Source: Wolfiporia cocos
Taxonomy: Eukaryota > Basidiomycota > Agaricomycetes > Polyporales > Phaeolaceae
Assembly (NCBI GenBank): GCA_029448655.1
Contig: JACCLO010000003.1
Location: 5,084,001-5,148,000 of the forward strand
Reading direction: 5' to 3'
DNA: 64,000 bases
Below are positions 1 through 64,000 of the stretch, in pieces. Below the pieces are notes generated by a model, which saw only the letters and a list, made by a program, of their open reading frames with translations, ran no database searches and had not been told where the DNA came from. The position numbers and the translations under genes are program-made. Every line of letters starts with the position of its first letter. Position 1 is the stretch's first letter.

Positions 1-45
1 CCTGAACACCAAGGGTCAGTGGTGGGAGACAATCAAGGAGGACAT

Positions 46-2225
46 TCATACGATGAGCTCGGAGCACTTCACCACCATGGTCTTGTATGATTCCCCAGTG
101 CCAAGAGCAAGGAGATAGTTTTGTCGGCGGGTTGGACTCATGAGAGCCCACACTGGAGGGAGATGACGGATATTTTCGGGATTGTTGCTTTGGTCGGTGG
201 CACCCCAATTGTCGACCCAGTCAGTGATGGTGATGCGTGCACGACCTTTTCCCTTTCCTGACAATGTGAGAGGCTCAGATTGTGTCCATTGGTGAGGACG
301 ATTCATGGCCATGTTGGGGTCACTGTCACTTGAGGCATTGACATCTTCGTTGGACTTGTCTTGGCCACCGCGATCTTCCCCACGACCTCCGCGACCTCCG
401 CGACCTCCGTGACCTCCGCGACCTCCGCGACTGCTGCGGCCACGAGTTTCGCGACCTACTTCATTTTTGGCAAGGCCACCGTCCATCTGCTCATCATCAT
501 TTTCACTCCTTCTCAGTGCCTGTGTCCCACTGACAGAAGGTCCTCCAGCTGCCATGCTGCTTCCAGGTCCAGCCTCATCAATCTCAACATATTCTTTGGT
601 CTGGGGCTTCTTTGCTGGGGGCACACTACTCGGTAGGTTCCTGTAGATGGCATTGCGGAGCTCATGCTTCGGATTGTTCCTGTAGGCGGTTGTGTATTTC
701 TTGAATCGGAAGAGGACCGCACCGCTCCTGCCACTCTTGGCATCCTCCCAGTGCTGTAGGATGGCAATGCAGTCCTCCTTTCTCATGTGATGTGGCTCGG
801 CAAGGGAAATACCGTGCGGCATCATGGCATCGTCAAAGAAGCTCTCAGGCTCACTTGCCATCAAGCCCCAGGGACAGGCACGGTCAGATGCTCCACAGGC
901 CAGCTCTATTTGCAGCTCAGCAATCTAATTATAACTTTATGAGGAGGACCCACTCACGGTAATGTCTGTTAAGGAACAATCTGATAATTTGCCGCATTCT
1001 AGCTAGACGGAGCCGCTTTCTTGGATTATACGGAGGCAAGATTGGCAATCCCTCATCGTCCATGGGCAAGGAAAACTTCCTGTCATCATCCGAGTCTCCT
1101 GAGTCATCTTCCTCATCAGATCCTTGGGACGTCTTCTTGTCGAGAATCACCTCATGACTGTATGCCTTCCATTGCCCCCACAGGTCATTCTCCCACTTGG
1201 CCCTGTCTTTAAATGAAGGGGCCGAGTCAAAGGCATCATTAAAGTCATGACTGCCAAGGAATGAGCTCTGGGGTGACCCTAGTGATTTTAAACTCACAGC
1301 TCAACATAGGCTTGGTTGTCCTTGGGGTATGCCGTCAACACGAGCGTTCGGACACCAAGCTCAGTTGCCATTTGGTCTGCGAACGCCTTGCACCAACTAT
1401 GCATCTTCCTATTTACTTTGCTATGGAAGATTGTCAGTCATGATGAATGGAAATGGGGCAGCCACGTGAGTTGCAGTTGCAGCACTCGCGAGAGTCGCAG
1501 CCGAGAAGGTCGCGATCGCGAGAGTCGCAGCCGAGAAGGTCGCGATCGCGAGAGTCGCGAGAGTCGCAAAGGTCGTGGGAGTCGTGGTCGCGGAGGCCGC
1601 GGAGGCCGCGAGTGTCGCGAGTGTCGCGGTTGCGAGTGTCGCGGAGGTCGCGGTCACAGAAACATGCAGCTACTCACTTTGGCTGTACAGCTGCCATTGT
1701 CCCTTCACGACTCTTAACCTGTCCCTCAAACTCCTCTTGCTGCTCCTTCGTCAGCTCACCCCAAAGCTCCGTTCCCGCCCTGCCCCAGAAAACAACCTGA
1801 TCCTTGGTTTCCTCGTTCGACTCTGCCATGAGCTTTGCCTGTCGAACCTTCACCTCGTCTGGATGCTCCTTGGCCCACAGTCTCCACATTGAAAGCTTCT
1901 TGCCAATTTGGACTTCCTCTTTTGATGACTGGCCTCCGATTGCTTTTGAATGGTTCCTCAGCCATTCCCTCACTTTCTGTGGCCGAGCATAAGGCTGTAA
2001 TGCTTCACATGCAGGAGACCCACTCACCGCTGCTAATACTGAGTCCTCCACCTCTGCCAGGTCCTCAAACTTGCTTTTTAGCTCCTGAGTGAGGGAGTTT
2101 GAGATTTCCGTTCTTTCCACCGAATATGTTGCCGCTTGCTGATAGTCGTGCAGCTTGGTCGCGACCACCGCTTTTTGTGCCTCTGTTAGAGGCGGCGCAG
2201 AGCTCGCTTTGTCGTGCTTTGCCAT
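46..2225 (-). CDS. Uncharacterised spliced gene of the KDZ cassette, with RGG-box region
   Basis: A multi-exon gene read right to left. The first exon starts with ATG at 2225 (MAKHDKASS). An intron near 1990-2040 (GTGAGT donor) joins to a segment beginning PYARPQKVREWL. The next intron is about 1421-1677 (GTGAGT donor, AG acceptor) and contains a minisatellite. Then comes a short exon (KVNRKMHSWCKAF), an exon of about 950-1262 with an acidic stretch (DEEDDSGDSDDD), and a last long exon down to the TGA at 46-48. The last exon holds an in-frame RGG-repeat segment near 375-446, encoded by the same 9-bp motif that fills introns elsewhere here. The WGELTKEQQEEFE stretch near the end of exon 1 resembles transposon-associated basidiomycete proteins, perhaps HMG-like, but I cannot assign a function. 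It is divergent from the TET/JBP-like gene. Exon limits are hand-placed and approximate. Confidence 0.6.
375..446. repeat. 9-bp minisatellite in exon (RGG coding on minus strand)
   Basis: About eight imperfect copies of CGCGACCTC. Read on the minus strand in the frame of the surrounding exon they give Arg-Gly-Gly repeats. This is the only array of the family that clearly sits in an exon and stays in frame. Confidence 0.8.
1476..1652. repeat. CG-rich minisatellite within an intron
   Basis: A mix of 9-bp units (GAGAGTCGC, CGCGGAGGC type) and a duplicated segment of about 30 bp containing GCAGCCGAGAAGGTCGCGAT. It lies wholly between a GTGAGT donor (1677, minus strand) and an AG acceptor (1421) of the uncharacterised gene. 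Confidence 0.8.
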
Positions 2226-2772
2226 TGTATTACAGGAATGTAGCAGGGCAAGGAGAATGCAGGAGGATCACAAGCAGATCACAGGCAGCTGTAAATTGAG
2301 AGCAGGGCAGAGGCGACAACAGCTAACAGACTCCCCAACTCGGCCAGAGGCACCGGAGCACATGGGCATTATCTGTAAACCAATGAGATTGCCCTGATAG
2401 TCCCGGGCCGACTTGTGGCGCTAACCGTATGGAGTGCGATCGGAGATTCGACTTGGCGGCTAATCCGAAATGGGCAATACAATGCTGTTTCAGGCTGGCG
2501 CTACCGGTGCTCTGGTGCGCGCTAACCGCATTCGGCCCAGATCGAGATTAGTGCACATTGTAGACACTGTGCACCACATTTGTGGACGGAACGCGCGAGA
2601 GTGCGAGAGAGCATTGGTGTGCATGGCAGCAGCGTGTTTGCAATGCGCACCGCTGCCTCTCTCCACGACCTCCGCGACCCCTTCCACCCGCGACCTCCGC
2701 GACCTCCGCGACCTCCGCGACCTCCGCGACCTCTGCAACCCTGCTGCTTTTCCACTGAATTAATATCCAATC
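2226..2772. other. Divergent intergenic region with a 9-bp array
   Basis: A 547-bp spacer between two divergently transcribed genes, so it probably holds both promoters. I see no clear TATA box. Its right part (about 2670-2742) is another array of CGCGACCTC units that ends only about 30 bp before the TET/JBP-like start codon. Confidence 0.6.
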
Positions 2773-4104
2773 ATGAGCTCATCACCTGTCACTGGACTTG
2801 AGTTGGAGGCTCTGTGTGCATCATATTTCCGATCACTTTTTGTCTATTTCACTCGGTGCATCCGGGGCGAACATCCGGCCATCCCACATGTTCCAGCGTC
2901 ACTCTACATGTCCTGTGCGCTGGTGGTAGAGTGCACTAGCATTGCAGAGAAGTTGGCATTGGCATTTGCCAACAAAGGTGTGTGACCATCCTTCACTCCT
3001 AGCATTTTAGCTGCTGTAACCCTGCTGGTGTGGACCTCATAGTGTCTGTACCCTGGGACATTGACAGGTACACAGACATGCTTGGGAGCAGGCCAAGTGG
3101 TACCAATGATATGTTGGAGCTTCGGCTTGAAAGGAAGTGGGGTCCTGTGCAGCAGGGACCCCCGCTTGAGATTTCTCGTCCGTCCATCATTATGGATGAG
3201 CACAAGAAGATCCTCGCATGGTGCTTGCCATTTGTGCTCTCAGAGAGGCGTCAGGTATGTGTGCATGTAGAAATGTGTTGACAAACACTAAATCTCCCTC
3301 ACAGATATTGATGAAGGCTGCAACAATACATCTCAACCAGCAGCTCAAATTTAAGAACACCCCAGATGATAGTGCAGAAGAGCCGTCAAGGAGCACAAGT
3401 TGGAGAACAGACAGACGGTATTTCAGAGAATGGAGCCAGCTCGAGCTTAATTCCGGTGTCGTCAACCTCTCCCCTGGGTGGCACCACCAAGGACATGAAG
3501 TAAGTCCTCTTGATGCTTACACCTGCTCTCCTCAATCAACTGTCCACATCAGGGACTGAATGATCCAATCTACATCTCTGCCAGCCTCAGAGACAAGAAC
3601 AAGCAGGCAGGCGATGAGTGGCTCCGCGACATACAAGAGTCGTCAGCCATTCTCTCCGGAATGATGGTGGTCATGCACCCTGACCTGCATGCGGCGGGGC
3701 AGGAGTGCATGAGACGACTTGCACAGAATGGGGAGCTGAAGGATACCTTAAAACGGTGGGCTTCCATATTCAATGGGGCACAGATCATAAGCAATCGTGT
3801 CACCCCGGCTCACCGCGACTCGAAAAGTCGCATGCAATGGTACGATCTGCTTGCCAGCATCGGTTCCTACCACAATGCGTCCCTCGACCTACATGGAGCC
3901 AACATTTCAATCAAAGATGGACCTGGAACTGTGATTGCCCTCTGTGGCACAGCAGTTCGACATTCATTGATGAAGTATGAAGGTGACAGGTTATGTTATG
4001 CTTACTTCATGAGGGACAGTGTGCATGCTAGCATGCATGTGGAGGCTGCCGGCTGGTGCAAGACGGACCATGTGGAGGCACTTTTGATGTTGCAGGGGCT
4101 GTGA
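2773..4104 (+). CDS. TET/JBP-type 2-oxoglutarate/Fe(II) dioxygenase of a KDZ transposon
   Basis: A spliced gene starting at ATG 2773. Exons are roughly 2773-2980, 3011-3254, 3305-3499 and 3553-4104, with GTATGT and GTAAGT donors and CAG acceptors; the first junction is uncertain. The last exon carries the double-stranded beta-helix signature: TPAHRDSKS gives the metal-binding H-x-D, and the segment VRHSLMKYEGDRLCYAYFMR gives the distal His and a basic residue suited to 2-oxoglutarate. This pattern matches the basidiomycete TET/JBP family, whose characterised members oxidise 5-methylcytosine and which is known to be expanded together with KDZ transposons. It is convergent with the KDZ transposase and divergent from the uncharacterised gene. 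It is somewhat short for the family, so an upstream exon may be missing. Family call fairly confident; enzymatic competence is inferred. Confidence 0.75.
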
Positions 4105-4693
4105 AGGTCGCAGAGGGAGGTCACGGAGATCGCGGAGGTCGCGAAATGAGGCCGCGAGGATCGCGAAGGTTGCGGTCGTGAAGGTTGCGGTGGCCGCGGT
4201 GGTCGCGGTGGTCGCGGTGGTCGCGGAAGGAGGTCGCGGTGGTCGCGAGGGTCGCAAAACAAGGTCGCGAGGGTCGCGGGTGGCAGTCGCGGGGCTGCAG
4301 CAGTCGCGGTGGCCGCGGTGGTCGCGGTGGTCGCGGTGGTCGCGGTGGTCGCGGAAGGAGGTCGCGGTGGTCGCGAGGGTCGTGAAACAGGGTCGTGAGG
4401 GTCGCGGGCGGCAGTCGCGGGGGTCGTGGAGATCCATGGTGATATCTCTGTGGCTGCGATGCAGGTCATTCTAGTAGCAGTAGAGGTTGATATGGTGCCT
4501 ATGTATACAGAACTGTTCTCCTTATGTACATGTCCTGACCAAGGCTTCTTTATGTTATGCGAATTGAGATTGAAAGCCACATCTGCTTTGGTTGAAGCTG
4601 AGACCTTGTTTCATGATCCCTGGTTCTCAGACTCATTTTGGATGTATTTTCCGGTGCTCATATACAAGTGAAACTCCTCATGGCTTTTCCTAT
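4105..4693. repeat. CG-rich minisatellite between TET/JBP-like and KDZ genes
   Basis: From about 4105 to 4432 the convergent spacer is a degenerate array of GGTCGCGGT/GGTCGCGAG units, including a duplicated segment (about 4190-4260 and 4305-4385) containing GGTCGCGGAAGGAGGTCGCG. It starts directly at the stop codon of the dioxygenase gene. The remainder (4433-4693) shows no recognisable feature. Confidence 0.75.
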
Positions 4694-7600
4694 TTATGTG
4701 TGGCCCTTGAATGTGCTAGCTGCAGACTGAGCCATCTCTACCCACATTGCCTGCTGTTGAAAAGCATATGCCTCTGCTCCTCGTTGGGCTGTTCCATCTG
4801 CTATCTCCTGCCAATCCCTCGCCCTCTTCTCAAAATATCTCACCGTCCAATTCATCTCTGCCAGCACGATGGCATGCTCCTCTTTCCATCTATCATTTCT
4901 TGCCTTGGTCCTTAGCCAGTTCACCCGTTGCACTTTCAGCTCACATCAATAGGTGGACGTGCTGACCAGGACAGCTTGGAGACTCACATTCAGCCAACCA
5001 GTCAGACTGGCTGGTGTCCCCTGCCACATCCACCGCCCAGATCCAGGACATGGGCTGGTTGTGCATGCCCTGGACTGTGTTGTCCATTATGTGAGTGATT
5101 GCCTTGAGGTCTTGTGGCTTGAGAACCTTGTACTTTGCCAGTATATCCCCGTTGGCCCCGAGCCGTTCCATTGCCCGTCTTGCCTGTGTATAGACCCGTG
5201 CGTGTCGAGCCACCATCTTGGCCACCACCTGCACTTCGCCCCATGCCCGTGTCTTTGTTTGCTGGCTGTTGGATGGCCTCACTCTGTTCCGGAACAGGAA
5301 TGACTTGTGTCCGATCGCCACTCGGATCTCATGCAGGGCATCATTGGCCTGTCCTTGCCGTAGCTGTAGCTCCACCTCAGCGATGTGCCCCCATCCTCTT
5401 CTCTCGATTGCTGATGCCCCGAGCTGTGAAGGTAATGAAAGGCACGACTCCTCTGGCTTGGCTTCTACCTCTTCATCACCGTCCTCACCTTCCTCACCAT
5501 CTACCAATTCTGCATCCTGCTCATCATCTTCTTCTTCATCCATCCAATCATCGCCCCTGTACATATCGTGGCCCCCATCTTCCTCATCTATTCCAGGAAG
5601 GACTCCAAGGGCCTTGGCCTCGAATGCCTCTATTTGACGTTGTAGAACCTGTCGCTTTTCTTCAAGTTTCAACCGGTCCGACAGCATGCGCTTCCCTTGC
5701 AACCGCCTTGACACCTCACAAAGCTCCAGCCTGTCAAGTGTCATCCAAGGCAAGAGCCATCCAACATGAAAACCCACTGCTTCTCCTGTGCCTTCATTCC
5801 CATTGAAAGCCATGCAGTGACACCTCGCCCTTTTTTCCCTTGGGACTCCTCCTTCATCATCTTCAGCTGGATGGCCTGCCTGGTTGGAGCTGGAAGCAAC
5901 CAAGTGTTCACACCACGGACAGCATAGAGGTGATCGACCGCTCACCCTTGTCAAACTGAACATTGTAAATGTCCATGGCAGAAATTTCTTGGTGCCGTCG
6001 TGTCTGTGCATTTTCTGCAGCAGATCTCCACTCTGCGAGCTTTGTGTCGCTTGCTGTAGTCTCCAGGTCGTTGAGCTCATTTGTGCTGCTGATGACCCCG
6101 TCAACGGCTTTCTTCCACTTCCGGGCCAATGAGGGCACTGCACAGCCATATGATGAGACGGTCACGGTGGATGTCAACAGGCTCTACCCACCCAGCCCAG
6201 TCATCTTCTTCCAGTTCGAGTCGTTCATGTGGTCGTCAATGACCTCCCTACGGTGAGCTGTGCTCATGCCTCTTGTACTTCCTGAAATGTTATTGAGAGG
6301 AGCCCACAAGGTCTCGATGACCTCCCCATCCAACTGTCCGGCACCTTCCATGAATGCAGGGGAATATCTGGGATAACACTCGGACTGATGTCCATGAACA
6401 TGAAACTTGCCCAATCCCTCCCTGTATCTGGAGGCCATCTGGAATGCTCAAGTACGGATTGTCACGGAAACGGTCTTGAAGATGGACCCGATACTGGCAC
6501 ATAATGTCATACATCAGCAGCACCTTCCGCATACCTTTCATGGATGTCGCAGCCTGGCTGAGCACATAATCCATGTTCATCTGTCTGGAACTGGGGTTTG
6601 TGACAGCTCTGATGGTTGGGAAATAGCTCACCGTTCCCCCTTCTGAAAGTCAACAACCGAGTGAGGAAAGAAGCATCCGTGACGGCCACAAGCAGCAGCC
6701 CCAATTCCAGTTGCTTCCAGATTGTGCCTGTCTGCATTGGCCTGATTTACAGCACGATGATCGTGGCACGTTGACCTCTGAGAACAATTGTCAGCATGCC
6801 CAATACCACGAGAGGCAACAACAGCTGCAACGACAACCACCGCGACCATCGCGACCACCGCGACCATCGCGACCACCGCGACCATCGCGACCACCGCAAC
6901 CATCGCGACCACCGCGACCATCGCGACCACCGCGACCATCGCGACCACCGCGACCATCGCGACCACCGCGACCACAACCTCCGCGGCATTCGCGACCTCC
7001 GCGACTGTGACCACCGCGACCACCACGACCATTGCGACTGCCACAACCTCTGCAGCCTCAGCAGCCAGCGGCTGCAACCACCTCATCCTCACTCTGTGCA
7101 ATCTCCACAGCTGCCACAACAGTACTCCCTGCTCCCAAAGCACAACTCGAATCTCCCTGCCTAGGTGCTCCCAATGCCCTTTGTCGACCATGAAATGCCC
7201 CTTTCCCCATGATCTCTATCTGGCATGTGAGATCGCTTCACCTGTTTGCTCTCCTTGGCCGCTGCCAAATGAATCTTGTATCTCGCCTCTGCTACCATGA
7301 ACCCATGCCCATCTCCCAGCCACACATCATCGTCTGGCCGCCTTGTTCTTAGGTGCTCTGCAGTAAAGTTACCGTCCATCACCATGCTTCTGCTGTACTT
7401 CCATCTGGAGCACCTCAGAGGTTTGGCCTTCAAAAATAGGGGTTACGCACTGGTCTGTATCCTGCTCCCATTCATCTTGTAGATTGACCCCAGGCTGTGG
7501 ACAGGCTGCACAGAAGATTGCCAGATCTCCCGAGCCAACCTTCCGTCCAAGGTCATGTCCAAATCCATGCCACTTCCGGTACTTTAGATTCCTCCACTGT

Positions 7601-8833
7601 CGTGATACCCTCAGCAGCTCCCGGTACCTATCCTGTAATCCAATTGTCATCTCCACCTAGAATGCTGGTATTATTTGATTTACGTACCGGTACCCGCTGT
7701 GGGAAAGCATTGTCCGTCACCCGACGGAGCCGGCTGTAGTAGCTCATGGCAGACGTCTTGCATTCTTTGTTCGTCAATAGATAGTCATCAAGCACCCGGA
7801 ATGTGAAGGCGGTCTGTGGCTGCAGTGTACTCGCCGGATACAGTCCCATTGCAAGCAGCTGCTGGTCACGTGGTGGGCAGTTTTCACATCCACACCAGTT
7901 GACATCCAGATGGTGAATGCCCGTCATATCCACGACCGTCAACATGCTGCCGTTCCGACCGGTGCCTCGGAATGGGCTTGATTCTGTGCGCAAGGTGTAC
8001 TCCTCCCTCTCCGCCTCAGCCCCCTGGTCGTCGTCGTCGTCGTCGTCGTCCTCCCCCTCCTTCTCCATTTCCATCAGAGTTTCACCAGAAATGTGATATG
8101 GACACCGCCTTCCAGCATGCCCCAGCTCAAGCTTGATCCCAACCTCGTGTAGTGAGGAGCGAACAAAAAAGCGACCGCCCCACTTTTGGACTCGATGGAA
8201 CGGATGCTGCAGATGCACTAGCTGACAGCAGTCGATGCATGTCACCGGTCGACCAAAGCATTCTAGACATTGCCAATCGCCCTGCCGTGTGCCACACTTT
8301 GAGCATATCCTTGGGTCTGGTGGAGCATCAGAGTCGAGTAGTATAGCCAGGTATGCATCCCGATGGGGCAGCCAATCCCGTAGGAAATCATTCTGAGTCT
8401 AAAATGATTCCAAACATTAATTACAGCCTGAATAATGGATGCTGTCATGACCGCAACCTCTGCAACCTCTACAACTGTGACCATCGCGACCGCCGCGACC
8501 ACCGCGACCACCGCGACCGCGACCACCGCGACCGCGACCTCCATGGCTGCAACTTCCTCCACCTCAACATAGTGGATACCGCACCTTACACTGTTGTCTC
8601 CGCACACTCTCCGAGACAGGCAGAAAGTCCATTCCTCCTCCACAATCCTCAACAACATTGCTGCTGACCTTGCCAGGTGACTTTGATGGAGAGGAGTTCC
8701 TTGGGCCTTCAGGTGGCCTGTTCCGTTCTTTTGGAATAGGAATATAAGTTATTCCATGAAAGTTGCGTCGCTCCTTCCGCACAACATGTACCACCTTCTC
8801 CTTGGGGATAATAACGCGCCCCTTTGGTCCCAT
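4694..8833 (-). CDS. KDZ-family transposase with CxC2 zinc cluster
   Basis: A multi-exon transposase gene on the minus strand, starting ATG 8833 (MGPKGRVIIPKEKV). After an intron (8399-8589) comes TQNDFLRDWLPHRDAYL, then the CxC2 cluster (CSKC, WQCLEC, TCIDCC, HPFHRVQKW). Next is the KDZ core: VVDMTGIHHLDVNWCGC, CPQPGVNL, then likely catalytic residues D in VMDGNF (about 7370), D in YDIMCQY (about 6505) and E in DGEVIETLWA (about 6320). The C-terminus includes RRGWGHIAEVEL and RVNWLRTKARNDRW. At least seven introns are implied; two (6778-7241 and 8399-8589) contain minisatellites. KDZ enzymes are DDE cut-and-paste transposases of basidiomycetes. The reading near 5730-5800 needs either an intron or a frameshift, so I cannot say whether the gene is intact. 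Exon limits are approximate. Confidence 0.8.
6778..7241 (-). repeat. 464-bp KDZ intron filled with a CGCGACCAY array
   Basis: On the minus strand the donor CAG/GTGAAG (intron begins 7241) follows AAAKESKQ, and the acceptor TTCTCAG (6778) precedes RSTCHDHRAVNQ; joining them restores the usual KDZ sequence. Inside, about 6837-7060 is a tandem array alternating CGCGACCAC and CGCGACCAT. At 464 bp it is several times longer than the other introns of the gene. Confidence 0.85.
8399..8589 (-). repeat. 191-bp KDZ intron with the same array type
   Basis: The donor GTAAGG (8589, minus strand) follows VSESVRRQ and the acceptor CATTTTAG (8399) precedes TQNDFLRDW. Positions about 8448-8542 are GCGACCACC/GCGACCGCG units. 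This is the second KDZ intron carrying this repeat family. Confidence 0.8.
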
Positions 8834-9227
8834 CTTTGCTCCACAGCAAAGAAGAGTGCAGCACCCGGTGATGCTCAGAAGCAATGGGAAGCAACAATGG
8901 GAAGCAGAGGTGGGAAGCAGGGGTGGGAGGCCACAATAGAAAGGCAGTGACGGGAGGCAGTGATGGGAGAGAGCAATCTTAGGATCAGGGACCACCGTGA
9001 GGGAGATACGGAGGATGAATATTTACCCATGGTCTTGGATGCCACAACCTCGGACCGGCGGCCGGCACACATGTGCCGTGGCATCCCGCCACCCAGCGCA
9101 AGCCACTATCTTGGTAGTTGTACTGTGAACTTCCACCACGGTAGACAAGTGTGACCGATTGAATACTAGATGCCTCTTCATCCGCCTCCTCCCACACTCA
9201 TCGTCCTCATTCCTCCTCTCACCCACA
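8834..9227. other. Divergent spacer between KDZ gene and a small gene
   Basis: A 394-bp spacer with a purine-rich stretch around 8880-8960, where GGGAAGCAR-type units recur (e.g. GGGAAGCAACAATGGGAAGC). No convincing gene. It probably contains promoters for both flanking genes. Confidence 0.4.
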
Positions 9228-9851
9228 ATGTCCCCCAGTCCGGAACAGCTCAGGCAGGCGCACATCAGTGTCAACCGTGACCTGCTGTCCATCATCAGCT
9301 GGAGGTGTGAGTCTGCTCTCCATGCACTTCAACCTAGCACCCAAGACCATCTCATCCGTTGGGAGAATGGTCTCAAGACGGAGCTGGTTTGTCTGCCATG
9401 TCCTTTGGTCTAGTCAGAAAGCTCATTTGATTTAGACTGCCGCCAGGAACGTTCTCGGAGAGCTGATGCTCGCGGGAGAATCCGTTCAAATCCCTCCTAC
9501 CATCGAAGCCATTGCCGATGCCACCATCTGGTCCGAGGAACCTCACATCGATATTGCTGCCATCGTCATTCCCAAGACCACCACCCTTTCTGAAAACCTG
9601 TTAGGTCTTGCACAAGAGCATGCATGGTGGACCTGGAAGCAGGATCAAGGAGCGGATGCTCCTAGATGGTGGACGGACCCCCAGCATGCATCCGTGAGTG
9701 CCCCTCTCCATCGACTCTTCTCAATATTTGACTGAATTCTCCCAAGGGCTGGGGAAATGAAGGGAGCATCTCTCCTGTCCAGTCAACCAACTATCGCCAA
9801 ACTATTAACCTCATCTCGGAGGATCTTGCTGCATTGCGTAAACAGCTTTAA
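9228..9851 (+). CDS. Small spliced gene of unknown function (about 173 aa)
   Basis: Three exons fit together in frame: 9228-9386 (starts MSPSPEQLRQAHISV), 9436-9693 and 9747-9851, ending at TAA. Both introns have GT and AG ends (donors GTTTGT and GTGAGT) and are about 50 bp long. The predicted protein has no motif I recognise. It is rich in Trp/Asp/His around WWTWKQDQGADAPRWW and ends in a short helix-like tail. It lies head to head with the KDZ gene and could be a cargo gene of the same transposon or a host gene. The consistent splicing supports a real gene. Confidence 0.6.
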
Positions 9852-9892
9852 ATATTACGATTGTAACATGTAACCGGGTAGCCAAAGCAGCT

Positions 9893-10010
9893 ACAGAGGT
9901 CGCGGAGGTTGCGGGGGTCACGGAGGTCACGGAAGTCGCGGAGGTCGCGGAGGTCGCGGAGGTCGCGGAGGTCGCGGAGGTAGTGAAGGTTGTGGAGGTG
10001 GTGGTCTCAA
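9893..10010. repeat. 9-bp CGCGGAGGT array
   Basis: About twelve copies of CGCGGAGGT and close variants, starting about 40 bp after the stop of the small gene. Same family as the arrays at 375, 1476, 2670, 4105, 6837 and 8448. Confidence 0.85.
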
Positions 10011-10221
10011 TAAAGGTAGTTTCAGGAGCGGTACCAATATCCAAAGCATATAATTCAGTGTTGTCAAGTACCAGTTTACTTACCAGCCCTGAGCCCGAAA
10101 TCTTCAAGGATTGCCCTAAGACAATAATTCTCGACCATCAGAGCTGAGATCGCGCAGAGCTTGATTTCCCAACTTCAAGAGCAGATGTTAAGGTAGTGCC
10201 GTCCAGATGTCGTGCAGCATC

Positions 10222-11055
10222 ACCGCGGTGGAACGAGCTAATGCGAAAGTGTTTGTGAGTTTGCAGAAAAATCTCTCGAGCGACAGGCTAGATCCCTACA
10301 TCGTTTGAAGCGCAGAAGCTAGGCAAACGGCTGCAGGACGAGAAGACCTACTATACCTCAGCAAGGCATAACGTGCGTTCGTTCAAACCAAGTCCGAGTC
10401 ATATGTCACAGCTAAGAATACTATATATACTGTTATCGGACTGCCAGAGGTAATATTTCCTGTCAGAACAGTTGCAGTGGTTGTGGCAGCCTGCGGTGGT
10501 CGCGGTCGCGGGGGTCGCGGTCGCGGTGGTCGCGGTCGCGGTGGTCGCGGTCGCGGTGGTCGCGGTCGCGGTGGTCGCGGTCGCGGTGGTCGCGGTCGCG
10601 GTGGTCGCGGTCGCGGTGGTCGCGGTCGCGGTGGTCGCGGTCGCGGTGGTCGCGGTCGTGGTGGTCGCGGTCGCGGTGGTCGCGGTCGCGGTGGTCGCGG
10701 TCGCGGTGGTCGCGGTCGCGGTGGTCGCGGTCGCGGTGGTCGCGGTGGAACGAGCTAATGCGAAACTGTTTGTGAGTTTACAGAAAATCTCTCGAGCAAC
10801 AGGCTAGATCACTACATCGTTTGAAGCACAGAAGCTGGGCAAACGGCTGCAGGACGAGAAGGCCTACTATACCTCAGCAAGGCATAACGTGCGTTCGTTC
10901 AAACCAAGTCCGAGTCATATGTCACAGCTAAGAATACTATATATACGTTATCGGACTGCCAGAGGTAATATTTCCTGTCAGAACAGTTGCAGTGGTTGTG
11001 GCAGCTGTGGTGGTCGCGGTCGCGGTGGTCGCGGTCGCGGTGGTCGCGGCGGTAG
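10222..11055. repeat. Tandem segmental duplication containing a 15-bp array
   Basis: A unique block of about 270 bp (from CGGTGGAACGAGCTAATGCG) occurs at 10226-10492 and again at 10742-11007 with a few percent difference. Each copy is followed by a tandem array of CGCGGTGGTCGCGGT. The first array is about 255 bp (10493-10747), about 17 nearly identical units; the second is only about 45 bp (11008-11055). The arrays are open in all frames and give artificial Arg-Gly or Ala-Val proteins, which I do not regard as genes. Confidence 0.9.
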
Positions 11056-11080
11056 CGAAGGTCGTGGTGACTGATCGCAG

Positions 11081-11911
11081 ATGTCAAGGTCATCCTTTCA
11101 AGTAATGTCTGCAGCCCAGATCCCCAGTTGGCCATTATTTTTGAACAATGCATTCACCCTTCCTTTGACAGTAGCCGTCACTGGCAACGGTAATGACGGT
11201 GAAGGTGACATAGACATTGGATGGCTTGTCAAAGAAATATGTGATCTTACGGAGGGAGGTAGGCCACGCGTTACACTTCAAAAGAGCAGTGTAGTGCTAA
11301 AGCACACAAAGCATGGGAAATTGAACTGCATAAATGGCTGGACCCAACATGATACCCAAGCTGTCATTGTAGCCCTTTTGGAGGAGTGGCTAAAGCACCA
11401 TTCATTGGCACATCACATTGGGTCTGTGGCATGCCCCGTGATATGGCCAGGCATGCTGTGCATGGATGTAGATATTTTTGTGGCCAAGTTTGTTCTGGTT
11501 GTACCTGTACATGAGAAAGAGCCTTTTGCAGTTGGATGTTTTATTTGTGCAGCATTTCTAGTATGCCACTTACATAGGCTTGCTGTTTCTGTCTCGATCC
11601 TGTCTACAATGAGCATAACCACTGAATTTCATACTGCATTGCTCCATTCCAGATCTTCCTGTGTAAGCTCGCTTTGGAGCATTCTCAGAGCAATTGCTGT
11701 AGCCTCTGTGCACTGGTCCGTTGCAGGTAATGAAGCAATAAAACATTGGTAGTGTGCTGTGTGTGGATGCAGATATTTCTGCTGCCAAATTGGTTCTGAA
11801 CAAGATCCAGCCTTTGAAAGAACACCAACGGATCAATTTGAAGTTTCCCAGTGGCATCGGTGATGAAATGCACGCTGAAGTTGAGTATCCTCCACAGCTT
11901 CACTCAAAGTA
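11081..11911 (+). CDS. Unassigned open region, probably exons of one or two genes
   Basis: An open frame of about 220 codons with ATGs at 11081 and 11105 (MSAAQIPSWPLFL), and a downstream open segment ending about 11911 (HAEVEYPPQLHSK). Two stretches look like diverged copies of each other: around 11455-11510 (MDVDIFVAKFVL) and 11755-11810 (VDADISAAKLVL). I do not recognise the family. Composition is less CG-rich than the repeats around it. It could be a fragment of a transposon gene. Low confidence in boundaries and in coding status. Confidence 0.3.
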
Positions 11912-12470
11912 ACTGATTAATCTCGGTGTCCTCACCTTCCTCATTATCATCCATGTATGGCCACACAAGGCCCAAAGTCCTGTACATGCATGGATTCTGG
12001 AATTCTGTGTTGACAGTCATGAGACAAGCAATGTCTATGAGTTGCTGGCTGTACCATTCATGGATGGAGAAATTGGACAGTGTCCTAACAGGCATATCTT
12101 CTGCACCATCTCCTTTGGTGTCCCTGGCCACTAATGGTCTTGCCCAATACCATGAGGGAGTTGTCTTCTATGGCTTCCTTGATGATATCCCTGGCATCTG
12201 GTAGATGTGTTGGGATACCTGATACACATAAATTAAGAACTCACCATGGATGCATGTATCTGTACACTCCACATGAAGCATGATTGTGGCAATCCCAAGT
12301 CTTGAGGCTGTTTGGAATGGAACTTCTGAAGCTGTGGAATCTGTGACTGATGCATCAAACAATACAAGAATAATACAGGTCATCACTCTTTTGCCAGCTC
12401 TCATCAACAAACCATCACCATGTCCCTTCCCGTAGTTGACATTGTCATCGACTATGAAGGGGAAATCGCA
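11912..12470. other. No assigned gene
   Basis: A minus-strand open segment (11904-12131, containing MYRTLGLVWPYMDDNEEGED) may be an exon of an unknown gene; nothing else recognisable. The region ends where the 44-bp satellite begins. Confidence 0.3.
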
Positions 12471-12474
12471 GCAT

Positions 12475-13690
12475 TGGTGGGCCCACCCACAACCATTGGG
12501 TCATGGTGACTGTGGGCTGACCAGTGACCATCACAACTGTCTGGTCGCGGAAAGTGGTGGGCCGACCCGCAACCGTCACGATCGTTTGGTCACGGCATTG
12601 GTGGGCCGACCCATGACCGTCATGACCATGGAGTCGCAATGGTTGTGGGCCGACCCGCAACCGTCGCAACTGTCTGGTCGCGGAAGTGGTGGGCCGACCC
12701 GCGACCGTCATGACCGTCAAGTCGCAATGGTTGTGGGCCGACCCGCAACCGTCGCAACTGTCTGGTCGCGGAAGTGGTGGGCCGACCCGCAACCGTCACC
12801 TGTCGTCGGAGTGTGGGCCGACCCGCGACCGTCATGACCGTCAAGTCGCAATGGTTGTGGGCCGACCGGCAACCGTCACAACCATCCGGTCGCAGCAGTC
12901 GTGGGCCGACCAGTGACCGTTACAACCATCCAGTCGTGATGGTCATGGGCCGACCCATGACTGCCACAACTGTCTGGTCGCGGAAGTCGTGGGCCGACCC
13001 GCAACCGTCACGATCGTTTGGTCACGGCATTGGTGGGCCGACCCGCGACCGTCATGACCGTGGAGTCGCAATGGTTGTGGGCCGACCCGCAACCGTCGCA
13101 ACTGTCTGGTCGTGGTTGTCGTGGGCCGACCCGCAACCGTCACAACCATCCGGTCACAGCAGTCGTGGGCCGACCCGCAACCGTCACAACCATCCAGTCA
13201 TGATGGTCATGGGCCGACCCACTACTGTCACAACTGTCTGGTCGCGGAAGTCGTGGGCCGACCCGCGACCGTCATAACCGCCCGGTCGCGGCAGTCATGG
13301 GTCAACCCGCGACCGTCATAACTGTCTGGTCGCGGAAGTGGTGGGCCGACCAGCGACCGTCATGACCGTCAAGTCGCAATGGTTGTGGGCCGACCCGCAA
13401 CCGTCACAACCATCCGGTCGCAGCAGTCGTGGGCCGACCCGCGACCGTTACAACCATCCAGTCGTGATGGTCATGGGCCGACCCATGACTGCCACAACTG
13501 TCTGGTCGCGGTTGTCGTGGGCCGACCCGCGACCGTCACAACCGTCCAGTCATGGAAGTCATGGGCTGACCCGCAACCGTCACAACCATCCGGTCGCAGC
13601 AGTCGTGGGCCGACCCGTGACCGTCATGACCGTCTGGTCATGGAAGACATGGGCCCACCCGATGGTAGGCCTGACAGTTAAGGCATGGGC
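12475..13690. repeat. 44-bp satellite with higher-order repeat structure
   Basis: About 27 tandem monomers of 44 bp, each beginning GTGGGCCGACCCGC or a close variant. Monomers fall into recognisable subtypes by their second half (e.g. ATGACCGTCAAGTCGCAATG, ACAACCATCCGGTCGCAGCA, ACAACCATCCAGTCGTGATG, CAACTGTCTGGTCGCGGAAG). Subtypes recur in the same order at about 12817-12990, 13055-13255 and 13340-13520, i.e. a higher-order unit of about 176 bp or more. A small repeat, CCGGTTGACCTGAACCGT, follows at about 13698-13750. The period is not a multiple of 3, so open frames across it are incidental. Confidence 0.95.
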
Positions 13691-13770
13691 CGACGACCGG
13701 CTGACCTGAACCGTTAGGGGTTGGTACAAGCCGGTTGACCTGAACCGTCACCTACCGTCGCTGAATGGGC

Positions 13771-15935
13771 TCCTCGAGGTAATGTCTCCATTCCTCTAGA
13801 GCGCGGATGATTGCAAGCAACTCCTTATCGTAAATCTCATAGTTCCTTTCGGGTGCTGATAGAGATTTCGAGTAAAAGGCTACCGGGTGCCAGAGCTTAT
13901 CCTCCGAAGAGTATTGTGATAGCACCGCACCAGTTGCGTAATCGGAAGAATCCGCTTCCACGTGGAACGGGGACTCCTGATCTGGGATCCGGAGTATTGG
14001 AGCCGATGTGAAAGCTTCCTTGAGAGTTTGGAAGGCTTCCGCTTGTTCGGGTCCCCAGTTCCACTGCGTGTTTTTCTTGGACAGTTCGGTTAACGGCTTA
14101 ACCACTTTGGAGAAGTCTTTAATGAACCGACGGTAGTAATTGGCGAAGCCAACAAAGGCCTGGACGTCCTTCACCTTGGCAGGTGTAGGCCAGTCCATTA
14201 CGCCGGCTACCTTCTTAGGGTCCATTTCGACTTTTCCTTTGGAAATGATCATTCCCAGGTATTCAATGCTGCTTTGTTCGAAGAAGCACTTTTCAGGCTT
14301 CGCGAACAAGTCGTTGTCTTGCAAGATTTGTATTACTTGCTTGACAATACGACGGTGTTCCAACAGGTCGTTTCCGAACACAAGGATGTCGTCTAGGTAG
14401 ACAATGACCTTTCCTTCTCTGATAAGGTCCCCTAGGATATCGTTCATCATGTGTTGGAACGTGCTGGGTGCATTACAAAAACCGAAGTACATGACTACAG
14501 CTTCGTAAAGGCCGTTAGGCGTAATGAATGCGGTCTTCCATTCATCTCCCTCCTTGATTCTTACGTTGTTGTAACCCCAACGCAAGTCGAGCTTCGTAAA
14601 TATCGAAGCCCGGCTAAGCTTATCGATGAGCTCGTCTATGCGTGGGAGAGGGTACCTGTTTTTAATGGTCAAGTCGTTTACTTTTCGGTAATCGACTACC
14701 ATTTGGGCTCCGCCGTCTTTTTTAGGGACGAAGAAGACCGGGCTCGCGATCGGGGATTTCGAGTGTCGGATGTAGCCCTTCCGTAATTCTTCCTGAATCC
14801 ACTGATCTAGCGAGTTCGCTTCCTGAGGAGACATCTTGTATGCCTTACTCGGGGGCGGTAGTACCGCGTCATCGGGGAAGTCGATGGCGTGGTCGTATGG
14901 TTTCCGCTCGGGCATTCTTTCGGATGCGCGTTGAGAGAATACCGTGGGACCAAACTCCTGGTATTCCTCCGGAACCAAGGATTTCCATTTCTGGAGATCC
15001 GCATCTGTCAGGAATTCATCATCCGACTTCTCCGTTATCGACTGAATGGCGTCAATAAGGAGTTCCGTTCCTTCGTCAAGGGTGTTCACCCAAGCGACAA
15101 AGGGATTCTCAGGCTCCTCTAAGCCGAGAAAATCTATTGGAAAGTCGTTGATGATCTGATAGATGTTGCGGGGTTCGATTTCGTCTTCTTCCTCAGAAAT
15201 CGAAACCCGTTTGCCATGTTTGCATTTTTCCGTACACCGATATGTGAAAGTTCCTTCCGGCCAATTGAAGTCCGGGTTGTGTTTCAGGAACCAGTCATAT
15301 CCGAGGATCACATCCGCATTCTGTACGTCCATTACGTACAAGAATTCGGTGGACTTGTGTTCCTCGTGCACCATATAAGCTTTTACTGCCATATTGATAT
15401 TACCGGCGGTATTAGAGGTACCGTCGGCATTACGAATCTCGAGAGGTGAAGGTAGTTTCTGAGTGACTAATTTCTCCTCATGGACGAGTTTCTTATCGAT
15501 GACGCTTATTGATGCACCGGTGTCGATTAATGCCATGGCGTTAACTTTCTTTCCATATACCCACAGTTCCACTTCGATAGAGAACGATTTATTGTCGTCT
15601 CGAGAATCGTTTCCATGTACATTATACAAAGTGAAAAACTTCAGCGCGAGCGGGTCAGGATAAAAGTATTGTACAGGAGGGGCACGTGTAGCTAGTGTCC
15701 TTGTCCTCCGGGCAAAGTCCATTGCCGAGTTACCGAATATACCGAGATGGGATACCGGGTGACGTACGACCGCCTTGTCTTCCCACAAGATAAGGGGTCT
15801 CTGTGAAGCCTCTTCGTAGAGGTGCGCTTCTTCAGGGCGCTGTACACTCCCAGCCACTGCGGGGCTGGTGTGTTCTTCACAGAACGTCTTCGAGACGTGT
15901 GGTTGGGGCGAGGGGAACCGAGATGGTCCCGACAT
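13771..15935 (-). CDS. Pol of element A, truncated (protease, RT, RNase H start)
   Basis: Begins at an ATG (15935) that overlaps the end of gag by 59 nt in the +1 frame relative to gag. Order: aspartic protease ALIDTGASISVID (about residues 128-145), reverse transcriptase with MVVDYRKVN and the catalytic VYLDDILVF, then RNase H (FHVEADSSDYATGAVLSQ) up to ALEEWRHYLE. After that the frame runs into unrelated sequence, a clean 3' truncation compared with element C. The frame has no internal stop over about 720 codons, so truncation may be the only defect. Confidence 0.93.
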
Positions 15936-17789
15936 TGGCGACGGTGGTGGCGTGGGCCGAGGGTCCTGCTGAGCTTGAGTCAGCTGTCACTTCTTCCCAG
16001 ATCGTTCGGGCACGATACGTCTTGCCATCCGTGGGGGGCGCCGAGTACGGCTTCTTGCCAGAAGCCTGTCCCTTTCCACTACCCGAAGGGGCAGCCGTGG
16101 TCTTTCCAGACGCGGCAGCTGCATCCTTCGCCCTTTGTTGTTCGGCCCGCTGAGCGGCAGGCACGAACGTTCCCGCAGCCTTATCCGCGGCAAGCTTAGG
16201 ACACTTGTTGAAATAGTGTCCTGTCTGCTTGCAGTAGGTGCAGACGGCGTTGGCGGTGTCGGCGGGGGCTTTGGCGGGCGCCTTTCCCTTGTCCTTCTTT
16301 TTCTCCGACTTCTTTGCAGAAGTGGAGGACGTCTCCTTCTTTTCGGCAGGGGCCGAGTCCTTCTTGCCGGCCTTCTCGAAGATCGAACCCTTGATCTTGT
16401 CTGGATAGGACGTTTGGTACATTTCCAGGGCGAAGTCGATGAGAGGTTCGATGTCGGTCGGGGCCTTGAAGAACGGGGTCTTGCTGAGGACGTTTAAGGT
16501 GTCCTTAACCTTTTCTGGGAGAGTCTCGGTGAATTCCCACACCAGAGTCTCATTGGTGGTTTCAGAGAGACGGCCGAGGGTGCGGAACCGTTCGCAGTAA
16601 TTGAAGTAGTTCGATTCTGCCAGTTCCTTGCCCTTCGTGCCGTAGTAGCCGCGAATTTCCTTCTTGGCTATCTCCTTATCCGTCATCTTCCCATATTGCA
16701 CCATGACTGACTTGGTGAAGTCCTCCCAGGTGCCGAGAGGTTCACCGTTTCCTGCCTTCTTGATGAGAGGCGAGAAAAATTTGTATGCGTCCCCTGTGAC
16801 GCGGAAGAGGGCCGTGGTGATACGGTCATGGTCATCGTAGACCCTGAGCGTACCGAAGTACAGGCCCATCTTCTCCACCCATTCCTGCGCAGTCACCTTT
16901 CCAGATGACCCAGAGAATTCGGGGGGAGGGGGAATTTTCAGGTTTTGAGGCAGACCTGGAATCTGCGGGGCGACGGCTGCTGCAGCAGCGGCTGCAGCTT
17001 GTGCGGCGGCAGCGGCCTCGGCTGCTCGGGCTTGAGCAGTGCCGGGGGCCGGTGCGGGTTCTTCCGGTGGCGTGCGGACGCCGGGAGGGTTGGGGATGGA
17101 GGGGTTCTTGCGATTCCTCCGAAGTTCTTCCTCGACTTTCTCCATACGCTCGGCAAACGCATCCTCGAGGTCGTCGAGTCGAGACCGGTAGTCCTTTCGG
17201 AGCTGCTTCTCCATTTCGGAGAACTTGGCGGTGTACTCCTGCCGGAGTTCCTTGCCGAGGTCCACCAGAGTGGACAGCACCTCATTGCGGACCGAATTGA
17301 CCGCTTCGTGTAGCTCGTCTTGGGCCTTCTGTTCGATTGCCCTGGATTGCCCAGCCAGGGAGTCGATTCTGCCATGGATTCGCTCCAGGCGGGCGTGCAC
17401 CATCCGACCGAGGATATCGGTCGTGTCGTGGGCGATTGCCGCACTTCGTTGTACGGCGGCATCGAGGATTGCCCCATGCAGGGGTGCATTCACCTTGTGG
17501 TGATCTTCCTCTGGGAGGTACGCCTTGAGGTTTGCTCCGACCACGTCATTGGTTCGTCGTGCCGGACCCGAAAACTCCATTTCTAGGGTTGTTACGGGTC
17601 CGATTGGACGGGTGTGGCGAGCCGGTGGGTATCCCTGGATAGGGGTGCCCGGACGCGTGCCCATGGGGTTGGTCGGGGAGTCCCTTTGTGGGGGGACATA
17701 TTCGAGTGCGTCCTCTTCCTCTTCCTCTTCCTCGCTTAGATGTTCCAGGGTCACCAGGGGTTGAGTCCCTGAGGTTCCTGCTTCCGGGG
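15877..17789 (-). CDS. Gag of element A, main part (3' of the LARD-1 insertion)
   Basis: Structural protein that packages retrotransposon RNA. An acidic run (SEEEEEEEDALEY) is followed by a long charged region likely to form a coiled coil (about LERIHGRIDSLAGQ to MEKVEEELRR), an Ala/Pro linker, the retrotransposon gag domain (EWVEKMGLYFGTLRVYDD), a Lys-rich segment and one zinc knuckle, CTYCKQTGHYFNKC (C-X2-C-X4-H-X4-C). It ends TGA at 15877-15879. The open frame continues upstream of 17754 to the insertion point at 17789 without an ATG. The native start lies on the other side of LARD-1 (ATG 23925), and the two parts are in the same frame once the insertion and one TSD copy are discounted. 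Confidence 0.92.
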
Positions 17790-18885
17790 TGTCACAGATT
17801 TATCTGGGACTTACAGCATTTTTCCTACGATTATAGCAATTTACCTGGGATTTATACGTCTAACTACCAGTTATCTACGGGTTAACTCCCATTGCCACCA
17901 CGACAAGCTCTTAACTGGGCTTATCACCACATGACTAGCTTACATAACGCTACGGCACCTTCCGGTCCAATAGCATAGTTACAGCTACGTCATACAGGTC
18001 TCGCCCGTCAGAGCAAGACCAGCCACGTCATAGATCCTAGATCATAATGATAGGCCGAGCGCGGCACGCTCGCATAATAATGTCCACAAGTACAAACAGT
18101 GCCTCGCGGCCTTGTACTATTGGGTCGGCCTTCCCGGCTTCCCATCGCCATAAGATCCTAGATCACAATGGCACCTCAGGCGCGCCACGCCTTCGCATAA
18201 TAATGGCAACACGGCCAAATAGCACTATATTAGCATCAAGGCAATATCGCTATAGGCTACGGCCTTCTCGGCCTCTCACGGACTCGGCGTTCTCCAAGTC
18301 CCGGGCTTCTGCCATCACGGCGTTGCCCAAACACCGGTCCTCGCCTCACGGCTAAAGACCACCATATGCTCCGGTAACCTTCCGGTCCGGACATATCACA
18401 TGCTACGGTGCCTGCTGGCCCAATAGCATTACGACCTCGGCGTTCCGCCTTGGTCAGCACACGATGACCGGCCAATCGCCATTATACCTCACGGTATCCG
18501 GCAACCGGCATCCCTTATACCCGGGCTGCGCCCGTCTTCACATGTCCATCTAACGATGAGACCACACGCTCTCTCTTTTACCATTGGCTCGGCCATTACC
18601 GGCGGGTCACGGCCTTTGTAGAGTAGTCGTATTACTTGGTCGCCCTTATGGCAACCAAGCCCACACTCCTTATCGGGCATGCACTATACAGTAGCACATG
18701 ACCCGTTAAATATATGTATATAAGTAGGGCCTTGACGGCCTATAACTTTAGTTCTATTCTTCTCGGCGTACGCCGTAGAAGAACATTCCACCTACTACCG
18801 CGTCTGATAACCTCTACCTCACCTCGTCGCCTTAGTTCATCGCAAGGATACTGGCGTGGTGAGTCCCACAGAGCCATCTGTGTCA
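17790..18885 (+). repeat. 5' LTR of LARD-1
   Basis: 1096-bp LTR with ends TGTCACAG and CTGTGTCA. TATATAAG lies at 18717-18724 and the predicted transcript start is near 18749, leaving an R/U5 of about 135 nt. Short open frames inside are not genes. Confidence 0.95.
18749..18761 (+). promoter_or_regulatory. Predicted 5' transcript end / self-primer of LARD-1
   Basis: TAGTTCTATTCTT, about 32 nt after the start of the TATATAAG box (18717). It is the exact reverse complement of 18887-18899, one base after the LTR. Confidence 0.75.
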
Positions 18886-18886
18886 T

Positions 18887-18899
18887 AAGAATAGAACTA
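18887..18899 (+). promoter_or_regulatory. Self-priming primer-binding site of LARD-1
   Basis: AAGAATAGAACTA begins one base after the LTR end. It has no TGG start as expected for a tRNA 3'-end site. It pairs 13/13 with the predicted RNA 5' end at 18749-18761. Confidence 0.75.
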
Positions 18900-21800
18900 C
18901 CTACCCCCCTGCGCCTCCTTAACTGGTGGCGCCTGGGTTTTTCCTCCTACAGGTGTCTGAGATAGCGCAGGGGCCGCTACTCTCCTGCAAAGGGGATGTA
19001 TGCTCCGTGGTTGTGGATATGGGATACATCGGCGGCGGGCTTAGCGGCCTGCTGCCACCCAGTGGGGCGCTGCTTGCCTAATCAGCAGCATGCGTCCTGC
19101 GAACCCGGACTCCAGGGTTAAGGAGAGGCGCCGGCTTCCTGACAAGGTTGCTGGTGCCAGCGGTTGAGACCCGCCTATTGGGAAAAGGGGACCGTCTGCC
19201 TGTGTGCGCGCAACCCCCTGTCTTGGCAATCCCTGTTCAGGGACCCAACACTACCAGTAGGATCCCCATAGGGATATGCGCTTCGGCGTATTCCCTTAGT
19301 TGGGTGTGGGAATCTTCCAAAGCCGCCCCCCAGGCGTAAGGGGCCCGCTTGGGATCTCCTTCGGGGAATCCAAGTGGTGAGGCGGTGAGACTCGCAAGGT
19401 CAAGCCGGCCGAGGTCACTCGCGGTAGCCAATAGCGTAAGTCCTACGGGCAGCTCGGCGTGCGAGCCTGGGTTAAACCGAGTTGGGGCCCCACCGGAAGC
19501 ATGCGGCGTTGCCCACCATCTTTGATGTGTGGAGCGCTCGTGAATGCGCGATCTTAGATCGACGGATGGTTTTTTAGCCCTGATGTGACACCCAGGTGGC
19601 TATAGATGGCAAGCCTTACCACTAAAGCGTGGACCGGTCGCGGTGTAATACTGCGACCACTTTCCAGCTCATCTCCGCGAGGAAATGGGCTGTGTATCCT
19701 ATTCCCAACCATGTGACCCAGCCTGTCAAGCGCTGGCAGTCACCGACTCTCTTTCTAGAAGGAAGTCGCGCGCTTCGATGAAGACACCTGTCGGCTAACT
19801 TCCGCGCGGCGTCCTGACGAGGGCGCCCCTAACCATGCCCCCGTTCTTCTTGTGTTAGACATGACCACTCAGCGTTGATCGCTGATGACGAGCTCTCTTT
19901 CAGGTACCCTGGTATCCCAGTCCAAAAGTAGATAAATATGTAGTTTTAGCGGCGGCTCCTAGTAGCTTACTTACCTTGTAAAGTAGCTTAGAAACCGTCC
20001 AATAGCATTTGTATTCGCCTCTGGAAATCCTGCGTCACCTGCTGGTTCCCAGGTTATCTAGCCTGGTTAAGGTCGCCTATGTACATAAAAGGCAACCTTT
20101 ACGTCTTACGGGTACACTTAGTCAATCGAAGAACGATACTAGTACCTGTTCCCTTAGACGTAGGATCGCGTACGCTTGGCAAATATATGCTTATAACTAT
20201 CATTACTATGGGAATGCCTAAGTACCAAGTCGATTAGGATTCACATAATCCGTCGGCGCCCGTTTGACTTCGGTCTTCGCTCCTGAAAAGGGGATTCGGG
20301 TTATTGAGCATCTGTCATTTGGTCACATGTCATAAGAACCTTTGAACGGGGGCACCCCTTCCGGTAATGGAATTCCTGACAAGGAAATTACCATCCGTTT
20401 GGGAAGAGACGTCTGACAAGCGTCTATAAATAATTGGGTACAGCGCTGTTTCCACCAGCCACCCACGTACAAACAGATCGCAACAAGATTACTCCATTGA
20501 ATCTTGCAATCTGGGTTAGAGGAAAGGAAAACAAGGGACACACGCTATTGATACGCGTTCCCTTGAAGTGTAGCGGAGGCCGCAAGGCTTCTAGAATCAC
20601 ACTTCATTCGGCATTCTCGCACAATCGCCGAATCCACACCGGTTTCCAACCGGTTCCCCCCCTGTATTGAAATCGACAATTTCGCACGCCACTCGCAAAA
20701 TTCGTCACGAGGCTCGCTACCTCACCTTTGATTTCACTTCGATTCAACTTTTCTCTGTGGGGAGAATAACCGAATTCGAAAAATACACCTTAGCAAATTC
20801 AATGCGATCGTCCGCAAAAGGTCTCGAAGAAGCACTCGAAAACTTCCAGAGATAACAAGGGAGCCCCCCTTATTAGGACAATCAAGCCGATTTGGCAATC
20901 GGTTATCATTTATTTGCTTGGTTTACGGAAACCTACGCCGTCGAGACGCGTAATAAATAAACCCGGATCTGTATCCTTACGACAAGAAAGGATTACATCT
21001 CGTCACTACATCGAATATGGGCCTGGAAAACCCTTCGATTCCGACAAACTAGGGCTTGGAAACCTTAGTATAAAAATCTGGTCGCATATGCGAGCGACTA
21101 CTGGATACAGCCTTATATGGATATACGACAAGAATACCTTAGGCCCACATCCACCCACCCTTATCTGGGTATAGAGGCGGTTTAACCTCTTTAAAAACCA
21201 AAACCATCTGGATAGGTTTGATCGGGAGATCAAACGTGAAAGAGGGGGTGGAAACCCTAATTTCGCACCTAGGACCTTAACAAGTCCACTATCCCACGCT
21301 TACAAATGTACCTTACGGTCATTAAAGCAACAAACGACATGCACTAAGAGGCCTGATTACCCTCATTCATGCTCGTACTGTCCTATTCGTATATGGACGA
21401 CAACCCTGTAATAGGAATATAGTAGCTATCTATCCAATAGCGAAATATATCCTCCCCACGATCATCCCAGTTCCCACGCTTACAATGTCATACTCAATCG
21501 AAGAACGACTTTAACGACATACAAGCACATTGGAAACTACAGTCATCGCCACCACGTGACCTTAGCCCTTACGGGATATACCTTATACGAGACAACTCCT
21601 GACAAGGATGTATGTTCTCACGGTTACCCAATAAGGCCTCACTACGGCAACGACACTACAGTCTAGGGAATACAATCATAAGCATTGACCATAATGCACA
21701 ATGATTAGTACCTATGCTATGGGGTTTTACACGAGAAGCCTACTCGTTAATAAATAGTGCATACAACCACGAAGGCACAGCTTCATTCCGGAACTTACGA

Positions 21801-22738
21801 CTCCGAAGAGATCGCTACATTGAAGCAATCTAACTAGGGGACACAACCCCTGTAACAAATGGGCATTGACAAATGTCACACGCTTAGTACTTGCGATACT
21901 AGGGAGGCGACGCCTCATAAACGTTCATAAGGCGACGTCCTTTAATAACCGTTCAACCGCATAAGTCGTACAAAGTAGGATTACCCCTGTACAAGCACAA
22001 AGCCTAAGACACCCGCCACGCAAATGAAGGAACTTGCAATCCCTTTCACTGCTAGGCAATAGACGTCGAAAAAGCACCGCTATGCTACATTCAATGGGTA
22101 CTACGCATAAGCAACATATCCGCCAAAGGGCTCGAGGAGACACTAGAAAATCTCCAGAGCTAACAGTGAAGCCCTCACTCTAAGGAATATCGCACAATGC
22201 TATCCGAAACACGTACAACGACACAATGCATCCTCCAATACGCTTGGCAAGCTATTAGGAGTACAGATTACTAGTAGACTCAAAGGCACTATATGAGGAA
22301 CATTTCCATATCGCCTTCTACTACGAGTAACGTCATAAGCAAAAGCAACAATCCGACAAAGGTCGCGAAAAGGCACTTGAACACCTTCAGCGATAACAGG
22401 AGAGCCCCTCCTTCTAGGATCCGCGTGCACAATGACAATACACTCTAGTAACACGACTACAATTCCCAAACAACGGCATTTGACCTTTCGGTCATCACGC
22501 GTTGATAATCGCTAGTAACGGCATTTAGCACTTCGCTATCACGCGTTACAAATCAATAAGGAATAAAATCGCCTTCCACGCTCAGGCTCCACCACAAGTC
22601 CTGAAACTCCCATTTATCCCTGTTCAATTGACAAATTGAAGCAGCACCATAACGGCATTTGACACATCGTCATCACGCGTTATACCGCTCTTGGGACGTA
22701 CATAATGAGGAATAGTTTCATCAGGGACGATGAAACCT

Positions 22739-22751
22739 AAAGCGGGGGTAA
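22739..22751 (+). promoter_or_regulatory. Polypurine tract of LARD-1
   Basis: AAAGCGGGGGTAA sits directly before the 3' LTR, the position used to prime plus-strand DNA synthesis; the same kind of tract precedes the 3' LTRs of B, C and D. Confidence 0.75.
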
Positions 22752-23847
22752 TGTCACAGATTTATCTGGGACTTACAGCATTTTTCCTACGATTATAGCA
22801 ATTTACCTGGGATTTATACGTCTAACTACCAGTTATCTACGGGTTAACTCCCATTGCCACCACGACAAGCTCTTAACTGGGCTTATCACCACATGACTAG
22901 CTTACATAACGCTACGGCACCTTCCGGTCCAATAGCATAGTTACAGCTACGTCATACAGGTCTCGCCCGTCAGAGCAAGACCAGCCACGTCATAGATCCT
23001 AGATCATAATGATAGGCCGAGCGCGGCACGCTCGCATAATAATGTCCACAAGTACAAACAGTGCCTCGCGGCCTTGTACTATTGGGTCGGCCTTCCCGGC
23101 TTCCCATCGCCATAAGATCCTAGATCACAATGGCACCTCAGGCGCGCCACGCCTTCGCATAATAATGGCAACACGGCCAAATAGCACTATATTAGCATCA
23201 AGGCAATATCGCTATAGGCTACGGCCTTCTCGGCCTCTCACGGACTCGGCGTTCTCCAAGTCCCGGGCTTCTGCCATCACGGCGTTGCCCAAACACCGGT
23301 CCTCGCCTCACGGCTAAAGACCACCATATGCTCCGGTAACCTTCCGGTCCGGACATATCACATGCTACGGTGCCTGCTGGCCCAATAGCATTACGACCTC
23401 GGCGTTCCGCCTTGGTCAGCACACGATGACCGGCCAATCGCCATTATACCTCACGGTATCCGGCAACCGGCATCCCTTATACCCGGGCTGCGCCCGTCTT
23501 CACATGTCCATCTAACGATGAGACCACACGCTCTCTCTTTTACCATTGGCTCGGCCATTACCGGCGGGTCACGGCCTTTGTAGAGTAGTCGTATTACTTG
23601 GTCGCCCTTATGGCAACCAAGCCCACACTCCTTATCGGGCATGCACTATACAGTAGCACATGACCCGTTAAATATATGTATATAAGTAGGGCCTTGACGG
23701 CCTATAACTTTAGTTCTATTCTTCTCGGCGTACGCCGTAGAAGAACATTCCACCTACTACCGCGTCTGATAACCTCTACCTCACCTCGTCGCCTTAGTTC
23801 ATCGCAAGGATACTGGCGTGGTGAGTCCCACAGAGCCATCTGTGTCA
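22752..23847 (+). repeat. 3' LTR of LARD-1
   Basis: 1096 bp, by eye identical to the 5' copy (17790-18885). Followed by the target duplication CGGGG. Confidence 0.95.
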
Positions 23848-23925
23848 CGGGGTCACCGGACCTTCTGAGCGGAGGCGCATCTTGCGAGGGGCGAGGGGGG
23901 TGCTAACGGAGGAGGTGGAAGACAT
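23848..23925 (-). pseudogene. 5' end of element A gag, separated by LARD-1
   Basis: ATG at 23925 starts a frame (MSSTSSVSTPLAPRKMR) that reaches the LARD-1 junction at 23848 after about 25 codons. The five bases CGGGG at 23848-23852 are the target duplication also present at 17785-17789. This shows that LARD-1 landed in gag codons and not in an untranslated region. Confidence 0.88.
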
Positions 23926-24073
23926 TTTTTGTGAATCTGTTTATGACGAATGTTAGTTTCCGGTTACTCATTGTCTTAGATTCTTAAGAAGGGATTTTGG
24001 TTTGAAAGCTGCAACTTTCGTTATAGATCACAATCGCACTCTATTTCAGAGTTAAAAGATGATAGTATTTCTA

Positions 24074-24973
24074 CTATACAATCGCGAGTATATCCTCTTC
24101 TACCGAAGTAGTTGAGGGCCCTGCCACCTTGTCAGGTGGTGTTACACCGAAGGCAAAAGTAATTTGTAGCGCTACGCATTCTGCTACGATACGAGCCAAG
24201 TCCGTATGCCAATCCAAAAAGGAAATATTGCCGAGCTGTTTGCAATACTTTTTCATAATTCTCCAGTCTCTATTGGTGATCCTCCCCCGTCTCGCTCTAT
24301 CCTTTACGTTATCCACCAGGTCCTCCAATTCTACTACCATAGTATGGAAACGCATGTCGTTTCCCATATGGAAGCCTGGATAATTAGGGGGGTGGTTGGC
24401 GAGAGGAGTGAGACGAGTGAGAGTGCCTTCTAGCATGGGAATAACTTGATCGCATGCTTGGAGAGGCTTCTTCTTCCCGAAGACGAGGGAAGGGTCGAGA
24501 ATCTTGTGGTTGGTCGGAACGGGAGGTCCGGCCGCCGGGCTGGAGAGACGGAGGGCCAGTGAAAAAGTTGCTTGCTTGGCTTCCTTGGCGGCTTGTTTGG
24601 CGGCGATTCGCTTATTCAGCTTATCGCGGGCGAGCTTGAGCTTGTTGAGTTCGCGGAGTTCTATGAGGTTCTCCATGGCGGTAATGGAAGCGGCTAGCTT
24701 CTCTTCCTCTGTCCAGATGCGCTTGGCAAGTGGAACTGGTTTGGGAGGTCGAGGAGCGGGTTTCCCAGCCTCAGCGATGTGCTTTGGCATGTGGACGGGA
24801 ATCTCCCAAAGATGGAGCTTCCCGGTGTAGTCTTCCTTTACAGGAAGCGTGTATGTGACGTCCTCTGCCCGAGGAATGTCGGTGGTGTCGATGCGGCTGA
24901 GAAGGGACCGCTTCGCTGGCTTAACGTAGGGGGCAGTGGAGGAGCCACGTGTGCGACGGGTAACGCGGGGCAT
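24074..24973 (-). CDS. ORF1 of element A: extra protein upstream of gag
   Basis: A complete frame between leader and gag. ATG codons at 24997 and 24973 are both possible; the second (MPRVTRRTRG) is preferred because ORF1 of element B also starts with M-P and a basic run. The protein (about 300 aa) has a basic N-terminus, a Lys/Arg/Glu-rich helical middle (ELRELNKLKLARDKLNKRIA) probably forming a coiled coil, and a C-terminal part with VVELEDLVDNVKDR and NRDWRIMKKYCKQ. That part aligns loosely with ORF1 of B (LVTDFDDLSTHLEQR, NEDLRRLEKYLRR). I know no such protein in standard Ty3/gypsy organisation. A packaging, chaperone or regulatory role would be a guess. Confidence 0.75.
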   Translation of the reverse strand: MPRVTRRTRGSSTAPYVKPAKRSLLSRIDTTDIPRAEDVTYTLPVKEDYTGKLHLWEIPVHMPKHIAEAGKPAPRPPKPVPLAKRIWTEEEKLAASITAMENLIELRELNKLKLARDKLNKRIAAKQAAKEAKQATFSLALRLSSPAAGPPVPTNHKILDPSLVFGKKKPLQACDQVIPMLEGTLTRLTPLANHPPNYPGFHMGNDMRFHTMVVELEDLVDNVKDRARRGRITNRDWRIMKKYCKQLGNISFLDWHTDLARIVAECVALQITFAFGVTPPDKVAGPSTTSVEEDILAIV

Positions 24974-24997
24974 GATTCTAGAAAGTGCAGCCTTCAT

Positions 24998-26018
24998 GAG
25001 AAACGAAGTTTCCCAGTGATACGTCCAAGAACAGGAATAAAAGGGATTAAGTAAGGTAGGGTAGTGGACTCCTTTTCAGGAGCAAAGAAGGTGTACTACG
25101 GGGCATAATTACTCTTATGTTGCGCGCAAACCCTGTGCCGAGACGGCGCGGATATTCGCATGACCCTAACGGTCAGAGGCGCCGACTCCAGGGGTAGAGT
25201 TGCTGACTGCCAGGCCGGTTCCTGGGTCAGATGATTGGGATTCGGATACACGACACCGCCCCGGAGGGACGATGCCGGAAAGTGGCTGGGATTTTACATC
25301 CCTTAGCCTGTCCATGCTTCAACAATGAGGTTGCCGTCTATAGCCACATGGGTGTCACATCAGGGCTAAAAAACCACCGTCGATCTAAGATCGCGAGACA
25401 GCAGCGCTCCACATCCCGAAGGAGTGGGCCACGCGCTTCTCTTCCAATGGGGCCCCAAATCCGTTTGACCCATGCTCGCACGCCGAGCTGCCCGGAGGAC
25501 TTATGCTATTGGCTACCGCGAGTGACCTATGGCAGGGTGATTTTTTACGTCACCCCCCTCACTGCTTTTCCCATAACGGGTTCAAAGCAGGTCCCTTACG
25601 CCTGGGAGGCGGCTTTGGAAAATTCCCATGCCATCATAATGATGGCCCTATGGATAGTGATGGGGCGCTGAACAACGCTTGCCATGACAGGGGGTTGGGC
25701 GCACACAGGCAGACCGTCCCCTTTTCTCCACAGGCGGGTCTTAACCGCGCATAGTCCAAGCTTGTCAGCGAGGACCATGTCTCCTTGACCCTGGAGTCCG
25801 GGTTAGGTAGGCCTCCTGCCTAAAAAGGCGGTGTGGCTTCCCTGGTTGCCAATCCTCTGCCAAGGATGGCGATGTATCCCCCAGATCTCAACTATCACCC
25901 CAATCGCCTTGTCAGGCAGAAAGGGATGTGCGCAGCAACGAGCAATATACCCCTGTAGGATAGAAACCCAGGCCCAAGCGCAAGCGCAAGGGCGGGGGTA
26001 GGGGGAGATTTGTTCTTA
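24998..26018 (-). other. Long 5' leader of element A
   Basis: About 1 kb between LTR and ORF1 without a convincing coding frame. Large blocks are shared with LARD-1, including GGTCACTCGCGGTAGCCAAT, GATCTTAGATCGACGG and the 16-nt hairpin CTCCAGGGTCAAGGAG (25781-25796 on the minus strand). A second hairpin with loop TGAAAA is at 25069-25084. Conservation of non-coding RNA between an autonomous and a non-autonomous element suggests packaging or translation signals. Confidence 0.7.
26006..26016 (-). promoter_or_regulatory. Self-priming primer-binding site of element A
   Basis: On the minus strand AGAACAAATCT follows the LTR end closely (the LTR ends at 26019). It pairs 11/11 with AGATTTGTTCT at 26141-26151 in the same LTR. 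Confidence 0.7.
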
Positions 26019-26710
26019 TGACACAGACTAGACTGTGGGACTCACTCTATAACCTAATAAGCGACTTGAAGGAGTTGCTGGAGGTTGGTGAGGAGGCTAG
26101 TGGGCGCAAGCAGAGATGATATGTAACTGTGCGAATGCAGAGAACAAATCTAAGGCTTATCGTAGCGATAGCCCTACTTATATACATGCATTGTTTGGTT
26201 ACCAATAAGGGAGCCAAACATGAAGACGGTCTGTGCGCAGACATAACTAATACAGCTAAGTCGTAAACTACAGTAGACCATGTGCGCCGGTAATGGCCGC
26301 ACCAGTAAGAAACAGTGTTTGGACCGTGGGTCCGTGTTGTGGAAGTGGCGTTGCTACGTTAGTAAGCCATGCACGTGATAACTATATACCGGTATCGGGA
26401 TATGAGTAATACTAAGGACATTTGGCATGTAATAACGAGCGGGCCGCTTATCCAATTGTACTGACATAGCCCGATATCGGGATATGAGTAAGACGCGTGA
26501 CACCGGAGGTTAATCCGCTGAGTCATTGACGCGTACAAACGTGTTATGTACGTGTTGTTATGACAAGTGGACGTATACCGTGTTGCGTTGTTTGGTTGCG
26601 TGTACGTGTAGACGGGCGCTTAACAGCGTAAATGTCTACAAGGTCGTAGAAATACCAGATAAATAGGTAAAAATACGGGAAAAATAGTGGCATGTCCCAA
26701 ATCTGTGACA
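26019..26710 (-). repeat. 5' LTR of element A
   Basis: 692 bp, minus strand, starting TGTCACAG (26710) and ending CTGTGTCA (26019). Partial copies occur at 42485-42738 (plus) and 61828-62212 (minus). A 35-bp non-LTR gap separates it from the B LTR at 26746. Confidence 0.88.
26141..26184 (-). promoter_or_regulatory. TATA box and predicted RNA 5' end of element A
   Basis: On the minus strand TATATAAG starts at 26184, and AGATTTGTTCT starts 33 nt later at 26151. The latter is the predicted self-primer. Confidence 0.7.
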
Positions 26711-26745
26711 GCGCCCACGTTATCACAACAATAAAGACATAATCC

Positions 26746-27364
26746 TGTCACAAGAATTCTCCTAGTTTCCCTATATTTCTTACTATTTTTCCGGCAATTC
26801 TACGAATTATCTACGACTTTCTAGGCCAATAACTAGCTTATCTGGTTCATAAGTTAACGGTTACATACGTGCCGAATGATGGCCGCGTTATCTCCCGTAA
26901 CGACGGTCTTATCTTATCACTAGTAGTTACCATCAGTCACATGTCTAGTTCTAGCCAATCGGACATTCCGTCTGGAAGCAGTCAGCGTATAAACGTCAGC
27001 GGACCGGGCTTGGGTCACGCCCCGTCTTTGTCATGACAAGAGCGCAAAACGCTATTCGTGCGGCCTACGCCGCCTTTCTATATTCCGGTATTGATCGGTA
27101 TATGTATTTATCGTATATTACTAAGTACTTAGGTACCTGGGGACTTGTACATACGAATACAGACACTGGTATTATCTAATAAGGCTGTTAGGGGTCTTAT
27201 TTATCATGTATATATACTGGACTTGCTGAGCGCTATTGCCTCAGTTCTATTCATTGCATTCATACTACGAGTTAACCACTCAACGTATCCTGCTTAACCA
27301 CCTGCTTATCTCTTGCCTAACCAGCAAATACCAAGATCTATCAAGTAAGTGTTATCTTGTGTTA
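26746..27364 (+). repeat. 5' LTR of element B
   Basis: 619 bp, TGTCACAAG to CTTGTGTTA (ends TA where CA is usual; the same end is seen in the three other B LTRs here and is confirmed by the target duplication of the solo copy at 57879). TATATATA is at 27209-27216. Confidence 0.93.
27209..27254 (+). promoter_or_regulatory. TATA box and predicted RNA 5' end of element B
   Basis: TATATATA at 27209 and AGTTCTATTCAT at 27243-27254, 34 nt downstream. The latter is the predicted self-primer. Confidence 0.72.
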
Positions 27365-28063
27365 TATGAATAGAACTCGCTTTCGCCCCCGCCCTCTTTG
27401 AGGGTCTGGGATTTTTCTTCTTAGGGGTTTTCGTCGCCGTCTGCGCACCCCTGCTCGCCGACAGGCAGCGGGGTATCCTTAGTGGGCTCTGGGGGATCAC
27501 CGCCTTCGGGCAAATAGCCGGACCGTAGGCTTAAGCGGAACCGGGGACTGGCTGTCAAGCCTTTCCCCATATGTTGGGAATCGATGGCAACGGTGTAACG
27601 TCTTGACCGGGCCGGAGACGACCTTCTCGCCTATCCCCAGGCGTACAGGGGCCACTCTATTTAGAGTTGGGATGGTGGGCACGAGTTGCCCTGCCTAGAA
27701 CCGCTGCCGATACGGCTTCAGAACGATAGAGTTCTGGCCTTGGCGCCCTCTAAGTCCCTCAGGGCATGGGTTTGGTTTAAACACTGGCAGCCACCTAACT
27801 GGAGTGAGGCGTGGGCACATGCGGGGTGTAATACCCCAAATCCTGCATTCCCAGGCGTCAAGGGAAGACGACCTGCTGTATCCCCCACCTGGTAGCGTGA
27901 GAGAGACGCCATCCAGTCGCCGACACTAACTCCGGTCGAGGGCGGAGCGCCCATTGACGCCGGAGGATAAGCGCACGACACCTCAAGAAGCGACGATAAG
28001 CCCCGACAGAAGACCGCGTGATTTCCACTAGAATAGCTTACTTAGACTTCTTTTTACGTAGTC
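27365..28063 (+). other. 5' leader of element B
   Basis: About 700 nt without a convincing gene between the primer site and ORF1. It is not obviously similar to the A/LARD-1 leader apart from position and GC-richness. Confidence 0.6.
27366..27377 (+). promoter_or_regulatory. Self-priming primer-binding site of element B
   Basis: ATGAATAGAACT, one base after the LTR, is the exact complement of 27243-27254 (12/12). Confidence 0.75.
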
Positions 28064-28879
28064 ATGCCGAAAGCACCACGTTTCACGGTTACTCCGAGAA
28101 ACGCCGCTACGGGGGAGCGCGAGGAATGGCACATTGCCTCCTCTAAATCGCTCGAAGACCGCATATCCGCGGTCACAGCCCCAAAGCGAGGAAAGTCCCA
28201 AAAGGGCAAAGACGTCTTCTACAGGAAGCCGAACCCCGACCCGGAGGAGATCCGAAGGGTCAACCACGAGGCCGCCCTCGCCGACATCAGGCGGAAGAAG
28301 CTCAACAAGCTTCTCCGACAGAAGGAGAAGCTCGAGGCTCGGATCCAGAAACAAAGCCTGGATCAGCTAATCGCCGAGGCAGCCAGGAAGAGGGTTGAGG
28401 AAGAGAGAATGGTGAGGAGTCTTCGGGAGCGAATCGAGCCCCCAAAGAAGTCGCTGTTGGAGAGAGTGGAGGAGCTTAGAATGCCGGCCGAGTGGGTCGA
28501 GAAACGGGGTCTTCCGAACCCCAGGGACGTCCACTGCACGGAGAAGAAGTGGGAATGGTTCTTGGACGTCGACAAACAGATGAACGCCGCCCACAAGAAC
28601 CTTTTCCGGCTATGGAAAGTCCCCGACGCAACCACCACGGCCCCCATCATAGCAAAATTCACCACTCTCGTCACCGACTTCGACGATCTCTCCACACACC
28701 TGGAGCAAAGGGTCCGTCAGGACTCCATGAAGAACGAAGATCTCCGCCGCCTCGAGAAATATCTCAGGAGGGTGGAGCACGTTTTTGGGGATCTAGACGT
28801 GAAGAAGCACGCTACATACTTAAAAACACACTTAGTACATAGCGGTCTCAACTTTGACCTTGGCAAACCCCAGCTGTAG
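28064..28879 (+). CDS. ORF1 of element B: extra protein upstream of gag
   Basis: A complete 271-codon frame from ATG 28064 (MPKAPRFTVTPRN). Basic N-terminus, then a strongly charged helical region (RRKKLNKLLRQKEKLEAR), a Trp-containing segment (CTEKKWEWFLDVDKQ) and a C-terminal helical part (IIAKFTTLVTDFDDLS, NEDLRRLEKYLRR) that resembles the end of ORF1 in element A. It ends 150 nt before the gag ATG; that gap holds three copies of TCCTGAAAAGG. No domain is recognised. It may act before or with Gag, but that is only inferred from position. Its frame is intact although pol of the same copy is broken. Confidence 0.8.
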   Translation: MPKAPRFTVTPRNAATGEREEWHIASSKSLEDRISAVTAPKRGKSQKGKDVFYRKPNPDPEEIRRVNHEAALADIRRKKLNKLLRQKEKLEARIQKQSLDQLIAEAARKRVEEERMVRSLRERIEPPKKSLLERVEELRMPAEWVEKRGLPNPRDVHCTEKKWEWFLDVDKQMNAAHKNLFRLWKVPDATTTAPIIAKFTTLVTDFDDLSTHLEQRVRQDSMKNEDLRRLEKYLRRVEHVFGDLDVKKHATYLKTHLVHSGLNFDLGKPQL

Positions 28880-29031
28880 TAGATAGAAAGTCCTGAAAAG
28901 GCATTATTTTTTGGTGCATGGCATTGATTGCGAAAAGTCCTGAAAAGGCATTTAAGTCCTGAAAAGGCACTTTTTTCTTGAATTATCGTTTAAGGAAGAA
29001 AACAACTCAAGCTGACGAATATTACTCAGCA
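28880..29031 (+). promoter_or_regulatory. ORF1-gag spacer with three TCCTGAAAAGG motifs
   Basis: TCCTGAAAAGG occurs at 28891, 28938 and 28957, each followed by CA. The same 11-mer, able to form a hairpin with loop TGAAAA, is found in the leader of A (25069-25084, minus) and in LARD-1 (20281). Confidence 0.6.
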
Positions 29032-31257
29032 ATGGTGTCATACACAATCGTCCAAGGCGCTTTGTACAACACCCACAAGGTGGCTACGGCCTACCGCCCC
29101 GCCATCGGCAAGCACGCGTGGCCCGGAGAGCAGACCTGCTTGATGGACTACCTGCGAGTCGTATTCGGCATCAGAGTTAGGGGGAGTGTAACCTCCTTCA
29201 ACTCAATTCCGGCGCATGTGCGCCCATTCCTGAACGTGAACCATACGGCGTACATCAAGTACTACGGGGAAGATTCGACTAGGAACCACATTTCGTGGTG
29301 GAGGTGGGACAACTACTGTACCGCCATCCCCCTAGCGGACCTCATAGTCTACTACGGTGACGTCCACTGGTACTCACAGGAAGAAGCGTCGCCACGCACG
29401 AGAGCCGCCAGGCTTTTCAACCCGGAAACACCCGCACGCCGAGCAGTCGTCACCCCCGAAGGCAGCGAGACTCCACGGCCGGAGGAACCAGTCAACACGG
29501 AGCCCCTATTTGGGACGCTCCCCGATCTCCTCCCCTCCTATGAAAGGGGAACCCTGGAAATAGTCGCGCAGCCGGAAAGGAGCGAGAACGAATTGACGGG
29601 AAGGCTGCAGCGCACTCTGGAAGTGGCCGCCTCAGACGAAGTTCTGCAGGTGGGAAAAGAAGCTTACAGGGAGGCGCTGTACCAAGCCAAAAATCACCTC
29701 TACAGCAACCTCGCGGCATACAAAAGCCGGGTGGACACGAATTTGGAAATGGTCTGGAATAAGACCAACCAGATTCGGAGTCACAACCAGGTGCTTCAAA
29801 ATAGAATCGAAGCACTAGAGGAAGCAGAGGGTTTGCGGCAACAATTGGATACCCTTTCCGAAAACCGGTTCGTCCGCATAGAAAAAGACATTGCAGTACT
29901 GCAAAAGCGTCCGGCAGTCCCAACCGCGGGACCCAGCGGTGCCCAGGTCACGGCACTAATTAATAGAATCGACCAACTCGAAGCGGAGTTAACCGCTCTA
30001 AAAAACGCACCAGCAGCCGCGACAGCAGCTGCCACAACGGTCAACTTCCAACAGACCAAACCGACGCAGCCGCCCAAATTCTCGGGCCCTAAGGATAGCA
30101 TCTCATCAAAAGAGTGGATCCAAAAAATGGGCATGTACTTCGCAGACGCCAAGGTGACACTCGAGGAGGACAAGGTTCGCCAAGCCCTGCTGCGGCTTAC
30201 GGGCGAGGCCTACCAGTACATGTCACCGGTAGTTGATAAAATTGCCGCCGGACAAGCCTCGGGGCACACCTGGAAAATGTTTGCGGAGGTGTACGGCAAG
30301 AAGACGGATAAGGAAATTGCCGAAAAGGAGATTGAAGGGTACTTCGGAGATGAAGGGAAAAAGAAGCTCCAATCGGACTTCTTTTCTTGGGCACAGAAGC
30401 TCAGGACCCTGGCTCGTCTGGCCGAGACTGACAACAAGACGTTGTTCAGTCACATCAAACGGATCCTCCCGGAAAAGGTGCGAGAGACCCTCGCTACCTT
30501 GGAATCGGTCCCCGGCTTTACAATGCCGACCGACTGGGAGATATACCTCGATATGGCCATTGACCTCTATAAGAGGCAATACCCGGACAAGCTCAAAGGC
30601 AAAATCTTTGAGGAAGAAAAGAGGAAGGAGTCGTCGGGGTCTGGCAAGACCACCGACAAAGCTACGTCGAAGCCTGCCAAGGCTGATGACAAAGGCAAAG
30701 GCAAGGCAAAGGAAACCGGCTCTTACGGGAAGGACTGTCGCAAGCACCCCGGACAACACAAATGGGGTGACTGTCCTGAGAACCCTAAGAACAAGCCGAA
30801 GGAAGCCAAGCCAGCCAGTGGTGGAAGCGGAACGACGAAGCCGACAGGCTCGTCGAGCGGAACGCAACAGTCGGGCCAGAAGAAATTGGACCCGAAGAAA
30901 AAATACAAGGTCCGAGTTGTCAGCACCCAGGAACTGGTGACTGACGACGAAGATGAGTCCCCCCAAGCCACCGTAGGGACCATCCGGACCAACGTTCCGA
31001 ACCAACCAGAGGTGGTTCCTCTGGCCCCCACTACGCGCATCAGCGATGAGGAGAAAAGCGGGAGCCCGGTGCGATCGGCAGAAAGCACCAGCCCCGTCCA
31101 GACCCAGTCGACTGGTTCGACTTCGACTGCGCCTACACCGTTGGGCGACTCCATCAGGACACATCTGCCCTGGCTTCGCAAGCGGATAGCCGACTCCGCA
31201 AACACCCTGGGCATCTACGGAAGCTCTGCCTCGGGTTTTCTCACCGAGCACATGTGA
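29032..31257 (+). CDS. Gag of element B
   Basis: Starts ATG 29032 (MVSYTIVQGALYNTHK), the first in-frame ATG after a stop-free lead. The N-terminal domain contains SWWRWDNYCTAIPLADLIVY, followed by a long coiled-coil region (about residues 190-300), the gag domain (KEWIQKMGMYFADAKVTLEE) and a Lys-rich linker. The nucleic-acid-binding motif is CRKHPGQHKWGDC (C-X2-H-X3-H-X4-C), a variant knuckle unlike the CCHC of element A. Compared with the B fragment at 42739-43574 it lacks a few codons just before EVYGKKTDKEIAEK. It ends TGA 31255-31257, overlapping the pol ATG (TGATG). Confidence 0.9.
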   Translation: MVSYTIVQGALYNTHKVATAYRPAIGKHAWPGEQTCLMDYLRVVFGIRVRGSVTSFNSIPAHVRPFLNVNHTAYIKYYGEDSTRNHISWWRWDNYCTAIPLADLIVYYGDVHWYSQEEASPRTRAARLFNPETPARRAVVTPEGSETPRPEEPVNTEPLFGTLPDLLPSYERGTLEIVAQPERSENELTGRLQRTLEVAASDEVLQVGKEAYREALYQAKNHLYSNLAAYKSRVDTNLEMVWNKTNQIRSHNQVLQNRIEALEEAEGLRQQLDTLSENRFVRIEKDIAVLQKRPAVPTAGPSGAQVTALINRIDQLEAELTALKNAPAAATAAATTVNFQQTKPTQPPKFSGPKDSISSKEWIQKMGMYFADAKVTLEEDKVRQALLRLTGEAYQYMSPVVDKIAAGQASGHTWKMFAEVYGKKTDKEIAEKEIEGYFGDEGKKKLQSDFFSWAQKLRTLARLAETDNKTLFSHIKRILPEKVRETLATLESVPGFTMPTDWEIYLDMAIDLYKRQYPDKLKGKIFEEEKRKESSGSGKTTDKATSKPAKADDKGKGKAKETGSYGKDCRKHPGQHKWGDCPENPKNKPKEAKPASGGSGTTKPTGSSSGTQQSGQKKLDPKKKYKVRVVSTQELVTDDEDESPQATVGTIRTNVPNQPEVVPLAPTTRISDEEKSGSPVRSAESTSPVQTQSTGSTSTAPTPLGDSIRTHLPWLRKRIADSANTLGIYGSSASGFLTEHM

Positions 31258-34200
31258 TGACCTGCCCACTTGTGCTCCCATGTAACTTTAGTCCCGTACC
31301 CGCTGTAAAGAGTGTATTTGAGTCAATGTATCATATTTTTGGCAACGATGCGCGCGACTTCGCTCGATCTTTTCGTGTCGAAGTAACACTCTGGGTATAT
31401 GGGCAAAAAGTGCAGGCTCTGGCTTTAATCGACAGCGGTGCAACCATATCGGTCATATCACAACGATTGGTCGATAAACATAAGCTGGTCACCGACAAAC
31501 TAGCGTTTCCCATTACGGTTACAAACGCAGACGGAACAGAAAACGTCGCCGGCCGCTTAACGCAATCAGTAAAAGCATTCATGCAACATGGCACACACAA
31601 GGAAAAAATAGGTCTGACGGTCATGCACCTAGAACCAGACCTAATCCTTGGCTATGACTGGTTGCGTCTCCACAATCCCACCTTTGATTGGAGGAAAGGA
31701 GAAATGGAATATGCACGCTGTACACATGACCAACCGTACGCCAGAAAAAAGGGTAACCGCCCTTCTGAGGAGGAATCAGTGGAACTCCCAGAAAAGGAAA
31801 TCATCGAAGTAAATTCGATTTGGGACACTCCCGTGGACATATTAGGAGAGGAGGACCCCGAAAATCCTTTGATCGCTTGGGTGGCAACCCTTGACGACGA
31901 GGAAATGAACCTGCTGACACAGTTGGTAGCCGAGGTACTTGACAAAGACCTCGACGAAGCAGACGACCGTGAGGAAAACACACCACCGATTGACATTGAA
32001 AAATGGCGATCGTTAGTGCCCGAACAATACCAAGAGTATGGGCCAACGGTGTTCTCACAAAAGGCGTCAGAGAGGATGCCGGAACGGAAGCCCTGGGACC
32101 ATGCCATAGTGCTTGAACCAGATGCGCAGCTTCCTCCCCCGGTAAAACCATACAAAATGTCTCCCCAAGAGCGTAATAGCTTGGATGAGTGGATAGACAC
32201 CGAACTACGGAAGGGTTACATTCGACCGTCCGAAAGTCCGATGGCATCCCCAGTCTTCTTCGTCCACAAAAAGGACGGAGGACTGCGGATGGTTGTCGAT
32301 TACAGGAGGCTAAACGAAATAACCGTGAAAAATCGTTATCCGATACCTCGGATCGATGACCTAATCGATCAATTGTCCCATGCGACCATCTTCACCAAAA
32401 TAGACCTTAGATGGGGATACAATAACGTCCGCATCAAAGAAGGTGATGAATGGAAGACGGCGTTTATCACACACCGTGGACTATACGAGGCAACGGTAAT
32501 GTATTTCGGTTTCTGCAATGCCCCCGCAACGTTCCAAGCGATGATGAATTCAATCCTCGCACCGTTCATTCGTACCGGCAAGGTGGTTGTCTACCTAGAC
32601 GACATCTTGATCTTCGGGAATGATATGGAGGAACATCGGCGACTTACCAAAGGGGTTCTCCAAACCCTGAAGGACTCGGACTTGTATGCGAAGCCCGAAA
32701 AGTGCTTTTTCGAACAGTCTTCCATCGAATACCTAGGAATGATCATTTCCGACGGTAACATCATGATGGATCCGAAGAAGTACGCCGGAGTTCAGGACTG
32801 GCCTAGACCTAATAAGGTCAAAGAGGTTCAAGCTTTCCTTGGATTCGCCAATTTCTACAGGCGATTCATAGAAGGTTTCTCAAAAATAGCCAAACCACTC
32901 ACCATGCTGACCAAAAAGTCAGAAGCTTGGCATTGGGACGCCGAGCAGGAAAATGCCTTCCAAACCCTAAAGGAAGCATTTACCAAAGCGCCCGTGCTTC
33001 GAATTCCGTCGCACGATCAGCCTTTCCGCGTAGAAACAGATGCGTCAGACTTCGCTACCGGAGCAGTACTATCTCAGTTAGATCCTACGGATAAAAAATT
33101 CCACCCCGTGGCGTACTATAGCAAATCGCTAAGTGCCCCGGAAAGGAACTACGAGATCTACGACAAGGAAATGTTGGCTGTCATCAGGGCTCTAGAGGAG
33201 TGGCGACACTACCTAGAGGGACATCCTGAAAAATTCGAGATATGGTCGGATCATCTAAACCTGACCTATTTCAAAACGGCGCAAAAACTGACGAGACGAC
33301 AAGCCCGTTGGGCACTGTACCTCTCACGCTTCAACTTCCAAATGAAGCACAAACCTGGCAAAACAATGCTAACCACGGATCCTCTGTCCAGGCGGCCAGA
33401 CCATGAGGAGGGGGTGGATCTCGATAATCGCGATCAGGTTCTTCTGAAACCTGAGTGGTTCGAGCAAGAGTACATGGCAATGGCTCTTGATACCTCCCAT
33501 GCTGCCCCACAATCAGAAGACGAATCGATACTCCGAGAGATTCGCAAAGCGTTGCTAGACGACAAGGTCACAAAAGACTACAAGGAGCTGCTCTCGTCCG
33601 GCCCTCGTGAATTCAAAAGACCTATCAGAATGGAACTACGAAGGAGGGTTACTCCTCCGAAGAGGCAAAGTCTACGTTCCAGCTACACCAGCGGATATCA
33701 GACGGCAAGTGGTCGAGTATCATCACGATCACAAGTCAGCTGGGCATTTCGGACGCTACAAAACGTACGAATTGCTAAGCCGCAACTATTGGTGGCCCGG
33801 AATGTTCGTTTACGTCAAAAAATACGTAGACGGATGTGACACATGCCAATGTATGAAGAACCACCCGCAGAGGCCGTACGGCCCCCTGCAACCCTTACCG
33901 GTGCCGTCAGGCCCGTGGGAAGTGGTGACAATAGACCTGATTACTCAGCTACCCCCATTGGGAATGCATGACGCAATCATGGTCGTAGTGGATCGGTTGA
34001 CCAAAAGAGCAAGGTTCTTCCCAATAGAAAACACCTTCTCAACGAAAGACCTAGCTACGATACTCTATCAAAAGGTGTATCCCTTACATGGGTTGCCGAA
34101 ACAGATAGTATCGGACAGAGGAACACAATTCGCCTCAAAACTATTTGGTTAATGGTGCACCCTGCTAGGAATTCAAAGGTCGATGACTACTGCGTACCAT

Positions 34201-35681
34201 CCGCAGGCAGACGGACAAACTGAACGAGTGAACCAAATACTCGAACAGTATCTACGGTGCTACATCAACACGTACCAAAAAGATAACTGGTCGGAGTTCC
34301 TGCCAACAGCGAAATTTGCGTACAATAATGCAGCCAGCGAAACTACCAAGGAATCTCCGAACCTGGTAGAATTAGGTCGTCACCCTATTGCAGGACCAAG
34401 CAGTTTCGAACCAAGTCGAAACAAAGACTTAGTAGAAATTGCGAACACGCGGTTCTCTGCACAAGAGAAAGCTAAGGCAGCAATGAAAATTGCAGCCGAA
34501 AGATGGTCCTGGTACTATGACCAAAAAAAGCAAGTTGTTCCCTTCAAAGTGGGCGACAAAGTACTCGTGGACGTGCGGAGTTGGCAAGACACCGAAAGGA
34601 GTCTAGCCCCTCGCAACATCGGCCCATTCCGAATCACGGAAAAATTGGGACCGGTAACGTTCAAGGTGTACATGGATGCACAATATAGGGCTTACCACCC
34701 TGTGTTCCATGCTTCGAAACTGGTCATGTACAAGGAATCAACCATCGAAGGTCAGAAAAGTCACCCTCCTGCGGCTGACAAGCCAACGGAAATGGAAGAC
34801 CCGGAAAAATGGGAAGTGGAAGCCATTCTCGACCATCGTAACCGACGCGGCCGGTGGGAATACCTTATCCATTGGAAAGGCACTGGACCTGCGGAAGACA
34901 CATGGGAAATCGAGGAACATTTGGCCAACGCTAAGGAGATTCTGGACGAGTACAAGGCAAAATATTCAGCCCTTAGTACCGACCCAAATCAACCCCTTCG
35001 CCGATCAACTAGACTCGGCGGAACACGGCAGACTGTAGCCGTCTTCGACCCTGACTCGCCAGATTGGGACTCAGACACGTGTGTCTGGCCCGATGATTGG
35101 CCCCAATATCAAGACAATGTCGACCCTACACAACCGAAAGTGTACTACAAGCGCGACCCCTTTACAGGGCAATGGGTACATTCCGACGTTGAATTCAACG
35201 AAGACTTGGAAATCGAAGTAGGAGTCAATGGCCAACTACCGACCAGGGGAACAACCGATGCGATCGGCTATGATCTATATGCCGCGCAGGATATCCTAAT
35301 TAATTCATGGAAATCCGCCTCGGTCCCCACAGATATTCGTATCAAAGTTCCTTATGGACATACGGTCGGATAGCGCCAAGGTCTGGACTTGCAAAAAAGG
35401 GCATCGATGTCCTCGCAGGTGTAATAGACCATGACTACCGCGGAGAAGTCTTTGTCATGTTGATGAACCTCACTGGAGACCCGTACCAAGTAAAGAAAGG
35501 CGACCAAATTGCTCAGCTAATCTGCGAAGTAGCGATCACACCCGAAATACAGGAATCCATGACCAAGGAGAAGTTCGAGAAAGAAATTCGACCTCACCTA
35601 CATGGAAGTGGACCCTACAACGAGCAGTTCAACAAGCCAACCAAGCGCGGTACACAAGGTTTTGGATCGACAGGACGATAA
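31257..35681 (+). pseudogene. Pol of element B: protease, RT, RNase H, integrase, chromodomain, dUTPase (disrupted)
   Basis: The ATG at 31257 overlaps the gag stop. Domains in order: protease ALIDSGATISVIS; RT with MVVDYRRLN and VYLDDILIF; RNase H (VETDASDFATGAVLSQ); integrase with HHCC zinc segment (HHDHKSAGHFGRY, CDTCQCMKNH) and D-D-E residues (VTIDLITQLP, VSDRGTQF, E in TERVNQ); chromodomain (WEVEAILDHR, YLIHWKGTGPAEDTWE); then a trimeric-type dUTPase ([51 protein letters not shown]). Lesions: a frameshift near 33600-33625, an in-frame TAA at 34150-34152 inside integrase, and a frameshift near 35345-35350 inside the dUTPase. All domains remain readable across frames. Confidence 0.92.
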
Positions 35682-35758
35682 AAGTGGAAAAATCGTAAAG
35701 ACTAACCCTTCGATGGGCTCTAGCACAACTTCTACTCTCAACGGGGTCGTTGAAATCT

Positions 35759-35771
35759 AAAGGGGGGGTAA
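35759..35771 (+). promoter_or_regulatory. Polypurine tract of element B
   Basis: AAAGGGGGGGTAA immediately before the 3' LTR. Confidence 0.8.
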
Positions 35772-36390
35772 TGTCACAAGAATTCTCCTAGTCTCCCTAT
35801 ATTTCTTACTATTTTTCCGGCAATTCTACGAATTATCTACGACTTTCTAGACCAATAACTAGCTTATCTGGTTCATAAGTTAACGGTTACATACGTGCTG
35901 AATGATGGCCGCGTTATCTCCCGTAACGACGGTCTTATCTTATCACTAGTAGTTACCATCAGTCACATGTCTAGTTCCAGCCAATCGGACATTCCGTCCG
36001 GAAGCAGTCAGCGTATAAACGTCAGCGGACCGGGCTTTGGTCACGCCCCGTCTTTGTAATGACAAGAGCGCAAAACGCCATTCGTGCGGCCTACGCCGCC
36101 TTTCTATATCCCGGTTTTGATCGGTATATGTATTTATCGTATATTACTAAGTACTTAGGTACCTGGGGACTTGTACATACGAATACGGACACTAGTATTA
36201 TCTAATAAGACTGTTAGGGGTCTTATTTATCATGTATATATACTGGACTTGCTGAGCGCTATTGCCTCAGTTCTATTCATTGCATTCATACTACGAGTTA
36301 ACCACTCAACGTATCCTGCTTAACACCTGCTTATCCCTTGCCTAACCAGCAAATACCAAGAACATATCAAGTAAGTGTTATCTTGTGTTA
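35772..36390 (+). repeat. 3' LTR of element B
   Basis: 619 bp with the same ends as the 5' copy but a dozen or more base differences (e.g. CTAGTCTCCC against CTAGTTTCCC near the start). It joins directly to gag codons of element C at 36391 with no matching target duplication. Confidence 0.92.
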
Positions 36391-37975
36391 CGCCGCCGTA
36401 CAACGAAGTGCGGCAATCTCCCACGACAAGGTGAACACCCTCGGACGGATGGTGTACGCCCGCCTGGAGCGCATCCATGGCAGAATCGACTCCCTGGCTG
36501 GGCAATCCAGGGCAATCGAACAGATGGCCCAAGACGAGCTACGCGAAGCGGTCAATTCGGTCCGCAACGAAGTTCTGTCCACTTTGGTGGACCTTGGCAA
36601 GGAACTCCGGCAGGAGTACACCGCCACGTTCTCCGCAATGGAGAAAGAACTCCGGAAAGACTACCGGTGTTGGCTCGACGACCTCGAGGATGCGTTCGCC
36701 GAGCGCATGGAGAAAGTTGAGGAAGAACTTCGGAGGAGTCGCAAGAATCCCTCCGTTCCCAACCCTCCCGGTGTCCGCACGCCCCCGGAAGAACCCGCAC
36801 CGGCCCCCAACACTGCTCGAACCCGTGCAGCCGAGGCTCCTGCCGCCGCACAAGCCGCAGCTGCCGCTGCAGCAGCCGTCGCCCCGCAGATTCCAGGTCT
36901 GCCTCAAAACCTGAAAATTCCCCCTCCCCCCGAATTCTCTGGGTCATCTGGAAAGGTGACTGCATAGGAATGGGTGGAGAAGATGGGCCTGTACTTCGGT
37001 ATGCTCAGGGTCTACGACGACCATGACCGTATCACCACGGCCCTCTTCCGCGTCACGGGGGACGCATACAAATTTTTCTCGCCTCTCATCAAGAAGGCAG
37101 GAAATGGTGAACCTCTCGGCACCTGGGAGGACTTCACCAAGTCAGTCATGGTGCAATATGGGAAGATGACGGATAAGGAGATCGCGAAAAAGGAAATTCG
37201 CGGCTACTACGGTACCAAGGGCAAGGAACTGGCAGAATCGAACTACTTCAATTACTGCGAACGGTTCCGAACCCTTGGCCGTCTCTCCGAAACCGCCAAC
37301 GAGACTCTGGTGTGGGAATTCACCGAGACTCTCCCCGAAAAGGTCAAGGACACCTTAAACGTCCTCGGAAAGACCCCGTTCTTCAAGGCCCCGACCGACA
37401 TTGAGCCCCTCATCGATTTCGCTCTGGAAATGTACCAAACGTCATATCCGGACAAAATTAAGGGTTCAATCTTCGAAAAAGCCGGCAAGAAGGACTCGGC
37501 CCCTGCCGAAAAGAAGGAGACATCCTCCGCTTCTGCGAAGAAGTCGGAGAAAAAGAAGGATAAGGGAAAGGCGCCCGCCAAAGCCCCCGCCGACACCGCC
37601 AACGCCGTCTGCACATACTGCAAGCAGACAGGACACTATTTCAACAAGTGCCCTAAACTTGCTGCGGACAAGGCTGCGGGAACGTTCGTGCCTGCCGCTC
37701 AGTGGGCCGAACAACAAAGGGCAAAGGATGCAGCTGCCGCGTCTGGAAAGACCACGGCTGCTCCTTCGGGTAGTGGAAAGGGACAGGCTTCTGGCAAGAA
37801 GCCGTACTCGGTGCCCCCCGCGGATGGCAAGACGTATTGTGCCCGATACATCTGGGAAGAAGTCACGGCTGACTCAAGCTCAGCAGGACCCTCGGCCCCC
37901 GCCACCACCGTCGCCAATGTCGGGACCCTTTCAGTTCCCCTCGCCCCAACCACACGTCTTGAAGACGTTCTGTGA
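36391..37975 (+). pseudogene. Gag of element C, 5' truncated with one stop codon
   Basis: Nearly the same protein as Gag of A from AVQRSAAI onward: coiled-coil region, Ala-rich linker, gag domain (EWVEKMGLYFGMLRVYDD) and zinc knuckle CTYCKQTGHYFNKC. A TAG at 36965-36967 replaces the CAG of element A (a C-to-T change) just before EWVEK. It ends TGA 37973-37975. Confidence 0.9.
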
Positions 37976-40900
37976 AGAACACACCAGCCCCGCAGCGGCT
38001 GGGAGTGTACAGCGCCCCGAAGAAGCGCACCTCTACGAAGAGGCTTCACAGAGACCCCTTATCTTGTGGGAAGATAAGGCGGTCGTACGTCACCCGGTAT
38101 CCCATCTCGGTATATTCGGTAACTCGGCAATGGACTTTGCCCGGAGGACAAGGACACTAGCTACACGTGCCCCTCCTGTACAATACTTTCATCCTGACCC
38201 ACTCGCGTTAAAATTTTTCACTTTGTATAATGTACATGGAAACGATTCTCGAGACGACAATAAATCGTTCTCTATCGAAGTGGAACTGTGGGTATACGGA
38301 AAGAAAGTAAACGCCATGGCATTAATCGACACCGGTGCATCAATAAGCGTCATAGATAAGAAACTCGTACACGAGGAGAAGTTAGTCACTCAGAAACTAC
38401 CTTCCCCCCTCGAGATTCGCAACGCCGACGGTACCTCTAATACCGCCGGTAATATCAATATGGCAGTAAAAGCTTATATGGTGCACGAGGAACACAAGTC
38501 CACCGAATTCTTGTACGTAATGGACGTACAGAATGCGGATGTGATCCTCGGATATGACTGGTTCCTGAAACACAACCCGGACTTCAACTGGCCGGAAGGA
38601 ACCTTCACATATCGGTGCACGGAAAAATGCAAACATGGCAAACAGGTTTCGATTTCTGAGGAAGAAGACAAAATCGAACCCCGCAACATCTATCAGATCA
38701 TCAACGACTTTCCAATAGATTTTCTCGGCTTAGAGGAGCCTGAGAATCCCTTTGTCGCTTGGGTGAACACCCTTGACGAAGGAACGGAACTCCTTATCGA
38801 CGCCATTCAGTCGATAACGGAGAAGTCGGATGATGAATTCCTGACAGATGCGGATCTCCAGAAATGGAAATCCTTGGTTCCGGAGGAATACCAGGAGTTT
38901 GGTCCCACGGTATTTTCTCAATGCGCATCCGAAAGGATGCCCGAGCGGAAACCATACGACCACGCCATCGACTTCCCCGATGACGTGGTACTACCGCCCC
39001 CGAGTAAGGCATACAAGATGTCTCCTCAGGAGGCGAACTCGCTAGATCAGTGAATTCAAGAATAGTTACGGAAGGGCTACATCCGACACTCGAAATCCCC
39101 GATCGCGAGTCCGGTCTTCTTCGTCCCTAAAAAAGACGGCGGAGCCCGAATGGTAGTCGATTACCGAAAGGTGAACGACTTGACCATTAAAAACAGGTAC
39201 CCTCTCCCACGCATAGACGAGCTAATCGATAAGCTTAGCCAGGCTTTGATATTTACGAAGCTCGACTTGCGTTGGGGTTACAACAATGTAAGAATCAAGG
39301 AGGGAGATGAATGGAAGACCGCATTCATTACGCCTAACGGCCTTTACGAAGCTGTAGTCATGTACTTCGGTTTTTGTAATGCACCCAGCACGTTCCAACA
39401 CATGATGAACGATATCCTAGGTGACCTTATCAGAGAAGGAAAGGTCATTGTCTACCTAGACGACATCCTTGTGTTTGGAAACAACCTGTTGGAACACCGT
39501 CGTATCGTCAAGCGAGTATTACAAATCTTGCAAGACAACGACTTGTTTGCGAAGCCTGAAAAGTGCTTCTTCAAACAAAGCAGTATTGAATACCTGGGAA
39601 TGATCATTTCCAAAGGAAAAGTCGAAATGGACCCTAAGAAGGTAGCCGGCGTAATGGACTGGCCTACACCTGCCAAGGTGAAGGACGTCCAGGCCTTTGT
39701 TGGCTTCGCCAACTACTACCGTCGGTTCATTAAGGACTTCTCCAAAGTGGTTAAGCCGTTAACCGAACTGTCCAAGAAAAACACGCAGTGGAACTGGGGA
39801 TCCGAACAAGCGGAAGCCTTCCAAACTCTCAAGGGAGCTTTCACATTGGCTCCAATACTCCGGATCCCAGATCAGGAGTCCCCGTTCCGCGTGGAAGCGG
39901 ATTCTTCCGATTACGCAACTGGTGCAGTGCTATCACAATACTCTTCAGAGGATAAGCTCTGGCACCCGGTAGCCTTGTACTCGAAATCTCTATCAGCACC
40001 CGAAAGGAACTATGAGATTCACGATAAGGAGTTGCTCGCAATCATCCGCGCTCTAGAGGAATGGAGACATTACCTCGAAGGACATCCGCACAAATTTGAA
40101 GTATGGTCGGATCATCTCAATCTGATATATTTCAAATCGGCACAACGGCTAACCCGGAGACAGGCACGTTGGAGTCTTTACCTGACAAGGTTCAACTTCT
40201 CCATGTGCCACAAACCCGGTAAAACAATGCTTACTGGCTGATCCTCTGTCACTGGAGGCCAGACCATGAAGAGGGGGTGGAACTCGATAATCGCGATCAA
40301 ATTTTGCTGAAACCGGAATACTTTACGGTTAGGGCGCTAGAAGCGTCACAGCAGGAGATACAATCAGGCGACGAGGACCTTCTCAGACAAATCCGACAAG
40401 CCCTCATGGACGATCAGATTACCAAGGATTACCAGGAACTACTGAAAAGTGGTTCCAAGGAATTCGGTAAAGATCTCCAGGAATGGAACATGGAGGCCGG
40501 ATTACTCCTCAGACGAGGAAAAGTGTACGTTCCAAAAGAGCCTAAGGAATTGCGCACGAAGATTCTGGAGTTACATCATGACCATGTAACAGCCGGACAC
40601 TTCGGACGATGGAAGACTTATGAACTTCTATCGTGTAATTACTGGTGGCCTGGAATGACCACGATGGTCAAGCAATACGTGGAAGGTTGTGACACATGCC
40701 AACGCATGAAGAACCACAACCAGACCCCGTATGGACCCCTGCAACCGCTCCCAGTTCCGGAAGCGCCATGGGACACAGTCACAATTGACCTTATCGTCCA
40801 CCTACCACCCAGCGGCGAGTTGAAACAATTCAATGCTATCATGGTAATAGTGGACCGGCTTACCAAGCAAGCACATTTCATTCCCACATCAGACAAAATA

Positions 40901-42445
40901 ACGGCAAAGGAATTGGCAAACCTCCTGTACCTTCGGATTTACCCGAACCACGGACTTCCGAAACAAATCATTTTGGATAGAGGCCCGCAATTCGCTGCCG
41001 CCTTATTCAAGGGATGGTGTGAGCAATTGGGAATCCAACGGTCAATGACAACCGCCTATCACCCGCAAGCGGATGGCCAGATGGAGAGAGTTAACCAGAT
41101 CCTGGAACAATATCTTAGATGTTACATCGATGTTATTCAGAAGGATAATTGGTCATGGTTTCTCCCTACAGGCGAATTCGCGTATAACAACGCGGCTAGT
41201 GAGACAACAAAGAATAGCCCATTCTTTGTTGAACTAGGAAGGCACCCTAACGCAGGACCTACGAATTTACGTCCAACACCATACACGGACCTAAATGTCA
41301 TTGCTTACGAAAGATGGTCAGCACAAGAACAAGCTAAGGCAGCAATGAAATTGGCTGCTGAACGCTGGTCTTGGTACTACGATCAACATAAGCGCTCGGT
41401 ACCGTTTAAAGTCGGCGACAAAGTCCTCGTTGACGCCCGTAGCTGGCAAGACTCCGAAAGAAGTCTTAGTCCACGCTATTTGGGACCATTTAAGATAATT
41501 GAACAATTATCGCCGGTCACCTTTAGTGTACACATGGACGAGCAATACAGGGCTTATCACCCAGTATTTCACGCTTCCAAATTGGTCATGTACAAGGACC
41601 CGGTGCATCAGAAAAGACCAGAGCCTCAACCAGAAATGGTCGACGGCGAGGAATTATGGGAAGTTGAGAAGATCTTGGATCATCGTCTCCGCGCAGGAAG
41701 AGTTGAATACAGAATCCGATGGAAAGGATTCGGTATCAATGACGACTCCTGGGTACGCGAAGCTGATCTCGACACGGCATATGACATTCTACAGGAATAC
41801 AAGGCCTCACACGCCATTCCCATGCAGGATGTTCCCCTCAGGCGATCAGCTAGAAGGAAAGAAGCAGTTCACGTCTTCGACCCTGACAGCGACGACTGGG
41901 AAGCCGACGAATGCACGTGGCCAGACGACTGGCCGCAGTATCGCGAAGAATTTGCGAAGGATCTTAAGCAGCGCATGGTTAGACACCCCGATGGGGGATG
42001 GATGTCAGCTGACATTAACAAAAATGCGGACTTAAAAATCGTAGTCGGTGAAGGCGGCCGAATGCCGGAAAAAGGAACCAAGGACTCGGTTGGATTTGAC
42101 CTGTACACTGCAACAGGCGACGTTCTGCCAGCTCACGGGCAGGCAGAATACAACACCAAACTGAAGATCCAGGTACCTTTCGGCACTTACAGACGTATCG
42201 CCCCCCGCTCTAGTCTCGCACGCAAAGGCATAGATGTAATGGGTGGCGTCATCGACCACGATTATCAAGGCGAGGTAATCATTATTCTCCGGAATCACTC
42301 CGATATATCTATCGATATTCGGGCCGGGGATAAGATTGCTCAGCTCATCTGCGAAGTTGCTAAGGACCCGCACATTACGCTACACGGAAAATCAAAGATT
42401 AAATCCGAGCGCGGTACTGGTGGATTCGGCTCCACAGGAAAGTAA
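37917..42445 (+). pseudogene. Pol of element C: protease to dUTPase, with RT-region lesions
   Basis: ATG 37917 lies in the +1 frame and overlaps gag by 59 nt, as in A. Protease ALIDTGASISVID; RT with YLDD; RNase H; integrase with HHCC segment (HHDHVTAGHFGRW, CDTCQRMKNH) and D-D-E; chromodomain (LWEVEKILDHRLRAGR, YRIRWKGFGINDDSW); dUTPase with all five motifs (SVGFDLYT, RIAPRSSLARKGI, GVIDHDYQGEV, RAGDKIAQLI, RGTGGFGSTG). Defects: TGA at 39051-39053 where A has a Trp codon, TAG at 39063-39065, and a small insertion with frame change around 40233-40255. Codons from 40277 to 42445 (integrase to dUTPase) are uninterrupted. Confidence 0.93.
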
Positions 42446-42484
42446 TCGTTCCATTAGGGACAATGAAACCTGAAGAGGGGGTAA

Positions 42485-42738
42485 TGTCACAGATTTGGGA
42501 CATGCCACTATCTTTCCCGTATTTTTACCTATTTATCTGGTATTTCTACAACCTTGTAGACATTTACGCTGCTAAGCGCCCATCTACACGTACACGCAAC
42601 CAAACAACACGTACACAACGCGGTATACGTCCACTTGTCATAAAAACACGTACATAACACGCTTGTACGCGTCAATGACTCAGCAGACTAACCTCCGGTG
42701 TCACGCGCTTTACTCATATCCCGATACCGGGCTATGTC
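42485..42738 (+). repeat. Truncated A-type 3' LTR of element C
   Basis: Begins TGTCACAGATTTGGGACATG as in the 5' LTR of A. It stops after GGGCTATGTC, where the sequence switches to reverse-strand B gag. Confidence 0.88.
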
Positions 42739-44179
42739 GTCCTGAGCTTCTGTGCCCAAGAGAAGAAGTCGGATTGGAGCTTCTTTTTCCCTTCGTCTCC
42801 GAAGTACCCTTCAATCTCCTTTTCGGCAATTTCCTTGTCCGTCTTCTTGCCGTACACCTTCTCGATTGTTTCCAAGAACGTTTTCCATGTGTGCCCCGAG
42901 GTTTGTCCGGCGGCAAATTTGTCCACTACCGGCGACATGTATTGGTAGGCCTCGCCCATAAGCCATAGCAGGGCTTGGCGAACCTTGTCTTCCTCGAGGG
43001 TCACCTTGGCGTCTGCGAAATACATGCCCATTTTCTGGATCCATTCTTTCGACGAGATGGAGTCTATAGGGCCCGAGAATTTGGGCGGCTGAGTTGGTTT
43101 GGTCTGTTGGAAGTTGACCGTTGTGGCAGCTGCTGGTGCGGCTGCTGGTGCGTTTTTTAGAGTGGTTAACGTTAACTCCGCTTCGAGTTGGTCAATTCTA
43201 TTAATTAGTGCCGTGACCTGGGCACCGCTGGGTCCTGCGGTTGACACTGCCAAACGCTTTTGCAGTGTAGTGATGTCTTTTTCTATGCGAGCGAATCGAT
43301 TTTCGGTTAGGGTATCCAATTGTTGCCGCAAACTCTCTGCCTCCTCTAGTGCTTCGATTCTGTTTTGAAGCACCTGATTGTGGCTTCGGATTTGGTTGGT
43401 CTTATTCCAGACCATTTCCATATCCGTATCCACCCGGCCTTTGTAGGCCGCGAGGTTGCTGTACAGATGGTTCTTGGCTTGGTACAGCGCTTCCTTGTAA
43501 ACTTCTTTTCCCACCTGCAGGACTTCGTCTGAGGCGGGCCCTTCCAGGGTACACTGTAACCTTCCCCTCAATTCTAACACAAGATGACTTGTAATGATCT
43601 TGGGATTGCTGGTTAGGCAAGAGATATAAGCAGTTGTTAAGCAGGATACGTTGAGTGGTTAACTCGTAGTATGAATGCAATGAATAGAACTGAGGCAATA
43701 GCGCTCAGCAAGGCTAGTATATATACATGATAAATAAGACCCCTAACAGTCTTATTAGATGTCCGTATTTGTATGTACAAGTCCCCAGATACCTAAGTAC
43801 TGAGTAATATGCAATAAATACATATACCGATCAAAACCGGGATATAGAAAGGCAGCGTAGGCCACACGAATAGCGTTTTGCGCTCTTGTCATTACAAAGA
43901 CGGGGCGTGACCAGAGCCCGGTCCGCTGACGTTTATACGCTGACTGCTTCCGGACAGAATGTCCGATTGGCTAGAACTAGACATGTGACTGATGGTAACT
44001 ACTAGTGATAAGATTAGACCGTCGTTACGGGAGATAACGCGGCCATTATTCGGCACGTATGTAACCGTTAACCTATGAGCCAGATAAGCTGGTTATTGGT
44101 CTAGAAAGTCGTAGATAATTCGTAGAATTGCCGGAAAAGTAGTAAGAAATAAAGGGAAACTAGGAGAATTCTTGTGACA
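42739..44179 (-). mobile_element. Recombined B fragment: LTR plus gag piece
   Basis: Minus strand: a 605-bp B LTR (43575-44179) joins directly to a B gag fragment (43574-42739, from GRLQCTLEG to SWAQKLRT), missing leader, ORF1 and gag N-terminus. Flanking pentamers differ (AATTC and CTTGG), so this is not a simple insertion. The gag fragment keeps codons (FLETIEK) that the complete B copy lacks. Confidence 0.88.
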
Positions 44180-44181
44180 CT

Positions 44182-44499
44182 TGGTCCTTCCTATGTGGCT
44201 ACACGGGGCTCCGAATCCTCGCCGTGAGCAGACACGCGCCCTACGCTGACACCAGCGCGCACGACGCCGCGACGGCATGCGCAGTGGGAGCGTTCATCCT
44301 GAGCTTCGCCATCGCCGCGGTGTGGACCGTCGACCTTATTCTCACCATGGCAGACGAGGACGGCTGGTTCACGCTCATGCCGTGGAATTGGGCGCATTGG
44401 GCGGTCGACAACGTGAGGCTGTTGTGCGTGGTGCTCATCGGCTTCCTCAGCCAGGGGATGTGTTGCAGCATCGGCTTGGTGGGGCGCTGGATGTATTGA
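44182..44499 (+). pseudogene. Fragment of a host-like membrane protein gene
   Basis: An open frame running from the B LTR border to TGA at 44497-44499, with no ATG near its start, so it is probably the last exon(s) of a gene cut by the LTR rearrangement. It encodes two likely membrane segments (ATACAVGAFILSFAIAAVW and LLCVVLIGFLSQGMCCSI) separated by a Trp-rich loop (FTLMPWNWAHWAVD). I do not recognise the family. Confidence 0.4.
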
Positions 44500-45045
44500 G
44501 CGCATTCTGTGCGAGCGCCGTCGGAGAGGCGGTGCTTTTGCTGGTACCTGTGGTGACGGTCCCGATTGTACACCGCTTTCAGGACAGCATGTCATACAAG
44601 GACTAGAGTCACTATACCCGCCAGTAGACATCACCATCATATGAAATGACGTACATATTATTATAGGTAGCTTATAGAGTTGTAGTCCCAAGCGTAACAT
44701 AATCTGTAGTCTATGAAGAAGGAAGAACAAAATAGAACGCTCACCAGGCACCGCACAATTTCTTGCTCTGCATCCATATCGACGTATCAGCAAACAAGGG
44801 ATTGCTGCCTCCCGATAAGCTGCTTCTTCTGCTCACGCGACTACAGTGCGACGGGATCAACGTCCGATGTCCGACATCCAGCGTTCCACGGCTCGCGCCA
44901 GCACACCGCATTCCATCATCGTCTCAGTAAGGATCAGCACATCGTACATTCCAGCAACCTTCTCAACTTCTATCTTACACCTCGCGCCACCTTCTCTCCC
45001 CGCGCGTCCCACCTTCGCCCGCGATGCTCCTTGCCGGCGCGGCGC
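44500..45045. other. No gene seen
   Basis: About 545 bp of ordinary composition between the membrane-protein fragment and the epimerase-like gene; short open frames only. Confidence 0.5.
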
Positions 45046-46490
45046 TCAGAGCCCCTCCTGGCTGCGGTACCACACGTCCAAGCTGTTGTATACCTCGCCC
45101 GCCGCGAGCAGCGCGTCGTGCCCGGACGGACCGAGCGTATTGGGGTGCATCCACCCCGCGAGCGGCTCGTGGAACTGGAGGAACGCGGCGGCTGTGGACG
45201 TGCGGTGGATTCAAAGGCCACAGTTCGAGGAAGGGGCGAGGCATGCGGAATTCGCAGGATGGAGTGCGCGCGGTTGAGAGTGAGGAAGCGACGAGAGAGG
45301 AGACTCCAATGTCAGCATCGCACACGACTTGAAATACGGTCGACGTACAGCCCGCCTCGTATCCGTCGCCCTTCTCGCCAGAGCCGCCGTGGATCTTCTT
45401 CCTCGCGGTCTTCTTGGGGTCGACAAAGTTGTTCGAGTAGAACTGCACACCCGACTCTGCGCGCGCGTCAGCGGCGGGGATCAGCAGAGGCAAACCAACA
45501 AAACGCGCGACGTACGGTTCGTCGTAAAGTCGACCCGGAGCCCGCTCTTCGCGCCTGCGAGCTCAACGACGGGGTCGCGTGCCTCGAGCGCAGGCGTGAG
45601 CAGGTCCGCCTCCGGCCCCAGCTCCGCCTCAGACACGCGCGGCGGCGGGAGCACGGGGGAGTCCGGGCGCGGCGCGAACACGTAAAACTCATCTGCGGGT
45701 GCGTCAGCGCCAGGGCAGCATTCACGGCCGCACCACACGCACCGTATCCGTTCTCAGGGAACCGCTCCCCGATCGTGCGCGTCGTCTTCTCCGCATGCGC
45801 GTGGTGCGTGCCCGCGACGGGCGCGAGCGCGCCGGCCGAGTTGGCGTCGGGGAGGTACGCAAGCGTGTGGTCCGCCTGCGCCGCGGCGGGCATCAGTGCG
45901 CGCAGACCACCAGCACTCGCGGGGGACGCACCTTGTTCGTGAGGCTGTGGTCCCTGACGCTCACGCCCTCCTGGAGGGACGCGTCGAGGTTGAATCCCCA
46001 GTGCTAGAGCGCGCGTCAGCCCGCGCCGCGCCGCACACCGCACGCACGCACCTGCGTCATATTCACGGCCGTGACGGCGCCGTCGAGGAGCTTCGCGCGG
46101 TAGACGAGGAGCACGCTCCCGAGGTGCCACTCGCCGTCGCGGGCGCCGTCGGCGCGCCCGCGCGCGTCGAGGAGCGCGACGAGCACCTCGACGCGGAGGC
46201 GCCCGGGGAAGCCCTCCTCGCCGTCGGGCGACTCGCGCACGAAGAACGCGTACGCGCCGGCGGGGATGGCCGCCTGCGCGAGCTCCGCGGCGGTGAACAG
46301 GGTGACGCGCGCGGCAGGGTCCGCCTCCACGGCGGTGTCGAGGACGGGCGTCCACGGGGTGAGGTCCCACCCGGTGAGGCCGCCGTGGAGCGAGACGGTC
46401 GGACGCTCGTTCGCGCGGGGGCGATCTCCGCGGACGCGCCGTTGCGCAGGGCGAGCAAGACAGAGTGTGACACCATTGCTGCGGGGAGTC
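45046..46490 (-). CDS. Aldose 1-epimerase (galactose mutarotase)-like gene, probably 5' truncated
   Basis: A spliced, very GC-rich gene read right to left. Recognisable pieces in order: ERPTVSLHGGLTGWDLTPW, LRVEVLVALL, VLLVYRAKLLDG, AVTAVNMTQ / HWGFNLDASLQEGVSVRD, DHTLAYLPDANSAG, ERFPENGY / DEFYVFAPRPD, AKSGLRVDFTTN / ESGVQFYSNNFVDP, KIHGGSG, AAFLQFHEPLAGWMHP and a C-terminal LDVWYRSQEGL with TGA at 45046-45048. Junctions have GT/AG ends. Mutarotases interconvert the alpha and beta anomers of aldoses. The usual first 100 or so residues are missing, and the start (MVSHSVLLALRNGASAEI) seems out of frame with what follows. It may be a pseudogene. It is probably a host gene remnant between transposons. 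Confidence 0.7.
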
Positions 46491-46592
46491 ACGGATTATC
46501 ACAAGGGTGTGGATTATCACACGGGTGTGACAACCAAGGACGCCACAACACACGTTCAACTTCCAACCACCACGACCAACTGATTCCAAGTC

Positions 46593-49263
46593 ATGTCATC
46601 CTCAACCTCAACGGTCACAGTTTGGTATCTTCGAAACGATGGCAAAGCGAACCCAAGACACATCAATGTTCCTGGAGATGCTCTCATCGACGAGCTGACA
46701 GATGCCATTGGCGACAAGCTGGGGTTATCAAGGGTGGAGTCAGAATCATTGAACCTGTGGATGGTATGTGGCGACCTCATGCCGCATCTTGATGACCCTC
46801 ACACCCGCTTAGCCCAATGAGGAACTACCCATCGTAGATGAGGCAGGCAACAAGGCACGGACTGTCTGGAGCAACAAGAAGGAGGCAGCCAATTACCGCC
46901 TTGATGCTATTGCAACTGAGTTGTACCCGCATCAAGCTGTTGGCTCTGTTTTACAGCCTACCACTGGCAAGGATATAGTGCACGTCATTGTTCAGACCGA
47001 TGCGCACGAACGTAAGTTTTGCTGTTACATGACATCTCGTCGCAATCATGACGACATTGAGTAATGTAGACGGCGAACATGCAGAGTCTATATATCTCAA
47101 CTCACGCCTTGTCAGAGAATACCAGGCCTGCTTCGTCAAAGTGACGAGCTGGCCGACATTCGTCGAATCCGATTTAGAAGAAAATAATGTAAAGGGTATA
47201 ACGGACCCAGCCCCAGACTTCGTCACGGAGTTCGAAGAAAAGCTGAATTACAAGCCATGTCTGGCCCATGATGTGCGCTGTATCCTTGACATACCAATCT
47301 GCTTCTCGAATCTGACAGATCAATACAGGCACATACCGCGTCCGACAATATACAAGATCCTCAATGTCGGGCATATTTCAGGACTCGCAACATAACGACT
47401 TCTCAGAACGGGCCATCCGAGGGACCGACTGCCGAGGAGCAGCCGTGGCGCTATGCCGAGCGACTCGAAGTGATGCATGTCGCGGATGTTGCGAACGAGG
47501 AATGGGAGAAGTTTTGGCGAAATCCTCAGAAGCCCGGAGAGGTCAAGGAATTTTTGGTGAACGCGATCTTCTTCCTCAGGCTCATGCTTCATATCCCAGA
47601 GGACAGAATGATCACTGCTCAACTGTACGTGTTCGCTCGCTCGTCTCCTTCAGTTATGACTTAGCGTCGTCTCTACAGAAGCAGCACTCCGTGGCCTTTC
47701 GATATTATCACGCAGTGCACCACTGTTCAAAATCTAAAGCCCGGGGAGCGACTCCGCACGTACAGACCTAAGAGCGACTTCCTCGTCGCGAAGTCAACTC
47801 TTCCTCGACTGCTGGTAGAGGTTGCTTCGACAACAGCACAACAAAGGTGGCCAAAGGACCTTATCCGGATGCTTCTGGCGGGCGCCGCTATCGTCCGCTT
47901 TGCAAACAGTTTCTTGAGCGCGTTCAAGTCGAAGAAGAATTTCATCATCACTGCTGTCTACATTCACAAGCAAGGCTATGCAAGTCGCTATACTCTGTTT
48001 CAGAAGGAGGGCGACCATGAGGTATGTTGCGCTTTGTATACAAGCAGGTTCGCATACTGAGTTGCTGCAGGTCAATTACATCAAACACGACCTTTCCTTG
48101 GACAAGCCAGTTGACCGCGTTGTGTTTACGCTCCAGTTATACAACTTCATTCACATGCTCGGTGGGGGCAGCGAGGAGGAAGATCATGACACAAGAACCA
48201 ATCTTTCGCAACTTATGGAGAAGATCCAGGAGTTTGATCAGCATTTTCACATGCAGTCATTCTACAGCAGTAGCGCTCACGGGACATCGAGGAAACGTCC
48301 TCGCCACGCCGAAGGCGGCAGCGGTGCAGGTGCAGGTGCAGGTGCAGGTGCAGGTGCAGGAGCTGAAGCCGCAGATACAATAAACGACCACATAGAGCTC
48401 GGAGCACAAGACTATGTGGCGGAATCGCTATTCGAGGTGCGGCAACCCCTTTTTATTTGTGATACACCGCGCTAACGCTTGACCTTCAGACGCCGTCGAA
48501 GATTTTCACCGTGCATCAACGGTCGGACCCTGACAGGAAACTTATCGCGAAGAAAGTTCACGAGAATTCGAACGAGCTAGAAATCCTCAAATTCATTGCT
48601 GACCGGAAACCGAAGCCTGAACACGTTGTCTCATTGATCGATTCATTCCATGGCCAGTCCGGGTCGTGGGTTATTCTGCCCAAATTTCCGAGTTCTGTTC
48701 ATGACTGCCTCAGAAACGCTCCTCGTGAGCTTAGTGGCAATGCCACACAAGTCTGCTGGGGCCTGCTCAAGGGTCTCGCGTACCTTCACAAGCTTCGTAT
48801 TGCTCACAGGGATATCAAGCCCGCCAACCTTCTTGTCGACCAGAAATACCGCTTGAAAATCATCGATTTCGACCTCGCTATTCGAATGAAGAACGACGAC
48901 GAAGAGGTCAGTGACTATTGCGGGACGGTGGGTTGGTTGGCGCCCGAGGTGGCGGACGAATGGCCGATGTATAGTCCGATCAAGGCTGACCGGTGGTCGT
49001 GCGGGCGCGTTATACAGTACCTTCTTGACGAACTCAAGCGAGAAGACGAGCCCTTGAAGAGGATGGCGAAGGAGCTGATGGCGAATGATCCCTGGATGCG
49101 GCCGTCACTGCTCGAATGGTCCACGTGGGAGGGTGCACCACCGACACGCCAAAAGTTGAAACGTCCGATCGAAGTCGATAGAGATTGTGCAACGCTGAAG
49201 AGGCCCAGATATATGGATGGCGTGCTCCGATGTGCAGCGCTGCGCAGCACAAGTCGTAGCTGA
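46593..49263 (+). CDS. Crinkler-like protein with C-terminal protein kinase domain
   Basis: A spliced gene beginning ATG 46593. Exon 1 (to 46763) and exon 2 (46813-47011) encode a ubiquitin-like header (VTVWYLRNDGKANPRHINVP, SLNLWMPNEELPI) resembling Crinkler (CRN) N-termini. A middle region of several exons (47070-48436) includes RYAERLEVMHVADVANEEWE, LSLDKPVDRVVFTLQLYNF, a basic SRKRPRHAE likely nuclear signal and a Gly-Ala run from a GCAGGT microsatellite (48323-48362). After the intron at 48437-48489 comes a kinase domain: Lys in KLIAKKVHENSNELEIL, HRDIKPANLL, DFDLA (DFG variant), GTVGWLAPEV, KADRWSCGRVI. It ends TGA 49261. CRN-kinase proteins occur in fungi and oomycetes. I infer a nuclear effector- or conflict-type role from the family only. 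Some middle exon borders are uncertain. Confidence 0.65.
48323..48362 (+). repeat. GCAGGT hexanucleotide microsatellite in coding sequence
   Basis: Six to seven units giving Gly-Ala repeats in the linker before the kinase domain. Confidence 0.85.
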
Positions 49264-49616
49264 GGTGCGTTGATCCGCTATATCTATATCTCGACTTTTG
49301 CTGTGCAGTGTATGCATATATTTTCTACACTCTGCTAGTCTGTTTGCGGTCGTGATGGGTACGCACGCTAACTTCACGGTGGTCACTAGGTCCACGAAGT
49401 GGAGGAGTTTGGCCTCGCGCGACATTTCCAATCAATATGTCATACGAGACGTCGTTAGATCTGGATCTTGGTAATACAAGCACAGTATTAGTATTACCGC
49501 TCTGCCGCTGGGAACCTGTATGCACTAAACATAATTGATGATTTCTCTTCCTACTCTTGGTCCATCCCTCTGCCTTGCCTTCCAAATAGTGATGTGCAAA
49601 GCACGGCTCAAAGCCG

Positions 49617-50539
49617 TGTCACAAGCCAACTTCAAAGCCTAGTAGAACACCCTAGGTTGACACCCCATTCACGCCATAAGCACGCTACAGCACTCTATCC
49701 GAGCCCAGCTGGAATCCTACGGCAACGCTAGTAGAAGCCCTCCACTATACAGGACACTACGGGCACTAGCAGGCCACCAGCAGTCTAACCCTAGAACTCA
49801 GTCCAAGTCCCGGCCGCAAGTCATACACGGCCTAGTCCCTAAACCCCGGAGTCACGAGCCGACCCCTAGAGTCCAACAGGCTACAATAGCACGACGGTAC
49901 GCCTGGTACAACCTTCAGGCTAAACCACCACCGCACACTATGCTGTACGCCAACTAGGGGCACGGTCTACACTCACACGTGACCCAGAACATTAAACCTA
50001 ACACCTCGCGTCCCCACCGCACGGACACTCGCCATTACAGGCATAGACATTATACTATACCTCATACGCACCCTAACCTACGATTACACCAGGCAGGGAT
50101 AATAACCCCAGGCTCTGCACGACTGAGAACCCTACCAGTCACAGAGCGCCATACCCGATCGTGGCAGACCACGCCCGATCACGGACTTAGAACCCCGCCA
50201 TTACCGGCGCATCCACGATCGACGAGAACCACCGATCGAACCCGACAGATTGGCTACTCCTTAGATCCGCCCCTTATACGCTACGTCGCCATGGACATCA
50301 GCGCTCCGATGCCATTACCGGCACATAGCTCATAGCCAGTTAGATACCAGTACGTAGAGGCCTCTGAGCCACCGTACACAAACATGTACAAATAGTTTAG
50401 GAGTATATATGCCGGACAGTCTTGAGCGTAAACCTCAGACTTGTCTTGGCCTTTTGTGCCTTGAGATGCCCGGACCAGGAAGGCGCTTTCATGCGACCCA
50501 CCTTCCCCCGGTGTGTGTCTTGAGGTTGCGCTTGTGTCA
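49617..50539 (+). repeat. 5' LTR of LARD-D
   Basis: 923 bp; TATATAT from 50404; predicted R/U5 of about 100 nt. Confidence 0.95.
50404..50447 (+). promoter_or_regulatory. TATA box and predicted RNA 5' end of LARD-D
   Basis: TATATAT at 50404 and AGACTTGTCTT at 50437-50447, 33 nt downstream. Confidence 0.72.
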
Positions 50540-50540
50540 T

Positions 50541-50551
50541 AAGACAAGTCT
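50541..50551 (+). promoter_or_regulatory. Self-priming primer-binding site of LARD-D
   Basis: AAGACAAGTCT, one base after the LTR, is the exact complement of 50437-50447 (11/11). Confidence 0.75.
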
Positions 50552-53500
50552 CAACCCCCGGGGAGGTGTTCACCACTCCCCAACCCCGGCGCACGAGGGG
50601 CAACGTGCATTTCTCTTTCGCCCTTGTTTGACTGCGGTCATCCGGGCATTGTAGATCTTACACCCGCCGCACCAGGGTTAAGGGCAACTATACCCGACGA
50701 CCAGGGTCAAGGTCTTACACCCGTACACTCCAGGGTCAAGGAGTATTGGGATCCGGGGGTACATCGAGCAGCGTGAGGGGACCCCTCCTCACCGTTGTCT
50801 CTGAAGCTACTGGGCCACCCTCGCGCAATGCTTGGGCAAGGCTTTGGGTTACAACCCCACCAGCGTAACCGTGCACCCGTCGTGAAATAATCAAAGACGA
50901 TAAGGGGCCCGCTGGCAGTTTACCAGGGAGCTGAGCGATTAGTTACGGCCATTATCGGCCCGACTGTACGGACATTACAGTCCCCCCGGTTACCATAGAA
51001 CCCAGCGCCTAACCAGCGGCTGAAGGGCCCAGACAGCGGCCAGTACATTACGCCACTTGGCTTATACTATAGACTTTTACACGCCCCATCACATAGGCGG
51101 ATAGATCCCGGTCCCCCGGTATCCCGGATTAGCTCTGGGGCTGGACGAGGATTCGGAGGCTGTGTTTTCTTGCCGGCCTTGGGAAGAAAACCCCTTGGCG
51201 TTTCTTGGCGCATCACCGAAAAGTGATGGACACAGATTAGAGTGGATCGAAAGTACCCGAAAAGTAGGAAGTTTGTAGGCTCCACCCCGATAGCAGTTAT
51301 AGACTGAATGCCACAGTGGGCGGGGGTCGCTTCCGAAAGAATACAGGGGAAATAAGATCGCGACTCCACTTTGCGTACTATAGTTTCAGTACATACACAC
51401 TCATTTCGTACACCGCCGGAGACTGGGCTTGGTCGCCCCCGGCACAGGACATTTCTCTTTTGGACATTGCCGCGAAGAACGCCGTGGCTAGAACGATTAA
51501 GTCTCCATGCCGCCCTACCATGACTGGTCGCGCGAAGGGCTCAGTGGCACCCAAAGTCCTAGGGGGAAAAACCGTGCCGCAGATCGAAAGCGGTCACCCC
51601 GAAGATGAAACACCACTGAACCCCGAGTACCCCGCAGGCCAGGGGCCGCTATAGGAGATACATTCACTCTCGTTTAGGATGGACAATATATTCCTTCTCG
51701 ATAAACCCGTCCGACGTAACGTCTAGTCCGACATATCCACAGTCCACAATACATAGTCAATTAGGCAGCAAGGGTACCCAACTCCCTGCTTCACACAGAA
51801 GGCCTGCACCGTAGCGGAATCCGACACCGGCTCGTAAAGTAGAAAAGCCTCACCAGCACTTTACGCAGCCAACGCCGCCACGCACTACACCGCGCTTGGG
51901 AAAAGGAGGTACAAACTCCCGAGCACGCCGAACGACTATACGTAGTTACTAGACCATGTATACTACGGACTGTAAATATCCCAGACAATATACTCTATAT
52001 CGGTAACCCCGAAAAGACCAAAAGTAGGAAGTACACACCGGTCACTCCGACGGCACCGCGAAATCCAAGGCTGCCGTGAACATCTTGGGGGCCGCGCCTC
52101 CCTTGAGCACTCGGTATGCTAAGGACTAGCAACGCTGTGAAACCGCGTACCTACTAGGGGGAACATAACCCGAATAAGAGTAGGGATGGACATGCAGTAA
52201 ACTGGACATAGGAAAAAGACGTATACGAAGAAACTGGACAACAAAGGAAGGAGACCGACGGAGCGAGAGGAAGCAGTAAGCTACGCTACGCAAGGACGAA
52301 GGATCGAGCTTTCGAGCTCTCTGGATACACCAAGCACGCGGACGCCGAATCAGTACCTACTCCGCCATAACACGACATCCATCCGCCATAACCGGTATCT
52401 ACCCCGACTGGCACCGGCAGTCTGTCCCGAGACCGACGTAACCAAAAGCAAGTACACTGGAGAGGAACTCGGGGCCTGGACGCACTTCGTCCGAATAGGA
52501 ACCGGCTCACGGAATAAAGCCAAGGAAGCGAGTATCGGACTCACCACGAACCAGGTATGCCCCTTATTTTAATTCATGGACTATACTCTGCCATGGGGCA
52601 AACCACGACCCCGAGCGATGAATCATTCCGCTCTGTCACGAACCCAAGCGGTAAACCATCCCGCTACGCACCTTCTATTTGGAGGAATGGCCCGCGGGCA
52701 CTCCACCCTTTTGACTCCGTTATGAAATAAAATAAATACCCTGGGGAACCGCGTAATACGCACCCACCTAATACCTTATAAAAAAATATATATATATATA
52801 TATAAACCGATGCAACCCTCAATAGCAAGGGATAACATCACGTCACGTACCACGGGTCTGGACGAGGGGAAATGGCAGTCTCGCCCAGACCCACGACCCA
52901 TAATACATGAAGCGCGAACCCAGACCACGGGCGCGTGGAATCTATTCAGTACGACCCAGACAAAGGGCGTACATTTACAATGAAGCGTGTACCAACCCAG
53001 GAATGGGAAGGGAGCACGTGGAATTTTTTATGACACCCCCGGGCGCAACCCTCCCAGACACACGGAGGACCGGGCATGCCGACGACCTAACCCTGCGGGG
53101 AGGTCATGACCACGCTTACGGGCATAGGGACATTGTACCCTGGTAGTAGCACATGTACTACCCACGGGAATAATTAACCCGCCACGTCCAGAATGGCCTT
53201 AACCGGCGAGGACGTGAAGGGGCAGTGCGATGGAATATTCCGCACTGCCCATACACTAAAAGTCGTACTGAATGACTCGAAACGGAATAGATCATTTAGG
53301 AAACCGAAGCGACACCCCATGGATAATCGAACCGACTCGCGGACCAGATCGTACAGCAATAATACGACCAGTCACAGCTCGAACGGCCAGAGTAAGAGGA
53401 ACATTTTGAGAACATATGGAAAGTACTCCGAGAGGAAAACGGCACCGGTTACGACCCCGGCTGAGCCACCTCGGTAGAGGAAATCCCGTCTGATAGGCAA

Positions 53501-56500
53501 CTACCCCATACAGGGAGTCGTAAGCCCTAGTTCAGAAATATGAACTTGATTAGTACTCCGAAGCCCGACGACTTGGCTCGCCACGCAGTACCGATCCCCG
53601 CTAATGCAAGAGCCCCGGCGCACTTCACCAGCTCAGCGCAAGACGGACCTATTCGATCGTCACTACATCCATGATGAACCCATTCCGGGACAACCAACGA
53701 GAACCACCGGTAGTCCACCACCGCGACGAGAAATACCGCGGATAACGACCACACGACCGATGTATCATTCCGGTCAATGAACCAACCCCGCCCCCGATCT
53801 GAACCAGATAGATCGCGGGGATGTAAATATAATATACTTGCTTACACTCTAGGAAAAACAGGAACAGGAAGAGTAGAAGGACCAACCCTAAAGAGGGGGT
53901 CCTGGTAACCCAATACGACGCGCACTCCCGTCGTAACCGATCAAGCCTGAGGGAACCGCAACCAAAGCAGGGGTTCCCTAGTCCTCGCGCTACCCCACCA
54001 GGAGCGCTGAGAAACCGGAACTACCAGCTGAGGAAGCAACCCCCTCCGCTCGACCTCGAAATACCTATACCGACTAGAACCGTCAACCTAAGCAAGTCGC
54101 CGCTGCCGATACACCACCCCAGCAGACGGTTGTAACAACATACACCTATACCCCGCCTTCGACAGGATCAAGGCAGGCAGAGCGTCACGTGCCGAACCCT
54201 AACCCAGAATCATGGGCCGCACGCGAACCAGACGCCCAGCCACCACACCCCCACGCGCTAGATCGCGCACGTTTAAGTTATAATTCACTAACGTACATAG
54301 GAAGAAACGAACCGAGCAGGAGATCAGGCAAACAACGCCTGGGCCAACGGCTGAACATGTAGCCGTCGCCAGTAAAGACCATGGAAGCTGACCAATCCCG
54401 GCATGACGCCGCTCCCCAGTACCTAAGCTAGAATATGGCAGTGGGAATAGGGACCGCCTCTCATGTCCGGTCACGCGACCACGGGACTGCACCATCATCC
54501 CTCAACCCGAATCAACCTCGTACGCGGGCCAAACAGTGCCCTTACAACCCTTCGGGCCATCAATGCCCCCCACACTCATTCGGCAATTCCGGCCGTAAAA
54601 AACGGATCGGGCAGCTGGACAGCCCATGTACCAACCCCCAGTAGACTCAGACGGCTAGAAAAGAACCAACGCCGTGACCTCCCGGTAATCCAGACCGGGC
54701 ACAGCTAAGTACTTTCCTTTAATAAAAGCACCATGAGAAACTCGAAAAGGGGAACCAGAGGGGACAGGCAATACGCCGCCTCTTGGTGTAAAATATATTG
54801 TAGATGTGCGAACTCAGTACAGAGCGCACAAAGGACTTATAACCCGGGGAAAACCAAACCCCTGTACTATTATCCTTGTGTTCGCAGAGGACCAGCGGGC
54901 CAGAACAAACCCAAGGACCCCTACGAACATAAGTATATCTTATAACTAATGGACAAACCAGTCCTAATACCGAGACGAGTGATACCTCGGATGTAACACT
55001 AGTACAAACGCCTATGAACCCAATACAGGGCATAGAGCGTACTTACGACCCATACAACCGAGATGAGACATTCCTCGGAAGTATACGACTAGCACGGGAA
55101 CCTACGGGCCCACTGCAACGACTCAATCTCTAGAAACACCGGGGAAACCCTACTAGAGATACGAATAAATCTATACCCGAGCACGGACAAGCTCACAAGG
55201 GGATAGCGCCCCTTAAATCGCTAACCACTCGTTCATATTTATAAAATAGAATAACGAACCACCAAGGATGCGGGGAAACATGCGCACCTTGAACGAACAC
55301 GGAAGGATCCAAGTACCTAGAAATCGAACCAGAGCTCGCGTCCGCGCCACACCACCCTTCAGTACCGCAACCTTGGGAACACGAGTCACGAACGACTCCC
55401 AGTACCATAACCTCGGGAACCAAGGCCGCTGAAGCGCCCTCAGACCAAGCACGAAGGGAAGGAAAGTAAAGGGAAAAAGGAAGTAGAAATAGAAGGGAAA
55501 AATGACAAGCCGAGGACAGCTTGAATCTAGGGGGGGGAAATCGATTATTTCGGGTCAATTCAACAAAAAATCACCCCTTCTGGACATCGATAACGAACCC
55601 TTGCCTCACCAAGACACGGTGAAGGGCTACCACTATGCGGCATTTGGCAAAACAAGCCATCACGCGCACACGTACTTAGGCAGTAGATAACGGTGCAATA
55701 AGCAAAAGGCACTCCCTTACTATACGAACCCGGGGAGAACAAACCAGACACCCCACTTCCAACGTAACATTATGATACATCATGACCCTTATGATATAAA
55801 ACCACGCCAACGATTGAAGGCGAACAAAAAGAAAAAAAAAAAAAAAAAAACATACAGAAAATACAAAAAATACAAAAAAACATATACAAAAAAGACACAT
55901 ACCACAGTAACGAATCACATATACCCAAGCAAAGGAACCACATTCCCCCCTACTATACAGATAGGATACACATGGATAGGAACCAGGACTTATTACTTAC
56001 ATTCATTTTACACCTACAGTAGACGAGACATCCCTACCACGAACCACGGAAGACAAAAGGCAATAGGTCGGACGAACAGGACACACGGACATACGGAGCC
56101 AGTCAATCGAACAACGACCGCTCCAGGGAAAGATACTTGCAAGAGGGTTGTGTAGAAAAAGACACGCGGACATACCATACACGCACTACACTACAACCCA
56201 CTGTCGAAACCAGGGAACACGTAAGACAAAGAGCAAGGACGTCTACAGGACCCAAGGACCCGCGCGTCCAAGGTGATCCAACGGTAGACAGAGCTCGAAG
56301 TCGAACACACTGGTCAGACAGCACCAACAGGATATGTAGGCACAGGACCACTGAAGTAGAAAAGCTACACACTAGCACTTCAGACACCACTGGTCACGCC
56401 AACAAGTAGACTAAAAAGCACGCGGGCACTAGAACGTCGAAACCAGACCAATAGTACACCACGCCCGGTGCAGACAAGTATAGTCGAACCATGTCCAAGG

Positions 56501-56532
56501 AACTTGCAAGGAAACTCGGGGACGAGTTGCTA

Positions 56533-56545
56533 AAAGAGGGGGTAC
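56533..56545 (+). promoter_or_regulatory. Polypurine tract of LARD-D
   Basis: AAAGAGGGGGTAC directly before the 3' LTR. Confidence 0.7.
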
Positions 56546-57468
56546 TGTCACAAGCCAACTTCAAAGCCTAGTAGAACACCCTAGGTTGACACCCCATTCA
56601 CGCCATAAGCACGCTACAGCACTCTATCCGAGCCCAGCTGGAATCCTACGGCAACGCTAGTAGAAGCCCTCCACTATACAGGACACTACGGGCACTAGCA
56701 GGCCACCAGCAGTCTAACCCTAGAACTCAGTCCAAGTCCCGGCCGCAAGTCATACACGGCCTAGTCCCTAAACCCCGGAGTCACGAGCCGACCCCTAGAG
56801 TCCAACAGGCTACAATAGCACGACGGTACGCCTGGTACAACCTTCAGGCTAAACCACCACCGCACACTATGCTGTACGCCAACTAGGGGCACGGTCTACA
56901 CTCACACGTGACCCAGAACATTAAACCTAACACCTCGCGTCCCCACCGCACGGACACTCGCCATTACAGGCATAGACATTATACTATACCTCATACGCAC
57001 CCTAACCTACGATTACACCAGGCAGGGATAATAACCCCAGGCTCTGCACGACTGAGAACCCTACCAGTCACAGAGCGCCATACCCGATCGTGGCAGACCA
57101 CGCCCGATCACGGACTTAGAACCCCGCCATTACCGGCGCATCCACGATCGACGAGAACCACCGATCGAACCCGACAGATTGGCTACTCCTTAGATCCGCC
57201 CCTTATACGCTACGTCGCCATGGACATCAGCGCTCCGATGCCATTACCGGCACATAGCTCATAGCCAGTTAGATACCAGTACGTAGAGGCCTCTGAGCCA
57301 CCGTACACAAACATGTACAAATAGTTTAGGAGTATATATGCCGGACAGTCTTGAGCGTAAACCTCAGACTTGTCTTGGCCTTTTGTGCCTTGAGATGCCC
57401 GGACCAGGAAGGCGCTTTCATGCGACCCACCTTCCCCCGGTGTGTGTCTTGAGGTTGCGCTTGTGTCA
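56546..57468 (+). repeat. 3' LTR of LARD-D
   Basis: 923 bp, by eye identical to the 5' LTR; followed by the target duplication AGCCG (57469-57473). Confidence 0.95.
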
Positions 57469-57878
57469 AGCCGTGAGCCGGGCCTGGCCGAGCCGACTTA
57501 AGCCGGGCTGAGCCGAGCCTGAGGGGGCGGCTTGAGCCGGCTCAGGCCCGGCTTGGATCGTGAGCCGGCCGTAGCCGAGCCCTGGAGCCGGCGGCTTTAG
57601 GCGCGCAGCTGTGGTGTTGTTAGAATTAGCGAAAATGGGCCCTTTGGTTTAAGATTTTGCATCAATTCACCTTATATGATCTCAACGACCATTACAATGA
57701 CTTGTGATCTGCTAACACGGTGCAGAACGTGGTGACTACAGTTGCGATCGGGGTTGTGATCAAGATCTGGATTTTCGGTCAACATCATAAGCAGCTGTAA
57801 AAACACTTGTAGATCAGAACAACAACAAATAGTAGACATATAAGCATTCTGAATATGTTGTGCTGCCATCTGAGCTGC

Positions 57879-58498
57879 TGTCACAAGAATTCTCCTAGTT
57901 TCCCTCTATTTCTTACTATTTTTCCGGCAATCCTATGAATTATCTACGACTTTCTAGACCAATAATCAGCTTATCTGGTTCATAAGTTAACGGTTACATA
58001 CGTGCCGAATGATGGCCGCGTTATCTCCCGTAACGACGGCCTTATCTTATCGCTAGTAGTTACCATCAGTCACATGTCTAGTTCCAGCCAATCGGACATC
58101 CTGTCCGAAAGCAGTCAGCATATAAACATCAGCGGACCGGGCTTTGGTCACGCCCCGTCTTTGTAATGACAAGAGCGCAAAACGCCATTCGTGCGGCCTA
58201 CGCCGCCTTTCTATATTCCGGTTTTGATCGGCATATGTATTTATCGTATATTACTAAGTACTTAGGTATCTGGGGACTTGTACATACGAATACGGACACT
58301 AGTATTATCTAATAAGACTGTTAGGGGTCTTATTTATCATGTATATATACTAGCCTTGCTGAGCGCTATTGCCTCAGTTCTATTCATTGCATTCATACTA
58401 TCGAGTAACACTCGTGTTGTATCCTGCTTAACAGCTACTACTCTTCGCCTAACCAGCAAACCCTTCAAGAATAACTAGTAAGTTGTTATCTTGTGTTA
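57879..58498 (+). repeat. Solo B-family LTR
   Basis: 620 bp from TGTCACAAG to CTTGTGTTA with the target duplication GCTGC at 57874-57878 and 58499-58503. This defines the true B LTR ends. It lies inside the hAT-type element, so it is younger than that element. Confidence 0.93.
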
Positions 58499-59449
58499 GC
58501 TGCACAAGCCAATAATCTCGAGGTCCTACATGATTACCCATAAGCCCCGGCCTGAGCCTGAGCCGGGCCCAAGCCGGCCTGAGCCGTCAAGGAGGGCCCG
58601 GCTTGACATTCCGCTGAGCCCAAGCCCTTCAAAGCTGGGCCCAAGCCCTGGGCTTTGAGCCGAGCCGTGCTTTGTACATCACTACTTCCAAATCGGCTGC
58701 ACTCACCCGATTCAAATAGTGGATGGTCGCTCGTGAAGTAGAAACAGGCTGCCGCGTCCGCACTGTGCAGATCGACAATGTCAATGGGGAGCTACTCTCT
58801 GCTGACTTTGTCTCCTTCCTGTCCTCACGCGGCACTTCGTGGCGACTGACTAGCCCTTACACCTCGGCGCAGAATGGCCGCATCGAACGACTTCACCTTA
58901 CCCTCATGAATCGTGCCCGGGCCATGCGTATTGCGTGCCAGCTGCCTTCCAACCGATGGGACGAATTCCTGCTCACTGCAAACTTCCTTACTGTCCATAC
59001 CTCTTCTCGCTCTCTCCCTGTCGGTACGACGCCCTATCACCTCTGGCATGGTCATGCCCCCGACCTATCCAGCCTGCGCGAGATTGGCTCGCATGCGTTC
59101 GTCCTAATTCAGAATACTCACAATCCCAAAATCTATGCTCGCTCCATCAAATGCGTTCTGGTTGGGTATGATCAACACTCCAAGGGGTATCGTTGCTATC
59201 ACCGCGCGACACACAAAATTATCTCCTCCTTCCATGTCGTGTTCATTGAATCTCACGAGGTTCCATCCCGTGTTGCAGTGCCGGCTGCAGACCCGGGACC
59301 GCCCTCTCCTGTCCCTGATGACGACACGCCTCCTGTGCCCCCTGTCATTCCTGAGCACACCTCCGCTCCTCCCATTCCTCTCCGTTGGTCTGAACGCTTG
59401 CATGCCCGCTCCAATGCCTCCTTGCGTGAGACAACCGTGGAACCCTCGT

Positions 59450-60083
59450 TAGTGATGTGCCAGGCCAGGCCCGGCTCAAAAGCCCCGGCTTTGGCCCGGC
59501 TTTTGACGGCCTTGGCTTTAAAAACAGGCCGGGCCCCCATTGATGGCCCAGGGCTTGGCCCGGCCCGGCCTGGGGCTTGCCCGGGGCCTTGCACTGTGAG
59601 GATGATCATCACTGTATCCACACAAACTCATAACATACTTTCTTCAACTATGTTCTGACAAAGCCAAGCTCCAGGATCTTCAATAATTCAGTGAATTATA
59701 GTGTGAAATCATCATCTCACCGGCACGGTGCTCTGTGGCGCGCCTTCCATGTGGGGCATCGTATAGGCACCCAAAAGTGAGCAACAGGCTTCAGCACCAA
59801 GAATTCAATTCATGGGACTATCCTCTTGATTGAATTTAAAAGTATAGACATACATTGAAATATGGCATACTGCTACTATATATATCCTTATATCATAGTT
59901 ACTAGACATTTTATCCATTAGAGCTTTCAGGCCCAGGGCTCATGGCTTGGCCCGGCCCGGCTTGAGACACAAGCCGGGCCCTGGGCCGTCTCAAGCCGTG
60001 GTGTAGGGCCCAGCCTGGCCCGGCCCAAGTAGGGCTTGGCCCGGCCCGGCCTATGGCCCAAAGCCGGGCCTGGCACATCACTA
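59450..60083 (+). mobile_element. Second hAT-type miniature element
   Basis: 634 bp with perfect 17-bp inverted ends TAGTGATGTGCCAGGCC and its complement, and internal GGCCCGGC-rich blocks near both ends. No coding capacity. No clean 8-bp target duplication (ACCCTCGT on the left, CTCCAGTA on the right), so one flank has changed. It truncates the copia relic on its left. Confidence 0.82.
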
Positions 60084-60113
60084 CTCCAGTATGTGTAACA
60101 GAGCAAGGAGATT

Positions 60114-61570
60114 ATGAATCACTGCTGTTGCTCAAGTTTTACCCTCACCATCACAGGTCCCACTTTGCAAGTATCTGCGGTGATTTTGGTTGAAGACATG
60201 CTCGTTCAAGAGCTCACACTTCCACTGGATTCGCCTCTCCCCCCTCAGCACTTCCTATATTTTGAGCGAGTCCTCAATGCTCTCAAGGTCTGCATACCAG
60301 AATTATGCAACTTCTACGAGAAGCTCAACCCAGGATTGATAGAACATCTTCTCCCCTCTTTCAAATCCTACCGGAATGCCAAAGGGCAAGATGTTCGGTT
60401 AAAGTATGTGGGGCAAGTGAAACCAAAGGAAGAGAACCCGGCGTACGCGTTATTCGAAGCCGAGACTAACCAAAAAGGCAAGGTAGTAGTGAAGTTTGTC
60501 CATAAATATGGCAAACACGGACACAAGTTGCTTGCGAAGGAAGGCCTCACCCTTCGCGCCGCTGGGAGGCGGCATATATGTCATCGTCATGTATCACAAG
60601 ACGACTCACGCAGGGAGGGATCCCTAAACTACCCCGTCGACTCAAGGGGTAGACCTACAAGGCATGCTACGCTGTTTGTAGCAGAGGCCCTACTCCTAGA
60701 TTCAATCCAAGAAGCAGTAGTGGGGCTCACAAGCGGAGAGGTTCAAGGGACCTTCAGGGTCCTAAATGACAATCATAGTCTGAGGTCCTAGTGACCTCAG
60801 AGGCTGATATATATACATGTGGGCTGGGTAACTATTCAGTAACTACCTGCCCTCAAGTCATGGTCTGTGCGCCCATTATTGCCCGGAGGCTGGGACACAA
60901 GACTGGGTCATAGCCTGGCATCAAGCCTGGGCTGATATGATGGTAACCAGGGCCCCAGTAATGAGACCCTGTGAACTCATATGCCCCCAGACACCTTGTC
61001 AGGTGCTGGGCGCTAGTCATTGTAGATCAGGTGCCGCTACGCGGTCACCTGTCTACGCGTTCTGGTCACGTGTCTACGTTTTCGACCGAATATCTATATT
61101 CCTACGCGTCCGGTAAGGGGCGCGCGGGTGGCTACAGCCTTTAAGGGTTTAGTAGGGCACCCTTAGCCCGTATAGTAGGGAACTACCAAGTATTTAGCTA
61201 GAGGAGAGAGAAACGTACTTTCTTGTGACATCATGGACTTTGTGACTGGCGACACAATCTTCGATGCAAAGAGCGAGAGTCTCTCTCTTGACTGACATCA
61301 AACGAGCTGTAAAGCTCCTGCACACCAACGATCTCGTCTTTGGCGACCTGTGCCAACCCAACGTCATGGTGGTAAAGTGCGAGGACGGGAAATATGGTGT
61401 GATGTTGATTAATCTTGACTGGTGTGGGAAGCACGGAGAGGCATGATACCCTGTACGACTCAATATGGGGATAAAATGGCACAGCTAAGTTGAGTGTGGT
61501 GGGATCATAGCGAAGGAGCATGACACGTACATGTTGTCCAAGATACGGCAGAAGTTCTCGGGTCGTTAGA
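60114..61570 (+). pseudogene. Kinase-like gene relic split by a solo LTR
   Basis: Left part (60114-60591): PTLQVSAVILVEDMLVQEL, VKPKEENPAYALFEAETN, KVVVKFVHKYGKHGHKLLAK, then GGGIYVIVM in another frame. Right part (61236-61570): DFVTGDTIFDAKSESLS, IKRAVKLLHTNDLVFGDL (in place of HRD), MLINLDWCGKHGEA, GGIIAKEHDTYMLSKI. This is the pattern of large fungal kinase-like families common in basidiomycetes. Defects: a frameshift near 60545-60570, stop codons (one a CGA-to-TGA type change at about 61444-61446), and the inserted LTR. Non-functional. Confidence 0.7.
60592..61230 (+). repeat. Solo LTR of a fifth family (E)
   Basis: 639 bp, from TATCACAAG to CTTGTGACA (ends nearly inverted copies), with target duplication TCATG at 60587-60591 and 61231-61235. 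TATATATA at 60808-60815. The surrounding kinase-like frame is continuous across it. Confidence 0.85.
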
Positions 61571-61827
61571 CATTGGTTGTGTCTTGTTCACTCATAACAG
61601 TAACACCGCTCCTATATTCTTCTATGGAATTCTCTCACATACTGCTCACAGCTTGTTAAAGCCATTTCTCCCCCAGCACCTTCGGTGGCTCATCGTTCTA
61701 CTCGTGCTTCCACTGCCAGTGCAGGTATTCGCTCGCTACACACGTGCCCTCTTTCATTGGTCCCCATTTCGCCACATACTGCGACAGCGCAGGCAAGAAT
61801 GTCGTGAATGTTTGTTTGGATTGTAGG
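61571..61827. other. No feature recognised
   Basis: A short stretch between the kinase relic and the A-type LTR fragment; no gene or repeat seen. Confidence 0.4.
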
Positions 61828-62422
61828 TCCGTGTTGTGGAAGTGGCGTTGCTACGTTAGTAAGCCATGCATGTGATTGATATATACCAGTATCAGGATAT
61901 GAGTAATTACTATAGCGTTGGCATGTGATAATGAGCGGGCCGCTCATCCAATTGTACTGACATAGCCCGGTATCGGGATATGAGTAAGGCGCGTGACACT
62001 GGAGGTTAGTCCGCTGAGTCATTGACATGTACGAACGTGTTATGTACGTGTTTTCATGACAGGTGGACGTATACCGCATTGTGTACATGTTATTTGGTTG
62101 CGTGTACGTGTAGATGGGCGCTTAGCAGTGTAAACATCTACCAAGGTCGTAGAAATACCAGATAAATAGGTAAAATTCGGGAAAAATACTGGTATGTCCC
62201 AAATCTGTGACATTACCCCGTCTTCAGGTTTCATTGTCCCTAATGGAACGATTACCTCCCTGTGGAGCCGAATCCACCAGTACCACGCTTGGATTTAATC
62301 TTTTCAAAGTAAGATTTTCCGTGTAGCGTAATATGCGGGTCCTTAGCAACTTCGCAGATTAGCTGGGCAATCTTATCACCGGCCCGAATATCAATAGATA
62401 TGTCGGAGTGATTCCGGATGTT
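61828..62422 (-). mobile_element. A-type element fragment: dUTPase end, purine tract, partial 3' LTR
   Basis: Minus strand: the end of pol (NHSDISIDIRAGDKIAQLI to GGFGSTGR, about 62422-62252), a purine tract, then an A-type LTR from TGTCACAG (62212) truncated at 61828. The dUTPase tail has YFEK between HGKS and KIKSKRG, which element C lacks. Confidence 0.85.
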
Positions 62423-63171
62423 ATGGTTATTTTGATTTTTCGAATATCGACAGAACTCACCATAGGGCGAATACGATACGGGACTTGTTGCGCAACCAAC
62501 CCCCCTGGCTACTCGTGATTCTACTGGGCGCATCCCCAGTTGTACTAGTCTAAACGGCTCTTTTCATCTTTGGCAGATCCAACTCTGCTGTCGTTTCACA
62601 TTCATCGTTTATTAGCTGATAGATGGCGTTCAACCGCCATCATTCCTATCCATCATCTCGGATATATCACTACATACCTATCAAACGTTTGACACTATAG
62701 CGTAGATAGTATCGGTGACATCTGGAACAGACTTGACCCCTAAAACCTAACGAAGTATATAAACTCATGTATTTACTGTCGAGGCTCTTCAGCTCGACCT
62801 TGTTGTATTAACAAGAAGTCTTATACTCGTTCTCAAACGTAGGAAACTACGCTCAGTATTTCTCACTCGAGCAACCGAACGACTAAGTCCTCGAAGTGCA
62901 CACTGACTTCTCGGACTTAGGCGAGTCTTATATTCTATTCGACTCGCACTTGAACAGATTATATCCTCTAACGCGTATTGGATATTAACCGATCTCCTAA
63001 GGACTTCACTTAGGACCCAAAGGCATCTAACGAGTATTTGCCTTGCATACGGCTACACACCTACGTGCAGAAGAACGATCTATATTCGCGACTCGAATAT
63101 ACGAACGGGTATTCGACCCGTAACAGAAGGTCGAGCTCATCACTCCCTCACCTACCACGGTGCAAGGGCAT
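62423..63171. other. Probable leader or LTR part of the next retroelement
   Basis: About 750 bp without a gene, A+T-richer than its neighbours. A gag-like gene starts at 63172, so this is probably its LTR and/or leader, but I see no second copy in the window to define an LTR. Confidence 0.4.
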
Positions 63172-64000
63172 ATGATATTTGGACCAGAATTCCCAGCACG
63201 ACTGATTGAACTCTTGCCCGAGGACATTCAGGGAGTCTACAGACTCAACCGATACGAGTGGACTGACACCATTGGAGCCTTCCGTAACCGCGGAGGAATT
63301 GTTGTCATCCCCAGAGAAGATAGGGCATCGAAGTGGGTACAAGTATACCCCTCCGCAGGAACGACCGCTTGGGAAATAACGCGTGAAGCGTTCGAACAAT
63401 TCGGAGAAATCCCTCCGATGTCAACCGCGACGTTGACCGAAAACAAAACCGAAACCATCAACAGAACCTTCAATGCCGATGGAAATACGAATCAGCCTTC
63501 GGGCGCCACAGGAATGGCAGGAATTGGGCGCATCGGAGATGATGGGAGAAATCCTGGAAACTTTACAGGAACAGATAACAGCCAGACCGGAGGACAGGAC
63601 CCTCCAGGATTTATATCTGCTTTTGCGCAGAGTGGGATTGGGTCTATGTCTGGAGGAGCAAACCTCTTTGGAAGCCCCCCACAGAACACACCCAGAATGG
63701 GTAGCGGAGGAAATCCATCTTGGACTAGCCCAAGCGGAGGAATGGGAACAACAAACCCAGGAACATGGCCTTCAGGCCTATTTGGACGAACCTCCGCAAA
63801 TACAAGCGGAGGAGGATTGGGAGGAAACTTCGGACTCGGAGGAGGGAATGCCCCCCCTCCTGGAGGACTTGGAGGAGGAACCCCCACGAACCTCGGAGGA
63901 GGAAACCCTGGAGGAGGAAACCCAGGGAACCCCGGAGGAAATCCAGGAAACCCGGGTGGAGGATACCCGGGAGGAGGAGGACCCCCAGGGGGACCGTCAC
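63172..64000 (+). CDS. Gag-like protein, Gly/Pro-rich, runs off the window
   Basis: An uninterrupted frame from ATG 63172 (MIFGPEFPARLIELLPEDI) to the window edge, 276 codons. The first 85 residues form a compact-looking domain (TIGAFRNRGGIVVIPRE, KWVQVYPSAGTTAWEI). They are followed by an Asn/Thr/Gly-rich part and a Gly-Gly-Asn-Pro region ending in YPGGGGPPGGPS. Gly/Pro-rich tracts before the capsid part are common in basidiomycete Ty3/gypsy Gag proteins. No capsid or zinc knuckle is visible yet, so the call rests on composition and context. Confidence 0.55.
   Translation, partial: MIFGPEFPARLIELLPEDIQGVYRLNRYEWTDTIGAFRNRGGIVVIPREDRASKWVQVYPSAGTTAWEITREAFEQFGEIPPMSTATLTENKTETINRTFNADGNTNQPSGATGMAGIGRIGDDGRNPGNFTGTDNSQTGGQDPPGFISAFAQSGIGSMSGGANLFGSPPQNTPRMGSGGNPSWTSPSGGMGTTNPGTWPSGLFGRTSANTSGGGLGGNFGLGGGNAPPPGGLGGGTPTNLGGGNPGGGNPGNPGGNPGNPGGGYPGGGGPPGGPS

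Follow-up and report, generated by a model that had tools for sequence, protein, structure and literature searches.

Matched self-primer words and primer-binding sites in LTR families of Wolfiporia cocos: indications of Tf1-type self-priming

Self-priming as a mechanism has been known since the 1990s, and Tf1 (with Tf2) of Schizosaccharomyces pombe is the founding member of the self-primed Tf1/sushi chromoviruses. In Tf1, the first 11 bases of the RNA are complementary to the binding site and the RNA is cut between bases 11 and 12 (PMC7175516), and in the fold the primer duplex is joined by two further duplexes involving site-adjacent sequence (PMC10085805). Other fission yeasts carry Tj1, Tosmo1-3 and Tcry1, in each of which the 5′ end and the binding site of the element likewise pair with each other; a ‘pretzel’ fold is possible in every one of them (PMC10085805, PMC4600332). 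The mechanism itself is established, and it has already been proposed, in the manner of Tf1/sushi elements, for a basidiomycete element, Tcn1 of Cryptococcus neoformans (PMC7175516). Self-priming is also predicted for Tcn1-clade and TAR-clade plant elements from a complement of at least 10 bp located 0–5 bp after the 5′ LTR (PMC6317226); a spikemoss Tcn1-like element gave evidence for neither tRNA nor self-priming (PMC2864245). The comparative evidence assembled here is strong and would extend self-primed reverse transcription to seven LTR families of one genome (LARD-1, A, B, D, D′, E and F), two of which, LARD-1 and LARD-D, are apparently non-coding.

Four word/site pairs in the window

The window, i.e., the whole 64-kb stretch of DNA that was analysed, contains four families in which a word inside the 5′ LTR is the exact reverse complement of a site just past that LTR (4/4, at the positions first described; Table 1). 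The LTR pairs in the window were defined by self-alignment. For LARD-1, B, D and E the LTR ends were fixed by an LTR pair or by the point where matches end; those of A, D′ and F are putative. The window contains no intact 3′ LTR of element A; of 37 occurrences of its sequence among the fetched loci, two diverge directly past ..GTGTCA, consistent with the LTR ending at this point and a gap of 2 nt before the site. So placed, the sites adjoin their LTRs by 1–2 nt and the words start 33–34 nt past TATA, counted from its first T to the word's A, both in agreement with the preliminary description. At least 10 nt after the 5′ LTR are complementary to the LTR word in all four window families. Across eight family references, TATA stands 32–35 nt upstream of the word without exception, and word-to-site spacing ranges from 68 to 137 nt. 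With a low-complexity filter applied, 14 inverted pairs of at least 10 nt, 70–300 nt apart, were found in the window; four have a TATA box 20–42 nt upstream, and these are exactly the claimed four. By eye, the printed flanks carry 5-bp direct repeats, CGGGG at LARD-1 and AGCCG at LARD-D. Short inverted termini are seen at the LTR ends of these families.

Table 1 Features of the four window elements
Element	Feature	Position	Strand	Sequence or remark
LARD-1	5′ LTR	17790..18885	+	1096 nt; self-blast
LARD-1	TATA box	18717..18724	+	TATATAAG; 33 nt before A(+1)
LARD-1	self-primer word	18750..18761	+	AGTTCTATTCTT; putative transcript nt 1-12
LARD-1	primer-binding site	18887..18898	+	AAGAATAGAACT; 1 nt after LTR
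LARD-1	3′ LTR	22752-23847		100% identical to 5′ LTR; self-blast
A	primer-binding site	26006..26016	-	AGAACAAATCT; 2 nt past putative LTR end
A	5′ LTR	26019..26710	-	3′ limit 26019 (..GTGTCA) placed from homologues and two fetched occurrences
A	self-primer word	26141..26151	-	AGATTTGTTCT
A	TATA box	26177..26184	-	TATATAAG; 33 nt before A(+1)
B	5′ LTR	26746..27364	+	self-blast
B	TATA box	27209..27216	+	TATATATA; 34 nt before A(+1)
B	self-primer word	27243..27254	+	AGTTCTATTCAT
B	primer-binding site	27366..27377	+	ATGAATAGAACT; 1 nt after LTR
B	frame: protease, reverse transcriptase, RNase H	31050..33839	+	Pfam RVP_2, RVT_1, RT_RNaseH
B	frame: SH3_Tf2-1, chromodomain, dUTPase domain start	34153..35373	+	Pfam
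B	3′ LTR	35772-36390		97% identity to 5′ LTR; self-blast
A-type	frame: integrase core, chromodomain, SH3_Tf2-1, dUTPase	40223-42445		Pfam
LARD-D	5′ LTR	49617..50539	+	923 nt; self-blast
LARD-D	TATA box	50404..50409	+	TATATA; 33 nt before A(+1)
LARD-D	self-primer word	50437..50447	+	AGACTTGTCTT
LARD-D	U5 stem	50478..50506	+	GGAAGG 50478-50483 with CCTTCC 50501-50506; covaries across D, D′ copies
LARD-D	primer-binding site	50541..50551	+	AAGACAAGTCT; 1 nt after LTR
LARD-D	hairpin just 3′ of binding site	50560..50581	+	GGGGAG/CTCCCC
LARD-D	3′ LTR	56546-57468		100% identical to 5′ LTR; self-blast

Two qualifications of the preliminary description apply. First, its 13/13 pairing for LARD-1 is exact in the window copy, but the 13th pair is not kept. 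Base 18749, the T before A(+1), is variable in 36% of 44 LARD-1 copies and site nt 13 (A) in none; we thus exclude 18749 and take the conserved pairing as 12 nt from A(+1), where the conserved match stops. Second, the words differ and yet match exactly within each family, but they are not four independent inventions, since LARD-1 and A are homologous: their leaders are 73.6% identical over 658 nt by self-alignment, and they share the TATATAAGTAGGGC block and the U5 end.

Element B and the A-type element possess domains of the Ty3/gypsy pol with integrase chromodomain expected of Tf1/sushi chromoviruses, and the best solved relatives of the B reverse transcriptase by sequence are Ty3 RT chains. 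This yardstick does not apply to LARD-1 and LARD-D, in which no pol frame occurs among the listed open frames of at least 150 aa.

Mirrored changes across genome copies

In the 64.4-Mb genome, 160 of the 167 copies examined, from eight families or subfamilies, pair perfectly (LARD-1 44/45, A 30/32, B 30/30, D 20/20, D′1 14/16, D′2 7/9, E 12/12, F 3/3). The copies were drawn mainly from the best-ranking entries of match lists, and intact ones were favored because the queries contained both word and site; two loci without a site (L113 and L129) were left out of the counts. Three of the seven imperfect copies were fetched by patterns demanding an altered site. Of the four not so chosen, L185 and L188 have an A.C mismatch and L202 and L205 one G.U; with L130, a G.U pair is thus kept in three of the seven.

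Word and site were also compared between related families. Between LARD-1 and A (positions 3, 5 and 7), B and E (3, 4, 9 and 10) and D and D′ (6), the words differ at eight positions, and the site mirrors all eight. The preliminary description took compensatory divergence as strong evidence of pairing, which is not valid from four words alone but becomes valid across these related families; the double changes keep complementarity at all eight positions, in copies that cover part of the genomic junctions. Four more mirrored positions between D′ and F (3, 6, 7 and 8) are counted apart, because the surrounding DNA gives no significant alignment that would establish the stretch as homologous. At the D/D′ position, LARD-D differs from its coding relative by a T-A to C-G change, and a G.U copy might represent a bridge.

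Low divergence within families was rejected as proof. It is zero in word and site in five of six families, and so it is in 45–82 of 195–229 comparison windows (word and site included), so that many other places are equally invariant. In a Fisher test, word and site had 10/3824 and the remaining sequence 1369/31822, with sites and copies that are not independent.

TATA, word, LTR end and complement together form a usable signature, which found the further families D′, E and F and predicted one site beforehand: the F site, written down before fetching, was exact in 3/3 loci, with the guessed spacing wrong. From 150 listed reverse transcriptase places, 20 were taken; 13 gave perfect D′ pairs, two were D′-type with one G.U, three were F (perfect once extended), and two had no junction in the fetched stretch. 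Three pattern scans addressed sites after (T)GTGTCATAAG. One matched twice, at L109, an A copy in which a single change lacks its mirror, and at L110, a divergent LARD-1 relative; another matched once, at the A copy L130 with its G.U. The third matched L214–L216, none of which combines an LTR/site junction with good complementarity; the 8-nt match at the site place of L215 is taken as chance. A search based on L110 (19 of the 40 listed places fetched) gave mostly LARD-1-type subfamilies with the same word. A 13-nt pair at 549/836 of L023 was read as an LTR-start motif meeting its own copy, and was set aside as a primer pair.

Leader folds and competing explanations

The best predicted fold includes the word/site duplex in all five leader pieces tried (z −2.5 to −5.4), element B being the weakest (z −2.52, with 3/200 shuffles as good). 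In the D/D′ group, the two stems that neighbor the primer duplex, namely the U5 stem and the downstream hairpin, also covary. The latter reads GTTCTG/CAGAAC, GATCTG/CAGATC, GCTCTG/CAGAGC, GTGTAG/CTACAC or GCTTAG/CTAAGC in D′ copies. Over 30 distinct rows, 97.9% of cells are paired versus 85.0 in shuffles, and the covariation score is 0.308 versus 0.087, a value reached by 0/500 shuffles, with at most 0.144 when slid. Two of the five measures used show no clear excess over shuffles, namely two-sided pair changes (9 versus 7.3, with 16/500 shuffles reaching 9) and pair types (16 versus 14.8, with 116/500 reaching 16). Within the primer duplex itself, two-sided change occurs in only 1 of 11 pairs. 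Pair 136-151 has 11 unpaired cells, which would follow from the D hairpin rows being apparently one column off relative to D′. In a pretzel fold, sequence adjacent to the site would form duplexes with 5′ LTR sequence besides the primer duplex. For the D/D′ LTR end, pairing with bases after the primer is predicted; the downstream hairpin is local and does not involve the LTR. The fold with U5 stem and hairpin has covariation behind it in the D/D′ group and is a prediction elsewhere.

Pairing alone does not demonstrate priming, and the 5′ fold could be real but serve packaging, dimerization or translation, with something else priming; retroviral leaders have several roles. We consider this very unlikely, since the partner occupies the primer-binding position, its length of 11 nt equals that described for the Tf1 primer (PMC7175516), and this position showed no further candidate primer site. 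Another proposal is that the words are an inverted repeat kept as DNA, for a protein, integrase or regulatory function. Inverted repeats are common protein sites, and the LTR ends here have short inverted termini. Nevertheless, we reject this reading as very improbable: in 8/8 references the upstream word is tied to TATA and the downstream word to a point 1–2 nt past the LTR end, the spacing between them varies, G.U pairs occur, and the nearby stems covary as RNA would.

Priming by a host tRNA, through its 3′ terminus or a fragment from within it and with the 5′-end match incidental, is scarcely credible. TGG is absent from the first 8 nt at all four window sites, as first described. The 40 tRNA genes fetched, out of 49 listed (63 of 2530 candidates scored), gave no match over 9 nt to the 25-nt stretch from the LTR end; the other nine were seven rows whose score equalled that of a fetched row, and the final two of the list. 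With both strands searched and CCA added, the longest exact matches are 8 (LARD-1), 7 (A), 8 (B) and 9 nt (D), and none of the three best per site reaches the CCA end. Furthermore, the site follows the LTR word through every mirrored change. The idea that the complementarity arose by chance and was singled out in scanning many places is refuted and its probability negligible, for although spaced inverted pairs of at least 11 nt are not rare (the window has 10; shuffles, at 60–300 nt, have a mean of 6.4 over both strands, or about 3 distinct), four preceded by TATA were observed against a mean of 0.025 and a maximum of 1 in 40 first-order Markov shuffles, and the F prediction was exact.

Proposed mechanism and relation to known systems

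Tf1-type self-priming, as the preliminary description suggested, is the best explanation, because the pairing begins at the putative initiator A, spans 11–12 nt and ends 1–2 nt from the LTR, and because of the mirrored changes, the covarying D/D′ fold and the exact F prediction. It is thus very probable that these LTR families prime reverse transcription with their own RNA 5′ end. Transcription would start roughly 33 nt past TATA, at the A of the word, which we infer for all families. The RNA 5′ end would fold back onto the primer-binding site, in a fold that would also hold the U5 stem and the downstream hairpin. By analogy with Tf1, the element's RNase H would cut after nt 11–12, and the freed 3′ end would prime minus-strand synthesis into U5 and R; for these families we infer both cleavage and priming. 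Word and site would change together because pairing is required. The Tf1 primer is reportedly kept; in that case the new copy's site could be written from the primer.

The eight mirrored positions are natural double mutants that genetics would otherwise need to build. A bolder idea, which we regard as possible but rather unlikely, is that primer words act as private keys. Every family would keep a matched primer/site code that drifts by paired changes, and so would the non-coding LARDs, which would depend on the enzymes of another family. If so, priming would be cis- or family-restricted even with shared enzymes, and self-priming would be a specificity system in which parasites borrow proteins without cross-priming. 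Since the LARD-1 word can pair with the element B site at 10/11 positions, strict self use of words is not established.

Compared with Tf1, the families here share the putative 5′-end word complementary to the site, a predicted fold with a primer duplex and, in element B and the A-type element, the integrase with chromodomain, here with the Pfam SH3_Tf2-1 domain; the cut is documented there, and cleavage and priming are predicted here. Unlike Tf1, they have other words, LTRs and host, two window families show no pol frame among open frames of at least 150 aa, and element B ends in TA, not CA. With Tj1, Tosmo1-3 and Tcry1 they have in common a (here putative) own 5′ end complementary to the own site, and our comparative approach is not new, being the same kind of argument; those elements span several species, whereas the present families belong to one genome. 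The likeness to Tcn1, also a proposed self-primer, is by published description rather than sequence comparison. Finally, self-priming of the Tcn1-clade and TAR-clade plant elements was, as far as the available text goes, predicted by one rule, whereas here covariation and fold tests were applied.

Words and sites in the window

Four LTR families in the window, namely LARD-1, A (minus strand), B and LARD-D (D), carry a putative self-primer stretch (the word) at the inferred transcript start, A(+1), of the 5' LTR and a primer-binding site just after it. The preliminary description held the four word/site pairs to be exactly complementary and the sites to lie one or two nt past the LTR. The pairs are all exact at the positions tabulated; with LTR limits from a self-alignment of the window, the gap between LTR end and site start is 1 nt in LARD-1, B and D, and 2 nt in A, whose LTR end was deduced from its relatives together with two fetched occurrences. 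The window contains 14 inverted pairs (at least 10 nt, 70–300 nt apart); a TATA box lies 20–42 nt upstream of these four and of none of the others. The mean for TATA-preceded pairs in 40 first-order Markov shuffles was 0.025 (at least 11 nt, 60–300 nt apart).

The claimed 13/13 pairing of LARD-1 needs amending: the letters are complementary in the window, but the correct length is 12 nt. The base before A varies in 36% of copies (n = 44), whereas its would-be partner in the site shows no variation, so that pairing begins at A(+1). The pairing so delimited spans 11–12 nt. Each of the eight reference families or subfamilies has A(+1) 32–35 nt after TATA.

Features in the window (coordinates are those of the whole stretch)
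Feature	Coordinates	Strand	Remark
LARD-1 word/site	18749-18761 with 18887-18899	+	exact reverse complement; pairing shortened to 12 nt on copy comparison
A word/site	26141-26151 with 26006-26016	minus	exact reverse complement
B word/site	27243-27254 with 27366-27377	+	exact reverse complement
D word/site	50437-50447 with 50541-50551	+	exact reverse complement
Element A	13752-26710	minus	interrupted by LARD-1; stops near the array below
LARD-1	17790-23847		
44-bp tandem repeat array	~12470-13730		
A frame between 5' LTR and gag-like frame	24074-25075	-	no Pfam match; A-type, beside LARD-1
A-type frame, other side of LARD-1	15877-17799		
B frame between 5' LTR and gag-like frame	28046-28879	+	no Pfam match
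Coding-family frame	34153-35373		partial dUTPase sequence after chromodomain (Pfam)
Coding-family frame	40223-42445		dUTPase after chromodomain (Pfam E 4e-32, nearly whole model)
Inverted B LTR and gag-like piece	42739-44179		
Ty1/copia-like frame piece (SH3_retrovirus)	58720-59658		adjoins a B LTR

Alternatives were considered. One is priming by a tRNA. The sites had been said not to start with TGG, and it is indeed absent from the first 8 nt of all four; in the search for a better-matching tRNA, none of 40 of the 49 listed tRNA genes matched a window site exactly over more than 9 nt. Another, an inverted repeat acting at the DNA level instead of RNA pairing, would not explain why the word coincides with the inferred start of the transcript, why the site adjoins the LTR edge, why the spacing varies (68–137 nt), or why some copies hold a G.U pair.

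Further families and mirrored changes

The same inverted-pair scan of 68 fetched loci (223 kb) yielded two more families, D' and E, in flanking DNA. E, which is probably related to B (E 6e-5 for the best match after masking), shows the pairing in 12/12 junction-spanning matches. D' looks like the coding relative of LARD-D, because reverse transcriptase matches, in open frames of up to ~2,300 aa, lie ~4.5 kb downstream of its 5' LTRs. We sampled 20 of the 150 RVT_1 places listed (frames of 2,050–2,347 aa, differing scores, several known D' passed over), and found 13 perfect D' pairs, two D'-type pairs with one G.U, three members of another family, F, and two places without a junction, each with an apparent other insertion. 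The first stretch retrieved for F stopped at the word, and the F site was predicted before its sequence was read, as AAGTTCAGACT 1–2 nt after the LTR, and was found exact, 1 nt after ..TTGTCA, in 3/3 loci; the guessed spacing of 90–140 nt was wrong, the actual value being 68 nt. In addition, a single locus (L214, C12:4374723-4375052) has a TATAAAAG box followed by the start-word-like CCTTAGAACTATTCAC, with no complement to the latter in the 330 nt examined; it is possibly a further family whose LTR end lies beyond this piece.

The compensatory divergence that had been proposed is borne out by related families, which mirror 8/8 word changes in their sites: positions 3, 5 and 7 between LARD-1 and A, positions 3, 4, 9 and 10 between B and E, and, in alignment, position 6 between D and D'. 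Of these pairs of families, D/D' and LARD-1/A are strongly related and B/E moderately so. On top of these eight, D' and F show mirrored changes at 3, 6, 7 and 8, in a stretch of weak homology. In the D/D' alignment (30 distinct rows), 97.9% of the cells at 25 named pairs are paired, and the covariation score is 0.308 versus 0.087 (sd 0.010) for shuffles and at most 0.144 for a slid alignment; pairs with two-sided change and pair types exceed shuffles weakly. Two-sided changes occur in 4/6 pairs of the U5 stem, 4/6 of the hairpin downstream of the site and 1/11 of the primer duplex. The duplex is present in all five single-sequence folds of leader pieces (z −2.5 to −5.4); the LARD-1 and A pieces lacked the last 2 nt of the paired site.

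Across the 64.4-Mb assembly, word and site are unchanged in every copy taken from the 40 matches listed per family (LARD-1 28/28, A 30/30, B 30/30, D 20/20), with variation only beside them. This low divergence is real but not specific to word and site, and is therefore not counted as proof. With related and later-found copies included, as well as those of the window itself for LARD-1, A and B (L001, L009, L039), 160/167 pair perfectly, most being the best entries of match lists, which biases the count toward intact copies. The seven imperfect copies are L109, L110, L130, L185, L188, L202 and L205, the first three chosen by patterns requiring altered sites. L110 (C35:44720-45120, minus) is a lone divergent LARD-1 relative with both word and site changed, whose pairing would need a one-base bulge; the copy may have decayed, or it may mark a transition between codes. 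L188 has a word of the D' type and a site of the D type, and L205 the reverse, with the G.U retained; we read both as mixed states between the two codes.

Arrangement of the elements

LARD-1, A, B and D share near-inverted LTR termini, TGTCACA..TGTGTCA (TGTGTTA in B), with LTR starts at 17790, 26710, 26746 and 49617, respectively. GGGGGTA(A/C), probably a polypurine tract, precedes the 3' LTRs of LARD-1, B and D. The flanks of the two B LTRs do not match (cataatcc in front, cgccgccg behind), the 3' LTR abuts internal A-type sequence near 36391, and a B LTR in inverted orientation lies with a gag-like piece at 42739-44179; we take the B/A-type arrangement at 26746-44179 to represent nested or recombined insertions. 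Basidiomycete LTR elements with dUTPase have been described (PMC2864245), and the combination of chromodomain and dUTPase in the present elements points to a fungal host.

Relation to known self-priming systems

Of greater interest is the possibility that such private words limit which RNA is primed where non-coding elements rely on borrowed enzymes. The LARD-1 word matches the B site at 10/11 positions, and the LARD-D word matches the D' site at 10/11 positions plus one G.U.

These families were not found in the accessible portions of the literature on self-priming (basidiomycetes, compensatory change, non-autonomous fungal elements; PMC2864245, PMC7175516, PMC10085805, PMC5006619), subscription journals being mostly beyond reach. 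The parts seen of four sources (PMC7175516, PMC10085805, PMC4600332, PMC6317226) describe the Tf1 mechanism, with 11 bases and RNase H cleavage separating base 11 from base 12, and a 'pretzel' fold that several fission-yeast elements are able to form; self-priming is predicted there for plant elements and proposed for Tcn1 of the basidiomycete Cryptococcus. That the self-priming signature in the present families is real is well supported, and the mechanism it points to would be of a kind already known.
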